Shown here piece after piece: positions 1-64,000 of a DNA stretch of 64,000 nt. The stretch covers positions 117,351,699 through 117,415,698 of the forward strand of contig OZ038380.1 in assembly GCA_964036045.1 (NCBI GenBank), read 5' to 3'. Every line of letters starts with the position of its first letter. The stretch's first letter is position 1. Source of the stretch: Eutreptiella sp. 'Long Island Sound 2002' (taxonomy: Eukaryota; Euglenozoa; Euglenophyceae; Eutreptiales; Eutreptiaceae). The notes beneath the pieces are model-generated. The model saw only the letters and a program-made list of their open reading frames with translations. It did no database searches and had not been told where the DNA came from. The position numbers were made by a program, and so were the translations under genes.

Positions 1-1263
1 GTTCGAGCCCCGTGAACCCGGGGGACTCCGCCACCAGGCAGGAGGTGTGTCATAAAGTGCCTCCCACTAGGCCCTGTTTGGGAGGATATCACGTGGCCCA
101 ACCATGTAGCACCCCGGGGCCAAAAGATGTCTAGTACCCGAAACCTCAAACCTCAAACCTCAAACCCTTTTAGGTCTGGCTGTGCCTGCAGAGGAGTGGC
201 AAGCTGGGGGAGGGAACACACTGTTGTGGGAGACAGAAACATAATTCGTGTGATTGCGATTCGGGGAGTGTATGACGTCAAATGCATTAACAGGAATCCA
301 ACTGTGTGGTAGTGTAACCTGGGGTTCTTCCTGCGGAGGAATCTCTGGGGTCATACGCTCTGTTCTCTGGATTGTGCCTGAGAGAATTTGTGAGATAGGA
401 GTGCGTACTGGGTCACTGCGGATGCCACCTGTTGGCTGAACGCATGCCAGAGCACCGGTAGAAAGGGACGCATACTGATTTGGCTGGCGGGACCACTGCG
501 GCCTCTCCCAGCCCGATGAGATGGTGAGTGCGTGTGCAACTTGCTGATTTTGCCTGTGAGAGCGCGCCGCATTGGGGAGGAGGCTGGTGTGCGGGTGTGG
601 CCGCATATGGGCTTCACTGCGTGGCAACGGTTCGCTGCGTGCACACATGCTGCGATATGCATATGGTGGGCAGTGTAAGAGGGCGTTTCAACTTGGAGTG
701 GCCTCTATGAGTTTGGAGCGGGGGATGGAGGCCTTTGACGCACCTTCATTCTGCCCGTGAAGATATAAGTATGTGTAGGTGTCACTCGTGAGGAGAGTCA
801 TACCCACAAGGCCACAGGGCGCGCTGTGGCGGTCCCCAGCTTCGTGGATTGATGCATTGACCTTTGTTTAACGGTTGAAGGATCAGTTTGTTACATTGTT
901 GGCTCCTCATGGATGTTGTCTGTTGCTGTCGCCATTTGCAAGCTTCGGTCCCAATGTAGAATAAGAAATGACTGCAGGGAAGGCACGTCTGGGTAGTGGG
1001 ATATTTGGGGGAGTGATAGCCGCTGCAAGGGTAGGTGTTCGGGTGCCTTGATGGCTGGTGGTCCTGAGTATTAGTGCGAGCTGCAGTGAAGTCAAACATC
1101 TTGCGTGGGGTTAGACAGATTTCGGAAAATCACCGAGAGGCATTTTTGACGCGGTACCTTGGTCTCGTCTACCATATCCTCTTTGCGTGCCGTGATGCCA
1201 TGCTTCCATCTATGCAGTGCCACACCTGTGATGGCGCAGAAGGAATAACGGTTACGCGTGGCT
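1..1263. other. Flank with no supported gene
   Basis: I see no gene I can support here. Short frames exist on both strands but none has a recognisable motif. Near 143-170 the heptamer CCTCAAA is repeated three times and is followed by CCCTTTTA. This is only loosely like a plant or algal telomere unit and too short to call. Confidence 0.4.
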
Positions 1264-3196
1264 TCAAAAGGCGCTCCGGGCCCAGAGGGGAAAGAATTCC
1301 ATTGATACATCGGAGAGGAGGTTTGAAACTCCTATTACTTCTCCTAACGTCTTATGTTCGATGCATGGGGTAACGCCGCCAGCCGGTTCAGATTCATAAA
1401 CAAAGGATGGATTGAATTGCACCTGGATGTCATTCCTGAAGAGCCATTGTTCCATTTTGGCTTGGATGCCTGCGAGATATTCATGGATATCATCTACAGG
1501 GTGAGGGTGCGAAACGTTAGTATCAAATGAAAAAGCAAAGTGCAACACTTTCCTGGACACGGTTTTGCCCCAGTGTTTGTCCCTGGGCAGGTGTTCCAAG
1601 ATTGTTTGTTCTTCATCGTCCCCAATGCAGCCGGGTGGATTCAACCAGCGAGAGGGGTCATCGGGGGTTCTGTTGGATGGAAGTCGCCGAATTGATCAAT
1701 GTTTGTGTCAGAGGGGATGGGTTGGGCGTCTAGGTGTTCCTCGGCCTCGGTTATGGGTCAACCCGAGTCCGTGGATCCATATTGCATTCCTACAATAACC
1801 AGTTTTGGGTCCTCTGAGTCATCTTGGTTGATAACTTCGGTGGCTGCGATGATGACTGCTTTCTTGATCTCATTTGGATGCACGCACACAATGGGGGAGC
1901 CACTCAGCACGAGGTTGTTCGCTAAAATTTCTGGCTCTTGCTTGGAATACTCACCCCGAAAAACATTGCCTCCATAGTTTGGGTTGGATACCTTGGAGAA
2001 ATTGATGAATGGGCCAAAGAGACCGGCTATGACTTGTGCGTGAAGTTGGCGTTCACTTATGGGGACTGTTACCTCGAAGGACTTTGCTGTAGGCGGGGTG
2101 CTCCAAGTATTTTTGTATATTGCGGCGAGAGAGGGTATGGATGCATCCGCTGTCACCTTGGGTGACTGAGCCCGGAACCTTAGTAGTTGTGCTTCCGGGC
2201 CATAAAAAGTTATGAGACCATTGTTGTTAAAAAGGTGCTTTGTGCTGTGTTCCGTCCTGAGTCACATGGAACCTGGGATATGTCGACGTGTGTGAGCACC
2301 AACATTTTGTTTCGTACTGTACAACCTTTGAAGTGGCTGTTGCGGGGCTCACTGTAGGGTGATTACTGAAGAATGGACCAGCATTCTAGACCATGTCCGG
2401 CGATTGCTTTAAGGATTCTCGGCTTGCCTGTATTTGGAAGAATTCTCCTTTGCGGAGGTAATCGACATCTATAGCCAGCAAACTTCCATCTTGGGACCAA
2501 TGGTGGCTTGCAATCATGCGGAGGAGTTGGCCTTCTTTGAAGTACGGCAAGCTCAACTCGAACCGAAGGTACTTTTCATTGGGGGATTTTCTAATAATGC
2601 CACCACCGAACAGGAACATGGCGGCGTTGGAATCGAGGCTTATATCCTCTTGCGTTGGGGCCAATGTTCTATTTAGAAACTTTTGGAACGCCCTTATATT
2701 CGTTAATAGCTTCTCGGATATGGGAGTTGGCGTTTTGTTCTACTCCAATTCCCGTAGCATGCCCTTATGGTAGTAGTTGGTCAGGTTGTCGCGGTGTGCG
2801 TCAAAGCGGATGTCGGGAGTCATTTTTCGAATGGACTTCTCCACTTTGATCGTGTTCAACGCCCACTGGACAGCCGGGATAGCGGTCGATACACGTGACC
2901 TCCTCATTCATCTTGTGTTGTTTAGAGAGGTAGAGGTATACCATGGTTTTTTCTTGTACTTTGCCGGTCTTAGTTTTTCCTTTGGGGGTGCTCACCTCGG
3001 GCCTCACTGCATGGTGTATGACAACAATGTCGACATATAGTTTCCAGTCCATGAGCGGCCCCTTTGGAAGAAGTATGTACCTTTCCGCCGTGCTTTGAGC
3101 TTCTCGTGTTTGGCCATTCCACCAACACTCTAATTCCGTGTCCGGTTCCTTTTTGTTTTGCTCTTCGACGATAGTCTCGAGGGCCTTGCCGTGCAT
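1264..3196 (-). pseudogene. Decayed minus-strand gene of unknown family
   Basis: Four minus-strand open segments (3196-2801, 2664-2386, 2156-1758, 1644-1264) read like ordinary globular protein with balanced composition, unlike the Pro/Gly-rich shadow frames elsewhere. Between the first two, coding-like sequence continues in another frame: around 2870-2700 a different frame reads sensibly through the point where the first segment stops. That suggests frameshift decay, or introns I cannot place. I do not recognise the protein. There is no reverse transcriptase, integrase or transposase signature, and no signal peptide or membrane segment. It lies directly beside the 3' tail of the truncated LINE-C copy, so it may be the original locus or part of another mobile element. 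Confidence 0.35.
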
Positions 3197-4615
3197 CTTT
3201 GAAGAGTGGTACGTGTCCGGTGCGTTCTGTCTAGGCAGTTAGGTAGGTATCCTCGGGGGCTCGGAATGCCTCCTTTGACAATGCAGGAAGAAGTTCTTAC
3301 CAAGGGGACGTCCTGTCCCTCCCACTGCCCTAGGTCAGGCGCCTCTTAAGCCGCTCTCGCAGGTGCTTGGGAAGGCAGTGTCGCGGCCAGCTGGTCCAGG
3401 TGTCCCGGGTGGGAGGGTGTCCCCACATGTTTCCGTGGGTAGGGTCACATGCCCCCTCCTGTGGGCGGCAGCTCTTGGGGCTGCTCAGGCGTGTGGAGTA
3501 TCTCCCACCACAGGGGGTATTGCTCTGGCGAGTCTATGGTACGGTCTCCTCAGCCGCTGTGGCTCGAGTTGCGGGGCCCCGCTGCTTGGCAGGCGACCCC
3601 CTCCTGGGCTGTGTGCCGGCACGCCTGACATCGGTTGTTGACGTGGCTCCGGGTGACGTTTGCCATGGTCCCTGATGCAGCCTGCCCGGGGTCGGACCCG
3701 TGGTTTTGGAGTACCGCTCCTGCCGCTGGCCCGGGAGGTCGGCTGAATCGACCCAGTGCGTCCGACCCTGCAGATGTGGTTCGTTGCGGCCTGTCCCTCT
3801 GTTGCGCTCGCTGCGTGTGTGTGCGCGGTGTCTGTGGCCACTTGGCGCTTGTTCAGCGGTGCGCGCGCAGTGTGCGGCCTGTGTGTGTTGTTGATGGCTT
3901 TGTAGGGGACCCCCCCCTCCTTCCTTTTTTTTTGTTCTTGTCCATGTTTTTTTTCCTCTTTTTGTTTGTTGCCCTCGTCTTTTTGTATTAGCTCTGTATT
4001 TTTTTTGATGGTTTCTCATGTTTACTTATCCCCCTTTGTTGTTTTTTTTTGAAAGGGAAAGAAAATGGACAAGGGGGCAGCGAGCATGGGCATCAGCTGC
4101 GTTCTTTGTCATGGTGTGCTTCGTCGGTGCTTTGTCGGCGGTCGAGCCCCGTGGGTGCGGCACGCGGGTCTTGATGTACATGGTTGCGGGTTAGGGTAGG
4201 TTCGGTTAGGTGTCTCTTTGCGTCTTGGCTAGTGTGGTGGTGCTGGCTGGTCAGGCGGTCTTTGGCTGTGGGTGCGGGCTGTGGCTACTGCGCTGCCTCG
4301 GTGGGCTGGGTGCGGCTCCGAGGGTTAGATGTTGTGGGGCGTGGTTCGTGTTCCTCGACTCGTGATTTAGCTTTGACTGGAGCTAGGCGGCTTTGGCGGG
4401 TTAGGCGGTTTTGACGGCTGCCGGCTGGGGTTTGGCGCGGTTGGGCGCAGCCGGTGCCCCTCGGCGCGCGCGTTGGTGGCCATTGGCTCCAGGTTTGCGC
4501 CGCTTCTTCTGGGCGGGGTTCGGCCTATTGTTTGGCGGTGGTGGCTGCCTGGGTAGCGGGTAGCGATGGGTCACTGCAGCAGGTGATGCTGGGCAGGTCG
4601 TCGGGCTGTGTCGGC

Positions 4616-6253
4616 TCACGGGCGGCTCGGCCGGCGGGCGGGGTTGCTGTCGTTGGCCGATCGGGTGCCTTGGGCGAGGTTGGGCTCGGCCGGGGCAGGT
4701 GCGGGACGCAGTAGTTGGTGGTGCCGTGCGACAAGCGGGCCGGATTCGTTCGCGGCCCAGAGTCTGGGCTGCTGACCTGTGGCGGCAGGGAGCGTCGCCA
4801 GCGAGCGGCCCAGGCGCGGCCCAGGGATTAACCCTCCGTGGGGTTGGGTCGTGGCGCCGCCGGCAGGGGGGTCAGGCGCATCATGTTGTGTGGCGCGCGG
4901 GATTCGCGGGGTGTTACGGGACGAGGTGGTGTCTGTACTGCCCGTGTCCGTGCGTCGACGCTTGCGGGGTGGCGAGGCGGTATCTGTGTCTGGGGGTGGG
5001 CTTGGGCGTATGTCCCTTGAGCGCCTTCCTTCTCTTTGCGTCTCCTGGAGGGTCTCCCGCAGCCGCCTGAGGACATACGGTTGGTCCTGGGGTGCGGGGA
5101 GCTCGCGGGGGGGGGATTTACCGGCGATTGAGTGCCTTGGCCAGCCTTGCTTCCCAATGAAGCCTGCGGCATCGATCCCCCCGCCGGCCGGAGTCCGCAC
5201 TTCTCTGCCGACTCCCTGCGGGGATGGCGGACTAGGCCTTCGAGGAAGGGCTCTGCCCGGGCCCACTTCTGCAGCTCCCACAGCTGCGCGTGGGTCCAGC
5301 GCTGCCACCACGGTCCATGGGCGGGGCTGTGGCCTTGGTTGGGGGTGTGAGCGTGGGTGCCGGTGTGTGTGTTGGGGTGATGGGGACTGGTGGCGGTGGC
5401 GGGCCTTGGGGAGTCCTCGTATTCCTGTGCCGTGAGGGTGCGTGCAGAGCGGGGGTGTGAGCGTACGCGGACCCGTCGGTACGCAGACACAGACTCTGCT
5501 TCGGAGTTGGGTTGTGATCTGCGGGGGCGGCGGTAGCAGGGAAATTTGCTGGATGTGGGCAGGCATCAAGGGCTGGTAGGGGGGCGGGGACGCTGCTGGT
5601 TGGCCCTGGTGCTGATCAGGTGCGATCAGGGGTGGTCCATGGGGCTGGGGTGCGGGCTTCGACTGGAGGTGGGACGAGGTGCGTTGCGGCCATGAAGGTG
5701 GTGGTGGCGGCCCCGGTGACGGCGGGGGGGCGCCATGCTGGGGGCAGCTGCTGCGGGGTCTGGGATGGCTGGGGCTAGAGGTGGTAGAGGACGTCCTTGG
5801 GGGGCTGGGTTTGCGCTCTCGTTGCGGCGCCGGGCCTGGGCTTTCGCTTTGGTTAGGCAGCGGGCTGGGGTCGCGGTGCGGCGACGGGTTTTGGTGGATG
5901 CTCGGCCTGGTCTTGGGTTTGCGCTGGGCTGCAGGCGCGGGCTTCGCTGCGGTGTGCGGCCACACAGCTTGGCTGGTAGTGGGTTGTGAGGCTGCAGGGG
6001 TGTTCGCGGTGGCGGGGGCGCCGGCGGTCGGGACGGGTTCAGGAGCCCGTTCGGGTGATTTTGCGCGCGGCTCAGGGGGGCCTGGTGTGCTGGACGAGGA
6101 CGTGGTGGTGGAGGTGGATGAGGTTCTTGTGGTGGTGGAGGTCGTGGAGTCAGAGTCGGAGGACACGGATGCGCGGGACGGCGGGGGGTCCTGGACTGCA
6201 GGGGCGGGCGCTGGATGCTGGGTCCTGTGAGCAATGAGGACCAGGACACGCAT
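4616..6253 (-). pseudogene. ORF6 homologue of LINE-C (truncated copy)
   Basis: This minus-strand frame aligns by eye with LINE-C ORF6 (35589-36995). Both start with a Thr/Ser-rich low-complexity stretch, then a Pro-rich region. Both then carry a conserved block around residues 390-445: PAPQDQPYVLRRLRETLQE, followed by a basic cluster KRRRTDTG that resembles a nuclear localisation signal. The middle of the protein is shifted relative to ORF6 (a stretch matching a different frame of the full copy), so at least one indel pair is present. The function is unknown. Retention of the helix-like block and basic cluster in two copies suggests that part was once under constraint. Confidence 0.5.
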
Positions 6254-6382
6254 TCGCGCATCGGGACTGTGTGCGCGCTTTCCCTGGTGTCCCGTTTGCG
6301 TGCCGGTGCTGGTGTCCTGGGTGACATCATGTGTGGTGCGTGGTGGCGTGGTAAACTTGTCTCGGCTGCGCGGGCAGGTGGG

Positions 6383-8169
6383 TCATCCGGGGGGGATCGA
6401 CATCAGCTCCGGGACGTTAGGTGTGTGCCTGCTGCAGGCATCCAAGGGTGCCGAACAAGCATTGCTGGATGCCGGGCATGTCCTCTTCCATGAGCTGGGG
6501 GTAGTTTTTGGTGGGGGTGTCTGGACCCGGCACAGCAGGGTCATGAGGCGGGCTGCCACCATGTACTGGCAGAGCTGTATGGTGATGGGGTGTGGGGGGG
6601 TGGGTCCCGTGCGGTTCAGGGGGGCCTCCCTCTGCCGGGGACGCAGGGTGACCTTCCACACCCACTGCTCTGCGGGGATCTGCCAGGTCCGTTGGGTCCA
6701 TTTGGCAAGGCAGTACATCGCTCTGGCAAGGCCCTGGTTGCGGCTACGGATGGAGAGCAGCTTGTCCAGGGACCTGCGCCCCCACCTGCCCCAGATGTGG
6801 GGGTTGTCAGGCTCATCCTCCCTGGTGTACGTGTCGTGGCCCGGGCTGTGCGGGGGGGGTGTAGTCGGCGGGGAGGAGGAAGTCGGTGCCGTGGACTAGC
6901 CAGGTGTAGGTTGGTGCGTGGTAGTGGGTGGGGGAGAGGGTGTAGTGTTTGTTGTACATGAGGGTCCTGTACGTGGATGGGGCTGGCTGCCGGTTGTCGG
7001 GGGTGGGGATGTCGCCCGGGACGTGGTCACTGAAATTGCTCAGCGAGGTCACACAGTCGACCCATGTCCTCCTTTCTCACGCTATTCTGTCAGCTGGGGT
7101 GAAGCTGGGTCGGGGATGGGCCATGTTTGGCCAGTGGTAGCATTCGCGGCCCTTGGTGTCCACCCGCCTCGGCTCGGGGTGTCCAACAAGATGTCGGCCA
7201 AAGTGGATGGCGAGCACGGAGATGCGGTTCCCTTTGGGGGGCGGGCTCTCGACGTCAGGGGTGGCAAGCGGGGGGCGCTCGTGTCGGGCAACGTAGAGGA
7301 AGGCGTTGAGGAGGAAGTCTCGGACGCCCTCCCCCAGGGTGGCCACCTGGACGAGGGTGCCCCCCCGGATGTGTTGGGTGCTGCCCGAGTTGTGGAGGTG
7401 TAGCACCTCCTGGTCTCCGAGACCCCGGAGGTGCTGCCGTATTGCTGCGGGGTTGTGGAGGGCATAGGGCTCGGCCGGTGCGGGGGCTGGTCACGCGGCG
7501 TGTGGCGAGGGGGGTGGTGTGGGGGCGGGTGGTCCTCGTTGTCGCGGGCGGGGGCTCGTGATGGCATTTCCCTTGGCGGCCGCGGGATGGGGGGCTCGTG
7601 GTGGTTTGTGTCGGCGGGAGGTGGGGGTGCTGGGGGTTGGTGGAGGTCTCTGTGTGGTGTGTCGGTGCTCCGGTCCCGGGGGGGGGTGGGGGGGGGATGG
7701 TGTGGAGCTGGAACTGATGGTGGCGGGGGGGCGGGACTGGGTGTTAGGCTGGATGGGAGTCTGGGCCTCCCGCCGGGTCTTGTGGGCGTTGTGTGTGCGT
7801 GCTGTGCGGGTCTTGCGGTCCCTGGCTGGCCGCCTAGGTGGTTGCCTGGGCATCCGGGTGGGGCTGTGGTTTCTTTGCACTGAGCGGCTGCTGGTGGACG
7901 GTGCTCGCAGGCAGATGTTGCGTCTGGGGGGATTGTAGGCCCTGGTGCTGGTGGTGTGCGTGCACGGCCCCCTGCGGGTCTATTGGGGCGCATGGTGGCC
8001 CGAATGTCGTGAGCCCGTGCAGCAGGGGTGGCAGGTGGTGCTGGACTGTGTGGTGGTGGTGGTGAGGCTGTGCCGGCTGCGTGTGGTACCAGGGCACCGG
8101 TGGGGACGGTGGCAAGGGCTGGTAGTGTGGTGGCTGTGTCCGGGGTACACGTGATGGTGTGGTGCGGTC
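6383..8169 (-). pseudogene. ORF5 C-terminal homologue of LINE-C, frameshifted
   Basis: Pieces on the minus strand in several frames (7406-7077, 7052-6813, 6718-6383, and Pro/His-rich frames up to about 8169) match the C-terminal half of LINE-C ORF5 in order. Shared blocks include LGEGVRDFL, HVPGDIPTPD and AMYCLAKWTQRTW (the last seen here from MYCLAKWTQRTW). The switching of frames shows that the copy is broken. No catalytic motif is visible. This copy gives independent evidence that the ORF5 region belongs to the element and ends close to its 3' end. Confidence 0.55.
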
Positions 8170-8205
8170 CAGTGCGCCGCCTGGGGTGGTGAAGCTGGTT
8201 CGGAT

Positions 8206-8320
8206 CCCGATTGACTGCAGTGATCTTTTTTTGAGCGATTTCCGCGATTTCAGCGATTTGGGATATAATTTCAGGAGACTTCCAAAATGATATTATTTAT
8301 AAACCACAGGATGGAGGATT
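8206..8320. other. AT-rich flank between two LINE copies
   Basis: A short AT-rich stretch with a T-run lies between the truncated 5' end of the LINE-C copy and the TAAG tail of LINE-A. No gene is seen. It is probably the older target DNA. Confidence 0.4.
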
Positions 8321-8340
8321 TAAGTAAGTAAGTAAGTAAG
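8321..8340. repeat. (TAAG)5 microsatellite tail of LINE-A
   Basis: Five tandem TAAG units sit at the left edge of the GC-rich LINE-A block. On the coding strand this is a (CTTA)n 3' end, in place of a poly(A) tail. LINE-C has a GGTA-type tail in the same position. Confidence 0.6.
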
Positions 8341-9084
8341 GGCGGCCGCGTCCGCAGCCTCATCTGACATCTCCTTGTTTGTTTCACATGGTGGCGCCTC
8401 TGGCGGGAAGGGGTGCTCTCCACCATCAGTTCCCCTGGTGACCCCTGTCTCACCTCACGGCCGAGAACTTCAACCAGGTTCCCTTGGGGCATGACCGGCG
8501 GTAGGCCCCCGTCAGTCGCTGCCCTCACGGTTTCAGCTCCTTCCGGTCACCCTTTGAAGGGTCCCCCGGCCTTCCCCCCCTAGCACAGCCTATTGGGCGC
8601 CTGCAGGCGGGTTTCCTGTGGATAGCCCTCGCCAACAGCGGAGCATTTCTCTCTGTCAACCACATTCCACCACTTTCCATCCCTCACGGGTTGGAGTACC
8701 CACTCGGCTCCCGGATGCACTTGGGTGTCGTCCATCCACGGCTGGAGGCCAGGGGGCGACCCTTTCCACGTTCCCCCTGGTCCCGCTCATGCGTGAACCT
8801 ACGTGTACTCAGGCCATTGACCCGGGGATCTCAAGGTCAACCCTCACCCCTGCGGACACCTCACGGCCGTCCCGGAGTTCAGGGCATTTTCCCGACTTCC
8901 CGTGGTCAGGTTCCCCATGGTTGGCCCATGGTTCACCACTCCATGGCGACTGGCTTACCAATCCCACGGGGCTGTTGCTTGGCGCTTTCGGTCTCCCTGC
9001 CGATCCCATGTCCCATTCCCCTTTGCCTCATCCCGGCACCGGCCCGTTCCCAGCGTCCCATGGACTCCCTACCCCGTCGGGCCG

Positions 9085-9295
9085 TTGTGCGGCACCAGCC
9101 ACACGCCCTTCCCCGCCCCGTCCCCTTGTCCCATCATCCCGTGTTTATACCCCACCGGGTCGCCGGCAACCCTGTGGCGCGGGCCCACTGGATCCCCTTC
9201 CATCCAGGGACCGCTTCGTGCGCCTAGCACGGGTCGCTCCCTTCCCGCCCCCGTCCCTTTCCCCTGTGCCACGGCCCCGGCCTAATCCCCCCCCG
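9085..9295. repeat. LINE-A 3' region tandem unit 1
   Basis: This segment shares a long block with 18433-18608 and 18613-18795. The shared part includes CCCGTGTTTATACCCCACCG and, later, CGTGCGCCTAGCACGGGTCG. The DNA transposon inserted between this unit and the next two. That confirms 9297 and 18420 were once adjacent. Confidence 0.7.
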
Positions 9296-9297
9296 CA

Positions 9298-9325
9298 CGC
9301 CCACTTGGTCCGTAGTTTCATCTTA
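9298..9325 (+). repeat. Left terminal inverted repeat of DNA transposon
   Basis: It pairs with 18392-18419: 13 matches, 2 mismatches, then 13 matches. It is immediately followed by a cluster of TTCATCTTAAGATGAA-like palindromes (about 9315-9375). Confidence 0.7.
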
Positions 9326-9581
9326 AGAAATTTATCTTCTTAAGATGAAAAATTCATCTGAAGATGAAAAGTAACAAGAAAAATAAGAAGAATAATCTGC
9401 TGAACTTTTTTTTTTGAGTTCCACCTTTTTGCCTACACTTTTTTGTAGTTTTACAGTTCTGGGGACTCTTTGCACCTTTGCAGTTGTAAACATTTATATT
9501 TATCATTGCAGCTATGAAGTTGATGGATTGCTTGATTAATCATTAGGATTTGCCCAAATCAAAAATCCACCCCCTATTGTT

Positions 9582-11410
9582 GTGCACATCCGCCTTTTGT
9601 TTGCCCGTTTTTTAAGAGCGATGGAAACCGCAATTCAACAACTACAAACAGCAATCAAGAAGATAACACATCAATACTCAGCTTATGATGACGATGCTGC
9701 CACGTTACTAGCGGCTTTCTTTGGTGGTTCTACTCTTGGTCGCTCCCTATTCCACCAAATCAACAAGAAAATGCAACTCACCGCAAAAAATGTTGAGCTG
9801 CACAATTTCACAAAAAACTGGTGTAGTCCTATACAAGCTGTGTGCTTGATTGTGGCACATGGCCTCTCCCGGGCAAAATACAGGCACCTCCTGTTCTTTG
9901 CAAGTGCCAAGCAGCAGGCCTACTTCAATGCCACCGGGGTTCGTGTTCCCAATTTGTTCCCGGGTCGACGGACTGTGGAGGACACATGGAAAAGTCTCAC
10001 AAGCCTTTGTACATTGGAGTCACCTACATGGTACAACAACACCGTCTCGATTTCCTGGCCACTCGAAGAATGGTTGGAATATGTGCAGTCCCAGGATGCT
10101 ATCTCGGACACTATTGCAGACCCGCAGGATGGTATCACATTGATTATCCGAGGCGATGGTTATCCGGGATGTAGTTGGATGCAGTTAAATGTGTCCATCA
10201 TGGACCATGGTCGCCATGCAAGGACAAACACCCACATGTGGGTGATTTTACTGGCCTATGCAAGCGACAAGGACATGGAGGACCTGAAGATTCTCACGAA
10301 AACCAATGTGGAGGTGTGCTGCGCTGCATTCTCCGTGATGTTTCATCGTAAGATGAATTTTTCATCGTAACATGAATTTTTCAACGTAAGAAGAAAATTT
10401 AAGAAGAAAAAATTCTCTCTTCCCTGCAGGCCATTCAGCAAATCTTGACGACTGGTTGCGTTTCTCTGCGGTGTGGCATGGTGCCGGGTACCTGCAAGTT
10501 TGGTGGCGACCTACCGTTTCTCTGTGGGGTCCTCGGACTCAGTACAACTTGGATGGTTCCTTCCCCATTCTCCTATGGTATTTGGTCTGATGTGCACAAA
10601 GAATTCATTGGGGTGGAAAGGCAGAGAACACCTGTGGAGGAAGCACAATGCAGAGGCAAACTGCCTGTTGTACAGGCTGGAAAGAGAGTCCAATATGAAC
10701 CCATGTTTGACACTGATAGATCATCATTTTTCTCTTGTATTCTACACATCATGATGATCTGTGGTAAGCTGATCTTATCCTTTACACGCAAGGTTGCACT
10801 GGACTTGCCCAACGACAGGGTGCGGCTGCTGAAAGCGACGTTCAAGGCTGCAAACATCCGATGGAGAGGGTTGCACAAGGAGTCTGCACCAGATGGCGAG
10901 GAAGTCCAGCGTCTGCTTTGCGCTTGGGATACAGTGGCACACGTGTTGAGCATTCACAGATCTGCAGCAGATGAGGCTGTGCGGCAGCTGGGTGAAGTAC
11001 TGCGCCAACTGTATCACCCTGGGCCCCCGACTGACGGCTTGGAAGATCGGGTGGAGCTGGCGGCACGCAACTTCCAGTTGCATTGTGTTCCCAATTCCAA
11101 ATCGTCGTATCTGTACATCCTCATCCATGACATCAAAACCATCATCAGCTGATGTCGCAACTTCGGAGTCGGTCTGGCGATGTTTTCAAACGACCTCACA
11201 GAAACCATGAATGCAATTATGAAGGGAATATACCTCCAGCACAGCAGCAGAGGGGGTGGTTCTGCAACAGAATACGGATTCGGCGAAGCCTTTGCACTAA
11301 GACATACCATTCTGCATGTTTTTCTATTGAATCATGCACATCTGGAAGCCCATGGCGTGCCACGACCCTGCACATCACGTCTAGCATCACTGGATCGCTC
11401 AATACAGAAG
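9582..11410 (+). pseudogene. Transposase-like gene, intron-containing and probably broken
   Basis: Exon 1 is an open frame from 9582 to about 10347. It has a charged N-terminus and the block TLIIRGDGYPGCSWMQLNVS (residues about 186-205), which resembles the first acidic-residue segment of eukaryotic DDE-type transposases. A GT..AG intron of 82 bp (10348-10429) joins exon 1 in phase to a Trp-rich frame (LDDWLRFSAVWHGAGYLQVW) that stops near 10592. Further coding-like pieces follow in other frames to about 11150 (ending YLYILIHD) and 11170-11410 (MFSNDLTETMNAIMKGIYLQ). The pattern of a tyrosine-rich segment followed by an Asn/Glu segment would suit a late catalytic region. Either more introns or frameshifts separate these parts. 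The start is the first ATG of the open frame; ATG at 9620 is an alternative. I assign it to transposition because it lies between terminal inverted repeats. Confidence 0.5.
10348..10429 (+). other. Predicted spliceosomal intron in transposase gene
   Basis: The donor is GTAAG at 10348. The acceptor is a pyrimidine run ending in CTGCAG at 10429. Removing the 82 bp keeps the frame open into the Trp-rich segment. The intron contains three spaced copies of the ATCGTAA / AACGTAAG motif, which recurs in the other gaps of this transposon. Confidence 0.55.
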
Positions 11411-11425
11411 CCAAAATGGACCAAG

Positions 11426-12137
11426 ATTTCAAAGAATTTCTGGAGTTCAAGAAGTGGAAAGAGGTATGCTGTGAAAATAATGATGATACTAACAATAATA
11501 ATAATAACAATAATTTTTTCGAAAAAATTTTTTTAAATTTTTGTGGTCGGGTAAATTCATCTTAAAATTTCTTCTTAAGACGAAAATATTCATCGTAAGA
11601 AGAAAAATTCGTCGTACGAAGAAAAAATTCGGAAAAAAGAGAAAAAATTGCAAAACCGGAAAAAAAATGAATTTTTTGCAAACAACGCCATTCCTGCCAC
11701 CTCAGGCCCAAAAACAACCTCCGGCAGCCACGGTGACTCCAAGCAAGGAGCTGCCAGCTGCAGATCAATTGGTTCACACACCAACACAATTGGCTCAGGA
11801 CCCTGTGCGACAACTTGACCTCAGTGCCACTGAGAGCCCACGCAGTGCACTTGGCAGCCCCCTTTCTGAAATATCTGGCTACAAGCTATCTAGCCATGAG
11901 AAGGTGGTCCTGGAGGAACGCCACGTGAACCCAATGTTATTGAAGTGCCTGGAGGATGATGTTGATATTCCTGGGCCGTCCACACCCATTTACAATGACC
12001 CTACCATGGTGCACGTGACACTCAATCATGCTTTTGGTCGTTGTCGGAACAAGCTTACGAAGCAGCACCAGAGCATGAGCCTGGATGTCTGGGTTACAGC
12101 AAATGAGCTGGCTGGCCAACGACCTTTTGGTGTCCCA
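11426..12137 (+). repeat. 712-bp direct repeat, copy 1 (left of LINE-B)
   Basis: The same 712 bp recur at 15800-16511 with about ten substitutions and no net length change. The copies lie exactly at the two edges of LINE-B. The sequence holds an AT-rich stretch with TTCATCTTAA / TTCATCGTAAG motifs, then the start of the second transposon gene (ATG near 11668), ending after its codons for QRPFGVP. It behaves as a target-site duplication of extreme length. Confidence 0.85.
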
Positions 12138-13443
12138 GGACTTCGTCGACGAGGTCCTGTCCCACTCGCCCACATGCCCTGTTTCTGCCAAGAACGACCA
12201 CATACCTCCTGTGACCTGGCAGCAGTTCCAGAACCACTTAAAGCACAGTAAGCCATCAAAAGCCGGGGGGCCGGACAAAACAAACAACTACATCCGGGCC
12301 CTCTGTCCGGAACCCATTCAACGTCTTTTCCACTCCATTTTAAACCGCTTCCTCCACTCGCCGCTGCCGCCGCACTGGCTATGCGCAAAAATATGTTTGC
12401 TTTATAAAAAAGGCGACCCTTTCTCCCCTTCAAACTACCGTCCTATTGCCCTCTTAAACTGTATTTACAAACTCTTGGCCACTTTTGCCTGCAAACACCT
12501 GCGCGCTCAGGCTTTTGCACACGACATCCTTTCAGAAATCCAGCACGGTGGCCTTCCCGGCCACCAGTGCGCTGATCATCTGTATCACCTCAAAGCCCTT
12601 TATGCAAAATCGAAGAAGAGCTACTCGCTGTTCATCGATTTCAATAAAGCCTTTAATTCAGTGCCTCATGGCACACTCTGGACCGTCCTCGAACGGGCAA
12701 ATTTTTCTGCTTCCACAATTTCTCTCATCAAGCAACTATACTCCTTCCCTCAAGACAGCCCCATCATCAATGGCCGCACCCCCCACGCATACCTCCAAAC
12801 CAGGGGCCTCCGACAGGGATGTCCCCTCTCCCCCCTACTCTTCATTCTCTATCTCAACTCCCTCTTCCACCATTTTTTTGCCACTCTGCCCCCCCCCCGG
12901 GCAAATGCCCGCACTAGCCACCACGCCTACATCGACGACATCCTGATCAGAAGTGAGGACGTCAACTACGTCCAAAACAGCCTCAACTACTTCGATGGGC
13001 CAGCCAGGGACTGGGGACTGGACATGAATGTGTCTAAGACCGAAGTCCACGCCAATGGCACAGCCCCCCAAAAAGAGTTTCTGACACCCAGGGGCTCGGA
13101 GTTCCACACGTACAACCAAAAAACCGGTTGCCCGCACACATGCTATAAATACCTGGGGGTTTATCTTTTTACTTGCCACCAGGCAAAGGGCCTGTTTCAC
13201 ATGCTCAAGGCGGAGATCCAGAGTTATTTTGCCCGGCTCTCTCCCTTGCCTCTTACACTTAGTGAGAAGGTCCAGCTGACGAGCTCCCAACTGGTCCCAG
13301 CACTCGCCTACCGCTTAATCACCCACTCTCTTTCCCCCAACCAGCTCGAAAAGCTTCAGGCACTTATCTGGGCGGGAGTTGCGTCTCGCAGCATCACACG
13401 TCTAGTCTCCCCCAAAGACCGTTTCGCGGCTCGCCCAAAGTGA
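12138..13443 (+). pseudogene. LINE-B reverse transcriptase domain
   Basis: The frame is open across the junction from 12085, but the LINE part begins at 12138. It carries ordered RT motifs: KICLLYKKGD followed by NYRPIALLNCIYKLL, then FIDFNKAFNSVPH (first catalytic Asp), RGLRQGCPLSPLLF, and YIDDILI at 12928-12948 (the catalytic Asp pair). It then has a thumb-like region with CYKYLGVYLF. It polymerises cDNA from the element RNA at a nicked chromosomal target. The endonuclease that would normally lie upstream is missing through 5' truncation. The frame ends at a TGA (13441-13443), and coding continues in the same frame directly after it, so the stop looks like a point mutation. Confidence 0.85.
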
Positions 13444-13446
13444 GGG

Positions 13447-14548
13447 TTGGGAATGAAGTTGGTACCGCACAGCGTCCACGTTGCCACAGTGAACTATGGG
13501 CTACGGGCCCTTTGCGGCCTTGCCCCAAAGTCAGTTGGCCCCCTGTACGTCCAGTCTTTACTTAGCTCGAACCAGAGGGCCTCGGACCCGGTGCAAAACT
13601 CTTTTATGGACCCCATCCATGCCCTTGGCATATCTTTCCACAGCATAGGCCCGTGGAGACCCACTGCTATTCGGGATCTAACGCCTGGCACCCAGCTAAC
13701 CGTTAGGTTCAAATCAGGACAGGCCACAGGAAGAGTGACCGAGGCCACCTCCAAATGGGCCAACGTTTCGTTCTACGACGGGGTCTACTCGGTGGATACC
13801 CACACGTCCTACACCATGCACATGCCATGCCACGCCGTCATGGATTACTCCCGCCCCTCTCACTTCCAGATAGTCCCTGAATTTTTGCGCCCTCAAGAGA
13901 CCATCCCCGAACCCCCAGCGCCACCGCACAACGCACACGCACTGGGAATCAGCCAACACGGCCATCTCTTCGCTCTGCAGGCACAACACTACCTAGAGAA
14001 GAAGTCTCTCGACGAGTGGGGATGCCACGATGCCGCGGAGGCACTGACCAGGCCGCCGACCCCCGGCCTACAGCGGGTGTGGCTATATTCCGATGGCTCC
14101 TCCGGTGAGTCCGGCCATGCGGCCACCATCACGGCCTTTCTACCCGACGGTACAACCAGAGTCCCGTGCCTATCCTCACCGCATCCCTCTTCTCTGGGTT
14201 CGGAGTTCTGGGGGGCGGTAGCAGCCATTCGCTGGATCCACAGGGAACTTTCCCAATACGAAGTATATTTGTTGATTGACAACGAACAGGTGGTGTCCAC
14301 CCTCCAGAAGGCCCAGCCCGTTCCAAGACGACACCTGGACCGTCGCCGTACACAGCGCCCTACTTCTCATTACCAACCCCCTCCACATCATGTGGATTAA
14401 AGGTCACGCCAATTTTATTGGCAACGAAATCTGCGACCATTTTTCTAAATGGGCAGCTCACAGCCTGATTTTTACCCCGGACCTCCTCCCCCCCCCCCCC
14501 ACTGGGCTCAGTGGCGGTACACCACCTGCCTGTCCTCCACAAGATTAA
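13447..14548 (+). pseudogene. LINE-B connector and RNase H domain, frameshifted
   Basis: This continues the RT frame after the TGA. RNase H motifs appear in order: LYSDGSSGESG (first Asp, near 14088), GSEFWGAVAAIRWI (Glu), YLLIDNEQVVSTL (second Asp). After a frameshift near 14330 comes IMWIKGHANFIGNEICDHFS (the late His-Gly and final Asp), read from the frame ending at 14548. The full D-E-D-D set is thus present but split over two frames. RNase H would remove the RNA strand after first-strand synthesis. Confidence 0.8.
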
Positions 14549-15674
14549 GGTACAGCAATTCCGCCACCTATTGCCGCGGCATTCCCATAGCAACATAGTG
14601 GTCGGCCCCAGCTTCAGCCTGTACAACAAAACTTCCTGGTTTTCGTCCCTGTTTTTCAAACTGGCGTCCGGGTGCTACAATGTGCACGGGTACCAGTGGA
14701 GCAATATGCTCCACGACTACCACTGTTCCAGGTGCGGACAGCACCATCCTTTCGACCCTTTATCATGCCTGGCCTTCTGCAAAGCGTTGGACCCGCACGT
14801 CCAGGCGTACGTCTCCTCCTGGGGAACCCTTTTCAGCCCCATTGTCCTGCACTGGTGGCTCTCTGGACCCTCAAAGGCTGACCGCAGGAACTTCATGAGA
14901 ACTCTGGTACCTAAGTCCCTATGGTCCTGCCTCTCCAAGCCGATCCCGGGCTCCACCCGCGCCGAGCACAGAGCCATGCTTGGCCTAGCCCTGGAGGAAC
15001 GCGTAAAGGACCTGGACAAGGCTGTCCGCCAAGCACATGATTGGCTGTGTTCGAATCCTCTCCCTTGGGACCCAATACTTTGGGCGCACCCCTCCGACCC
15101 CCTCAACCCCTTCTCAGTTTCGCACGGTGCGTTCAGTACCTCCGTCCACATGCCCCCTCGGACCCGCCCCGTATACCAGCACCCCCCACCTCTCCCTAAA
15201 CACGCCTTAAAAAAACCGTCCAAGCCAGCGTCAGTCAAAGCACAGCCACCCGCGCGCCGCGCGCCAAAAAATTCCAAACGCCCGTCCAGCCGCGCATCCG
15301 CACCACGCCCCCCCCCCCCCTCGGCCATTCCCCGCCCCCCTCAGCACTCACGCCCGCGGCCACCACAAAAACGCCATCGGTCACCACAAACCCATCAGGC
15401 CACCATCGTTTGGGCGCCCCCAAAGCGCGCCAAGACCGCTCTCCCCCTCCCACCCCCAAGCTCCAAGGCACGCTACCGTCAAACACGCCTACCTCTCCCC
15501 TCAAGGCCCACCCTTACTAGGTGCCCAGGCCCGTCTGCCCCAGCCCCCCCCCACTCCAACGCCTCCCGGGATATCCGGAATTTTTTCCGCCCATCCAGCG
15601 AACTTCTGTCTCCTCCTCTCGACCCCTTCAGCCCTCCGCCCCTTCCGGAACCCCCCCCCTTCCCCACAGGGTAA
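14511..15674 (+). pseudogene. LINE-B C-terminal region: zinc finger and Pro/Lys-rich tail
   Basis: This open frame follows the RNase H part after a second frameshift in a C-homopolymer (14487-14501). It begins with a Cys/His block (CSRCGQHHPF, later C residues) like the zinc finger at the end of many LINE polyproteins. A helical region (residues 95-190) and a long Pro/Lys/Arg-rich tail follow, with several PP runs and basic clusters. Near the end lies SRDIRNFFRP, which resembles a PCNA-interacting box with Ser in place of the usual Gln. The frame ends at 15674, 125 bp before the element end. Confidence 0.6.
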
Positions 15675-15799
15675 ATCAGCGTTCATCTAACCAAACCAAC
15701 AAAGCAGCCGTGTACATATCTTTATGTGTTGATGTAAATACTTTCATTGGGGGACGTCAGCCCCAGAACAAGTTGATGCGGTTAAGAACATTCAAAAAA

Positions 15800-16511
15800 A
15801 TTTCAAAGAATTTCTGGAGTTCAAGAAGTGGAAAGAGGTATGCTGTGAAAATAATGATGATACTAACAACAATACTAATAACAATAATTTTTTCAAAAAG
15901 TTTTTTTGAAATTTTTGTGGTCGGGTAAATTCATCTTAAAATTTCTTCTTAAGACGAAAATATTCATCGTAAGAAGAAAAATTGGTCGTACGAAGAAAAA
16001 ATTCGGAAAAAAGAGAAAAAATTGCAAAACCGGAAAAAAAATGAATTTTTTGCAAACAACGCCATTCCTGCCACCTCAGGCCCAAAAACAACCTCCGGCA
16101 GCCACGGTGACTCCAAGCAAGGAGCTGCCAGCTGCAGATCAATTGGTTCACACACCAACACAATTGGCTCAGGACCCTGTGCGACAACTTGACCTCAGTG
16201 CCACTGAGAGCCCACGCAGTGCACTTGGCAGCCCCCTTTCTGAAATGTCTGGCTACAAGCTATCTAGCCATGAGAAGGTGGTCCTGGAGGAACGCCACGT
16301 GAACCCAATGTTATTGAAGTGCCTGCAGGATGATGTTGATATTCCTGGGCCGTCGACACCCATTTACAATGACCCTACCATGGTGCACGTGACACTCAAT
16401 CATGCTTTTGGTCGTTGTCGGAACAAGCTTACGAAGCAGCACCAGAGCATGAGCCTGGATGTCTGGGTTACAGCAAATGAGCTGGCTGGCCAACGACCTT
16501 TTGGTGTCCCA
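15800..16511 (+). repeat. 712-bp direct repeat, copy 2 (right of LINE-B)
   Basis: Partner of 11426-12137. This copy is continuous with the rest of the second transposon gene, so the gene downstream of LINE-B is complete. Differences include AATATCTGG versus AATGTCTGG and changes in the AT-rich run near 15890. Confidence 0.85.
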
Positions 16512-16901
16512 TTGACTGAAAATCAGAGAAACAATCCACCCCGTGAGCCTCCGGTGCCTCCAACCGCCCTGCTAAAATTATTGGGAATCATCTGGAAATT
16601 ACATGGAGTTGTTGAGCTTTATGCTGAAGCGGGGGAATGGATGCTATGGTTTTCCAGCACCCCCGCACCTGACATTTGGAATATTCCTATCCCTGAGGGC
16701 AAGCAGAAAGGGAGACCTCCAGTAACATCTGCGCCACCACCTGCTATGAGATCGACATCTGCACCATTACAAGAACCAAGTGAGCCTCCATCACCAGTAG
16801 CAGCAGCACCAAATTGGAGCGCGACGTTGATGGCAGCCGTGACTGCTGGACTCCAGGTGAACGGGACAAAGCAGCGCCAATATGAGGTAGGCAACCTGTG
16901 A
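15906..16901 (+). CDS. Second gene of the DNA transposon, function unknown
   Basis: The likely start is the ATG at 16041, after an AT-rich Lys-rich leader in the same frame that may be intron or untranslated. The protein has a Pro/Gln-rich N-terminus, a charged middle (SSHEKVVLEERHVNPMLLKC; DVDIPGPSTPIYNDP), a basic helix-like part (CRNKLTKQHQSMSLDVWVTA), and a Pro-rich C-terminus ending near 16901, where a donor-like GTAGG follows. The first part is duplicated at 11668-12137. No known domain is recognised. Its position between transposase and acidic gene suggests an accessory protein of the transposon. Confidence 0.45.
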   Translation: MKFLWSGKFILKFLLKTKIFIVRRKIGRTKKKFGKKRKNCKTGKKMNFLQTTPFLPPQAQKQPPAATVTPSKELPAADQLVHTPTQLAQDPVRQLDLSATESPRSALGSPLSEMSGYKLSSHEKVVLEERHVNPMLLKCLQDDVDIPGPSTPIYNDPTMVHVTLNHAFGRCRNKLTKQHQSMSLDVWVTANELAGQRPFGVPLTENQRNNPPREPPVPPTALLKLLGIIWKLHGVVELYAEAGEWMLWFSSTPAPDIWNIPIPEGKQKGRPPVTSAPPPAMRSTSAPLQEPSEPPSPVAAAPNWSATLMAAVTAGLQVNGTKQRQYEVGNL

Positions 16902-17022
16902 AGAGGTGCGCGCGTAACGTGCGACGATTCATCTTAAAAATTCATCGTAAGACGAATAATTCATCATACGAAGAAAGCAATTCGTCGTACGATGAAACGG
17001 TACGAAAAATGTCGTTCGTTCA

Positions 17023-17617
17023 TTGCTCTTTCCTCGGGTTGAAGGTGTTGAGCGCTCAACTGTAGGAGTTCGATTTGTTGTGGGCAATATTGGTACTGAC
17101 CTTGGGGTTCAGCATGTTCTCACTGCAGGAGGCATCCTAAATTCACTGATACGTGCACCCGCTCGAACATTGGGGATGCTACAAGCATTGGAGACCGATG
17201 AGAACGCAGCAAGAGGAATGCAGCATGAGCAGAAAAAGGCTGTTCACTTGGAGCCCTGGCAGAGCCCAGTGAAAACGGTAACAACAACCGTGAAAATTGC
17301 AAAGCCCATTAACCCCAATGCCATGCGGACACTGCTTGCCCTCCAGGAACAAGCCACAAGCTCGCACACCAAAGAGTAATGCAAAAAGTAATGAAAAAAG
17401 CGAACCGACAAAAGCAGCACCACCAGCCACGAGAAAACGCAAGTGGGAATCTGAGTCTCAAAACGAGGAGTCGGAAGAATCTGAGGAGGATGAAGGTGAA
17501 GACGAGGAAAAGGAAGATGACAGTGATGCCAGCGATGAAGGCGTCACTCAAACAACTCCAGCCAAAGGAATGAAGTGGTCGTATGTCCCACACCAGGCGG
17601 AGGCCACTGACGAATAG
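17023..17617 (+). CDS. Acidic accessory gene of the DNA transposon, in two overlapping frames
   Basis: An open frame from 17023 to 17379 (VRFVVGNIGTDLGVQHVLTA and following) overlaps a second at 17297-17617. The second has a basic RKRKW cluster followed by a long Glu/Asp/Ser-rich run and ends YVPHQAEATDE. They probably belong to one product joined by an intron or frameshift, since the acidic frame has no start context of its own. A basic cluster next to an acidic tract is common in nuclear proteins; the function is unknown. It is preceded at 16925-17000 by a cluster of TTCATCGTAAG-like motifs. Confidence 0.4.
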
Positions 17618-17620
17618 AAG

Positions 17621-17908
17621 GTGGCACCAGGGATCGCTCGTCGATTTTATGAGCCTAGAGGAACAAAAGTATCCGACGAACTAGTGGCTGAAGCGGAGCG
17701 GACTAAGAGCACTATCTATTGCCTTCCTGACGATGCGACCGAAAAGAGCTGGAACGTGGAAGGACGATACCTTGCTGCTCGCATCGCGTTTCGCACTCCC
17801 AAAGAAGCCGAGCTTTACTGCAAAGGCATGACGCTTGCACTGAAGAAGCGCAAGATGAAGGAACTGCAGCACAAGGAGCGCGAAGCCCGCAAGGCACGCA
17901 AGGCATAA
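17621..17908 (+). CDS. Small Lys/Glu-rich accessory ORF of the DNA transposon
   Basis: A 95-residue frame lies four bases after the end of the acidic ORF. It starts with a GTG codon, so it is more likely an exon of the preceding gene than a separate gene. It has a folded-looking first half (RRFYEPRGTKVSDELVAEAE; CLPDDATEKSW) and a strongly basic helix at the end (ALKKRKMKELQHKEREARKA). After its TAA the same frame continues with an Ala/Pro/Glu-rich stretch to about 18036, so the stop may be a mutation. No family is recognised. Confidence 0.4.
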   Translation: MAPGIARRFYEPRGTKVSDELVAEAERTKSTIYCLPDDATEKSWNVEGRYLAARIAFRTPKEAELYCKGMTLALKKRKMKELQHKEREARKARKA

Positions 17909-18145
17909 GCTGCTGCAGAACCAGCTGCACCACCAGCACCAGCTGCAGATCAAGAAAAGCCCGAGGAACAAACAGATAAGGTGTCAGAAGGTGCAGGTGC
18001 GAGTGGTGCAGCGCCTGACGGTGCAGAGGGCAGCTGAACGTATCTATTTTGATTGCCATTGAGTGTTGGAATCGACTGTTACGACTTTCACTGTTACTGT
18101 GTCAGATTTTGGTGCGGATATTTGCATGTCGCTTCTGTCGCGCTA

Positions 18146-18391
18146 AATTCATCGTAAACTTTCATCGTACGAGGAAATTATTCTTCGTACCACGAATTTT
18201 TTGTGAAAAAGCTTTCCGTGCAAAAAGTTGCGGCGACAGGCAGAACAGCGGCACACACGCGCAAGGCATCTGCAGCAGGCACCCAACCACAGCTTTGGAA
18301 CCAATATGACCGAAAAAATGAAGGCAGAATGAATAAGATTTAATTTCAAGATTTTCATCTTAAACATTTTAAGATGAATATGGAGTTCTGG
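18146..18391. other. AT-rich non-coding end of DNA transposon
   Basis: It contains a cluster of CATCGTAA/CTTCGTAC motifs near 18150-18200 and a palindromic TTAA-centred stretch near 18356-18376, next to the right inverted repeat. No gene is seen. Confidence 0.5.
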
Positions 18392-18419
18392 TAAGATGAA
18401 ACTAGAGACCAAGTGGGCG
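18392..18419 (-). repeat. Right terminal inverted repeat of DNA transposon
   Basis: Reverse complement of the left end with two mismatches. It is preceded by the palindromic ATCTTAAACATTTTAAGAT-like stretch near 18356-18376. Confidence 0.7.
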
Positions 18420-18432
18420 CGCGGGGCCTGGG

Positions 18433-18795
18433 CTGTTGTGCGGCCCCATACCATCTCTCATCCCGTGTTTATACCCCACCGGGCCGCCAGCAACCCTGTG
18501 GCGCGGGCCCACTAGATCCTCATCCATCCGGGGACCGTTTCGTGCGCCTAGCACGGGTCGCTCCCTTCCCGCCCTCTTCCCCCGTGCCGCGGCCCCGGCC
18601 TAATCCCCTGGGATGTTGTGCGGCCCCATCCCATCCCTCATCCCGTGTTTATACCCCACCGGGCCGCCAGCAACCCTGTGGCCCGGGCCCACTGGATCCT
18701 CATCCATCCGGGGACCGTTTTGTGCGCCTAGCACAGGTCGCTCACCTCCCCCCCCCGCCCCTCACTCCTGTGCCGCCTCCCATGCTGTCCTAGTC
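18433..18795. repeat. LINE-A 3' region tandem units 2 and 3
   Basis: Two consecutive units of about 180 bp (18433-18608, 18613-18795) share the block CATCCGGGGACCGTTT and the CGTGCGCCTAGCACRGGTCG stretch with 9085-9295. The GTGCGCCTAGCAC core is itself a near-palindrome. Confidence 0.75.
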
Positions 18796-20930
18796 CCCTG
18801 GGGCAGTCGCGTGGCCCTAGCCACACGCCCTTTTCTGTCCCGTCTCCTTGTGGTGCTGCGGGGTGTTGTTCGTTTTTTTGTTTTTTTTTCTCCGCCGTGC
18901 TTTTTTCCGCGTGGTTCCCTCCTCCTTGCATGCACGCACAACAACACTGCATCGCCATCTGTCTCAGTTCCGTTCGGTGCTCTCGTCCAGTCCCATCGCC
19001 ATATTGTGGCGCGGCCCTTGGCGGTCCCCGGCCATGCCAGGTGGGCGCCCCTCCCTCGCGACCCTGCCTTTTAGCCCGCGTTGTTGTACGTTTATCTTCT
19101 TTCTCTCCTCTCCACCCTCCCCTCCCCTCTGTCTCCTGCCCGCCCTCTTAGTGTTGTTCTCCTGCTCCGTGTGCTCGCCGTTGGTCGTCCCCGCGCCATG
19201 GTTGTATCTCGCGCGCCCTCACGCGCCTCCGGGCTTCTGCCATGTCTTCCGACATGTAGGCCGACCTGGGCGGCCTCCCTAGACACCCCTACGGGGGGAC
19301 TCCCCCTTCGTCATCTCCCGCCGGCCACCCCTCCATCAGTTCCCTGATGGTCGGGCGGGGCAGCCGGTACGGCTCAATGCGGATCATCGGCATGGTGCTT
19401 CTCTGTGTGAGACGTTGTGTTCCTTTGTGTTCTTGTTGGCCCCCTGTTCCCCCCACCTCCCGCGCCCTGCCTCCTCTACGTGTCCTTCATGTGTGTCCGC
19501 TTGTTCTGCTGTTGTTGTTTTTCTTTTTCGTGTTCGCACTCTCCGCTGCTCCCGCGCGCCCTGCGTGTGCCCCCTGCTCTTCTCCGTGCTACCCCTGTCC
19601 CGCTGCCCTGCGCCCCCTCACTCTCCTGTCTCCCCTCCCATTCTCCTTCCCGCTGTCGACCCTGCCTGTACGTCTGCCCTCCCTGTCTGAGCCGCGCTGT
19701 CACTCGTGCATGCCACCCGCGTGCTCTACCCCTGCCCCTCCCCGTCGCCCCTACCCTTTTCTCTGGGGTCTCCCCCACCCTAGTGCTCCCTCGGTCCCTG
19801 TCTCTCACCCCATCCCGGTTGCCTTGTGCCCTGTGTGGGGAGGGGGGGGTGTATCTGCGGACTGGACTGTGGCCCTGCCCGAGGACTGGCATGGCCGTTG
19901 GTTTGCTACGCACCATGTGCCACCGCATGTGCCGAAGGAACACAGAGAGGACGTCAGTGAGGCGCTTGTCGAATTCCCTTCGCTGCATTTGCGATGTGGA
20001 GACCAGCCGCATAAACCAGCTGCGGACCAGAGCCCCCATTCGGACCCGGCGCGGTCACCACGGGTTCACACTTCGTTGCACCTCGCAGGTGTCCCATGGC
20101 GCCGGCGCCCACCAAGGCCTGGCGTGTTCCACCCCTCAGAGCAGGGCGCGCGTAAGTCCAATGGTTTCAATGCAGCAGAATCTTGTCATGCAGAGAGCTT
20201 TGCCGCCATGTAACAAGTCGGCGGATAGCCCGCACACTCCTGCTGCCACAGGTGTCCACAGGGGCGCCACCGAGACGTGGCTCCACTGCACCGGACTCGA
20301 GTACACCTGCACTGCCACCTGCCCATCCCAGCAATCTCTCCGATCGCACCATCAGCCAAGACCCTGGCACCAACGTGTCGGAATATTGGATTCGTCCGCC
20401 CGCTCGCCTCTCCTGCAAGTCAGAGCCCTGGCACCGTGCTGCACCCGAAGCGCACAGCGCTGCTCCACGCCATCTCCGGCCGTTCTCGTCAGTCACGACC
20501 TTGCGCTCTGCTCCGTCACTGTACCACATTCCGTCTGCTTCTCGTTCTGCCCCACACTGCTCGCCGTACCCACGATACGTCTCGCATCCCGCTGCCCGGT
20601 TGCTCCCTCCGCACTCGCCTGCGCCCCCGTACTCCGCCGCCCCATCTCCCCTCTCCCCCGCCGCTGGCCTTGTGCTCTCCGCTTGGGGTTCTCGTCCGCG
20701 TCCGCCATCACCACATCCCCCTCCACTTTCAGCCGTGTCCCTGCCCTCCCCTGCGCACCTGCACCTCTCCGCCCCCTTCCTCCTCTCCTCGTGTCCGTCA
20801 CATCCCCTCCTCACCCTCCTCCACCTCCGCCGACCCCCCGCGTCCGCCTCCCCGCATCCCATCTGCCCGTCCCTCCGCACGCCCCTGGCCCCCGGCCCCT
20901 GGCGCTTCCCGTTCCTGCTCCTGCCCGGCC
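18796..20930 (-). other. LINE-A 3' region, GC-rich, no supported gene
   Basis: Long open frames exist on both strands, but they are Pro/Ser/Arg-rich composition effects without motifs. The minus strand is the element's sense strand. It carries the end of the RNase H-downstream ORF at 20931 and then presumably the 3' untranslated region. Confidence 0.4.
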
Positions 20931-22199
20931 CTACGCGTCGCCACCGTACCGCCCCTCCCGCTGCCATAGCTCTCGCAGCATCTGAACCCTGGGCTTCTTC
21001 CCCTTCTCCTGGGGACAGTCCAGGCGCACCCCCGGGAGCGCCGCTCCCAGCATCCTCCTCCACCGCCCCTCATCCATCTCCGGCCCCCTTTCCCTGGGCC
21101 TCCCTGCCCTGCCGACCAGGTCAATGAAGGGGCGGGTCCCCCTCTTCTCCCGCCTTCCCCTCGTCTTCCCCGCCCACTTCACGTAGCGGGCCAGCTCCGC
21201 CACTTCCCCCGCCGTCCACCCCGCGACCGTCCCGGGTCCCCTCCGCACCGGCAGCGGCGCATGCTGCCGCGGCAGCGGGGACTCCGAGTCCCAGTCCGTC
21301 GGCGTCGGCTCTGGGCTGGGGCTGGCCGGCCGCGGCGCCCCCTCCGCCTCCCCTGCCCCTCGCTCCTCCCCCCTGCGCCGCTTCCCCCTTTCCTGCCCCG
21401 CCTCCTCGTCCGCCTCCTTGGCCCTTTTCCCTGACGGCGACCGCCCCTCCACATCCGTGGAGGGGGTGTCCCCTTCCGGATCCGGGAGAACCCGGTGGGC
21501 CCCCCGGGCCACCGCCTCCTCCTCCTCCCGCACCCTGCGCTCCCGCGCCGCCACCTCCCTGTCCCTTTCCGCCAGCCTCGCCGCCTCCCCCCTGATCCGC
21601 CTCCATGCCCTCTCCTGCATCTCTCCCTCCTGCTCCGGCGGGATAGCCGGCTGTCGGAACGGCACCAGTGGGGTACCCTCCCGCCCCCTTCCCTCCTCTT
21701 GTCGTCCTCCCTCCCGTTCCGCCCTCTCAACCCCCTCCTGCCTTCTCCAAAGGTCCGCCCACGCCATTTGTAGCTCCTCCACTGCCTGTGCTTCCCCCCC
21801 CTGCGGCCTGTCGGTCCCTTCCGTCCTCCCTTCCTGCGCCCCGCCCACCCCACCCTTGACCCTGGCCTCCCTCTCGCGCAGGCTCCTCTCTGCCTCCCCT
21901 AACCTCTCCCACGCCCTCCTGTGCTCTTCTCCCTTCCCTTCCTGCGCCCCCCACGCTGTCCCACCGGCCTGCTGGCGCCGCTGCATGTGCGCCTGTGGCT
22001 GCATGCCCTGGTGCGCCGGCAGGGGCGGGTACACCATCCCCATCGCCGGGTATGGCGGCGGCGGGAATGGTGGGACGATTGGTGGGACGGCTGGCGGGAC
22101 TACACCTCCCCACCATCCCAATCCCTGCCCTGGGAACACCGGCGAGCCCACGTACCCATGGCCACTCTCCTTCCCCTGCCCTTTGCCTTGTCGCCCCAT
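20931..22199 (-). pseudogene. LINE-A ORF downstream of RNase H, C-terminal part
   Basis: This minus-strand frame has a Gly/Pro/Met-rich first part (residues 1-75) and then a long Glu/Arg-rich region with heptad-like spacing (about 85-260, for example EEHRRAWERLGEAERSLRER). A basic cluster (ERGKRRRGEERG) follows, then a C-terminal region with WTAGEVAELARYVKWAGK. Helical coiled coil plus basic cluster would suit an RNA-binding or chaperone-like protein, but this is inference. The LTR element at 22246-25931 interrupts the ORF 47 bp upstream of this frame's first ATG; coding-like sequence continues at 25932-27091. It corresponds in position to LINE-C ORF5/ORF6. Confidence 0.5.
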
Positions 22200-22245
22200 C
22201 GCCCCGTGTCCCTTGCCGCCTACTCCGTGGAGTCCCGCCCTCCCC

Positions 22246-22409
22246 TGAAACAGGCACAGGCACAGGGCATCATTGGATCATTGTGGAATCATGATGGAAT
22301 CTAAATGTGCACAAAGTGGAATATTGAATATGCACAAATAGTAACAAATATGCAACAATTACTACATTTATGTATCCGCGATGCGAACGCGCGCGCTTGT
22401 CTGGTTACA
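22246..22409. repeat. LTR 1 of small LTR element (164 bp)
   Basis: Nearly identical to 25768-25931; the difference is GCGCGCGCTT versus GCGTCCGCTT near the end. Confidence 0.85.
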
Positions 22410-23516
22410 CCCCCCGACTAGGAAACAACCCAGGGGGGCACACCATGGGGCCGTGGCCGAAAAACCACAACAAGACAAGCGAGTGCCAAAAAAAAATAGA
22501 AAATGTGGGTTAAGAGCAACCCCAAGGGGGAAGAGAATGGGGTCACGCCACTACGGCATACTCCGGCCCAACCTACGAGGGAGATAGGGGGACTCCTGCA
22601 ACCTAGGCCGTGTAGACTTAACTACTTCCCCAAGGCGAGAGGTACCAAGGGGTGAAGGCCGCCTAGGAGCTTCACATGGCTTCTCTCCCCACCAAAACAC
22701 AAGAAGATGGGAAGAGAAGCCTAGAGCTAGTAGTGGCTCTACTACCCACGCAAAGGCACAACACTCAGCAACCCCCCCACTAAGCTGAAACTCAGGGGGT
22801 TGACTGAAAATCAGAACTGATTTCTGAAAAAAGAATGGGAGATTCAGAAATGCATGCTGAGATGATGCTAATCATGGGCTGTGGAGGGGGGTTTTTTCTG
22901 ATGTCCCCACCAACCCAGCTCAGATTTCCCCAAAATCTCTGATTGGGGTGTCCGTTCATAGTTTTGGAGCCAAAAAACAAGGCTGGGCTCCAAACTCCAC
23001 AAAACAGTGGATTTAGCTTTTGGCACCCCAAAGTGGGTTTTGATTGGCAGGATTGACCTGCTCAGTGGGCCAAAAACAGAGAAATGGCCCTGCCAAAAGG
23101 CAGAAAAACTGCTACCAGGCACCTGTAACCCTGGGCCAGGGGCACTAAACTGAAGTCCCTGGATCTAAAATTTTTCGTCTCCACTGGGGGTGGGGCTGTG
23201 AGTGGCAGCAGGGCTCTGCCAGCCCCAGATGGCCCTGACGAAGGCCATTACTGTACAAGCAGCTGGAAAAGACCTGAGATGGTCAGTGTAAAAGTAGATG
23301 GCAGTGGGAATTCAAAGTGGCAAACCCGTATCTGAGAAATGGCCACTGCCAAGGGAAGGACAGACAAGAGTGGACAGTGCCAGAAAGACTGTGCTGACTG
23401 GACAGACAGTGCAGTGGATCAAAAATGTGCAGTGCTGTGCTGACAGTGTGACAGCAAAACTGAAACAAACAAACAAGGGCAGGGCAAACTGATTGTCCCA
23501 CAGCCCCAAACAATGA

Positions 23517-23544
23517 CTCTTTCTCTCTCTCTCTCTCTCTCTCC

Positions 23545-23575
<31 letters not shown>

Positions 23576-23577
23576 CT
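23517..23577. repeat. (CT)n microsatellite
   Basis: Two long CT runs broken by CTCCTTT. Confidence 0.9.
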
Positions 23578-23715
23578 TTGGCAACCGAGCAAGGCCAGTG
23601 CCCAGAACTTGGTGCACTGCAGCAGGGAAAGTGGCAGTCAGCACACTGTTCCCAAAATCAATACCATCAGATGATTAAAGTTAGGTACCAGTGTTTAGGA
23701 ACTAAGTTAGTTTCT

Positions 23716-23850
23716 ACCCACAAGCTGGGAGGGTTCCTGTTATACCCACAAGCTGGGAGGGTTCCTACTAAACATCTGGCTAGGCTAGGGTGTTGATTAC
23801 CCACAAGCTGGGAGGGTTCCTGTTATACCCACAAGCTGGGAGGGTTCCTT
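23716..23850. repeat. Four copies of a 22-27-bp direct repeat
   Basis: ACCCACAAGCTGGGAGGGTT starts at about 23716, 23743, 23799 and 23826, as two pairs with 27-bp spacing. The pairs may come from one duplication. AAGCTGGGAGGG followed by TTCCT is constant. Confidence 0.85.
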
Positions 23851-24761
23851 CGCAGACCCAACTTCCCACAAAATCTCTTAGATGAGGTTTGGACTTGGGG
23901 TTTAAGTCCAAGTACCCCGTGCACGTCTGCACCCAACCCAACTCTCACAGGGTGCACTGCCACCTACAGTGCTGCACCATCAGTGGTGCTTTTCCCTGGA
24001 GGTTATTAGCTGGTCTTGCCTCTCCCCACCTCCCTTAGATCCTCTGACCTTTTTGTAGGGAAGTTTTTTAACGCAGTTTTTTACACCCCCCAGGATTGGT
24101 TACCTAGGCTGGAAACTGGGTGGGGGTGATCAAAGCAATAAACAACCTGTTGCTCCCTGGGAGGAGGCCAAACAGGAGCCTCAGCACTTGGCCTAAGGCT
24201 ATGTCAGTTAAATTCCCAGCCTCAGCCGTAGGCTGAAGGCTTCTCTTATTTTCTCCTAGGGTCATTGTGATCATAGTTGCTCTAGTGCAACTTATGTTAG
24301 ATGTTGGTGTGAGGAGGGTTTCCCAGCCCCCCCCCACCCAAAAGAAAAGGTGGTTAGTTGTCACTGCCTTACCTCCTGCGCACCCAAACACTCACGGCGA
24401 GCACAAACACACACCAACAAGCGCAAACAAGCGCAAAATCCGTTCCTTGGTGGGGTGGGGGGTACCCAACTAACCACCTCAAGGCAATGACAACCAATGA
24501 CCCAGGTTTTCACCCAAAACTTATCTCAAGCTCCAAAGGGAGCACAATTCGAAGCGAAGAGAGCCAAAAAGAGTCGACGGACGTCGACTCAACCAAAAAC
24601 GAACCGAGATTAGAACACCCAACAAGCCCACGCACCTGCCCCCCCAGCCACCATGACAGCAACACCCAAACTGTCAAACAAAATCAGTAGGGCCCAGAAT
24701 GACCAGGAAAAACAGGTTTCGTAAGCTCCAAAGGGAGCAAAACTAGACGAACGAAACGACG

Positions 24762-24815
24762 AACGCGTCGAAACTCGACGAAACTCGACGAAACTCGACG
24801 ACGACGACGAACGAA
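24762..24815. repeat. GAAACTCGAC short tandem repeat
   Basis: Three to four tandem copies of GAAACTCGAC followed by (GAC)n. Confidence 0.8.
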
Positions 24816-25014
24816 CAAAACGAAACTGCACTGATCCTGCACTAATCCTAGGTCACACTGTATACCTTACCTTAACCTTGTAACCAAAAAAAAGACAAGG
24901 ATGTGCACAAAAGCGTCGACCCAGGGGGCTTGGCTGTCCCCCTGGGGACAAGCACTGCCGCCGGCAAACAACACAAAGCCCAGGAGGCGCGCCTGGCCTC
25001 TCTGGGCACCGGAT

Positions 25015-25160
25015 CTAGCCCCTTTATCTGCTTTGGGGCAAAAACCTCAAATAAATTGAAACAAGGCCCTTCAAGGCCACCAGTCAAATACAAGGCCTGA
25101 AAAAGGCCACAGGAGCGCAATTAAAAGGTAAACTAGCCCCTTTATCTGCTTTGGGGCAGC
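25015..25160. repeat. Pair of 25-bp direct repeats
   Basis: CTAGCCCCTTTATCTGCTTT occurs near 25016 and again near 25136, each followed by GGGGCA. The function is unknown. Confidence 0.8.
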
Positions 25161-25301
25161 TGCAAAGGCCACTCGTGGGCCATGGAAACAATGGTGCACA
25201 AAAAGGCCACTCAAGGGCCAAGGCATGCCATGATGCAAAAGTGCACACAAGTGTGATACAAACACATAATTATTATGTAGCCTCTTGATTATTGCACCCT
25301 T

Positions 25302-25785
25302 CTACCCACAGTGACCTGCTGAGAAGGCAGCCCAAACCAACGAAGGCGATGAACTCGACTCTGCCTCCACAGCACCCGCGAAGTACTGGAAGGCAATGGT
25401 CTGGGCAGCCAAACCAGAGATCTCTAACCCATAGTCATCAGGGTACTCAACAGTCAGGTAGTCCAGGATGGAGGCCGCAAAGAAGGCGATGTAAGGGCCC
25501 CAAGGCTGGATGCGGGGCCAAACTCGGCAAAGAAGGTGTAGTCGATCATAATGCAGCCCCAACGACTGCAGTGGTCTGGGACAGGGTGAAGGTGAGGGTG
25601 AAAACCCCCAAGTATCCCAATAAACTCCCAAGTTGAAGGTAGGGGCACCAGTAGCCCCAAAACCCAAATAAGGCCGTAATGGCCATAGCCCTGGCCAGCC
25701 TGCTGCAGAGTAGCGCAGCAGCAGGACCGTAATCAGCAAAAAAAAATTTGCTGTGGCCTCTGCACCATGAAACAGGCACAGGCAC
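25302..25785 (-). pseudogene. Possible captured host-gene fragment inside the LTR element
   Basis: On the minus strand, segments in two frames read like a real membrane protein rather than low-complexity sequence. One frame (25785-25546) has hydrophobic stretches such as ITALFGFWGYWCPYLQLGSL and LGYLGVFTLTFTLSQTTAVV. Another (25739-25302) has GPYIAFFAASILDYLTVEYP followed by DDYGLEISGLAAQTIAFQYF. Both would suit membrane-spanning helices. A single indel near 25560 would link them. I do not recognise the family. Such a fragment, antisense or sense to a non-autonomous LTR element, could be a transduplicated piece of a cellular gene. Confidence 0.3.
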
Positions 25786-25931
25786 AGGGCATCATTGGAT
25801 CATTGTGGAATCATGATGGAATCTAAATGTGCACAAAGTGGAATATTGAATATGCACAAATAGTAACAAATATGCAACAATTACTACATTTATGTATCCG
25901 CGATGCGAACGCGTCCGCTTGTCTGGTTACA
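25768..25931. repeat. LTR 2 of small LTR element (164 bp)
   Basis: Partner of 22246-22409, exactly the same length. Confidence 0.85.
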
Positions 25932-27091
25932 CCCCTGTCCCTTCCGCTGTAGCCCTTGTTGCCTCGCTCCTTTCCCCTGCTTGCCCTTGCCGCCTTCTAC
26001 CTGTCCCGCACCATTGCCCTGCACTGCTGCGCTGCTCTGCTCCGCCTGCCCCCCCCTCATCCCCGTCCTCCCCGGCTCCATCTCCAACTGGTAGATGGTG
26101 TCCGGTCCCTGCTCCGGGGGCTGGCGGCGACAGCGCTGGTGCTCCACGTGCGCCAGCGCCTCGTACCGCGCCGCCTGCTGGCGGCGCACCTCCCTCTCCT
26201 CCTCCGCCCTTACCGCCGCACTGACCCGTGGGGGAGACCTCGGCGGCGACTGCCTGAACGAGCGTTGGAGCTGCGGCCACTGTCGCCCCCGTCCACTGCC
26301 TTTTCCCCCCTTCCCTGCCAGGTGTCCCTTTGCGTGCACAGCCCCCGACGTCCCCGCCTGCCCTGTCCTTCCCTTGCCCGTCCGCCCTCTCCCTCTGGCG
26401 CTTACGCTGCTGTCTCCGCTCCCTGCCGCTCCCGCCTCTAGCTGCCCTCAGCCGCCCTTGCCTTCCTCCTGCCTCCGCACCTCCGGGAGGATGGACTTCA
26501 TGGCAGCCGCCGGCACATTGGGCGCCGACGGCTGTCCTGGGCCTCCCTCCACCGCCATCCCCCCCCCCCCTCCCCCTCATCCCCCGACACCTCGAGGATG
26601 TCGGCGACTACCGACTCCCTCCGACTCCTCCACTCCCTCCTCCTCATATCCATGCCCGCCCTCACATCTGCGACGTTGAACGGGTCCGCCCGTGGCCCTT
26701 CCGCCGCCCTTTGCCCCTGCCCCTCCCCTTGCCCCTCAGCCCCTGCCGCCACCCCCTCTGCCCTGTCCCTCACCGCCTCCGCCTGTCCTCTCTTGTCCCC
26801 TCCCTCTCCCTTCCCCACCACGGCTCCTTCCCCCCTCTGCCGTCCTGCCGCCCCAGGCCCTTCCCTCCTGACCGTCTCCGGGCTCCCCGGAGACGGGGGC
26901 GACGATACGTCCGCAGATGTCGCCGAGGACGCCGGCGAGGGGGGCCGCGGGGCTGCGCCCGCCTGCATGCGGGCCACCTCTGCCCTCACTGCCGGTGGCT
27001 GCCTGGGCTTCGGGTTAGGCTTGTGGGACATTGCGCTGCACACATGGGATCGCGCCTGAGCCCTGCGCCCCATCGTCGCTTCCCCCACCAC
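25932..27091 (-). pseudogene. LINE-A ORF downstream of RNase H, N-terminal part
   Basis: Two overlapping minus-strand frames (27091-26498 and 26339-25890) look coding-like. The first has a short basic start (SHKPNPKPRQPPAVRAEVAR), an Ala/Ser/Pro region, and a block DPFNVADVRAGMDMRRREW. The second has REVRRQQAARYEALAHVEHQ, a His/Cys-containing helix, followed by Gln/Gly-rich sequence running into the LTR element at 25931. The frame change near 26400 indicates decay. The function is unknown. Confidence 0.45.
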
Positions 27092-27483
27092 CCACGCCCT
27101 TTACCCCCTCTGTTCATGCGCCCTACGTGTGTTGTGCTCTTGTTACATCTGCGGCTCCTCTTCCACATCTTCTCCCCCGCGATCTGAGGACTTCGCCTGG
27201 TGGCCATCGGCCTCGTTCTGGTGTGCACTGTCGTCGTCCTCGTCCCCGCACCCCCGGCCTGGCTCCTCTTGTCCGCTTGCGTCTCGTGATACCCGCTTCG
27301 CTTTCCCCTCTTCATATCACCCCATTCCGCTCCCCCCTGGCCCGCTTCTTGTTCCGCCCTATGACTCAGTGTGCCCAGTCCCGGACGCTCCAGTCCATGC
27401 GACGGGCGCCACTGCTGCCCCTTTCCCTCCGGTCCCCTTACAGACGTCCCCCTGCGCGGTGACATCGTACACCCGTCCTGCCC

Positions 27484-29139
27484 TCATATCTGCCGGATTC
27501 TCCTTCGTCTGCGTGCCATCAGGCGGTCCCTCTGCTCTTCTCCCTCTCTGTCCTCCATTCCCGTCTCTCCCCCTGACCGCCTTGGTCGCCAATCTGGCCG
27601 CCTCCGCACTTCCATCTCCGTGATTTTTGGGTTGTACCTGATCAACGCCATCTCCACCCGTTTGGTGACTGGATCACGCATGTCTTCCGCCCGCACCTCC
27701 AACTGCGTCTCTCTGCACGCCATGCGCTCCTGGAGATGTTCCACCATACGCCGCAACAGCCTGTGTGCCATGGCCTCCGGTGCCACCGTATGTTCCTGGA
27801 GTGCCCGCCACAGCGGCTTCACTATCACCATGTGCCACAGCTTCTTGCGGTGCCCTTCTTTCCCCAGCTCTCTCTGCACCGCGCTTCTGCCTCTCGCACC
27901 CTTCTTGAGCAACGGGACGTCCTGATCCCGAACCAGCGGTTCCCCGATCCCCTTATACTGTTCACACTGCATGAAGTGCTCGTATGTTTCTTGCCCTTGG
28001 CCACAGTGGCATCTCATGTACTCCTCCGGGAGGTCCATACCCTGATGTCTGTACCTCTTGCCCTGTGATTGCCTGTAGCCTTCTGGTTTGCAGCCTTTTG
28101 GGCATCGTTTCCGGCCGCAGCACGCTGGGGTAGTGGACCCGCTGTCCCACCTTGCCCTCCAGATACTCGTTCAGCTCCACCACCTCCGGCCCCCCTCGTA
28201 CTTGAGCTAGCATGTGTACCGGCTGTGGATACACCCTTAGCTCCTGCTTGCCTCTGTCCCCTTCCACCACCCACCTGGCCTTCTCCTCTTCCCCGACCCT
28301 CGGAGGTATATGCACCAAGTGGAGGTGCTCCTTTCTCTCTGGCACCCTCCATTCTGGTTCCTGCTCCTTATCCACTGCTTGTGCCGCCCCATCCGCCTCA
28401 TGATTCCCCACTCCTGCCCTGTGTGATTCCTGCTTCACCAAGTGTATGATCAGGGGCACTTTCGTCATCTCTAGCCCGTGCCATATCGCGTACACTTGCG
28501 ACGCCAGCCCCGTGCCTAGGGCCTCATGCAGCGGCCTGCCGGCCAGCCTCCTGAGGGATGCCATGTCCGCTTCTGCGTCCACCACCATCCACACCTCCCG
28601 TACTTCCTCTCCTATCTCCCCAACCACGTCTGCCACCGCCTGCACCTCCCCATGGGACGCCGCTCCGTACACCACCTTTTCCACCACGCTCTCCGTCACC
28701 TGTCCCACCCCCCTGACCCTTACTGCCGCTGCCCCCGCCTTGGGTGGTTGTCCTTCCACTCCGGACACGTCCAGAAAGAGCACCACCCTCTCCTCCGTGG
28801 GCTCCGGTATGCGCACCACCTCCCTCGGGTAGTGGTAGTACACTTTGTGCCTCCCAATGCCATACTCTCGTACCCCATCCCCGATGCTTAGCTCTCTCAC
28901 CCCTCTGTACACTGCCCACTTATTGTCCGTCTTGGCCTTCCATTCCTTCGTCACCACCACTCCGTGACACCATGCCCTGTCCCCTTTCGCCCTGCCTTGC
29001 TCCAGGTATGCCTGTACCAGAACCAAGTACCATACCCTGTCTGCTGGCAACCCGTGGACCGTCAGCCTGATCCTCCTCGCACTCTCTCCACACTTGTGGC
29101 CCACGGGCACTATGAGCGCTTCCTCGTCGGGCCTCCCCG
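27484..29139 (-). pseudogene. LINE-A RNase H domain and zinc knuckle
   Basis: The minus-strand frame contains an RNase H with all four acidic positions: LFLDVSGVEG (Asp), GAASHGEVQAVADVV (Glu), VWMVVDAEADMASL (Asp), and HIVKQESHRAGVGNHEADGA (late segment with the final Asp). The match to LINE-C RNase H is close in spacing (VVDA..D, KQESHR). After a frameshift near 28090 comes MRCHCGQGQETYEHFMQCEQ, a C-x-C-x8-H-x3-C zinc knuckle of the type found at the end of LINE polyproteins. A helical, basic C-terminus ends at 27484 (RLMARRRRRIRQI). The upstream part is cut at 29139 by the chromovirus LTR, so the first residues read from 29167 are LTR-derived. Confidence 0.8.
29135..29139. repeat. Candidate left target duplication of the chromovirus
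   Basis: CCCCG precedes the TG of the 5' LTR. Its partner is outside the window, so this is unverified. Confidence 0.35.
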
Positions 29140-30200
29140 TGAAGCCGGTTCGGACCCCCGTGGCCATCTTTGGGTCACTTCGGGTGTGTATCTATGTGCC
29201 GGCAAGCCGCCATTGGCTGATATCATACTCTCCCATCCACCTGGCCTAACCCGATGTGATAGTGTGATAGGTTTGGCCATTCCGGCTATGAGGGGCCATA
29301 TTCAGTACCGAGGCGCCGCCAGCTGAGATTTATATATCAGAATATCAGGAATCAACAGCGTTTTTTTATCATAATGTTTCCGTAATTTTTCAGCCTTCCG
29401 TTCTGATTGTCAATGTATCGGCGACTGTCAGTTGGCTCGCGATTTTGCGGTAACCGATTGGTTAACTGTTATTTACAGATATTTTGGCGGAAACCCCGAT
29501 GAAGGGTAAGATTTCATCAGTAAAGGGTTCGTTGCTTCCGCAATTTTCATATTATACACTCGCAAAATTAATCCGATTTTTTCAGACTTTCAGAACCGGA
29601 TTTTCGACTTCGACATCGCCGCACTTGATATGATGAATCTCGAGTGGTCATACATTTTTCCCCGATCAGGAATCAACCTTCGATTTGTTGTGCCCTTCAT
29701 TTTGCTTGGAGTTATAATCGAAACAAAAGTGATTCGTGAGACCACTTTGAAGAATCATATCTCCGGCTCACGGCGGGGAATATCAATTTCGAGAATCGGG
29801 TTGGAACCGCCTTGGTCCCAACTTAATTTAGGAAGCATCAAACGCCTTTGGTGTGTACACATGCCCGGTGTAGCAAGAGATAATGGCCAAGAGGGTAGAA
29901 AGTGGTTTACAACTCTTGGGCCATGCAACCGAATATTTTATTGCGACTTTCGAGTGTACCGCATGAGTGTTGGGGTTGCATAGATACTTTCCTTGGGTTC
30001 CCACGTATTTTTAACGTGAAGTTATGGCCATGGAGGGGCATGGCATATCATGGTGGCAGCCACTTTTTGAGGGTATGTGTTATATGCATAGTATGTGCTT
30101 CGATATGCTCACGCCCATGTTATATATCTCCGTTTGTAGGAAGATATATGGAGTCATGCGTGGCAAGGGCTTCGCCCATGTCCCAATGGTGAACTCCATA
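29140..30200 (+). repeat. 5' LTR of chromovirus (portion matched by the 3' LTR)
   Basis: It aligns base by base with 62940-64000. The LTR may extend further right; the true end and primer-binding site cannot be fixed because the 3' copy is cut by the window edge. Confidence 0.85.
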
Positions 30201-31405
30201 GCACTAGACTAAGTCTACCGCTCATATAGCGCATGTGGGAGGGCTTACGGAGCGACCCACAAGCGCCACTATCAATTTTCCCATTTTCATGGTGCGTGTT
30301 GGGAGGAGGTTCGAAGGTGTCCCTATGCGGCCATGTGGGGATCCAAGTGGGGGGATTGTTTGCAAATGGTCCCAAGCAATTGCGTTTTGAATCATAGGTT
30401 GATACCATGGGTGAGCGAAGTTATATACTATTGTAATTATCCTGAATTTGGCATTATTTGCATGTTTTTGACCTCATTTTATGCTCATTTTTGTGTTTTA
30501 TGTGCTCAACTGGTCGGCTAACAGTAAAGCGCCTAGAGATCCGTGAACTATGGTATGTTGCTTATATGTTGGCATATGCTTCGGTGTTGTACCTCACCAT
30601 ATGCCGGATCACGTGGTCACTTTGGCTTGGCACACGAGGCCTCACAAAATTAGGTCTCAAACTCATGAGCTGACTTGTGAAGCATGTCATGGAAATAGCC
30701 GGACGGATTTCGGAGCCAATGATGGGATATTCTTGGGCACCGACCTTTGGTCTATATCACCCTTGTATACTACTTTCCGGTTTGACACATGCATGGAGCA
30801 TTTGAATATTTGCCGTATGCATTTTTGAGTATATAATTGATTTTTGGGCATAATGGTGTGATTTGCCTGATTTTGCCGTGTTGTGAGGTCATCTTCATGG
30901 GGCAGTTCTCCAAGCCCAATCGACTCCAAGTCCAACCAAGGTTATGTCAGGGTAGGGCATAGGCCTGAGTGCCACTCTAGGCCATGACACGCCACCTCCC
31001 CTATTGGGCTAGGATTTAGAGGCTTGGGAGTGAGCACATTTTTGGGGTTTATGTAGTGACTTTTGACACATGGCATCCAGCCATCTTGTTTGACTGGGTT
31101 CAGGGCATCATGTTGGTGAGTCAAGGGAAGGTCCTGAGTCCAGGGAATGAGGGGTCTATGGCTGTGATTGTATATGTTTCCATCTTTCCCCAACTTTGCC
31201 TTATTTGTGTTCATATGCCGATTTCAGGGCTTTCCTCTTTGGTGCAATTCTTGTACATGCCCGCCATCGGGAGACAACCGGTGTGCTGAACGGAAGGCCG
31301 CAGTGTGGATTGGGTTATTGCTGTATTTGTGGGATCTGGTTGCTGTTCAGGGTTGAAGGAGGTTTGTATTTTCTATTTTTTTGGATTTTGGACCCTGGAC
31401 TTTGA
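30201..31405 (+). other. Remainder of LTR and gag leader, no supported gene
   Basis: AT-rich sequence with short frames only. The LTR end and the primer-binding site should lie here; I could not identify either with confidence. Confidence 0.4.
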
Positions 31406-31441
31406 GAAATACAATCGCTGATCAGGAGCAAGTCAGCAGGG

Positions 31442-33436
31442 GTGACAGGCGGAAGGGGCACAGCAGGGGCCGGTCCTGGTAGGGACCTTCTTTATGGTAG
31501 CAGAGGCGTACCTGCTGCCCCTACCTACCGCCGACACGGGGACTTGGGCCACTATGAGCCCTGCCCAAGTACGCCCCGGGTGCGTATTGTGGACTCGGTG
31601 GAGACCACGCCGGAGATTGGAGCCAGAGAAGAGCCGAGACGCTCAGGAGCATGGCGAACTCCGGAAGTTGAACCCCGAAGAGAAGTACGACGTTCGGGAA
31701 GAGGAGGACTTGACATGGAGGACCTGGTCTCCATGTGTGAGCGTCGCTGCCGAAAGGCATGCAACCTCCGCTCCGCCGCGGGGGACTCTGAGGAGACCTG
31801 CCATTCAGGCAGCAGTGGAGGACGGGCCCGGCGCTACCGGAAGCGCGGGTCACCCAAGCCCGCGGCAGGGGACGCCGGGGCTATGGATACGGACCCCAGC
31901 CTGGTCAGGCTCTGGGACTCCGAGGGGCACTCCGAGGGCTATCGGACAGCCTATGAGCAACCTTCGGAGTCGGAGGAGACGGCCAGACCGCCCACAAGGG
32001 CGAACACGGCCTCACAACCCAGCCTGGAGCATGACGCCGAGGCGTTGCAGAGGCCCGCCAGAGCCAGAACGGCGCCTGTGGCCCGGCACACGGAGCCAAC
32101 GCGGGATAGCATGGGCGACACACCCATGGCGGAGGAGTCCGAGGCGCCGGGAACCGTGGGATGCGCCGGATCAGGTGGAAAGCACGTTGAGTGCCACTGT
32201 GAGCACGTGTCCTTCCTCATCGGCAAGAACCCAAAGATGGGGATGGACGCCATCGTGCAGCACCACGACTGCCTGGACAACGCGAAGGACGGTCTAGAGG
32301 AGGACGTCGCGGGGATCCTGGATCACCAGTCGGCAGCGGAGAGAGACATCGCGGAGCTGCGAGCGGAACTGGACTGGTACCGGGACAACCTGGAGCTGGC
32401 CCTGCAGAAGCAGCAGCGAGTGGTGGACAGCCTCCTCCACCTGGTGGAGGACATGTCGGGACGCCTGAAAAGGCTAGAGGAGTCACAACCCCTCGCCTCG
32501 GGTCCGGAGCTCCTGGCAAAGCCAGCCGGGGCAGAGCTGGTGGAGCGGGTTACGACCCTCAGGAGCGCCATGGAGAAACCCATGGGCGGCCCTGCAGCGG
32601 CATCTTACGCGCCTCCGCGTGTTGACCCGGGTGCGCTGCCGTTTGTTCCCATGCTCAGCGAATCCATAATGCTCGGGGAGCAAACGGCACCGGCTGGGTC
32701 CATGCGGGAAGGGCGCGCAACCACGGACCTGAGGAGCCTGACGGTACAGATGTCCCATGCTGCCCAGGATCCACCGACCACTACGGCTGCCCATGCAGTC
32801 TATGCGGAAGAGGAGATCCAGAGCCAGACCATGCAGGGGCGAACCATGGGAAGCGCCGACGGACATGGTCGAGGCTACCCAGGCGGAAATATGTGGGTGA
32901 AGGACCCCAATACGGGGATATGGACAGCCGGTGGAGCAAGTCCTTCCCGCATTCCAAACCCCATGGGTTCAGGCCCAACTGGACCGCACGCCATGGAGGA
33001 GAGGGATGTACGAGGAGTGTACTCACACCCCCCGGCCACAGGTGGTATCCGTCTCGGTGGAGTGGTGGCTGCAGACGTCGGAGACGCCATCAGGATTGAC
33101 GACCTCAGGGGAATCAAAATCCCCTACTACGATGGCAACCCCTCCAACCTGGACGACTTCATCCTGGATTGGGAGGACTTCGCTGAGGAGGTCGTCGGCG
33201 AGATGAGGGGAGCGCCAAGGGACAAGTGGGGATGTCGGACATTCCCACACAGGCTGGCGCAGGACCTGAAGGAGGAGCTTAGGGATCAGATCCGCGAGGG
33301 AGTGATCCAGACGGAGCAGGCCTGCCTCCAGTGGCTGGAGGACGAAGAGCGAGTGGATGCCCCCAACCAGAAGTTCGAGGATTCGTGGTCCATTCCGCTG
33401 CCGCTGGAGCGCGGGGAACTGAGGGTCCGGGAATGA
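31442..33436 (+). pseudogene. Chromovirus gag, N-terminal part
   Basis: The frame is open from 31406. A GTG lies at 31442 and the first ATG in frame is at 31715, so the start is uncertain. The first 260 residues are Arg/Glu/Ser/Pro-rich and low in structure. A coiled coil follows at roughly residues 280-345 (RDIAELRAELDWYRDNLELA; LLHLVEDMSGRLKRLEES). Near residue 545 begins a capsid-like segment (IPYYDGNPSNLDDFILDWED), the pattern typical of retrotransposon Gag. The frame ends at a TGA (33434-33436) inside the 13-bp target duplication. LINE-C begins at the next base. The capsid continues in the same frame at 56411. Confidence 0.75.
33424..33436. repeat. Left target-site duplication of LINE-C (13 bp)
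   Basis: GGTCCGGGAATGA is repeated exactly at 56411-56423. It marks where the gag was opened. Confidence 0.9.
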
Positions 33437-33455
33437 GGTAGGTAGGTAGGTATCT
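33437..33455. repeat. GGTA microsatellite 3' tail of LINE-C
   Basis: GGTAGGTAGGTAGGTA lies at the left edge, directly next to the target duplication. The truncated copy has AGGTAGGTA at 3241. On the sense strand the element ends in (TACC)n. Confidence 0.8.
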
Positions 33456-34017
33456 TCGGGAGCTCGGGATGCCTCCTTTGACATTGCAGGAAGAAGGTCT
33501 TACCAAGGGGACGTCCTGTCCCTCCCACTGCCCTATGTCAGGTGCCTCTTGAGCCGCTCCCGCATGTGCTTGGGAAGGCATTGTCGCGGCCACCCGGTCC
33601 ATGTGTCCCAGGTGGGAGGGTGTCCCCACATGTGTCCATGGGTAGGGCCACATGCCCCCTCCTTTGGGCGGCAGCTCTGGGGGGCTGCCCAGCCGTGTGG
33701 AGTATCTCTCACCACGAGGGGTATTGCTCCCGCTTGTCTACGGTACGACCGCCTCACCCTTGTGGCTTGAGTTGCGGGGCCACTCTGCTTGGCAGGTGAC
33801 CCCCTCCTGGACTGTGTACCGGCTCGCCTGTCACCGGTTGCTTCCATGGCTCCGGGTGACGTTTGCCATGGTCCTCGATGCAGCCTGGCCGGGCTCGGAC
33901 CAGTGGCTTTGGAGTACCGCTCCTGCCACTGGCCCGGTGGGTCGGCTGGGTCGCCCCAGTGCGTCCGACCCATGGGGTATTGGTTCTTTCCTGTCCCTCG
34001 GCTGCCCTACGTGTGTA

Positions 34018-34210
34018 TAGCGTCCTGGGCCGTTGGGCTCCTGTTCACCGGCGTGCCCGCGCGGTTTGCTGTGGTGCGTCTGCGGTGTCCTGGGCCAGCT
34101 GGCTCCTGTTCACCGGTGTGCCCGCTCGGTGTGTTGTGTTGCATGTGCGGTGTCCTGGGCCCCTGGGCTCCTGTTTACCGGTGTGCGTGCCGTGTGTGGT
34201 GTGCGTGTGT
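34018..34210. repeat. Three 65-bp-type units in the LINE-C 3' region
   Basis: Three copies of the unit containing GTCCTGGGCC and CTCCTGTTCACCGGTGTGC match the large array at 53054-54335 in the 5' region. The same unit type therefore stands at both ends of the element. A decayed version is seen in the truncated copy near 3765-3890. Confidence 0.75.
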
Positions 34211-34251
34211 CATGGGTGGATGTGTCCCTCTTCCTCCCCCCCTAATGTTCG

Positions 34252-34270
34252 TTTTTTTTTTTTTTTTTTT

Positions 34271-34308
<38 letters not shown>

Positions 34309-34330
34309 AAAAAAGAAAAAGAAAAAACAA
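34252..34330. repeat. Long T-run followed by A-rich stretch
   Basis: About 55 T residues with one G interruption, then GAAAAAAGAAAAAGAAAAAA. The two halves are complementary enough to fold back. A shorter version (T-run then GAAAAAA) is found at the 5' end near 56328. Confidence 0.8.
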
Positions 34331-34498
34331 AAAAGTGGAAAACAGAGGCGCGCGTACACTGCAGGCACAGGCATGGGCAGCTGGTGCGGCGGTGCTATAG
34401 TGTTGTGTCCTCTGGCGTGTGTCGCCGGTGCTGTGGCGGCGGTCGCGCCCCAGGGGTGCGGCTCGCGTGTCCTGATGTACATGGGTATGGGTCAGGGT

Positions 34499-34876
34499 GG
34501 GTTTGGTTAGGTGTCTCTTTGCTTCTGGTGCTGGCTGGTTAGGCGGCTGTGTGGGCTGTGGCTGTGGGCTGTGTCTACGCATTTCCCTCAGCAGGCCTGG
34601 TTTGGAGTCAAGGGTTGACGGTTTCGGGTTGTGGCTCGGGTTTGATTTGTGTTGGGGCTTCGGCCCGGTTAGGCTTGGGTCAGGGTGGGTTTGGTGAGGT
34701 GTTTCTTTGCTTCTGGTGCTGGCTGGTTAGGCGGCTGTGTGGGCTGTGGGTGTGGGCTGTGGTTGCGTTGTTCCCTCGGCGGGTTTGGTTAGGAGTCAAG
34801 GGTTAGCGGTTTCGGGGTGTGGCTCGGGTTTGATTTGTGCTTGTGTTCTGGCTCGGTTAGGCGGTTGCGCGGGGCC
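34499..34876. repeat. 188-bp tandem duplication in LINE-C 3' region
   Basis: The block with CTTCTGGTGCTGGCTGGTTA starts near 34500 and again near 34689. The truncated copy at 3240-8205 has only one such unit. Confidence 0.75.
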
Positions 34877-35588
34877 GGGCGTGTGGGTAGCGGCGTCCAT
34901 GGAGTCGTGCGCCCGAGGCGGGTGCGGGGTGGTGCGTGTGGGCCGGCCGTTGGCCGGTGGCCTCACTGGGAGTCCCACACGGAGGGGTCGGCGGGCGCGC
35001 CGGGGGCGTACGCAGCGTGCAGGTTGGGCAGCTGCGGGCGCACGTGCAGGGCGTCGGCGTGCCCGATGGGGACCTCACTGAGGACCGAGGGGTTGGCGGT
35101 GAGTAGTATGCGATGCCCGGGAGGGGTGGTGGTGGGGAGCGGGAGGATGTCCGCGGCCCGCGACGTGGGGGCGAACACGGCGTGGGTCGGGTGCGGCCCT
35201 GGGAGTGGTGCTGGGGGGAGCGGGACCATAGGACGGCGGTCTACTGTGAGGTGCCAAGCGCCGTGATGGTGGAGGAGCCGGACTAGGGCGATGCTGTGGC
35301 GCAGGGTGTGGGGCTGGGTGCTGGGCGGCGTGGGGACGTGCGGCGGGAGGGGGGGGGGGGCGGGGCGGTGGCGTGGGAGGGGGCATGGCGGAGGAGTGAC
35401 GTCAGTGACGTGTGTGTCGTGCTGAGGGTGGAGAGGAGCCCACGGTATCGGGCCCGGGTTCGGCGCCTTTGGGCGTAGTGGTGCTCGTTGTCGTGTGCGT
35501 TGGCTTCCTTCGGCGTCCGGTTTGTTTGGTGACTTCTGGGCGGGGCCTGGCGTGGCGCCCCGTGGTGGTGCTGTGCTGGATAACGGGG

Positions 35589-36995
35589 TTAGATGGCGGC
35601 GCCGCTGGCCGGGGGGTCAGGCGCGTCGTGTTGTGTGGCGCGCAGGGCTTCTGGGGTGTTGTGGGTGTCCCCGGTGTCGGTGCGCCGACGCTTGTGGGGT
35701 GGTGAGGGGGTGTGTGCCTGCGGGGCTGGGCTTTGGGTGATGTCCCACAGGCGGATGCCGTCTCGCCGTGCTTCCTGGAGGGTCTCCCGCAGGCGCCTGA
35801 GGACGTACGGGTGGTCCTGGGGCGCGGGGAGGTTGCGGGGGTGGACTCCCAGGGGGTGGAGCGCATCGGCCAGCATGGCTTCCCATGCGGCCTGCGGCAT
35901 CCACCCCCCCGCCGGCCGGAGGCGGCAGTTTTCCACCGACCCCTTGCGGGGCCGATGGACCAGGCCCTCGAGGGAGGGCTCTCCCCGGGCCCACTTCCGC
36001 AGCTCCCAGAGCTGCGTGTGGGTCCAGCGCTGCCACCACTGTTCCTGGGCGGGCCTGCGGTCTTGGGCGGAGGAGTGGGCGTGGGTGGGTGTGATGGGGT
36101 CGTGGGGGCCGGCGGCGGTGGCGGGCCTGGGGGATTCATCGTAGTCCTGTTCCGTGGGGGTGCGTGGGGAGTGGGGGTGCACGCGGATGTGGACCCGCGG
36201 GTGTGCGCGTACGGTCTCCGCCTCGGGGTTGGGCGGGGATTCGTGGCGGCGGCGGTAGTGGGGCATGCGTTGCATGTGGGCTGTCATCGGGGGCCGGTAG
36301 GGGGGCGTGGGCGCTGCTGGTGGACCCTGGGGCGGTCCGTGGGCCCGGGGTGCGGGCTTTGGGAGGTGGTGGGACGAGGCGCGCCGCGCTTCGGCCGCGG
36401 CGCGCTCCGCCATGAAGGTGGCGGCGGTGGTGTCGGTGACGGTGGGGGGGCGCCGCGCTGGGCGCTGCTGCCTTCGGGCCTGGGACGGCTGGGGCCGGAT
36501 GTCGTAGAGGACATCCTGGGGGGGCCGGGCCCGAGCTGCCGTCGTGGCGCCGGGTTTGGGCCTGGGCTTGGGCTTGGCTGCGGGCCGCCCTTTGGTGGCG
36601 GCCTTGGGCTTCGGCTGGGTCGTGGGCATGGGCTTCGCCGGGGCGTGGGCTTTGGCGGCGGTGGGGCTGCTCGCGGTGGGGGCGGGTTTGGAGGCCCGTT
36701 TGGGAGGTGTCCTCCGCGGCCTGGGGGGTGGAGTGCTGGATGAGGACGTGGTGGTGGTGGTGGTGGATGAGGTGGTCGTGGTGGTGGAGGTTGTGGAGTC
36801 GGAGGCGGAGGAGAGGGCCGCGGGAGACGGCGGAGGGTCCCGGGCCTCGGGGGCGGGCGTATGATGCTGGGTCCTGTAAGTAGCGAGAACGCGGGTGCAG
36901 GTTCGGGCATCGGGCGTGTGCGCGCGTTTTCCCTGGTGATCCGTGCGTGCTGGTGCTGGCGTGGCGGTGTTGTCTCGGCTGTGCGGGCACGTGGG
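35589..36995 (-). CDS. LINE-C ORF6, function unknown
   Basis: The minus-strand frame is open from 36995 to a TAA at 35589. It is in the same reading frame as ORF5, which stops at TAA 36996-36998. No start is certain; ATG at 36629 is one candidate. The first third is a Thr/Ser/Pro/Lys low-complexity region. Then come a His/Pro region, a Trp-rich helix (QWWQRWTHTQLWELRKWARG), and the block PAPQDHPYVLRRLRETLQEA, followed by a basic cluster (HKRRRTDTGD). The same end block is in the truncated copy. Trp-rich and basic features would suit nucleic-acid or protein binding, but no family is recognised. Confidence 0.55.
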   Translation of the reverse strand, partial: PTCPHSRDNTATPAPARTDHQGKRAHTPDARTCTRVLATYRTQHHTPAPEARDPPPSPAALSSASDSTTSTTTTTSSTTTTTTSSSSTPPPRPRRTPPKRASKPAPTASSPTAAKAHAPAKPMPTTQPKPKAATKGRPAAKPKPRPKPGATTAARARPPQDVLYDIRPQPSQARRQQRPARRPPTVTDTTAATFMAERAAAEARRASSHHLPKPAPRAHGPPQGPPAAPTPPYRPPMTAHMQRMPHYRRRHESPPNPEAETVRAHPRVHIRVHPHSPRTPTEQDYDESPRPATAAGPHDPITPTHAHSSAQDRRPAQEQWWQRWTHTQLWELRKWARGEPSLEGLVHRPRKGSVENCRLRPAGGWMPQAAWEAMLADALHPLGVHPRNLPAPQDHPYVLRRLRETLQEARRDGIRLWDITQSPAPQAHTPSPPHKRRRTDTGDTHNTPEALRATQHDAPDPPASGAAI

Positions 36996-39900
36996 TTACC
37001 CGGGGGGTGGCCATATCTGCTCCAGGACGCGGGGGTGTGTCTGCTGGAGGTAGTCGAGGGTCTCGAAGAAGCATCGCTGGATGCCGGGCATGTCCCCCTC
37101 TGTGAGGTGGGGGTAGTTTTGGGTGGGGGTGTGGGGGCCCGGCCATAGCAGCGCCATGAGGCGGGCTGCCACCATGTACGGGCATAGCTGTGGGGTGGTG
37201 GGGCGTGGGGGGGTGGGTCCCCCGCGGTTTGGGGGGGCTTCCATCTGCTGGGGGCGCAGCGTGACCACCCACACCCATCGGTCCGCGGGGATCCCCCAGG
37301 TCCGTTGGGTCCACTTGGCGAGGCAATACATCGCCCTACCAAGGCCCTGGTAACTGCTGCGGATGGAGAGCAGCGCGTCCAGGGATTCGGGTTCCCACGT
37401 GCCCCAGATGTGGGGGTCGTCCGGGTCTTCCCCCCTGGCGTACGTGTCGGGGCCCGGGTTGTGTGTGGGGGGGGTGTAGTCGGCGGGGAGGAGGGAGTCG
37501 GTGCCGTGTACCACCCAGTGGTCTGTGGGTGCGTGGTAGGTGGTGGTGGAGAGGGTGTAGTGCAGATTGTACATGAGGGTCATGTACGTGGAGGGGGCTG
37601 GCTGCTGCTCGTCGGGGGTGGGGATGTCCCCCGGGACGTGGTGCCGGAAGTTGCTTAGGGAGGCCATCCGGGCCACCCATGTTTCCCGCTCCCACTCCTT
37701 GGTGCTGTTGGGGGTGGCGTCGGGTGGGGGGTGGGCCATGTTGGGCTCGCGGTAGCGGGTGCGGCCCTGGGTGCTGTCCCGCTCTGGCACGGGGTGTCCG
37801 ACCAGGTGTCGCCCCCAGTCGATGGGGGGTACCCAGATCCGGCTCCCCGTGGGGGGCGGGCTCTCGCCGTCCGGGGTGGCGCGTGGGGGGCGCTCGTGTC
37901 GGGCGACGTGGAGGAAGGCGTCGAAGAGGAAGTCTCTGACGCCTTCCCCCAGGGTGGCCGCCTGGACCAGGGTGGCCGCCCGGATGGGGGTGCTGGTGCC
38001 GGAGGTGCGGAGGTACAGCACGACGTCCTGTTCCCCGACCCCCCGGAGGTGCTGCCGTACCGCTGCGGGGTTGTGCAGGGCGTAGGGCTCGGCCGGTGCG
38101 GCGACTGGTGGTGCGGGGTGTGATGGGGGGGGTGGTGTGGGTTGGGGGGGGTGGTCATCGTTGTCGCGCGCGGGGTCCGGTGATGGGGTCTCTTGCGGCG
38201 GCCGCGGGAGGGGGGATTCGCGGTGGCATGTGTCGGCGGGGGCATCGACATCGATTGGTTGGTGCTGGCTGCCGCGTGTTGTGTCCGTGGCCTGGTCTCG
38301 GGGGGGGGGCGGGGGGGGGTGGTGTGGGGGTGGCGCTGTTGGTGGTGGGGGGGGCGGGGGTGGGTGTTGTGCTGGCTGGGGGTCTGGGCGTCCCTGTGGG
38401 TCGTGTGGGTGTTGCGTGTGTGCGCCGTGTGGTCCTTGCGGTTCCTGACTGGTTGTGGTGCCGGGGTGTGGGTGGGAGGCGACCGCATGAGCCCCCGGGT
38501 GGGGCTGTGGTCCGTATGTGATGGGTGGCTGCTGGTGGATGGTGCTCGCTGGTATGGGGTGTGGGTGGGGGGGCTGTTGGTGGTGGTGGGGCGCCCCTAC
38601 TCGGTCCTGGTGTTGCCGGTGTGCGTGCGCGGCTCCTCGCGGGTCCATGGGGGTGTACCGTGGCTCGTATGCCGTGGGTCCGTGTAGCGGGGGCGGCGGG
38701 TGGTGCTGGACCGCGTGGTGGTGGTGTGGAGGGTGTGTCGGTTGTGTGTGGTATCCCGGCGTTGGTGGGTGTGGCGGCAGGGGCTGGTGGTGGTGGTACA
38801 CGTGATGGTGTGGTGCGGTGATGTGCGCTATGTGGGGTGGGTGGTTCGCGGGGCCTGGTTGTGCTGGGGCGTGGTGGGGATGTAGCTGGTGGGGGCCGCT
38901 GTAGTTTGGGGGCATTAGGGGGTAGGGGTTGGGAGGGACGGGGGCGCGGTGGTGGTGTTGGTGGTGCCATGTCCCCTCGCTCTGCGCGTACGGTGGTCTT
39001 GGCATGGTGTGGACGTGTGTGGGCGGTGGTGGCTGACTGGGCTGCAGGGTTTGGGTGCTGCGGTAAGGTGGTGGCGGTGGGCGTTGGTGGTGGTGGTGTT
39101 GCTGGTGTGCCCCGGGGGTCTGGGCGTGGGGCGGTGCGGTGTGGCTGGACCCGGGCCTTGGTCGGGGCGTCGCGCCCTGCTGGCGGGCGCGTTGGCGGGC
39201 CCCCTGGTGCCGGTGCCCCTTGGTCTTCTTGGCCTGGTGGGTGTCGGGGGCGGGTGAACCCCCCTGTCTCCGTGGGGGTGACGGGGAGCGGGCGCGCCAG
39301 CGGTGTGCCTCTTGGAGGCTCGTCTTGAGGCCTCTGACGTAGGCCTCCTGGTCCGTGAGGCTCATCCGCGTGGCGGTGGCCTCGTCGGGGGCGGCCAGGT
39401 GGGTGTCCCGGAAAGACGCCCAGCCCTCCGGGGGTGTCCGTTGTGTGGGGTGGGGGTGGTGTGCCGGGTAGAGGAGTGCGCTGAGGGGGTAAGGTGTTCC
39501 CTTCCGTCGGCCGAGGGCGTTTGCGAACCGGCGGCACGTGGCTCGGAGGTAGGCTGCTATCTCCTCTGGTGCCGTGTCGGCCCACGCTTCCGGCGTCAGG
39601 GCTGCTGCTTGGGGGGCCGGGAGTTGTGGGTCTGGGAGGTGTAGGTCTCGGTGGTGGAGGTATAGGGCGAGGAGGATGTGGCGGGCCGCCACGTTCAAGC
39701 CGCCTCCGCTGTGGCGTAGGGGTGGGCTGTGGGGGGGTAGGGGTGTGTTGCCCGTGGCCACGGCTATGGCCCATGCGTGGTCCGCCGCGTCCGCCACGTA
39801 GTACCCTCCCAGTTGGTCCCGGAGAGTGTCGGTGAGGTACCCGAAGAAGCTGGGGTGGCTGGCGGGGGGGGGTGCGGCTGGGGCCGCGGGCCGTTCGCGG

Positions 39901-40205
39901 TGGCGGGGGTTGAGGTCCCCGCAGTGGGGGCAGTGGGTGAGGCGGTGCGCGGCTCCCAGGCAGACCCAGTGGTCTGGGTTGCAGGGCAGGGCTGTCTGTG
40001 GTAGCCGCTGGCGAGCGCAGAGGGGGCATGCGGTGGCTGGTGGTTGGTGGTACCTGTGGACGGACGGCGGCGTGGGGGGATGGGGGCTGGTGGCGCGCGC
40101 ATGCTGGTGGGAGCGTGTGCGGTGCCTGTGGCGCCCGTGTGTGCTGTGCCAGTGCTGTGCCCGGTGGACGGTGTGTAGACGTGGTGGGGGTTCGGTGTTG
40201 GTATG
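36996..40205 (-). CDS. LINE-C ORF5 with RING-like zinc finger, function unknown
   Basis: The minus-strand frame is open from 40205 to TAA 36996. It lies in the same frame as RNase H (ORF4), separated by TGA 40221 and TGA 40206. No ATG occurs for the first 130 or so codons. The N-terminal part carries CPLCARQRLPQTALPC and then HWVCLGAAHRLTHCPHC (about 40025-39910), a C-x2-C...C-x3-H-x2-C...C-x2-C arrangement like a RING or related zinc finger. Next are a helical region (about 39797-39400), a long His/Pro/Gln-rich linker, and a conserved C-terminal domain (LGEGVRDFLFDAFLHVARHE; GLGRAMYCLAKWTQRTWGIP) that is also found in the truncated copy. A ubiquitin-ligase or nucleic-acid role is possible but unproven. 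Confidence 0.55.
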   Translation of the reverse strand, partial: HTNTEPPPRLHTVHRAQHWHSTHGRHRHRTRSHQHARATSPHPPTPPSVHRYHQPPATACPLCARQRLPQTALPCNPDHWVCLGAAHRLTHCPHCGDLNPRHRERPAAPAAPPPASHPSFFGYLTDTLRDQLGGYYVADAADHAWAIAVATGNTPLPPHSPPLRHSGGGLNVAARHILLALYLHHRDLHLPDPQLPAPQAAALTPEAWADTAPEEIAAYLRATCRRFANALGRRKGTPYPLSALLYPAHHPHPTQRTPPEGWASFRDTHLAAPDEATATRMSLTDQEAYVRGLKTSLQEAHRWRARSPSPPRRQGGSPAPDTHQAKKTKGHRHQGARQRARQQGATPRPRPGSSHTAPPHAQTPGAHQQHHHHQRPPPPPYRSTQTLQPSQPPPPTHVHTMPRPPYAQSEGTWHHQHHHRAPVPPNPYPLMPPNYSGPHQLHPHHAPAQPGPANHPPHIAHITAPHHHVYHHHQPLPPHPPTPGYHTQPTHPPHHHHAVQHHPPPPLHGPTAYEPRYTPMDPRGAAHAHRQHQDRVGAPHHHQQPPHPHPIPASTIHQQPPITYGPQPHPGAHAVASHPHPGTTTSQEPQGPHGAHTQHPHDPQGRPDPQPAQHPPPPPPPPTAPPPHHPPPPPPRDQATDTTRGSQHQPIDVDAPADTCHRESPLPRPPQETPSPDPARDNDDHPPQPTPPPPSHPAPPVAAPAEPYALHNPAAVRQHLRGVGEQDVVLYLRTSGTSTPIRAATLVQAATLGEGVRDFLFDAFLHVARHERPPRATPDGESPPPTGSRIWVPPIDWGRHLVGHPVPERDSTQGRTRYREPNMAHPPPDATPNSTKEWERETWVARMASLSNFRHHVPGDIPTPDEQQPAPSTYMTLMYNLHYTLSTTTYHAPTDHWVVHGTDSLLPADYTPPTHNPGPDTYARGEDPDDPHIWGTWEPESLDALLSIRSSYQGLGRAMYCLAKWTQRTWGIPADRWVWVVTLRPQQMEAPPNRGGPTPPRPTTPQLCPYMVAARLMALLWPGPHTPTQNYPHLTEGDMPGIQRCFFETLDYLQQTHPRVLEQIWPPPG

Positions 40206-40220
40206 TCACGGGGTAGGTTC

Positions 40221-42470
40221 TCATGGTTGGTAGAACAGGAGTTTGAGGAGGTGGGCTTGGTCTGTTGGTGGCAGGGTTGCCGCATGCTGCAGGTATTTGT
40301 GGGTGCGGTATGTGAGTTGCTCCGCCGTCTTGGCAACGGCCGTTCGCTGCATGTGTGCCGCCGTGGCCTGGGGGTCCTCCGCGTGGGTGCGTAGTAAGGT
40401 GTAGACGGCAGTGGGGACGAGTCCCCTGCGGACTGCCTCGAGCACCTCCGTCTGCTTGAGGACGGTGGTGAGTTGCTGGGTCGCCGGGGACTGCGCCAGC
40501 CATCCGGCGTGCTGTGCGATGGTGTGGGTTGGGTTCCAGTCTGTGAGGGTGTCCAGTCCCCTGTACAGGGAGCACGCCTTGAAGTGGTCCCACGTTTCTT
40601 CTTCCGCGTGGCTGCAGATGCATTTGGTGTGTCCTGCGGGGACGTGGATCGAGCGGCGCGTATACCATCGGTGGTATCGGGTGAGGAGGGGAAGTTGTTC
40701 GAGGGCGAGCTGGAGTCGGGGCTTTTGTAGGTGTGCTGGGAGGCTATCCGGGCGCAGGGCGGAGTAGTAGAGGGGGGTGTGGACGGAGTTTTCGAGGCGT
40801 CGGAGGAGTTCGGTGTTTGCTGGGTGGCCCAGTGTGGCGGCGAGTTGCTGGATGGGTGTGGGGTAGTGGTACTGCTTGTCTCGATCCGTGTACGGCGTGT
40901 CCTCGGGCATCCATTGGGGGGGCTGTGCGGCCAGGGGTATCGGGGGCAGGTGCTGCAGGTGGCTGTGGTGTGGGGTGTCCAGTCGCACGCGTTCGAGCCC
41001 TGGGGTGTGGTTGGTGTTCTGGTGTTTGGCCTGCGTGTCTGCGCGTCCATTGCCGTATGCGTAGCGGTGCGACTCCTGCTTGACGATGTGTAGGGCGTCC
41101 TGGGGGTGCATGCCCTTGAAGGCCATCCATAGTCCCAACGCTTGTGTGGTGAGGCCGGAATCGAGTGCTTTGTGGAGGGGTAGGTCCGCAAGGCGCCTGG
41201 TGAGGTGGATGTCGACCGTGGCGTCCACGACTACCCAGATGTTGCGGGGCCGGACCGTCGTGGGTGGCGGTGTGGCGGTGACGGCGTCTGCCATGGTGCG
41301 CAGTTCGCCGTGGGAGGACGCCCCAAAGATGGTGGTCCCGGTGTGGTGTTCCACGTGGAGGCCGTCCGCGCGCCGGGTGATGCGCACGGAGGCGCAACCG
41401 ACCGTGGGGGTGCGTTGCTGGGTGCCGGATGCGTCAGTGAAGTAGATGATGTCGGTGTCGCTGGGTATGGGTAGGCGGGCGATTGCTGTGGGGTGATAGA
41501 CGTAGATGGGGTTCCCCTGGGTGGTTCTGGCGGTGATTTGCGTGGGTTGCAGTAGTGGCGCTGCAGAGACGCCTATTCCCTGGGTGATGATGGCCTGGGC
41601 TCGTGGGGTGAGGCGGAGGAGGCCCCTGTCTGGGCGTCCCTGGGTGATGTACGCGTACATCAGGTGGAAGAGGTATCCCGTATTGGGGTGGAATTTCTGG
41701 CACGTGATGGTCTGTCGCCGCTCCGTGTCGTCCTTGTCGCCGCGGAGGGTGGGGCATTTGTGCTGTAGGGGGCGCATGGGTGCCTCCTGAGGTCCTGCGC
41801 GGTGTGGGTCGCAGCGGTCGTACTCCATGGCTACGCTGTCCGGGTCTGCCTGCTCGTTGGTGAACGTCCATGTCGCCGTGGGTGTTCGGGTCCAGGCTAC
41901 GTGCGCCGGGTGGTCCGGGGGTACCGTGTGAAACCAGGGGGAGAGCCATGCCTGCTGGTCGGCGGTGGCGGCGGCGGTGGGGGTGTGGTAGTGGGTGGAG
42001 ATGAGGTGCAGCAGGGGCCACGGCGTGTCGAGGGCTGCCGGGCCGCAGTGCCAGCACGTGCGTGGTATGCCCTGGTCACTGTGTCTGACTGGTGGTACAT
42101 CGGTCTCCGGTGCATTGTGTTTGGGGATGGACCAGGGGGCATGGTGTCGCTGGACGGTGCGGGTTACATGTTTGTGGCTGTTTGGTGCTAGCAGCAGGAT
42201 GGTGGGTGGTGTCCAGCCTTCGGCTGACGGGGTGGGCTCCCCCTGCGTCGTGCCGCCGTCGTTGGGGGTCTCGTGTTCGCTCAGGCGGGGCCGGGGGTGC
42301 TGGCGCTGGAAGGCTGTGTACGCCGTGTCGATGTCCTTGGGCCCCGGCATGTCGCGCCCTGCCTTCGTAGCACATGCGCGGAGGTACGCTTGGAAGACGT
42401 GGCGTGCCGGCCATTGTGGGTCGGAAAGGAACAGGGCGTGGTGGGCGTCGCATTGGGCCATGATCTGCAT
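40221..42470 (-). CDS. LINE-C ORF4: RNase H and C-terminal zinc knuckle
   Basis: ATG 42470 lies 15 bases after the RT stop (TAA 42486-42488) and in the same frame. The N-terminal 330 residues are His/Pro-rich with scattered Cys/His pairs and no clear domain. RNase H spans about residues 340-480: IIYFTDASGTQQR (Asp), FGASSHGELRTMADAV (Glu), IWVVVDATVDIHL (Asp), HIVKQESHRYAYGNGRADTQ (final Asp). A zinc knuckle follows (CICSHAEEETWDHFKACSLY; C-x-C...H-x3-C) and then a helical end, LKLLFYQP. It would degrade element RNA during second-strand synthesis. RNase H outside the RT ORF is unusual for a LINE. Confidence 0.85.
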   Translation of the reverse strand: MQIMAQCDAHHALFLSDPQWPARHVFQAYLRACATKAGRDMPGPKDIDTAYTAFQRQHPRPRLSEHETPNDGGTTQGEPTPSAEGWTPPTILLLAPNSHKHVTRTVQRHHAPWSIPKHNAPETDVPPVRHSDQGIPRTCWHCGPAALDTPWPLLHLISTHYHTPTAAATADQQAWLSPWFHTVPPDHPAHVAWTRTPTATWTFTNEQADPDSVAMEYDRCDPHRAGPQEAPMRPLQHKCPTLRGDKDDTERRQTITCQKFHPNTGYLFHLMYAYITQGRPDRGLLRLTPRAQAIITQGIGVSAAPLLQPTQITARTTQGNPIYVYHPTAIARLPIPSDTDIIYFTDASGTQQRTPTVGCASVRITRRADGLHVEHHTGTTIFGASSHGELRTMADAVTATPPPTTVRPRNIWVVVDATVDIHLTRRLADLPLHKALDSGLTTQALGLWMAFKGMHPQDALHIVKQESHRYAYGNGRADTQAKHQNTNHTPGLERVRLDTPHHSHLQHLPPIPLAAQPPQWMPEDTPYTDRDKQYHYPTPIQQLAATLGHPANTELLRRLENSVHTPLYYSALRPDSLPAHLQKPRLQLALEQLPLLTRYHRWYTRRSIHVPAGHTKCICSHAEEETWDHFKACSLYRGLDTLTDWNPTHTIAQHAGWLAQSPATQQLTTVLKQTEVLEAVRRGLVPTAVYTLLRTHAEDPQATAAHMQRTAVAKTAEQLTYRTHKYLQHAATLPPTDQAHLLKLLFYQP

Positions 42471-42485
42471 CTGTGTTGGGGTGAT

Positions 42486-45400
42486 TTACACTATGGTGAT
42501 GGTGGCCCCTACGAGGCGCAGGGTGTCCACCTCGCCTGCCGGGTGTCGGTGGATGTCGGTGTGTGTGGCCACGAGTGGCCCCTGTTGGTCGCAGTGGTGG
42601 TTTGTCAGGATGGCGTGCGTGTGGTGCGGTAGGAGGAGTTGTAGCTGGGCCCAGATGCCAGCGCCCACGGGGGTGGAGACGCCGTGTTGTGCCAGTATCC
42701 ACCGGGGGCAGGTGTTGCGGGCCATTTGCGCTTCTTTTATGCGTATGGCCGCCGCCTCGCGAACTTCTGGTTGGTGGTTGTGTGTTACCCTGTGTAGGAG
42801 GTGTGCTGCGTGTTTGGCATAGGCCATGTCGACCAGGGCGCCCGTATTGTCTCCGTAGTAGCGCCAGTGGGCCATCATGGCCTCCTTGGGGAAAGACGTG
42901 GGCCAGCCTCCGTGTTGCGCCCATGCCTTCGTCACTTGTTGTCGAGCGTGGCGTAGTGCGTCTTGGGGGCGCGGGAGGTGCAGGGCTTGGTACCCGATGG
43001 CCGCGTTGAGCACTGCTTCCATGAAGTACGCCAGGCCCTGCGTAGACAGGAGGTCCCCCCTGGCAATTTGGGTTAGCCGGGCGAGGCGCTCTTCTAGCTT
43101 GCTTGGGAGTGTGATGTGGTGGTGCCGCGTGGCCTGTGTGACTCCCAGGTGGACTGTGGTGTCTTCCAGGTGCAGGGGTTCGCCTTTCCGGATGTGGGGG
43201 GTGGGGGTCTCGGCGTCGGCCAGCCCGACCGATTTGCGGGGGTGCACTAGGAGCTGGTGGGCGTCCAGGTAGGTTGTGGTGAGTTGGAGAATGGCGGACG
43301 CTTGTTCGGTGGTCGTTGGTAGCCCTGCGTTCTCAGGGTCGCGGTGGCGGGTGGCTGTAGTGAGGAGGTTGTCATCTGCGAAGTTGATGAGGGGGGACCG
43401 TAGCGGGTATGGGGCGTACCCCGGGTATACCCGTGCTAGCTCGAATGCCAGTGGCAGGGTGACGAGGAGGTAGAGGAAGGGGCCTTCGGCGCCTCCCTGG
43501 GGGACCCCGCTGTCTGTGCCGGTCCAGGGGGTGAGGCCCGCGGCCGTGATGACGGCGTAGAGTCGGGTTTGGATGTACCCGGTCATGAAGGACAGGAATG
43601 GGAGGCCCATGGCATCCCATACCTCCGTGAGGAGCCGGTGTGGGGCGTGGGGGAACGCGCCTTGGACATCGAGGGAGGCGATGATCATCTCGTACGGGTT
43701 CATGTCCAGTGCGGTGTCCTGGAGGAAGATGGCCTCGTGGGGGGACCTGCCGGCCATGGCCCCCCACATGCTGGCGGGCACGTGGGCGAAGACCGCTGGC
43801 GCGATGCGGCCAAGGATGAGCGTCCACACCAGCTTGACCTCGGTGGTGGCGCATACTATGGGCCGCCAGTTCCCCGGCTGCGCCCAGTCCCCCTTTTTGT
43901 AGAGGGGGTGGACCAGGTTGGCCCACTCAGGGGGGATGGGCGTGGCGCCCGTGACGATGTCCCACAGGCGGGCTGCCAGGCGGCGTTTGATGGGCAGGGT
44001 GAGACGTTGGTATGCTTCGGCCGGCAAACCGTCGACGCCGGGTACGACCCCCTTCTTCAGGCGGTCCAGGGCGCGCTGCAGTTCTGAGATGCTGAAGGGG
44101 TCGTGTTCGATGGCGCGCCGCTGTTCCCGGTTGAAGACCCTGGGCACATGCTCGCGGATGGTGTTTCTGGTGTGGGGGTCGAGCTCGGGGAGGGCGTCCC
44201 CGTGTTGCGCCTGGAAGCTGTCCAGGACTGCCTGGAGGACGGCGTCGGGGTCATTGGTGAGGCCTCCTTCGGGGGTGCGGACCGCGTGGATGGTACGGCG
44301 CCCCGTGTCCTCCAGGACGCGGCTGACGTACCGCAGGGACTTGTACGGCGTGTCGTTTCTGCCGTATCTTTCGCGTTCCTGGGCTGCTGCCGCTATGCGG
44401 TGGGCGTGCCATTCCTGGAGTTGGTGGCGGCGGGTGGTGAGGAGCGCACGGAGGTGGGCGTCCCGGTCCCGTGCCTCCGGTGTGCTGGGGCGTAGCAGGG
44501 TGGCGAGTTCCCCTTTCGTGGTCCAGATGTCATGGACGAGTTGCTGGAGGGTGAGGTCCGGTGGTGCTCCCGTGTGGTTGGTGTCACGCTCCATGCCGCA
44601 TGCTTGTGCCGCCCGGCGCATGGCGGTGGTGAGTGTCGGTGCACCCGGGCGGCGTAGGATGGCGTGTAGGGCCCTGTTATACCTGTGCCAGGCGCCGTGG
44701 TCGTCCTCGGCCGGGAACTGCAGTGTGGGTGGGAGGGTGTCGTCTGGCAGGGTGGCTGCGGGTGGGGGTAGGTCGGGGATGATGAGGTCGATGTAGAGGG
44801 GCCGGTGGCCCGTGCCTGTGGGCGGGAGGTCCCCGTAGGCTGCTTCGTGGACGCGCACCGTGGTTGGGTCCCCGTAGCACGTGTCGATGCGGGATGGGTG
44901 GGTGCCGGCTTGGTGGGGGTAATGGGAGGGTGTGCCGGTGAGCCCTGCCGTGAGGTCGGTGAGGCCCAGCTGGTGCATGGCGTCCCGGACAGCTATGTCG
45001 GTGGCTGTGGGTGGGCCGGTGCGGTCGTCGTCGGTGGGAGCGGCGTTTAGGTCGCCTATGATGATGGTGGGTGCCAGGAGGGAGAGTCGGCGGTACGCCA
45101 GGCTCAGGGTGTCCAGGAAGTCCTTGGTCTCCTCCCCGAACGGGACGTGCGTGAGCAGCACGTTTAGCTGCCATCCGGGCCCCACGCACTCGTACGCCCC
45201 GAGGCGACCATCCACTCCGAGGTCGGGGTGGGCATGTACCGTGACCGATGTCTTGTGGTAGGGGGGTACCCCCCGTTCCCAGTGGGCGTGATATTTGTTC
45301 CCCTCTGGGTCCAGGATTGGTGCTGGTTCGGGTTGGTCCGCTTTGCGGAGGGCTTGCTCCAGGAACCCCAGGAGGTCTGCGCCTTGGGGGTGCGGCCCGG

Positions 45401-45545
45401 GCATGGCTTGCAGTGTGGCGGCCTTGGTGGGGTCGTAGGTGACCGCGGGCTCGTTGAGGATGTTGATGCGGGCGTGGGCTTCCGCAGGCGCCGGTTTCTG
45501 GGGACCGGTAGTTGGGGGGGCGGGCCGTGTCCGGCCCTGGCCCCG
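42486..45545 (-). CDS. LINE-C ORF3: apurinic-type endonuclease and reverse transcriptase
   Basis: The frame is open from directly after the ORF2 stop (TGA 45546-45548), in the same frame. ATG 45404 is the first start codon, but endonuclease-like sequence (ARINILNEPAV) begins upstream of it. Endonuclease: TIIIGDLNAAPTDDD near residue 115 counted from ATG 45404, HPSRIDTCYG, and GTGHRPLYIDL with the conserved His. RT: VHPLYKKGDWAQPGNWRPI, MIIASLDVQGAFPHAP (first Asp), GVPQGGAEGPFLYLL, SPLINFADDNLLT (FADD, near 43370-43385). A thumb-like region follows to the TAA at 42486. This is the catalytic core of target-primed reverse transcription. All key residues are visible and the frame is intact over 1,000 codons. 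Confidence 0.9.
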   Translation of the reverse strand, partial: RGQGRTRPAPPTTGPQKPAPAEAHARINILNEPAVTYDPTKAATLQAMPGPHPQGADLLGFLEQALRKADQPEPAPILDPEGNKYHAHWERGVPPYHKTSVTVHAHPDLGVDGRLGAYECVGPGWQLNVLLTHVPFGEETKDFLDTLSLAYRRLSLLAPTIIIGDLNAAPTDDDRTGPPTATDIAVRDAMHQLGLTDLTAGLTGTPSHYPHQAGTHPSRIDTCYGDPTTVRVHEAAYGDLPPTGTGHRPLYIDLIIPDLPPPAATLPDDTLPPTLQFPAEDDHGAWHRYNRALHAILRRPGAPTLTTAMRRAAQACGMERDTNHTGAPPDLTLQQLVHDIWTTKGELATLLRPSTPEARDRDAHLRALLTTRRHQLQEWHAHRIAAAAQERERYGRNDTPYKSLRYVSRVLEDTGRRTIHAVRTPEGGLTNDPDAVLQAVLDSFQAQHGDALPELDPHTRNTIREHVPRVFNREQRRAIEHDPFSISELQRALDRLKKGVVPGVDGLPAEAYQRLTLPIKRRLAARLWDIVTGATPIPPEWANLVHPLYKKGDWAQPGNWRPIVCATTEVKLVWTLILGRIAPAVFAHVPASMWGAMAGRSPHEAIFLQDTALDMNPYEMIIASLDVQGAFPHAPHRLLTEVWDAMGLPFLSFMTGYIQTRLYAVITAAGLTPWTGTDSGVPQGGAEGPFLYLLVTLPLAFELARVYPGYAPYPLRSPLINFADDNLLTTATRHRDPENAGLPTTTEQASAILQLTTTYLDAHQLLVHPRKSVGLADAETPTPHIRKGEPLHLEDTTVHLGVTQATRHHHITLPSKLEERLARLTQIARGDLLSTQGLAYFMEAVLNAAIGYQALHLPRPQDALRHARQQVTKAWAQHGGWPTSFPKEAMMAHWRYYGDNTGALVDMAYAKHAAHLLHRVTHNHQPEVREAAAIRIKEAQMARNTCPRWILAQHGVSTPVGAGIWAQLQLLLPHHTHAILTNHHCDQQGPLVATHTDIHRHPAGEVDTLRLVGATITIV

Positions 45546-46586
45546 TCAGGCGTTGAGGAGGTCGATGACGCCCTGAGCTGTGGGTGCCCTGCGGTTCCGC
45601 TTCTGGGGTTGGGGTAGGGCCCATGCATTGTGGACTTCGCCCGTGTACTCGGTGCCGGTGAGGTGCTCCGTGTCGGGGGTGCACAGCTGCATGGGGACCA
45701 TCTCACGACCGGCTTGGTCTCGCCAGAGTTCGATGGTGCGCCCCAGCTTCTTGTCGTTGGGGGTGGCCGGGTCCCACTTGACGTTGATCTTGAACCCCTG
45801 GTGGTCCCCGGTGACGCGGTACCGGTGCTTGACCTCCCCTGCGGCCCATATCCACTTGGAGGGGCCCGCGTCCGTGGGGTACTCGAAGGGCAGCTGCACC
45901 CGGGTGTTGATGGCGTATTCGGGATACAGGGCAGCGGCTTCCTCTTTGGTCCAGCTCTTCGGCTTGGCCCTTGGCTTTGGCGCGGGTTTGGCCTGTGTGG
46001 AGGCCTTGCGCTTTTGCGCACCTTGGCGGCGTCGGGCAGTGGGTTGTCCCCGTTGGGGAGGTGCGCCCTGGGGCCGCTGTACGGGTGCGTGGCCCGGTGC
46101 AAACACGGGGTGTTCGCGTGTGGCTGGGACGTCGGGCTTGGACGTGGGGACGGGGTCCGCCAGTTGGAACACTTGCTTGGTCATGAGGCCAAGCACTTCC
46201 TCGGCCTCCTGCAGGGCGTCGGGCGGGTCCGTGGGCCAGGTGAGGAGCCGGTGCCCGGTGCCTGCCCCGTGGCGGCGCATGTGGGCCGTGTAGCGGGTGG
46301 CGTGGCGTGTCCACGCTGGGGTGCGTTCCGGGGGGAGGGGGCCTTCTGGCGCCCCCTGCGCCCAGTAGAGGGCGTAGTGCAGCGCTTCCCAGGCTGCCTC
46401 TGGGGCGTGGGGGATGCGTGCGGCGAGTCGCAAGCGGTCTCCTCCGCGTGGTGGGGGCGGGACTTCGCCGTCGGGGGCGTGTGCCGTTGCCCGTCTGACC
46501 TTGCCGTGGTCGTCCCATTCCACCGTCCACCAGGTGTCCCGGTGTTTGAGGATGTGGACCTCCGTGGTGGCCGGGGGGGCGTCCAT
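45546..46586 (-). CDS. LINE-C ORF2, function unknown
   Basis: ATG 46586 lies 6 bases after the ORF1 stop (TGA 46593-46595), in the same frame. The 346-residue product starts with a small beta-like segment (EVHILKHRDTWWTVEWDDHG). It has a helical part (EAAWEALHYALYWAQ; DALQEAEEVLGLMTKQVFQL), a basic Pro/Lys/Gln linker (RRQGAQKRKASTQAKPAPKP), and a C-terminal segment WAAGEVKHRYRVTGDHQGFK that reads like a folded domain. It stops at TGA 45546 directly before the endonuclease. The position and basic linker suit an RNA-binding ORF1-type protein, but no known fold is recognised. Confidence 0.6.
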   Translation of the reverse strand: MDAPPATTEVHILKHRDTWWTVEWDDHGKVRRATAHAPDGEVPPPPRGGDRLRLAARIPHAPEAAWEALHYALYWAQGAPEGPLPPERTPAWTRHATRYTAHMRRHGAGTGHRLLTWPTDPPDALQEAEEVLGLMTKQVFQLADPVPTSKPDVPATREHPVFAPGHAPVQRPQGAPPQRGQPTARRRQGAQKRKASTQAKPAPKPRAKPKSWTKEEAAALYPEYAINTRVQLPFEYPTDAGPSKWIWAAGEVKHRYRVTGDHQGFKINVKWDPATPNDKKLGRTIELWRDQAGREMVPMQLCTPDTEHLTGTEYTGEVHNAWALPQPQKRNRRAPTAQGVIDLLNA

Positions 46587-46592
46587 GGCGTC

Positions 46593-49500
46593 TCAGCTGA
46601 CGAGCTGGATGGGGCGGACCGCAGGGTGGGTCTTCGGAGGTGCTCGCATGTTGAGGATTTGGTGGATGTCCTCGGCGGTGGGGCCCGTGTCGGGGGCGTC
46701 CTGCGCTGCTTGGGCTAGAGGTGGGGAGGGGCGGTCCTCCCAGAGGCGGGATGCGGACGCCGTGGCGTACATGGCTGCGATCAAAACGTGTTCCGTCAGC
46801 CCTTCCACCATGAGGTGGTTTTCCCCCTCCAGGTCTCGGGGGATGGCGGCTTCCGCCTTTAGGGTGAGGAGTGCGATGGCGCGTTTGGGTCCTGGTGTGG
46901 CGTGTGTCGGCTCATCTGGCGGGCGTCCGTCGGATGGGGTGTGGGGGGGGCGCTTCTGGAAGGGGGATGGTCCCACCGCCAGGTGCTCGACAAGGTGTAG
47001 TGGTATGGCGTGGTGGCGGTCCGCCGCGGGTAGGAGGTAGGGGTGTGGGTCTCCGGGCACCGTGCCGAGGAATATGCCCCCCCTGTAGGTAGGGGTGGGC
47101 AGGGGTTGCTGCAGAGCGCCTGCGCATGGTAGCGCGCACCGAGGGTTGCAGTGGGTGCATGGGGCTGTTATGGGGTGCGGTACCGCGTACACGGTGAAGG
47201 GCCCTACCGCTCGCTGGATGTGGCGGGGGATGATGTTGCGGAGGTCCGCCACCCGTGCCGTGCGGCCTTCGCCATAGTATATCCAGAGCGTGTCCTCCAG
47301 TGCCATTTTGGGGCGTAGTTTGCGAGCCAGTAGGTTCAAGGTGCTTTTGTGGGTGGCCTCGGTGATGGTGCCGGGCCCAGCGTTAATGCGTGGGAGCAGG
47401 TGGCTTTGGTGTTGTGCTGCGGCCCGTCTGCGGGCGGTGTGGAGGGCGGTGCTGTCGGCGGGAGGGGGCGCGTGGTGGGTGGGCCTTTTGCGTGGGGTCG
47501 GGGCGACGTGTAGGGGGTGCTTCCATGCCGGGCGTGGGTGGTGTTGCGGTGGCTGGAGGCCAGGGTAGGTGGTGAAGGTGTATACGGTGATGGGGGAGCG
47601 CTCATGCGTGGCCTGGAGGTAGTAGTGGTCGCGACCCGTGTTGTGGGTGACGATGACGTTGGGCGTTGGTATGTCGTAGTGGAGCGCGGTATTGGGGAGT
47701 TGTTTGGTGATGCGTGCCGTCGGGTCCCCTGTTTTGGGGGCGGTGTCGTGGGGCACGAGGATGTGGACTGCCCACGCATCGTGGGCGGGGAGGTCGAGGT
47801 CCGGTAGGGTGGGATGAATGGGGCGTCCCCGGAAGTGTGCGAAAGCTGGGTTGTGGCGTGCCGCCGTTTCCTTGATGATGGACGGTGCCCATTGGGGTGG
47901 CGCCCCAATTTGCTGGGCCATGGCGGCGACGGCGCGGGCGATCGCCGTGAGGTCTGGGCCGATGCCAGGCTGGTCTGCCGGTGGCTGCAGGCCCCCTTCT
48001 GGTGCGGGGTGGTGCCACCATAGGGTGTAGCCCTTTTGTGTGTTATCGTGGGGGGTGTGCACGAGGCCTTGGTGGTTGGAGATGGCGGTCTTGAGGGCTT
48101 CCGCTGCCTCGCGGTGGAGGGTGCGCGTGTAGGCCCAGACTCCGGTGGGGGGGGCCGCCCCGGTGTGGGATTCGGCCGTGGTGGGGGCCGGTTCGAGGGT
48201 GTGACTGGTGAGGGAGGGTCTGTGCAGCCCTTCGTGCAGGGAGGCGCACACGTGTGCCCACCTGTCCGCCCATCCCTGTTGGGCGCTTCCTGTGTCTGCT
48301 CCTGTGGGTAGTCGCACGATGACCACGTGCCAGGGGTGTGACCCCGGTATTACGGTGGGGGGTGTGGTGTGCTCGTGAGCGTGTAGCCATACTGCGGTGT
48401 CCGCGTTCGCCGTCACGTAGTCCTCTCCTTCCGCTGTGTGGACGTTTTCGACGGCGGCCTCTCCCTCCAGGGTGAGGAGGAGGTGTGTGCCGGGGGGCTG
48501 CGCGTGCGTCTCTGCGTCCCGGAGCCACAGGTACGTGAGCGCCACGGCGCCGGGGAGGATTTCCCCCCACGTGAAGGTGCCTTCGGGTGATGCCCACTGC
48601 AGGGGCAGTGTGCGGCGTCCCCGCGAGTCGTTGGTGGCGTGGTAGTCGTGGGAGAGGTGACGTTTGGTGAGCCGGTGCGGCATGCGTTCGGTGGTGGCCG
48701 TGGGGGGGTCCCAATTACATTCCTCCGGTGGGGGTGCGTCTGCGTCGTCCTCCTGGGGCTGGGCCAGCGGCAGCGCCTGTGCATTGGGTGCGGCGTCGGG
48801 TAATCCGCTGTGCGTGAGGGTGTAGAAGCCCTCGGGGGTGAGTTGGAGGACGATGTCCCACTTCGCCGTTTGCTCTGGGGACCACTGGTGGGGCCCGTCC
48901 TGCGGTCGGTGGAGGGTGACCTGGTGGCCCCATCTCCAGCTGTGGTAGGCGAAGAGGCTGAGGACGGTGTCTTGCTCCGGGTCCTCCACGCTTTCCATGT
49001 ATGCCGTCATGTCGGTGACGTCGACGGCGTACTCGTCCTCCCATTCTTGTGTGGGGGTGCCTGGAGGGGGGGGGGCGGTGGTGTACCCGTGGAGTCCTGG
49101 CCCCGTGACGTCGGGCAGGTCGCGCTCGAGTGACGCCCGGTACTCGGCGGGCCCGTTGCTGGCTTCGTGGGTGGGGTGGTGGCGCCGCAGGGCGTTGGAC
49201 AGGTGCGTCCAGGGCGCCCTCTCGCGGGGGGGGGGGCGCGGGGGGGCATTTTGCGGGTTGGGGTCTGCGGGGCTGCTTGCTGTGGGCTCGAGCTCCGGCG
49301 GGGTGAGGTCCATATGATGCTCCGTGTCCTCCGTGTGTTGGAGTTCCAGTTCTAGCAGGCTGTCGATGTCCAGGGCCATGGGGTCATCTTGCGTGTTCAC
49401 GTGCTGGGGTGTTGCGTCATGGCACGGTGGGCGTGTGATGCTGGTGTTCGGGGCATGTGCGGCGGCCGGTGCGGGGTCGTGCGTCGGGGGAGGCGCGCCG

Positions 49501-49787
49501 TTTGGCGTGGCTGTGGTGTGTGGCTGCCCGCTGGTGGCTGTCCTGGCCGGTGTTGCCCCTGTGTGCGGTTCGGGTTGTGGCCGGTGGTGGGTGTTGAGCT
49601 GGCGCGAGGTGTGCGGGGTTTCCAGGGGTGGTGCCGGTGGGGTGGGGTGCGGGGTCGGTGGGGCGTGGCTTCGTTCCTGTGTTGGTGGGCTGTGGTGTCC
49701 CGTGCCCCCGGGTGGGGGAGGGGGGTGCGGTGCGGTATGGTGGTGTTGTGCTGTGTGGTGGCCTTCCCGTTGGGGGGGGGGGGGCAC
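46593..49787 (-). CDS. LINE-C ORF1, large protein of unknown function
   Basis: A frame of 1,064 codons. It has a Pro/His/Thr-rich N-terminus (residues 1-160), an acidic segment (ALDIDSLLELELQHTEDTEH), and then a long region with ordinary globular composition (about residues 200-1040; for example TVLSLFAYHSWRWGHQVTLH and TFTWGEILPGAVALTYLWLR). Near residue 876 lies a Cys block, CTHCNPRCALPC, perhaps a zinc site. ATG 49787 is the first in frame. It is several times longer than usual LINE ORF1 proteins, and I see no RRM, coiled coil or CCHC knuckle. It probably serves as the nucleic-acid-binding or particle protein of the element, by position only. Confidence 0.6.
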   Translation of the reverse strand: MPPPPQREGHHTAQHHHTAPHPPPPPGGTGHHSPPTQERSHAPPTPHPTPPAPPLETPHTSRQLNTHHRPQPEPHTGATPARTATSGQPHTTATPNGAPPPTHDPAPAAAHAPNTSITRPPCHDATPQHVNTQDDPMALDIDSLLELELQHTEDTEHHMDLTPPELEPTASSPADPNPQNAPPRPPPRERAPWTHLSNALRRHHPTHEASNGPAEYRASLERDLPDVTGPGLHGYTTAPPPPGTPTQEWEDEYAVDVTDMTAYMESVEDPEQDTVLSLFAYHSWRWGHQVTLHRPQDGPHQWSPEQTAKWDIVLQLTPEGFYTLTHSGLPDAAPNAQALPLAQPQEDDADAPPPEECNWDPPTATTERMPHRLTKRHLSHDYHATNDSRGRRTLPLQWASPEGTFTWGEILPGAVALTYLWLRDAETHAQPPGTHLLLTLEGEAAVENVHTAEGEDYVTANADTAVWLHAHEHTTPPTVIPGSHPWHVVIVRLPTGADTGSAQQGWADRWAHVCASLHEGLHRPSLTSHTLEPAPTTAESHTGAAPPTGVWAYTRTLHREAAEALKTAISNHQGLVHTPHDNTQKGYTLWWHHPAPEGGLQPPADQPGIGPDLTAIARAVAAMAQQIGAPPQWAPSIIKETAARHNPAFAHFRGRPIHPTLPDLDLPAHDAWAVHILVPHDTAPKTGDPTARITKQLPNTALHYDIPTPNVIVTHNTGRDHYYLQATHERSPITVYTFTTYPGLQPPQHHPRPAWKHPLHVAPTPRKRPTHHAPPPADSTALHTARRRAAAQHQSHLLPRINAGPGTITEATHKSTLNLLARKLRPKMALEDTLWIYYGEGRTARVADLRNIIPRHIQRAVGPFTVYAVPHPITAPCTHCNPRCALPCAGALQQPLPTPTYRGGIFLGTVPGDPHPYLLPAADRHHAIPLHLVEHLAVGPSPFQKRPPHTPSDGRPPDEPTHATPGPKRAIALLTLKAEAAIPRDLEGENHLMVEGLTEHVLIAAMYATASASRLWEDRPSPPLAQAAQDAPDTGPTAEDIHQILNMRAPPKTHPAVRPIQLVS

Positions 49788-50168
49788 CGTGTCCAGGTCT
49801 GGTGGGGTGGGCTGTCGCCTGTGGTTTGTCCTCTGGTGGTGTGGGGCAGCCCCGCGTGGTCTCTTGATCGTTCTCCTGGTGTGTTTCAGTACGTGGCCTG
49901 TGCGGGGTCGGTGTGGCGTAGGGCCTGGGGTCCCCTGGGGCGGGGTGTGCGGGACTGGAGTGTCGCAACCAGGGGGGTGTGGTCGTGTGGTGCTTGGGGG
50001 TGCCGGCCCGCCGTTGGGTGGGTCCGTTGGTGTGGGGTATTGCGCTTGCGGGGTCCGCGGGTCGGTGGGTCGCGGCTGCTTGGGCGTGTTGTGGCCCCGG
50101 TGCGGTGCCCGCGGGTGGTGTGTGGCGGTGTGTGGTTGGGGTGTATCGTTTCCACGGTGGGAGGGGGG

Positions 50169-51206
50169 CTATGTGCTCGGGTGTGGGGTGGGCCCGTGGT
50201 AGGATGCCGGCGGGTAGCGGGTGTCGGGGCCGCACTGTGGGTGGGTATTCCGCGGCGTCCCCTTGGTGCGTCCCGTGGTGGCCTCTGGCCGGCCGGCTGA
50301 AGGGGGTTTTTGGGGTGTACCGCATCCATGGGGGCAGCATTGTGTGTTGGGGCGCCGCAGCGGTGGGTGCGGCGGGTTTAGGGGGTGGGGCTTGTGTCGG
50401 TGTCGACCGTGTGTTTGGCGGCGGTGTGTCGTGTGTCGTCCTCGGCGGCTCCTCTTGGTGGTCTGTTGTGGTGGTGCCTGGGGGGTGGTCTTGGGCTTTG
50501 CGGTTCCTGGGAGGGTGCGGGACATGCGGGGTTGGGCTGGCTGGGGGGGGGGGGGCGCGCGTGTGTGGGCTTGCGTGTTTGCCCTCTGTTCCCCCCGTGG
50601 CCCCTTCCTCTGCATGTCCCTTACTCCTCTCTTTTCGCTGGCTTGTTTGGCTTTGTTTTTTTTTTTTTTTGGGGGGGGGGGTGGCTGGGGTGCTGTACGT
50701 GGGTGTGGGTGTGTGCCGGTGTCGGCTCCCGGTTCCCAGACCGCCAGGGTGGGTGGCTGTGGCTCCTGGTTAGTGTCCGGGTGGCGTGGCCGGGCGTGGG
50801 CGTGCGTGTGGGTGTGTTCGTGGCGTGGGCTGCTGGGGTGGTGGGCAGTGTGGGCGTGGTTGGTTTGTGTGGGTGTCGGGTATGTGTGTGCCGAAGGCGC
50901 AGTGGGTTGGGCTGGGGCACCGTGGGCGATGCAGTGGGTGGAGGTGATGCTGGTGACGCCTACGGGGGGGTGCTGTAGGCGTCGGAACGGGTCCGTGTTG
51001 TTGACGTGGGTGCTTCGGGTGACGCGCCGGGCGGCGACGGGGTTGGTGATGTTGTTGGCGTCATAGGTGACGGGGCGGGCGCTGGGAGGGCCTGCGGCTC
51101 CGGTGGTCGCTGTAAGTGGTGCGGTGGGTGGTGGCGCGACTGGTGGTGCCGGCGGTGAGGGTGCTGCCGGCGACGTCGATGGTGAGGGTGCTGTGGGTGA
51201 TGTCAT
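50169..51206 (-). other. Possible extra frame upstream of ORF1
   Basis: This 345-codon minus-strand frame lies in the same reading frame as ORF1-ORF6. Its composition (Thr/Pro/His/Ala) is close to what GC-rich repeats would give by chance. It contains a Lys run and a short basic region (KRSRRGRHTTHRRQ). I would not call it a gene without support. Confidence 0.2.
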
Positions 51207-52112
51207 GGGTGGTGGCGATGTTGATGTGGGTGCTGTAGGTGGTGTGCCGGCTGGTGGCGCCGCTGGTACTGTCCCTACGTAGGGTGTTGCCGGGGGTGCT
51301 GTGGGTGGCGGTGTCGTCGGTGGTGCCGATGGTGAGGGTGACGTAGGCGATGCACTGGGTGACGGTGAGGCCGGTGTGTGCCGTAGGTGACGCGTTGGGC
51401 ACGGGTGGTGGGGGGCCGGAGGGGGGTTTGGCGTTGGTGCAACGGGCGATGGTGGCGTTGGTGCTGCAGGTGGTGGCTTGGGCGTTGGTGCTGTTGGTGA
51501 TGCCGACGGGGTGGTTTGTCTGCCTGTCTGCCCGTGGAGTCGGTGCCGGTGTTGGGCGGTTGCCTGTGCTTGTGGTGGTCGGTGCGCCGGGCGCTTGGTG
51601 GGCGTGGCCGGGTGCGGGTGTGCGTGTTGGTGTGTACGTGGCGCGGGCTGCGGGGGGTCTGCGGGCGTCGGGTGCGCTGTTGCCGTGCGTGTGGTGGTTT
51701 GTGTTGTCTGGTGGAGCGTGGCCGGTGTGTGCGTTGCGTGGGTGTTGTGGGGTCTGGTCGGCGTGGGTGGTGTCGGTGTGGGTGTTTGGGGTTGGGTGCT
51801 GGTTTTGGGCGTGTCGTCGGCGTGGTGTAGTCGGGCGTGATGGTGGTGCCGCTAGCGGCGTCGATGGTGACGGTGCCGCAGGTGGTAGGGGTGGGACGGT
51901 GGTGTTGGCGGTTTCCGGTGTGGGTGGTGTGAAGTGTGGGGGTGTGGCAGGTGTGGTGCGGGGCGGATGGTGGTGTGCTTGGCGCCGGCGTCGCGAGTGC
52001 TGCCGGGGGGGAGGGTGTCGTTGGTGATGTTGTGGGCGGCCGGTGGTGGGTGGTGGTGGTGGTTGTGGCTGGACTGCTTGGTGGTTGTGGTGTCGGCGGG
52101 TGGCTCTGTGTG

Positions 52113-52303
52113 TGGTGGCGGGTGGGCGCGCTTGGTGGTGGTGCTGGTGTGTCCTTGCGGGTGGTGTTGGGTGTGGTACCATTGGGCGTGTGGTTTGCGA
52201 TAACTGAGCGCTCACCCCTCCGGGTGGCGCGGGCCCGGTGGTCCGGTAGTCCGTCCGGCAGGTGGCGCCGGGTGCTCATGCGTCCCTCCGGACGGCGGCT
52301 GCT
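52113..52303. repeat. 190-bp block, copy 1
   Basis: Repeated at 54341-54530 and partly at 54650-54760. The constant core is CCGTCCGGCAGGTGGCGCCG, followed by GGTGCTCA. It adjoins the 64-bp array here and interrupts the 65-bp array in the other copies. Confidence 0.8.
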
Positions 52304-52560
52304 CCGTAGCCGGCAGGGGCTGGGTTCACTGCCGGGCGCACACACGTCCCTCCGGACGGCGGCTGTTTCGTAGCCGGCAGGGGCTGGGTTCACTGCCGGG
52401 CGCACACACGTCCATCCGGACGGCGGCTGTTTCGTAGCCGGCAGGGGCTGGGTTCACTGCCGGGCGCACACACGTCCATCCGGACGGCGGCTGGTTCGTA
52501 GCCGGCAGGGGCTGGGTTCACTGCCGGGCGCACACACGTCCATCCGGACGGCGGCTGTCG
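52270..52560. repeat. 64-bp tandem array, about 4.5 units
   Basis: Unit with CGGACGGCGGCTGTTTCGTA and GGGCTGGGTTCACTGCCGGG, nearly identical between units; the first units have CCTCC where later ones have CATCC. Confidence 0.9.
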
Positions 52561-53053
52561 CGCTGTGGGGACTGCGGGGCTTGGACTTGTTCTTGGCGGC
52601 TCGTTCGTCGTCGGGTGTGGGTGTTTGCCGTGGTGGTGTCGTGTTTTTGTGCCGTGGTGCGTGCTGGCGTGCGGTGCTGCGTGTGTGCCCTGCTTGGCCT
52701 GTGTGTGGCGCGCGCTCCTTGCCCGGGCGTGCTGCTGCGCAGGCGCGGGGACACACCCTCTCTCTGGCGGGCCCGTTTGGCTCCATGGCGGGCCCTGTTG
52801 GTGCCCGGCTGTGGCCCGGCGCGCGGCAGTGGGGTGTGTGCTCGTTGGGGGGGGGGGGGTTCGGACCCCTCTTCTCGCTTTCCCCGCCTTGTCCCTCTGT
52901 CCCTCTTCGCCGGCCTGCCCTGCCTGCCCTCCCTCTTCGTACCCGCTGGGTTGGCCTTGGCCGGTCGGTTGGTCTTGGCGGTCTGACATTGTGTTTCTTT
53001 CCTGCAGGGCGGCGTGGGCTGGGTTCGTTTTGGGGGCGGGTTGCTCGTGTGGT

Positions 53054-54335
53054 GTGTCGCGCCGCTTGGCTCCTGTTCACCGGTGTGCACGCTCCGTGTG
53101 TGGTGTCGTGTGTACGGTGTCCTGGGCCTCCCGGCTCCTGTTCACCGGTGTGCACGCCTTGCGTGTGGTGTCGCGTGTATGGCGTCCTGGGCCTCCTGGC
53201 TCCTGTTCACCGGTGTGCACGCCCTGCGTGTGGTGTCGCGTGTACGGCGTCCTGGGCCTCCCGGCCCCTGTTCACCGGTGCGCACGCTCTGCGTGTGGCG
53301 TTGCGTGTACGGCGTCCTGGGCCTCCCGGCTCCTGTTCACCGGCGTGCACGCTCTGCGTGTGGTGTTGCGTGTACGGCGTCCTGGGCCTCCCGGCTCCTG
53401 TTCACCGGTGTGCACGCCCTGCGTGTGGCGTCGCGTGTACGGCGCCCTGGGCCTCCCGGCTCCTGTTCACCGGTGCGCACGCTCTGCGTGTGGCGTTGCG
53501 TGTACGGCGTCCTGGGCCTCCCGGCTCCTGTTCACCGGTGTGCACGCCCTGCGTGTGGTGTCGTGTGTACGGTGTCCTGGGCCTCCCGGCTCCTGTTCAC
53601 CGGTGTGCACGCCTTGCGTGTGGTGTCGCGTGTACGGCGTCCTGGGCCTCCCGGCTCCTGTTCACCGGTGTGCACGCCCTGTGTGTGGTGTCGCGTGTAC
53701 GGCGTCCTGGGCCTCCCGGCCCCTGTTCACCGGTGCGCACGCTCTGCGTGTGGCGTTGCGTGTACGGCGTCCTGGGCCTCCCGGCTCCTGTTCACCGGCG
53801 TGCACGCTCTGCGTGTGGTGTTGCGTGTGCGGCGTCCTGGGCCTCCCGGCTCCTGTTCACCGGTGTGCACGCCCTGCGTGTGGTGTCGCGTGTACGGCGT
53901 ACTGGGCCTCCCGGCTCCTGTTCACCGGTGCGCACGCTCTGCGTGTGGCGTTGCGCGTACGGCGTCCTGGGCCTCCCGGCTCCTGTTCACCGGTGTGCCC
54001 GCTCTGTGTGTGGTGTTGCGTGTACGGCGTCCTGGGCCTCCCGGCTCCTGTGCGCCGGTGCGCACGCTCTGCGTGTGGTGTTGCGTGTACGGCGTCCTGG
54101 GCCTCCTGGCTCCTGTTTACCGGTGTGCACGCTCTGTGTGTGGTGTCGCGTGTACGGCGTCCTGGGCCTCACGGCTCCTGTTCACCGGTGTGCACGCCCT
54201 GTGTGTGGTGTTGCGTGTACGGTGCCCTGGGCTCCCTGGCTCCTGTTCACCGGTGCGCACGCCCTGCGTGTGGTGTGGTGCGTACGGTGTCCTGGGCCTC
54301 CCGGCTCCTGTTCACCGGTGTGTTCGCTCGGTGTG
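53054..54335. repeat. 65-bp tandem array, about 20 units
   Basis: The start of GTCCTGGGCC recurs at 53119, 53184, 53249 and 53314, exactly 65 bp apart, and onward. Units vary at a few positions (GTGTGCACGC / GTGCGCACGC; GTGTCGCG / GTGTTGCG). Further units stand at 54530-55060 and near 55205-55240 between copies of the 190-bp block. 65 is not a multiple of three and no frame has a stop, so the plus strand is open in all three frames. Confidence 0.95.
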
Positions 54336-54340
54336 GGTGT

Positions 54341-54760
54341 GTGGTGGCGGGTGGGCGTGCTTGGTGGCGGTGTCGGTGTGTCCTTGCGGGTGGTGTTGGG
54401 TGTGGTACCATCGGGCGTGTGGTTTGCGTTTATTGAGCACTCACCCCTCCGGGTGGCGCGGGCCCGGTGGTCCGGTAGCCCGTCCGGCAGGTGGCGCCGG
54501 GTGCTCACGCGTCCCTCCGGACGGCGGCGTGGTGTTGCGTGTACGGCGTCCTGGGCCCCCCGGCTCCTGTTCACCGGTGTGCACGCTCTGCGTGTACGGT
54601 GTCCTCGGCCTCCCGGCCCCTGTTCACCGGTGCGCACGCCCTGCGTGTGGTGTTGCGTTTACTGGGCACTCACCCCTCCGGGTGGCGCGGGCCCGGTGGT
54701 CCGGTAGCCCGTCCGGCAGGTGGCGCCGGGTGCTCACGCGTCCCTCCGGACGGCGGCGTG
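54341..54760. repeat. 190-bp block, copy 2 and partial copy 3
   Basis: Matches 52113-52303; the third copy (54650-54760) lacks the first part. 65-bp units separate them. Confidence 0.8.
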
Positions 54761-55384
54761 GTGTTGCGTGTACGGCGTCCTGGGCCTCCCGGCTCCTGTT
54801 CACCGGTGTGCACGCTCTGCGTGTACGGTGTCCTGGGCCTTCCGGCTCCTGTTCACCGGTGTGCACGCTCTGTGTGCGTGTGCGGTGTCCTGGGCCTCCC
54901 GGCTCCTGTTCACCGGTGTGCACGCTTCGTGTGTGGTGGTGCGTGTACGGCGTCCTGGGCCTCCCGGCTCCCGTTCACCGGTGTGCACGCTCTGTGTGTG
55001 GTGTTGTGTGTACGGCGTCCTGGGCCTCCCGGCTCGTGTTCACCGGTGTGCACGCCCCGTGCGTGGTGTTGCGTGTGGCCCTTTTGCGCCTGCGTGGTGC
55101 GTGTTGTGTTGTGCGTGTGGTGTCCTGGGACACTTGGTTCGTGTTCCCTGGTGTCGCGGTGTGTTGCGGTGTGTGTGTGGTGTCCGGTGTGCGGCGGTGC
55201 GTGTGCGGTGTCCTGGGCCTCCCGGCCCCTGTTCACCGGTGCGCGTGCTCGGTGTGTTGCGTGGTGTGTGCGGCGTGGGTGTGGGTGCGTGCTCGCGTGT
55301 GCCATACCGTTGCAGCATTTTTCTTTACACATTGCTTCCTATGGCGTCTTACTTATTTTCCCCGTCCTGGACTCGTTGATTTTG

Positions 55385-56232
55385 GCGACGCCCAAGAGTA
55401 AGCGTGTCTTAATGCATGCATGGCGGTGTATGCTTTTTACGCGTTGGTTTGTGGTTCGCATTTTGCGACGCCCAAGAGTAGGCGTGTTTGCTTAATGCAT
55501 TCATGGCATGCTACTTATTCTTTATGCCTTGGACTCTTTGTTTTTTGCGACGCCCAAGAGTAAGCGTGTCTTAATGTTTGCATGGCGGCATATGCTACTT
55601 AACCGTTTGTTTGCGGACTCTTTGTTTTTTGCGACGCCCAAGAGTAAGCGTGTATTAATACCCACAAAGGTGGGTGGGGAGGTACATGGAGAAGGACAAA
55701 GGAAGAGAAAGGGTGCGAGACGGTGGGTATGGCGTGTTAGTATACTATTTTTCGGTTTTTTCGCGTTGCTCGCGACGCGTTTTTCTTTACCTATACGGCG
55801 TGTTAGAGGGTGAGAGGCATGGTGTTGTATTCCTAAGCTCGGTACGGTGCTTACGGCGTCTACTATTCACCTCTTTGTATTTTGCGACGCCCAAGAGTAG
55901 GCGTGTTTGTTTAATGCATTCATGACATGCTACTTATTGCTTATGTCTTGGACTCTTTGTTTTTTGCGACGCCCAAGAGTAAGCGTGTCTTAATGCATGT
56001 ATGGCGGCATATGCTACTCACCCTTTGGTGTGTGGACTCTTTGTATTTTGCGACGCCCAAGAGTAGGCGTGTGTGTTTTGTTTTGGGGCGCGCACAAGTC
56101 CCTATCGCCTAGGGCACGCACTTTGCTAGGTGGTTTGGGGCAAGCAACGCTCAGCTTCTCCGCCGTCGCGACTCTATTGTTCGTCTTTTTCGGTGAGCGT
56201 CCTATATTTTGCGACCTCGCCAAACAGCGGCG
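55385..56232. repeat. 82-bp-spaced hairpin units at LINE-C 5' end
   Basis: GCGACGCCCAAGAGTARGCG begins at 55385, 55465, 55547, 55631, 55884, 55966 and 56050. A degenerate copy is near 56211. Spacings are 80, 82, 84, 253, 82, 84 and 161, close to multiples of 80-84. ACGCC...GGCGT (or ACGC...GCGT) can pair around a CAAGAGTA-type loop. TTAATGCAT lies downstream in several units. Confidence 0.9.
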
Positions 56233-56410
56233 TAAAATTGTTGGGGGGGTTTCTGAGGTCGGAAAAGACGATTTTTCGCTTTATTTCTGCTGGCGGTGCG
56301 TCTTTTTCTCGTCATTTTATTTATTTTTTTTTTGAAAAAACCCATTGTCGGCACCGTTTGGGGGGGGGGTGGACCCAGTCGACGTGGTGGGTACGGTGAC
56401 TGTCCCGAGT

Positions 56411-56423
56411 GGTCCGGGAATGA
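56411..56423. repeat. Right target-site duplication of LINE-C (13 bp)
   Basis: Exact copy of 33424-33436. Gag coding resumes in the same frame across it. Confidence 0.9.
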
Positions 56424-57513
56424 AATCGGTACATCCGCAAGTACCAAAGAAGCCTCAAGCTGGTGGAGGACTGAAATGAGGCCAGCGAGATCCGACACCT
56501 GCTGAACGACGTCCTCCCCGGGCACTGGAAGAGAAGATTGGAGGATGAAGAGAAGAAGAGAGCAAAGAAGCGCGTGGCCGTACGGATCATGGCATCGGAG
56601 GACACCCACGCCGGAATAATGGAGTTCTTCCGGCGAAACCTCGGCCAGCCCAGCCGAATGTTGGGGTTGAAGAACGCCGTCTACGTGGAGGTATTCGGCG
56701 ACACCATGGGGCAAAGGCTGATGCGCCTCAACAACGTGGAGTGGAGGCGCGGAGAGCCGCTGAGGATGCAGGTCATCTTCGCCCGCATGAGCCTGGACGA
56801 GATCGTGAAGTACATCACGGTGGAGCTGAAGCTGAACGCAAAGAACGAGGCCCACGTGCAGGATCGACAAGGTCATGGACAAAGAGGCCACCGAGGAGAC
56901 CGCCATCATCGGGAGATCCAGGAGGACACGGCCAACTCCGCGGAGGATGGTAGTGGAAGTGGCCAAGACTACTGGACCGGGGCCCGGGAGGATCACGAGG
57001 AGGCCCATTTCTTCGCGTTTGTGGCGCACAACGTGAGGGACCATGGGCAGGATCGGTCCAGATGGAACCGGTCGGGACCAGGAGAAGGGCAAAGAGCCAA
57101 GGAGGATCGGGAACCCACCGCTCTCGTTCCGGGAGTACAGGTCTCAGCACGACGGGTGCTGGGTCTGTTATGGCAAGGGAAACAACCATGCACATGACCA
57201 CCGTCAGTGTAAGGTGTATGAGGCGGACAAGAAGGCCTACTTCGGCGCCCAACCCGAGATGAAGCCCAAGGAGCAGCGGATTGCCGATTGGAAGGCGAAG
57301 GGCGGAGACGGGGGAAAAGGCCAAGGCAAAGGCCAAGGGAAAGGCGGAGGAAGAGGTTATGGTGGTGGACCTGGCCAAGACCGACGAGTGAGGTCGATCG
57401 AGGAGGTTGCTGAGGACATGTTGAGGACGTTGGAGGAACTCAAAGCCCAGCAACGTGGTGGACAAAGTCAGAGCGGATCACAGCAGGAGGAAGCCGCGGC
57501 AGGCCATGTCTAG
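56411..57513 (+). pseudogene. Chromovirus gag, C-terminal part with zinc knuckle
   Basis: Reading on from the target duplication in the gag frame gives capsid-like helices (RYIRKYQRSLKLVED; IRHLLNDVLPGHWKRRLEDE), with a second TGA at about 56476-56478. Then follows FFRRNLGQPS and a region ending ELKLNAKNEAHVQ. A frameshift near 56862 and another change of frame near 57000 follow. The frame 57043-57513 carries CWVCYGKGNNHAHDHRQC, a nucleocapsid-like Cys/His knuckle, and then a Gly/Lys/Gln-rich tail. Both TGAs fall where another copy may have tryptophan; that needs comparison. Confidence 0.7.
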
Positions 57514-57594
57514 AGGAGCCCCCACGGGAGTGGGACCTCGGAGGTCTCTCCTCCGAAAATCAGTGGAATCCCAGAGAAAGCGAAGGCACATCGG

Positions 57595-58392
57595 GTGCCG
57601 AAGAAGGCTCCAGAAGAGCCAAAACCACTGAGTTTCGCCACTCCCAACCCCTGGAGCGCCCTGCCAAGGGAAGTTTATGTGGGCAAGGGACGTGGCAAGA
57701 AGGAAGGATCGACCACGGAGAGCCCCGTGGACGGGCAGGACCAGCCCAAGATGTACACCATCCGTGACCATACCCTCGAAGTCCTGATGCACCCGGATGT
57801 GCTAGAGTTGCATGCCGTGAGAGTCGTCCATACACCGCATGGTGACGAGCGGCAGTTGCACTTGAAGGTGCGTGTACGGTGCGGACAAGAGGAGTTGGTG
57901 GTGGATGTTTTGGTGGATACGGGTGCCCAGGTGAGCCTGGTCCGGAGAGGGTTGTTCAAGGAGGAATCCCTGCAGCCCAGCCGTAGACCGGTGCGCCTGA
58001 AGGTGGCCAATGGAAAGATTATGGGTGGTGGTACCCATGAGGCCACTATCAGTATGGAAATCTGGGAGTATGAGCGCTTGAACCGCCCTGATTTGGCGAA
58101 GAGAAGCACTCTATCGGGGAACTTCTATGTGGCCGACATTACAGATTGGGATTTGATCATGGGGTATGACTTCATGGTGGCAAATGCCATTGGAGCCCTT
58201 CCCCATCGCGCAACGCTGGTCCGGGAGGATGATGAATGCCTCACATGGCTGTCCACGGATTATGCATGCGGATCATCCCAATGGAATGCTGAGGAAGAGG
58301 AGCGGTGCAAACTGTGGGTGCCACGTCCAGAGGAGACCGCGGAGTTCAGCTCACGGAGTATGGAATGGCGCCGCAGGTGTATGACAGGATGA
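57595..58392 (+). pseudogene. Chromovirus protease region
   Basis: The ORF starts at ATG 57595 with about 90 residues of linker. An aspartic protease follows, with active site VDVLVDTGAQVSLVRR (Asp at residue 108, codon 57916) and the matching flap and second strand, ending WDLIMGYDFM near residue 195. As a retropepsin it would work as a dimer on the Gag-Pol precursor. The frame ends at 58392; pol continues in other frames, so one or more frameshifts follow. The 80 bp between the gag end and this ATG are also open in neighbouring frames. Confidence 0.8.
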
Positions 58393-59300
58393 TCCAGACA
58401 CTGGGAGCCGAAGCGCCCGAGACGGACGTCTTCGCTTCCCGGGATGCCCCACTTTTGCGGAAGTGTAGGAGGCATTGACATCAAGGAGACTTACCCTGGC
58501 ATAGGCATTGGGGTTTGAAGGAGTGGGGGCCCATGTATTGGCATGGCTCCCTGGACAATACCAGACGTACGGTGGAGAAGATCGTCGCGGATAGGCCGAA
58601 GGGGATCCTGGTCATAACCGGCATAGGATCCACCCCATGTCCGCTGGAAGGTCTCAAGTCGACGCTGGACTCCATCACCCTGAACGAGCTGTCATTCGGG
58701 CCAGAGGAGGAGCTGTTCATCGACGCCAAGGGTGTATCAATGCCCTCCCCGGGTCAAGCGGAGGGTACCAAGGCTTCCTGGTGGATGGGGCGCAAGCCCA
58801 ACCCACGGCTGATGAAGCATTCATCCGTAGGGTGGAGGCGGTGCCCATGAAGGTCATGTTTGAGCCCAAGGAGGGGACGGATAAGCCAATTGATGGCATT
58901 GACGTCCTGTCCCACGCCGAGATCGACGACGTCGTCAACTACACGTGTGGCAGCCAAGAAGAGGCGGGCCATGGTCACATCTCCGCATTGGTGGGATGAC
59001 AAGATGTTGGTCACCGGCAAGTACGAGAAGGATGAGTTCGTGGCCAGGGTCATGGATCACATCGCGGACCAATATGATGGTCCGGTTGGGTCGGACCCGC
59101 CGACATGGGATTTTCCAAGAATGGGGGCCGATAGCGACAAGAACTCGCCTGATGCCGCAAATTTCCGAACATTATCGGTGGGAAGTGCACCCCACGACGA
59201 TGAAGACGGCATATCGGGCGAGGAGAAGTCGGATTCGGACCCGGAAGAGGCCCCATACCGCAGTGCGGTCGGTTGTATCGATACCGAAGCAAGCGGCTGA
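58393..59300 (+). pseudogene. Extra region between protease and RT, frameshifted
   Basis: Coding-like pieces in three frames link protease to RT. Across 58420-58720 the sense reading contains ETDVFASRDAPLLRKCRRHW, then EWGPMYWHGSLDNTRRTVEK followed by DRPKGILVITG. The pattern of DxFAS, then a Trp-rich segment, then a helix and a hydrophobic strand resembles the segment found after RT/RNase H in DIRS-like elements. It is not a standard part of plant chromoviruses. Then comes 58860-59300, with an acidic stretch before the RT. The function is unknown. Several frame changes indicate decay. Confidence 0.45.
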
Positions 59301-59630
59301 AGAGGCCCAGGAGAACCCGAAGGTCGCCGAGCTCAAGGAGAGGCTGATCAATGCCTATCCGCGGCTATTCAGTGGCGTCGCCAACAAGAACCCTCCAGAT
59401 CGTGGGAGGTTTGGCACAGCGAGGATCAAGCTGAAGCCGAACCCCAAGATCTATCGTCATCGGGAGTACCAACTTCAGGGCGATCGGGCCGAGGCCATGA
59501 AGAAGTTGTTGGCCGAGTTTATTGAGCGGGGCTGGATCGAACCCTCCGACAGTGAGTGGGCCAGCGCAGCCTTTATCGTGCCCAAGAAGGAGAAGGGCGA
59601 GTGGAGGTCTGTGGTGGATTACAGGGTTTG
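59281..59630 (+). pseudogene. Chromovirus reverse transcriptase, N-terminal part
   Basis: The frame ending at the TGA of 59629-59631 carries the start of a Ty3/Gypsy RT: a helical lead (AELKERLINAYPRLFSGVAN), KLKPNPKIYRHREYQLQGDR, then FIERGWIEPSDSEWASAAFI and VPKKEKGEWRSVVDYR. The next domain residues (GLNEQTEHDSYSLPLIDTIL) continue in the frame of 59556-62546. A single missing base near 59627 explains the switch. Confidence 0.85.
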
Positions 59631-62546
59631 AACGAGCAAACCGAGCACGACTCGTACTCGCTTCCCCTGATCGACACCATCCTCCAAAAACAACAGAAAA
59701 AGCGGATCTTCACGGTGTTGGACCTGAAAGACGGCTATCACCAGATGCCGCTACACCCAGACTCCAGGCCCTGGTCAGCGATGTCGACGCCGTTGGGGCC
59801 CATGCAGTGGAAAGTGGTGCCTATGGGCGCCGAGAATGGCAACGCCGCTTTCCAGCGCATGATGGAGGACCTACTCCGTCCTGTCCGGGACTGTGCCGAC
59901 CCATTTGTGGATGACATCATCATCGGGTCCAGCACGGAGAACATGACTGAGGACGAGCTCATCGAAGCGCATGAGAAGGATCTGCGCCGAGTGCTCAGCG
60001 AGCTGGACAAGCACAACATGGTGTGCAAGACCACCAAAGCCTCACTCTTCCTGAAGGAAGTGGAGTTCGCGGGTCACGTGGTTGGTCACGGGCAACGCCG
60101 TCCCATGCCTGGGAAGCTGGCGTCCCTGCACCACTGGGAAAAGCCCCAGACCATCAGCGAACTCCGATCCTTCATGGGGTTCTGCAACTACTATTCGGGC
60201 TATGTCCGAATGTATGCAGAACTGTCGGGGCCGCTGCAAAAGATGCTGCAAGTGGGCAAGTTCGATGGTCGGAAGGGGAGCAAGAAGAAGCTTGCCTGGA
60301 CCCCGGAAGCCAAAGATGCGTTCAGCCGCCTGAAAAAGCGACTCCTGGGACAGCTGGGGCTATTCCTGGTGGACCCGGACAAGGGATTCGTGCTACGGAC
60401 GGACGCCTCGGACTATGCTGTAGGGGCAGTCCTCGAGCAGATCCGGGACGACGGGTCACACGTACCCGTGGCGTTTTGGAGCCGGATCTTGGCCGAGGGC
60501 CAACGCCGAACCTGGACCGCGAGGGAGAAGGAGACGTACGCCATTGTTTGTGCGCTCAGGAAGTGGTCTGGCCACATCGGATTGCAACCGGTGGTGGTTT
60601 GTACGGACCATCAGTCCTTGCAGAGCTGGCACAAGGAGCACGTCGACACGCCCTCGGGACCGGCGGCGGGGAGGGCCCGATGGCATGAGACGTTCGCCAA
60701 GTTCGACCTCCGCGTCGTATACATCCCGGAGAAGGACAACACTGTGGCAGATTGCCTCAGTCAATGGGCCTACCCCGCGGGCAAGGCTTGGATGGACATA
60801 TCCAGCCATGGGGACGCCGAGGAGACCGAGGAGGCCAAAAGCATCATCGAGATGGAGAAGGCCATGTTGCAAGAGGGGGTCAAGTGCTTTGTGGTGATGG
60901 CAAACCGTACGGACCTGGCCAAGTTCCGGGGCGCCCGAGTCAAAGCTATTCGAGAGGAAACCCTCGAACACTGGATGGTGGCCCCTGTAGAGCTAGTCAG
61001 GTCGGTGCTCACAGAGGACTGGTCGGATGACTATGCGGCATCCGACCACTGGAGCAAGTACTGGAATGCCGTGAGCGCCCCGTCGGACGAGGGGTGGCCT
61101 GAGGGCTTGACCGAGGATGGGGATAAACTGTTCCTCAAGGACAAGCTATTAGTCCCAGAAAATCGAATGGAGGAGCTCATTGACCACTGGCATAACGCCC
61201 AGCTCATGCATCCTGGTCGGGACAAGATGCAGCAGGACCTGGAGTGGCGCTTCAAGTTCCCACCGGGGTACTACGCCCTCCTGGACAAGCACTGCAGCGA
61301 CTGCGCCGTGTGTCGGGCCACGAAAAGCCCAAACCACTCCACGGCTGGCAACCTGGTGTACACGGCTATACCAGAAGCCCCTATGCCGTCCGTGGCCATG
61401 GATGTATTCGCCATGCCTGAGGTTACCGTGGAAGGAGAGACCTACGACTGTGTCATCCTGGCGGTGGATAGGCACAGCGGGTATATCGTGGCGGTCCCTG
61501 GCAAGAAGTCCAAGAAGAAGGACAAGAAGGACAAGCATGGAGTGGGTCCTCAGGCCAAGACCGTCGCTAATGCCATGATCAGGCATTGGCTGACGATTTT
61601 CAATGTCCCAGCTGTCATCTGCAGCGATCGGGGCAGTCAGTTTGTGGGGACGTGGTTCAAGACGATGTGCAAGCACATGGGGATTCGGCACGCCAAGACC
61701 GTGGCGTACCACAGCCGGTCAAACGGCCGGGCTGAGGTGGCCAGGCGGCAGATGTTCGAGAAGTTCTGCCAGCTGCACATCGACGAACCGGGCCGGAACT
61801 GGTATATTTCGCTGTGGAGAGTACTCCAGGCGTACCATGACCTTCCGGGACCCACCGGACTGTCGCCCCATCGTATCCTGTTCCTGCTGGATCGAGTGTC
61901 ACGCACTCTCCCGTGGTTGAACCATGGCAAAGTGGCCCGGGATGCGAATGCTATGATAGCTGAGGCGGACGACACGGCGGCCAAGGTGTGCAAGGCACTT
62001 CAGGAAGAGCATGAGAAGAGGGCCAAGTGCTTCAAGCAGGGAAAGGTCCAGAAATATGCTATCCAAGACACACTGTGGGTGGAGCGGCACCACAAGGATG
62101 TCCGGTCCAGGCATCGGCAGGCGTCTTGGTATGTGCCGGGGGTAATCGTGCAGAAGGTCGGGCAGGATGTGTATGCGGTTCGTGTGGGGGATAACAAGAT
62201 CCTGGACCGCGACCATACCCAGCTTCGTCCCCGAGCACCAGACCCCAGTGGACGTCCCATCACCTTCGAGTTCACGGCCGGCGATGTGGACTCGGACGAC
62301 GAGGGTGAGGACGACGACTTCACCGCCCAGAGGAGCCTGGCGGACAAGCCGGACCCGGGGACCCCTGGGGGGAGGCTTTATAAAGTCAGTTGGAAGGGAT
62401 TCGCCGCATCCAGGGACTCGTGGGAGCCTCCGAGCAGCTTTGTGCCGAGGTACACCACGGTCTGGATGGAGTATCTGAAGGAAAAGAACATTTTCTTGGA
62501 TGTCAAGGACGAGTTGGTCCATTTGGTGGCTGCAGTAGCACCGTAA
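59626..62546 (+). pseudogene. Chromovirus pol: RT, RNase H, integrase, chromodomain
   Basis: The open frame is 59556-62546, but meaningful from about 59626. RT motifs: TVLDLKDGYHQMPLHPDS (catalytic Asp), FVDDIII at 59904-59924 (FVDD variant of YVDD). RNase H: LRTDASDYAVGAVLEQ (near 60397), then the matching Glu and Asp segments. Integrase: a zinc-binding part (HWHNAQLMHPGRDK, then CSDCAVC), and a D,D(35)E catalytic triad at about residues 613, 690 and 726 (AMDVFAMP; CSDRGSQF; NGRAEVARR). The C-terminus carries a chromodomain (RLYKVSWKGFAASRDSWEPP, about 62374-62433), which would direct integration toward modified histones. All catalytic residues are kept; only the upstream frameshift breaks the polyprotein. 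Confidence 0.95.
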
Positions 62547-62928
62547 TGGATCCCCCTTGGCATTTTTGTTTGTTCTTGTGCTTGGGAGACGGCTGAGGGC
62601 GTTCATCCAGGGATTCTTGGGCCTTGATTGGCCATATACCCCCTTCAATCGATCTCCACATATATATTTCATTGTGGTATACTTATTTAGGTCGACCGAC
62701 GACGTTTCTCTATCTTTGATCCCCTTGGTCCATGTTGTAGATCAAGAGGAGACCGGATATGGCGTTGGGCACCGATTATGAGTGTCCTCACCCCTCCCTC
62801 CGGGCATGGGGGACGCCTACGACGTGTGTGGGGCCTCCATGTGTCCTTGGGACATGGAGGGGGGGTTTGGAGCCCATTGGGGTCCTCCCGTCCTCTCTCC
62901 AATGACTTCCGAGCGGATACAAAGCTCT
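62547..62928 (+). other. Chromovirus 3' untranslated region
   Basis: Non-coding between the pol stop and the polypurine tract. No gene seen. Confidence 0.6.
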
Positions 62929-62939
62929 GAGAAGGGGGG
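62929..62939 (+). promoter_or_regulatory. Polypurine tract
   Basis: GAGAAGGGGGG immediately precedes the TG of the 3' LTR. It would prime plus-strand DNA synthesis. Confidence 0.7.
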
Positions 62940-64000
62940 TGAAGACGGTTCGGACCCCCGTGGCCATCTTTGGGTCACTTGGGGTGTGTATCTATGTGCC
63001 GGCAAGCCGCCATTGGCTGATATCATACTCTCTCATCCACCTGGCCTAACCCGATGTGATAGTGTGATAGGTTTTGCCATTGCGCCTATGAGCGGCCATA
63101 TTCAGTACCGAGGCGCCGCCAGCTGAGATTTATATATCAGAATATCAGGAATCAACAGCGTTTTTTTATCATAATGTTTCCGTAATTTTTCAGCCTTCCG
63201 TTCTGATTGTCAATGTATCGGCGACTGTCAGTTGGCCTGCGATTTTGCGGTAACCGATTGATTAACTGTTATTTACAGATATTTTGGCGGAAACCCCGAT
63301 GAAGGGTCAGATTTCATCAGTAAAGGGTTCGTTGCTTCCGCAATTTTCATATTATACACTCTCAAAATTAATCCGATTTTTTCAGACTTTCAGAATCGGA
63401 TTTTCGACTTCGACATCGCCGCACTTGATATGATGAATCTCGAGTGGTCATACATTTTTCCCCGATCACGAATCAACCTTCCTTTTGTTGTGCCCTTCAT
63501 TTTGCTTGGAGTTATAGTCGAAACAAAAGTGATTCGTGAGACCACTTTGAAGAATCATATCTCCAACTCGCGGCGGGAATATCAATTTCGAGAATTGGGT
63601 TGGAACTGCCTTGGTCTCAACTTAATTTAGGAAGCATCAAACGCCTTTGGTGTGTACACATGCCCGGTGTAGCAAGGGATAATGGCCAAGAGGGTAGAAA
63701 GTGGTTTACAACTCTTGGGCCATGCAACCGAATATTTTATTGCGACTTTCGAGTGTACCGCATGAGTGTTCGGATTGCATAGATACTTTTTTTGGGTTCC
63801 CACGTATTTTTAACGTGAAGTTATGGCCATGGAGGGGCATGGCATATCATTATGGGAGCCACTTTTTGAGGGTATGTGTTATATGCATAGTATGTGCTTC
63901 GATATGCTCACGCCCATGGTATATATCTCTGTTTGTAGGAAGATATATGGAGTCATGCGTGGCAAGGGCTTTGCCCATGTCACAATGGTGAACTCCATAG
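62940..64000 (+). repeat. 3' LTR of chromovirus, truncated by window end
   Basis: Starts directly after the polypurine tract and matches 29140-30200. Confidence 0.9.

Follow-up and report, generated by a model that had tools for sequence, protein, structure and literature searches.

The 64-kb window (the whole stretch of DNA analysed here) carries at 33437-56410 a single real LINE, which lies on the minus strand, with its 5′ end at 56410 and its 3′ end at 33437, and is flanked by a 13-bp target duplication. Judged from the sequences of its copies in the genome, the family to which it belongs, family A, is a giant APE-type LINE, about 23 kb long and recently active, and is one element rather than a composite. 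We think it probable that this holds together with an unusual mode of expression, in which ORF2 would be produced as an ORF1-ORF2 fusion by readthrough of a UGA-CGG stop.

The insert and its family

33424..33436, no strand: target-site duplication on the 3′ side of the element, an exact 13-bp match to 56411-56423
33437..56410, minus: giant LINE of family A, 22,974 bp (in line with the paired-copy lengths), with two private nonsense codons
56411..56423, no strand: target-site duplication on the 5′ side of the element, a 13-bp match to 33424-33436
3233..8133, minus: second copy, 5′-truncated and diverged, with the common 3′ end; pieces 76-88% identical to 33436-38796

The sequence GGTCCGGGAATGA is found at 33424-33436 and 56411-56423 and has exactly two occurrences in the window, so that the 13-bp duplication claimed in an earlier note on this DNA is an exact match. 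The same note had the interrupted gag continuing in frame across the insert. The frame is indeed the same on either side, but in the joined site the target duplication ends in a stop codon, and another follows 17 codons later; the gag across the insert is thus not intact, and a clean gag across the target site is ruled out. The 5′-truncated copy that the note had placed elsewhere in the window was also recovered, at 3233-8133; a clear target duplication was looked for around it and not found. It shares its 3′ boundary with the 23-kb insert.

LINEs are usually 4-8 kb long, a shortness commonly put down to incomplete reverse transcription. To establish the length of the family, 30 5′ loci were considered, 16 of which were paired with a 3′ stretch; 13 pairs remain after leaving out L012, L027 and L030, whose stretch is without the 3′ end. 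Twelve of the 13 paired copies, the window copy included, span 22,957-23,372 bp and have independent flanks, which argues that 23 kb is the length of the family rather than the sum of nested elements. Five of the 13 pairs (window copy included) have target duplications of 11-15 bp and the other 8 have no clear one, while none of 156 mismatched flank pairs used as a control gave a duplication of at least 11 bp (longest match, 10 bp). All 40 scored places are 100% identical over the last 539 bp at the 3′ end, and all 40 scored places are 99-100% identical in the EN-RT part. As to two further stretches, L104 is another family A copy and L101 lies beyond a truncated copy.

It could also be that the insert is a composite, other elements having nested in the ends of a shorter LINE. 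Both ends do contain tandem repeats and low-complexity stretches, there is an internal 56-nt A-rich tract at 34252-34307, and a 65-bp unit is present in both UTRs. However, the 12 paired copies with independent flanks are equal in length within about 2%, and the 5′ and 3′ ends recur precisely among copies; a composite origin is in the main ruled out by these pairs and seems to us scarcely credible. The genome search thus bears out the giant LINE proposed in the earlier note, the two ends recurring about 23 kb apart. A literature search by title and start of abstract found no giant LINE, which is no proof of absence. The many 23-kb copies would imply a highly processive enzyme or a special way of completing the 5′ end.

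Ends and untranslated regions

56323..56410, minus: 88-nt variant 5′ end, common only to C3:115837210 (L010) among 40 scored places
52267..56072, minus: 5′ UTR with tandem repeats of 84-, 65- and 64-bp units (Tandem Repeats Finder)
33437..35588, minus: 3′ UTR with 65-bp repeats, an A-rich tract, the conserved last 539 nt and a (TACC)n tail

The 5′ end of the window copy is atypical in that its first 88 nt match a single other scored place. Of the 30 5′ loci, 17 have the common 5′ start GTCGCGCGATCGCAGCAG, exactly or with one base changed. It lies only about 65 nt inside the end of the window copy, so that other copies come close to 56410. Within the 5′ UTR the region of 84-bp repeats varies in repetition among other copies. 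A low-complexity open frame at 50169-51851, whose downstream stop is kept in 3/3 other copies, gave no sign of coding. In the 3′ UTR the 65-bp repeats occupy 34010-34208, ahead of the A-rich tract in window coordinates, and the (TACC)n tail (minus strand) is present in the window copy and in 30 fetched 3′ loci. Self-comparison revealed no terminal direct repeat, only the 65-bp unit being common to both UTRs; a lack of long terminal repeats and a repeat or poly-A tail are features of LINEs.

Coding capacity

45546..49379, minus: ORF1, from the first Met aligned with relative P0057 to the UGA at 45548-45546
40221..45545, minus: ORF2, with AP-type endonuclease, reverse transcriptase (RT), RNase H and Cys/His motif (Pfam and relatives)
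44813..45467, minus: endonuclease motif span, INILN to TGHRPL (motif places; Pfam residues 102-238)
43224..43901, minus: RT core (Pfam RVT_1, residues 549-774), with FADDN at 43385
41028..41441, minus: RNase H motifs FTDAS, HGELR, VVDAT and H...GNGRAD (motif places; weak fold matches)
36996..40205, minus: ORF3, whose C-terminal part is conserved in family B (27% identity, E 1.5e-17 vs L103)
35589..36995, minus: ORF4, C-terminal domain with a family B relative (35% identity, E 3.6e-6 vs L103)

Family A has ORF1, ORF2 and then, downstream of ORF2, ORF3 and ORF4. The six large ORFs listed in the earlier note are an overcount, and partly reflect damage to the window copy by two in-frame private nonsense codons: the stop at 46593-46595, within ORF1, is open in 3/3 other copies read and that at 42486-42488, within ORF2, in 4/4, so that neither is a genuine ORF border, as which the note had taken them; the candidate readthrough junction between ORF1 and ORF2 had escaped it. 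The stops at 50169, 45546, 40221 and 40206 are kept in 3/3 other copies. Copies open at these private stop sites exist.

ORF1 has relatives at 98% (P0054), 80-84% (P0056/P0057) and 35-36% identity (P0070-P0074) and contains no Pfam domain. Its likeness by eye to OTU-like or oxygenase-like proteins was dropped for want of a Pfam match, and an AlphaFold model (mean pLDDT 35.4) was discarded.

ORF2, of about 1,770 codons, is related end to end to P0001 (99%) and P0041 (50%). It matches RVT_1 (8.2e-16) and Exo_endo_phos (6.3e-6; 26.5 bits vs a cut-off of 24.5), the latter being found at 1.2e-6 in relative P0001, and its best sequence-level matches in the PDB are chains of human L1 ORF2 (best E 1.6e-4). 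It therefore combines an RT of the LINE kind with an AP-type endonuclease ahead of it, both features of LINEs, and, by its motifs, has an RNase H downstream of the RT as in the RNase H-bearing clades. The RNase H part has no Pfam match; comparison of folds gave weak hits to retroviral RT/RNase H (best E 1.6e-3), and its predicted model, with a mean pLDDT of 44.9, was used as weak support only. The C-terminal part of ORF2 has no match in Pfam.

The presence of two conserved ORFs behind ORF2 is unusual, and one may ask what benefit additional genes bring to a LINE. Neither ORF3 nor ORF4 has a Pfam match. ORF3 gave one PDB profile match, which at E 1.4 is not meaningful; a Ulp1-like identity suggested by eye from a His-Asp-Cys pattern was dropped, there being no Pfam or meaningful PDB match.

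The ORF1-ORF2 junction

45517..45548, minus: candidate type II readthrough signal, UGA-CGG and stem-loop (conserved in family B; folds)

ORF1 ends at a UGA-CGG in all five family A copies read (window, L085, L089, L093 and L104) and in the one family B copy read. The 17 nt from the UGA onwards are identical at 16 positions between the two families, compared with 17-22 of 60 in the surrounding 60-nt blocks. Frame-0 protein similarity between A and B starts directly after the ORF1 stop, and 0/2,000 shuffles were as good; frame 1 shows some similarity too (34/2,000 as good). In neither family is there an AUG for 45-47 codons past the stop, the first Met being at codon 48 in A (45404) and codon 46 in B. 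The stem of the candidate signal lies at 45544-45517, the inner stem beginning 8 nt past the stop in both families and the outer stem already 1 nt past it. In family A it ranks second of 1,807 36-nt windows, and 42 of 1,807 with a 52-nt window, but relative to shuffles (z -1.39, 17/200 as good) it is not unusual for its composition; in family B z is -3.61. The stem arms are invariant between A and B, so they show no compensatory change.

The type II readthrough motif consists of a UGA followed by CGG or CUA, with a structure starting about 8 nt after the stop, according to PMC3542737. The LINE junction likewise has UGA-CGG, a stem-loop about 8 nt after the stop and in-frame coding similarity downstream. 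Given the conserved UGA-CGG and stem, the similarity that sets in at the stop and the lack of a nearby AUG, ORF2 is probably made as an ORF1-ORF2 fusion via stop-codon readthrough. To our knowledge readthrough has not been described in any LINE, and none came up in the portions of the literature searched.

One long RNA would thus be copied by target-primed reverse transcription from its UACC tail, and ORF2 would be translated not from an AUG of its own but by programmed readthrough of the UGA-CGG at 45548-45546, presumably stimulated by the stem-loop 3′ of the UGA. A minority of ribosomes would make the enzyme and the remainder ORF1 protein alone. If true, such a cassette would offer LINEs a further means of setting how much ORF1 protein is made per enzyme, one on which plus-strand RNA viruses have converged.

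The same giant LINE might instead translate ORF2 from the AUG that lies about 140 nt past the stop, reached by termination-reinitiation or internal entry, the hairpin then serving reinitiation. The Met at codon 48 (A) or 46 (B) would be available for this, and according to PMC5972666 reinitiation has been proposed for L1 and described for SART1, in which it depends on a structure located after the stop. Both resemble the present element in having a two-ORF RNA with the enzyme ORF downstream, and SART1 also in the structure after the stop (PMC5972666). Here, however, there is no overlap between the ORF1 stop and the AUG, and coding similarity is present ahead of the first AUG; the first strand of the endonuclease, with its Asn, by eye also precedes that AUG, and the UGA-CGG itself is conserved. 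We regard reinitiation as unlikely. Some other bypass of the stop (selenocysteine or a reassigned UGA, splicing, RNA editing, or a non-AUG start) would also account for conserved codons right after the UGA without an AUG, but UGA-CGG with a stem-loop is a published context of readthrough (PMC3542737), and we consider such a bypass quite improbable.

Readthrough, the preferred reading, finds its closest parallel in the type II signals of tobraviruses, furoviruses, pecluviruses, pomoviruses and alphaviruses, which share with the LINE the UGA followed by CGG, a stem-loop 8 nt after the stop (here the inner stem) and an in-frame polymerase downstream (PMC3542737). The candidate signal differs from them in residing in a retrotransposon and in having an outer stem from 1 nt after the stop.

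Sister families and comparison with known LINEs

Family B (P0041, P0073), a sister in the same genome, where P0041 was matched at 100%, keeps relatives of all four ORFs as well as the UGA-CGG stem. It differs from family A in that its ORF3 is without the Cys-rich N-terminal part and is in another frame than its ORF2. At the level of ORF2, family B aligns end to end with the window copy at 50% and family C (P0044, P0047) at 43%. In a FastTree RT tree, which has no labelled clade references and includes L007 as a gap-only row, families A, B and C form a group with support of 1.000, apart from the other sampled LINEs of the genome; in this small unlabelled tree the group is on a long branch and apart also from two metagenomic proteins.

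We lean slightly towards the view that these families form a lineage of their own, made up of giant LINEs with several genes, with at least three families in the genome and a virus-like plan in which the enzyme would be made solely as a readthrough fusion and conserved genes would follow the polymerase. There is a little less than an even chance that they belong instead to a named RNase H-bearing clade and are merely unusually long. RNase H is reported from the I group, plant L1, Proto1 and Dualen/RandI (PMC4640811), and the PDB matches at the sequence level are to human L1. Against this, database relatives beyond this kind of genome reach at most about 31%, and that across a portion of the RT, and there is the long branch in the small tree. 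As for Dualen/RandI, the second, restriction-like endonuclease that these have besides the APE (PMC4640811) was not recognised in the Pfam search of the C-terminal part of ORF2.

Compared with RNase H-bearing APE LINEs (I group and plant L1, with Dualen/RandI considered), the present element has the same order of endonuclease, RT and RNase H, and likewise short target duplications, 5′-truncated copies and a repeat tail. At the place of the SDH that is usual in the endonuclease the motif is TGH or AGH, and the RT active site reads FADDN or FADDT. The element further differs in its length of about 23 kb, in the conserved ORF3 and ORF4 behind ORF2 and in the UGA-CGG junction.

Element ends, copy length and target duplications

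The insert lies on the minus strand, with its 5′ end at 56410 and its 3′ end at 33437, and the 13-bp target duplication that the earlier note had claimed for it is borne out, since GGTCCGGGAATGA stands at 33424-33436 and 56411-56423 and does not occur again within the window. Other copies were sought in one genome, that of the window itself (2.28 Gb, 2,205 contigs), in which the window occupies C3:117351699-117415698. Using 33437-33975 as a 3′ query, all 40 scored places, the window included, were 100% identical over 539 bp, and all 30 fetched 3′ loci ended in a (TACC)n tail followed by differing flanks; retrotransposition presumably proceeds by target-primed reverse transcription from the (UACC)n tail. 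With 55600-56410 as a 5′ query, for which 40 of 4,037 first-look candidates were scored, the majority of the scored candidates aligned from query base 89 or 102, that is, from about 56322 inward. The common 5′ start, GTCGCGCGATCGCAGCAG or a one-base variant of it, was present in 17 of the 30 fetched 5′ loci and is preceded by unrelated flank; instead of it, the window copy and a copy at C3:115837210 (contig of the same assembly) carry a variant 5′ end of 88 nt. Sixteen of the 30 5′ loci were joined with a 3′ stretch, and both ends were found in 13, including the window copy. The reading of the insert as a single giant LINE of about 23 kb withstood the attempts at refutation proposed with it: 12 of the 13 paired copies measure 22,957-23,372 bp, the remaining one 16,315 bp. 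A length of 23 kb characterizes this family, here family A, as a whole.

Exact target duplications of 11-15 bp flank five of the 13 paired copies (13 bp for the window copy and L013, 11 bp for L016 and L020, 15 bp for L021); among 156 mismatched flank pairs, used as a control, the longest match was 10 bp. No clear target duplication was seen in the other eight paired copies, which may reflect small deletions at the target, longer additions at the 5′ end or decay. At loci L013, L016, L020 and L021, 14-30 nt that belong to neither element nor target separate the duplication from the common 5′ start, the value for L016 being uncertain because that locus is repetitive; these nucleotides are possibly non-templated or template-jump additions.

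Coding capacity and relatives

Open reading frames of the window copy (P, database proteins)
About 49379-45546, minus strand: ORF1; relatives P0054 (98%) and P0070-P0074 (35-36%)
45545-40221, minus strand: ORF2; AP-type endonuclease and reverse transcriptase (RT) by Pfam, RNase H motifs
40205-36996, minus strand: ORF3, behind ORF2
36995-35589, minus strand: ORF4, behind ORF2, after ORF3

Between 51851 and 35589, one frame holds the large stop-to-stop ORFs of the window copy. Two stops are private to this copy, being open in all three (46593) or all four (42486) other copies read, and those at 50169, 45546, 40221 and 40206 are kept in all three other copies read; the stop at 36996 was read in the window copy alone. 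A 65-bp repeat unit occurs in the same orientation in both UTRs, at 34010-34208 (3′) and in some 20 copies at 53068-55076 (5′). In mouse L1, 5′ tandem repeats serve as promoter units, and those of family A may do likewise.

A Pfam search of ORF1 returned no domain. The best fold matches of a predicted structure for the RNase H part of ORF2 (low confidence, mean pLDDT 44.9) were chains of retroviral RT and RNase H, with no E value below 0.001. Among the database relatives of ORF2, P0001 (1,727 aa) is 99% identical; P0041, of the related family B, shares 55% with ORF2 over the RT and aligns with P0001 end to end at 50%. P0041 is matched at 100% in the window's own genome, and a 1,782-codon open frame was found at all 27 P0041 places listed, with a stop inside one of these. 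P0044 represents a third kind, family C. A small tree of RTs, covering unlabelled LINEs sampled from this genome and the metagenomic proteins P0052 and P0053, unites the three families in one group (support 1.000), which stands apart from the others on a long branch. By the features tested, the element is an APE-type LINE and works like one.

With a limit of E 10, neither ORF3 nor ORF4 had a Pfam match; ORF3 searched as a whole gave two RING-type matches with E 2.6 and 6.9, far under the cut-off. The C-terminal domains of both are present in family B (C6:87522200-87526250; ORF3, 27% identity, E 1.5e-17; ORF4, 35%, E 3.6e-6). Between the window's two copies, differences over 38900-35601, summed over rows, number 199, 214 and 302 at codon positions 1, 2 and 3, the third being the most frequent.

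The ORF1-ORF2 junction

ORF1 of family A ends in UGA followed by C-GGGGC-CA-GGGCCG-GACA-CGGCCC-GCCCC, which folds as a stem of 11 bp interrupted by a 2-nt bulge. The family B junction, known from one copy, reads UGA-C-GGGGC-AA-GGGCCG, with a longer loop than in A and an unchanged 3′ arm. From UGA on, 16 of 17 nt are identical between A and B, against 17-22 of 60 in the surrounding ungapped blocks, and no off-diagonal pair of 17-mers within about 250 nt on either side reached 15 of 17. When windows of the ORF region are ranked by folding energy, the one at the stop comes second of 1,807 with a length of 36 nt but 42nd with 52 nt; relative to shuffled sequences of the same composition, the stem stands out in family B (z -3.61, 0 of 200 as good) but not in family A (z -1.39, 17 of 200). 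UGA-CGG occurs at four places on the element strand (49009, 48415, 46798 and 45548).

Directly after the stop, the A and B proteins align in frame 0 (RGxGR...PAPxEA...LNxPAVTY), equalled by none of 2,000 shuffles; similarity is weaker in frame 1 (34 of 2,000 as good) and was not seen in frame 2 (625 of 2,000). An in-frame AUG is absent from the first 47 codons in A and from the first 45 in B. By eye, and from the spacing of the strands that carry the catalytic Asn and Glu in AP endonucleases, LNxPAVTY (LNAPGALY in C) resembles the former and a downstream (L/Q)EQ(A/G)L the latter. If LNxPAVTY is the catalytic-Asn strand, a protein begun at AUG 45404 would lack the first endonuclease strand. Judged from these sequence features, ORF2 is most likely made as an ORF1-ORF2 fusion, for which the UGA-CGG stop would be read through.

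Neighbouring and nested elements

Direct repeats at 29139-30201 and 62939-64000 (96.6% identical) surround a Ty3-type pol at 59556-62546 on the plus strand (RT, RNase H and integrase by Pfam); they are probably the LTRs of a retrotransposon whose gag was entered by the giant LINE. An ORF at 27962-29191 (minus) has a region that shares about 30% identity with the RNase H portion of ORF2 and is by this similarity a remnant of a further related family, and the final part of another at 20931-22277 (minus) is, by eye, like the domain that ORF4 has in families A and B (GWTAGEVAELARYVKWAG). Another LINE RT (12079-13443, plus; RVT_1 1.4e-33) lies between 716-bp direct repeats (11423-12137 and 15797-16511, 98.6%). 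Giant families are also nested: at C4:78796618-78800156, a family A copy lies in opposite orientation directly within an ORF2 of family B (88% to P0041). Elsewhere in the assembly, contig C297 has by eye a bacterial flagellar-type ATPase neighbourhood and is likely a contaminant. Contig C2205 carries a plastid-type atpA, scoring best among PDB chains with the chloroplast chain 1fx0 of spinach, by which the host is a plastid-bearing and probably green eukaryote. Contigs C17, C22 and C8 have matches of equal or similar score, which may come from plastid DNA within contigs of the nucleus.

Comparison with known systems

LINEs usually measure 4-8 kb. As far as the literature searched goes, the size of family A with its many full-length copies, the conserved ORFs behind ORF2 and the candidate readthrough cassette are new. 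Judged by titles and the openings of abstracts, the papers listed on readthrough together with non-LTR retrotransposons held no report of readthrough in a LINE. Among LINEs, SART1 is described as using termination-reinitiation, which has also been proposed for L1 (PMC5972666), and a review on recoding mentions frameshifting in HeT-A (PMC5009743). In type II readthrough, CGG or CUA comes after UGA, and a stem-loop usually starts about 8 nt past the stop; replicases are made in this way in alphaviruses, tobraviruses, pecluviruses, furoviruses and pomoviruses (PMC3542737). The giant LINE resembles this arrangement in that its inner stem begins 8 nt past the stop and a polymerase lies downstream in frame.
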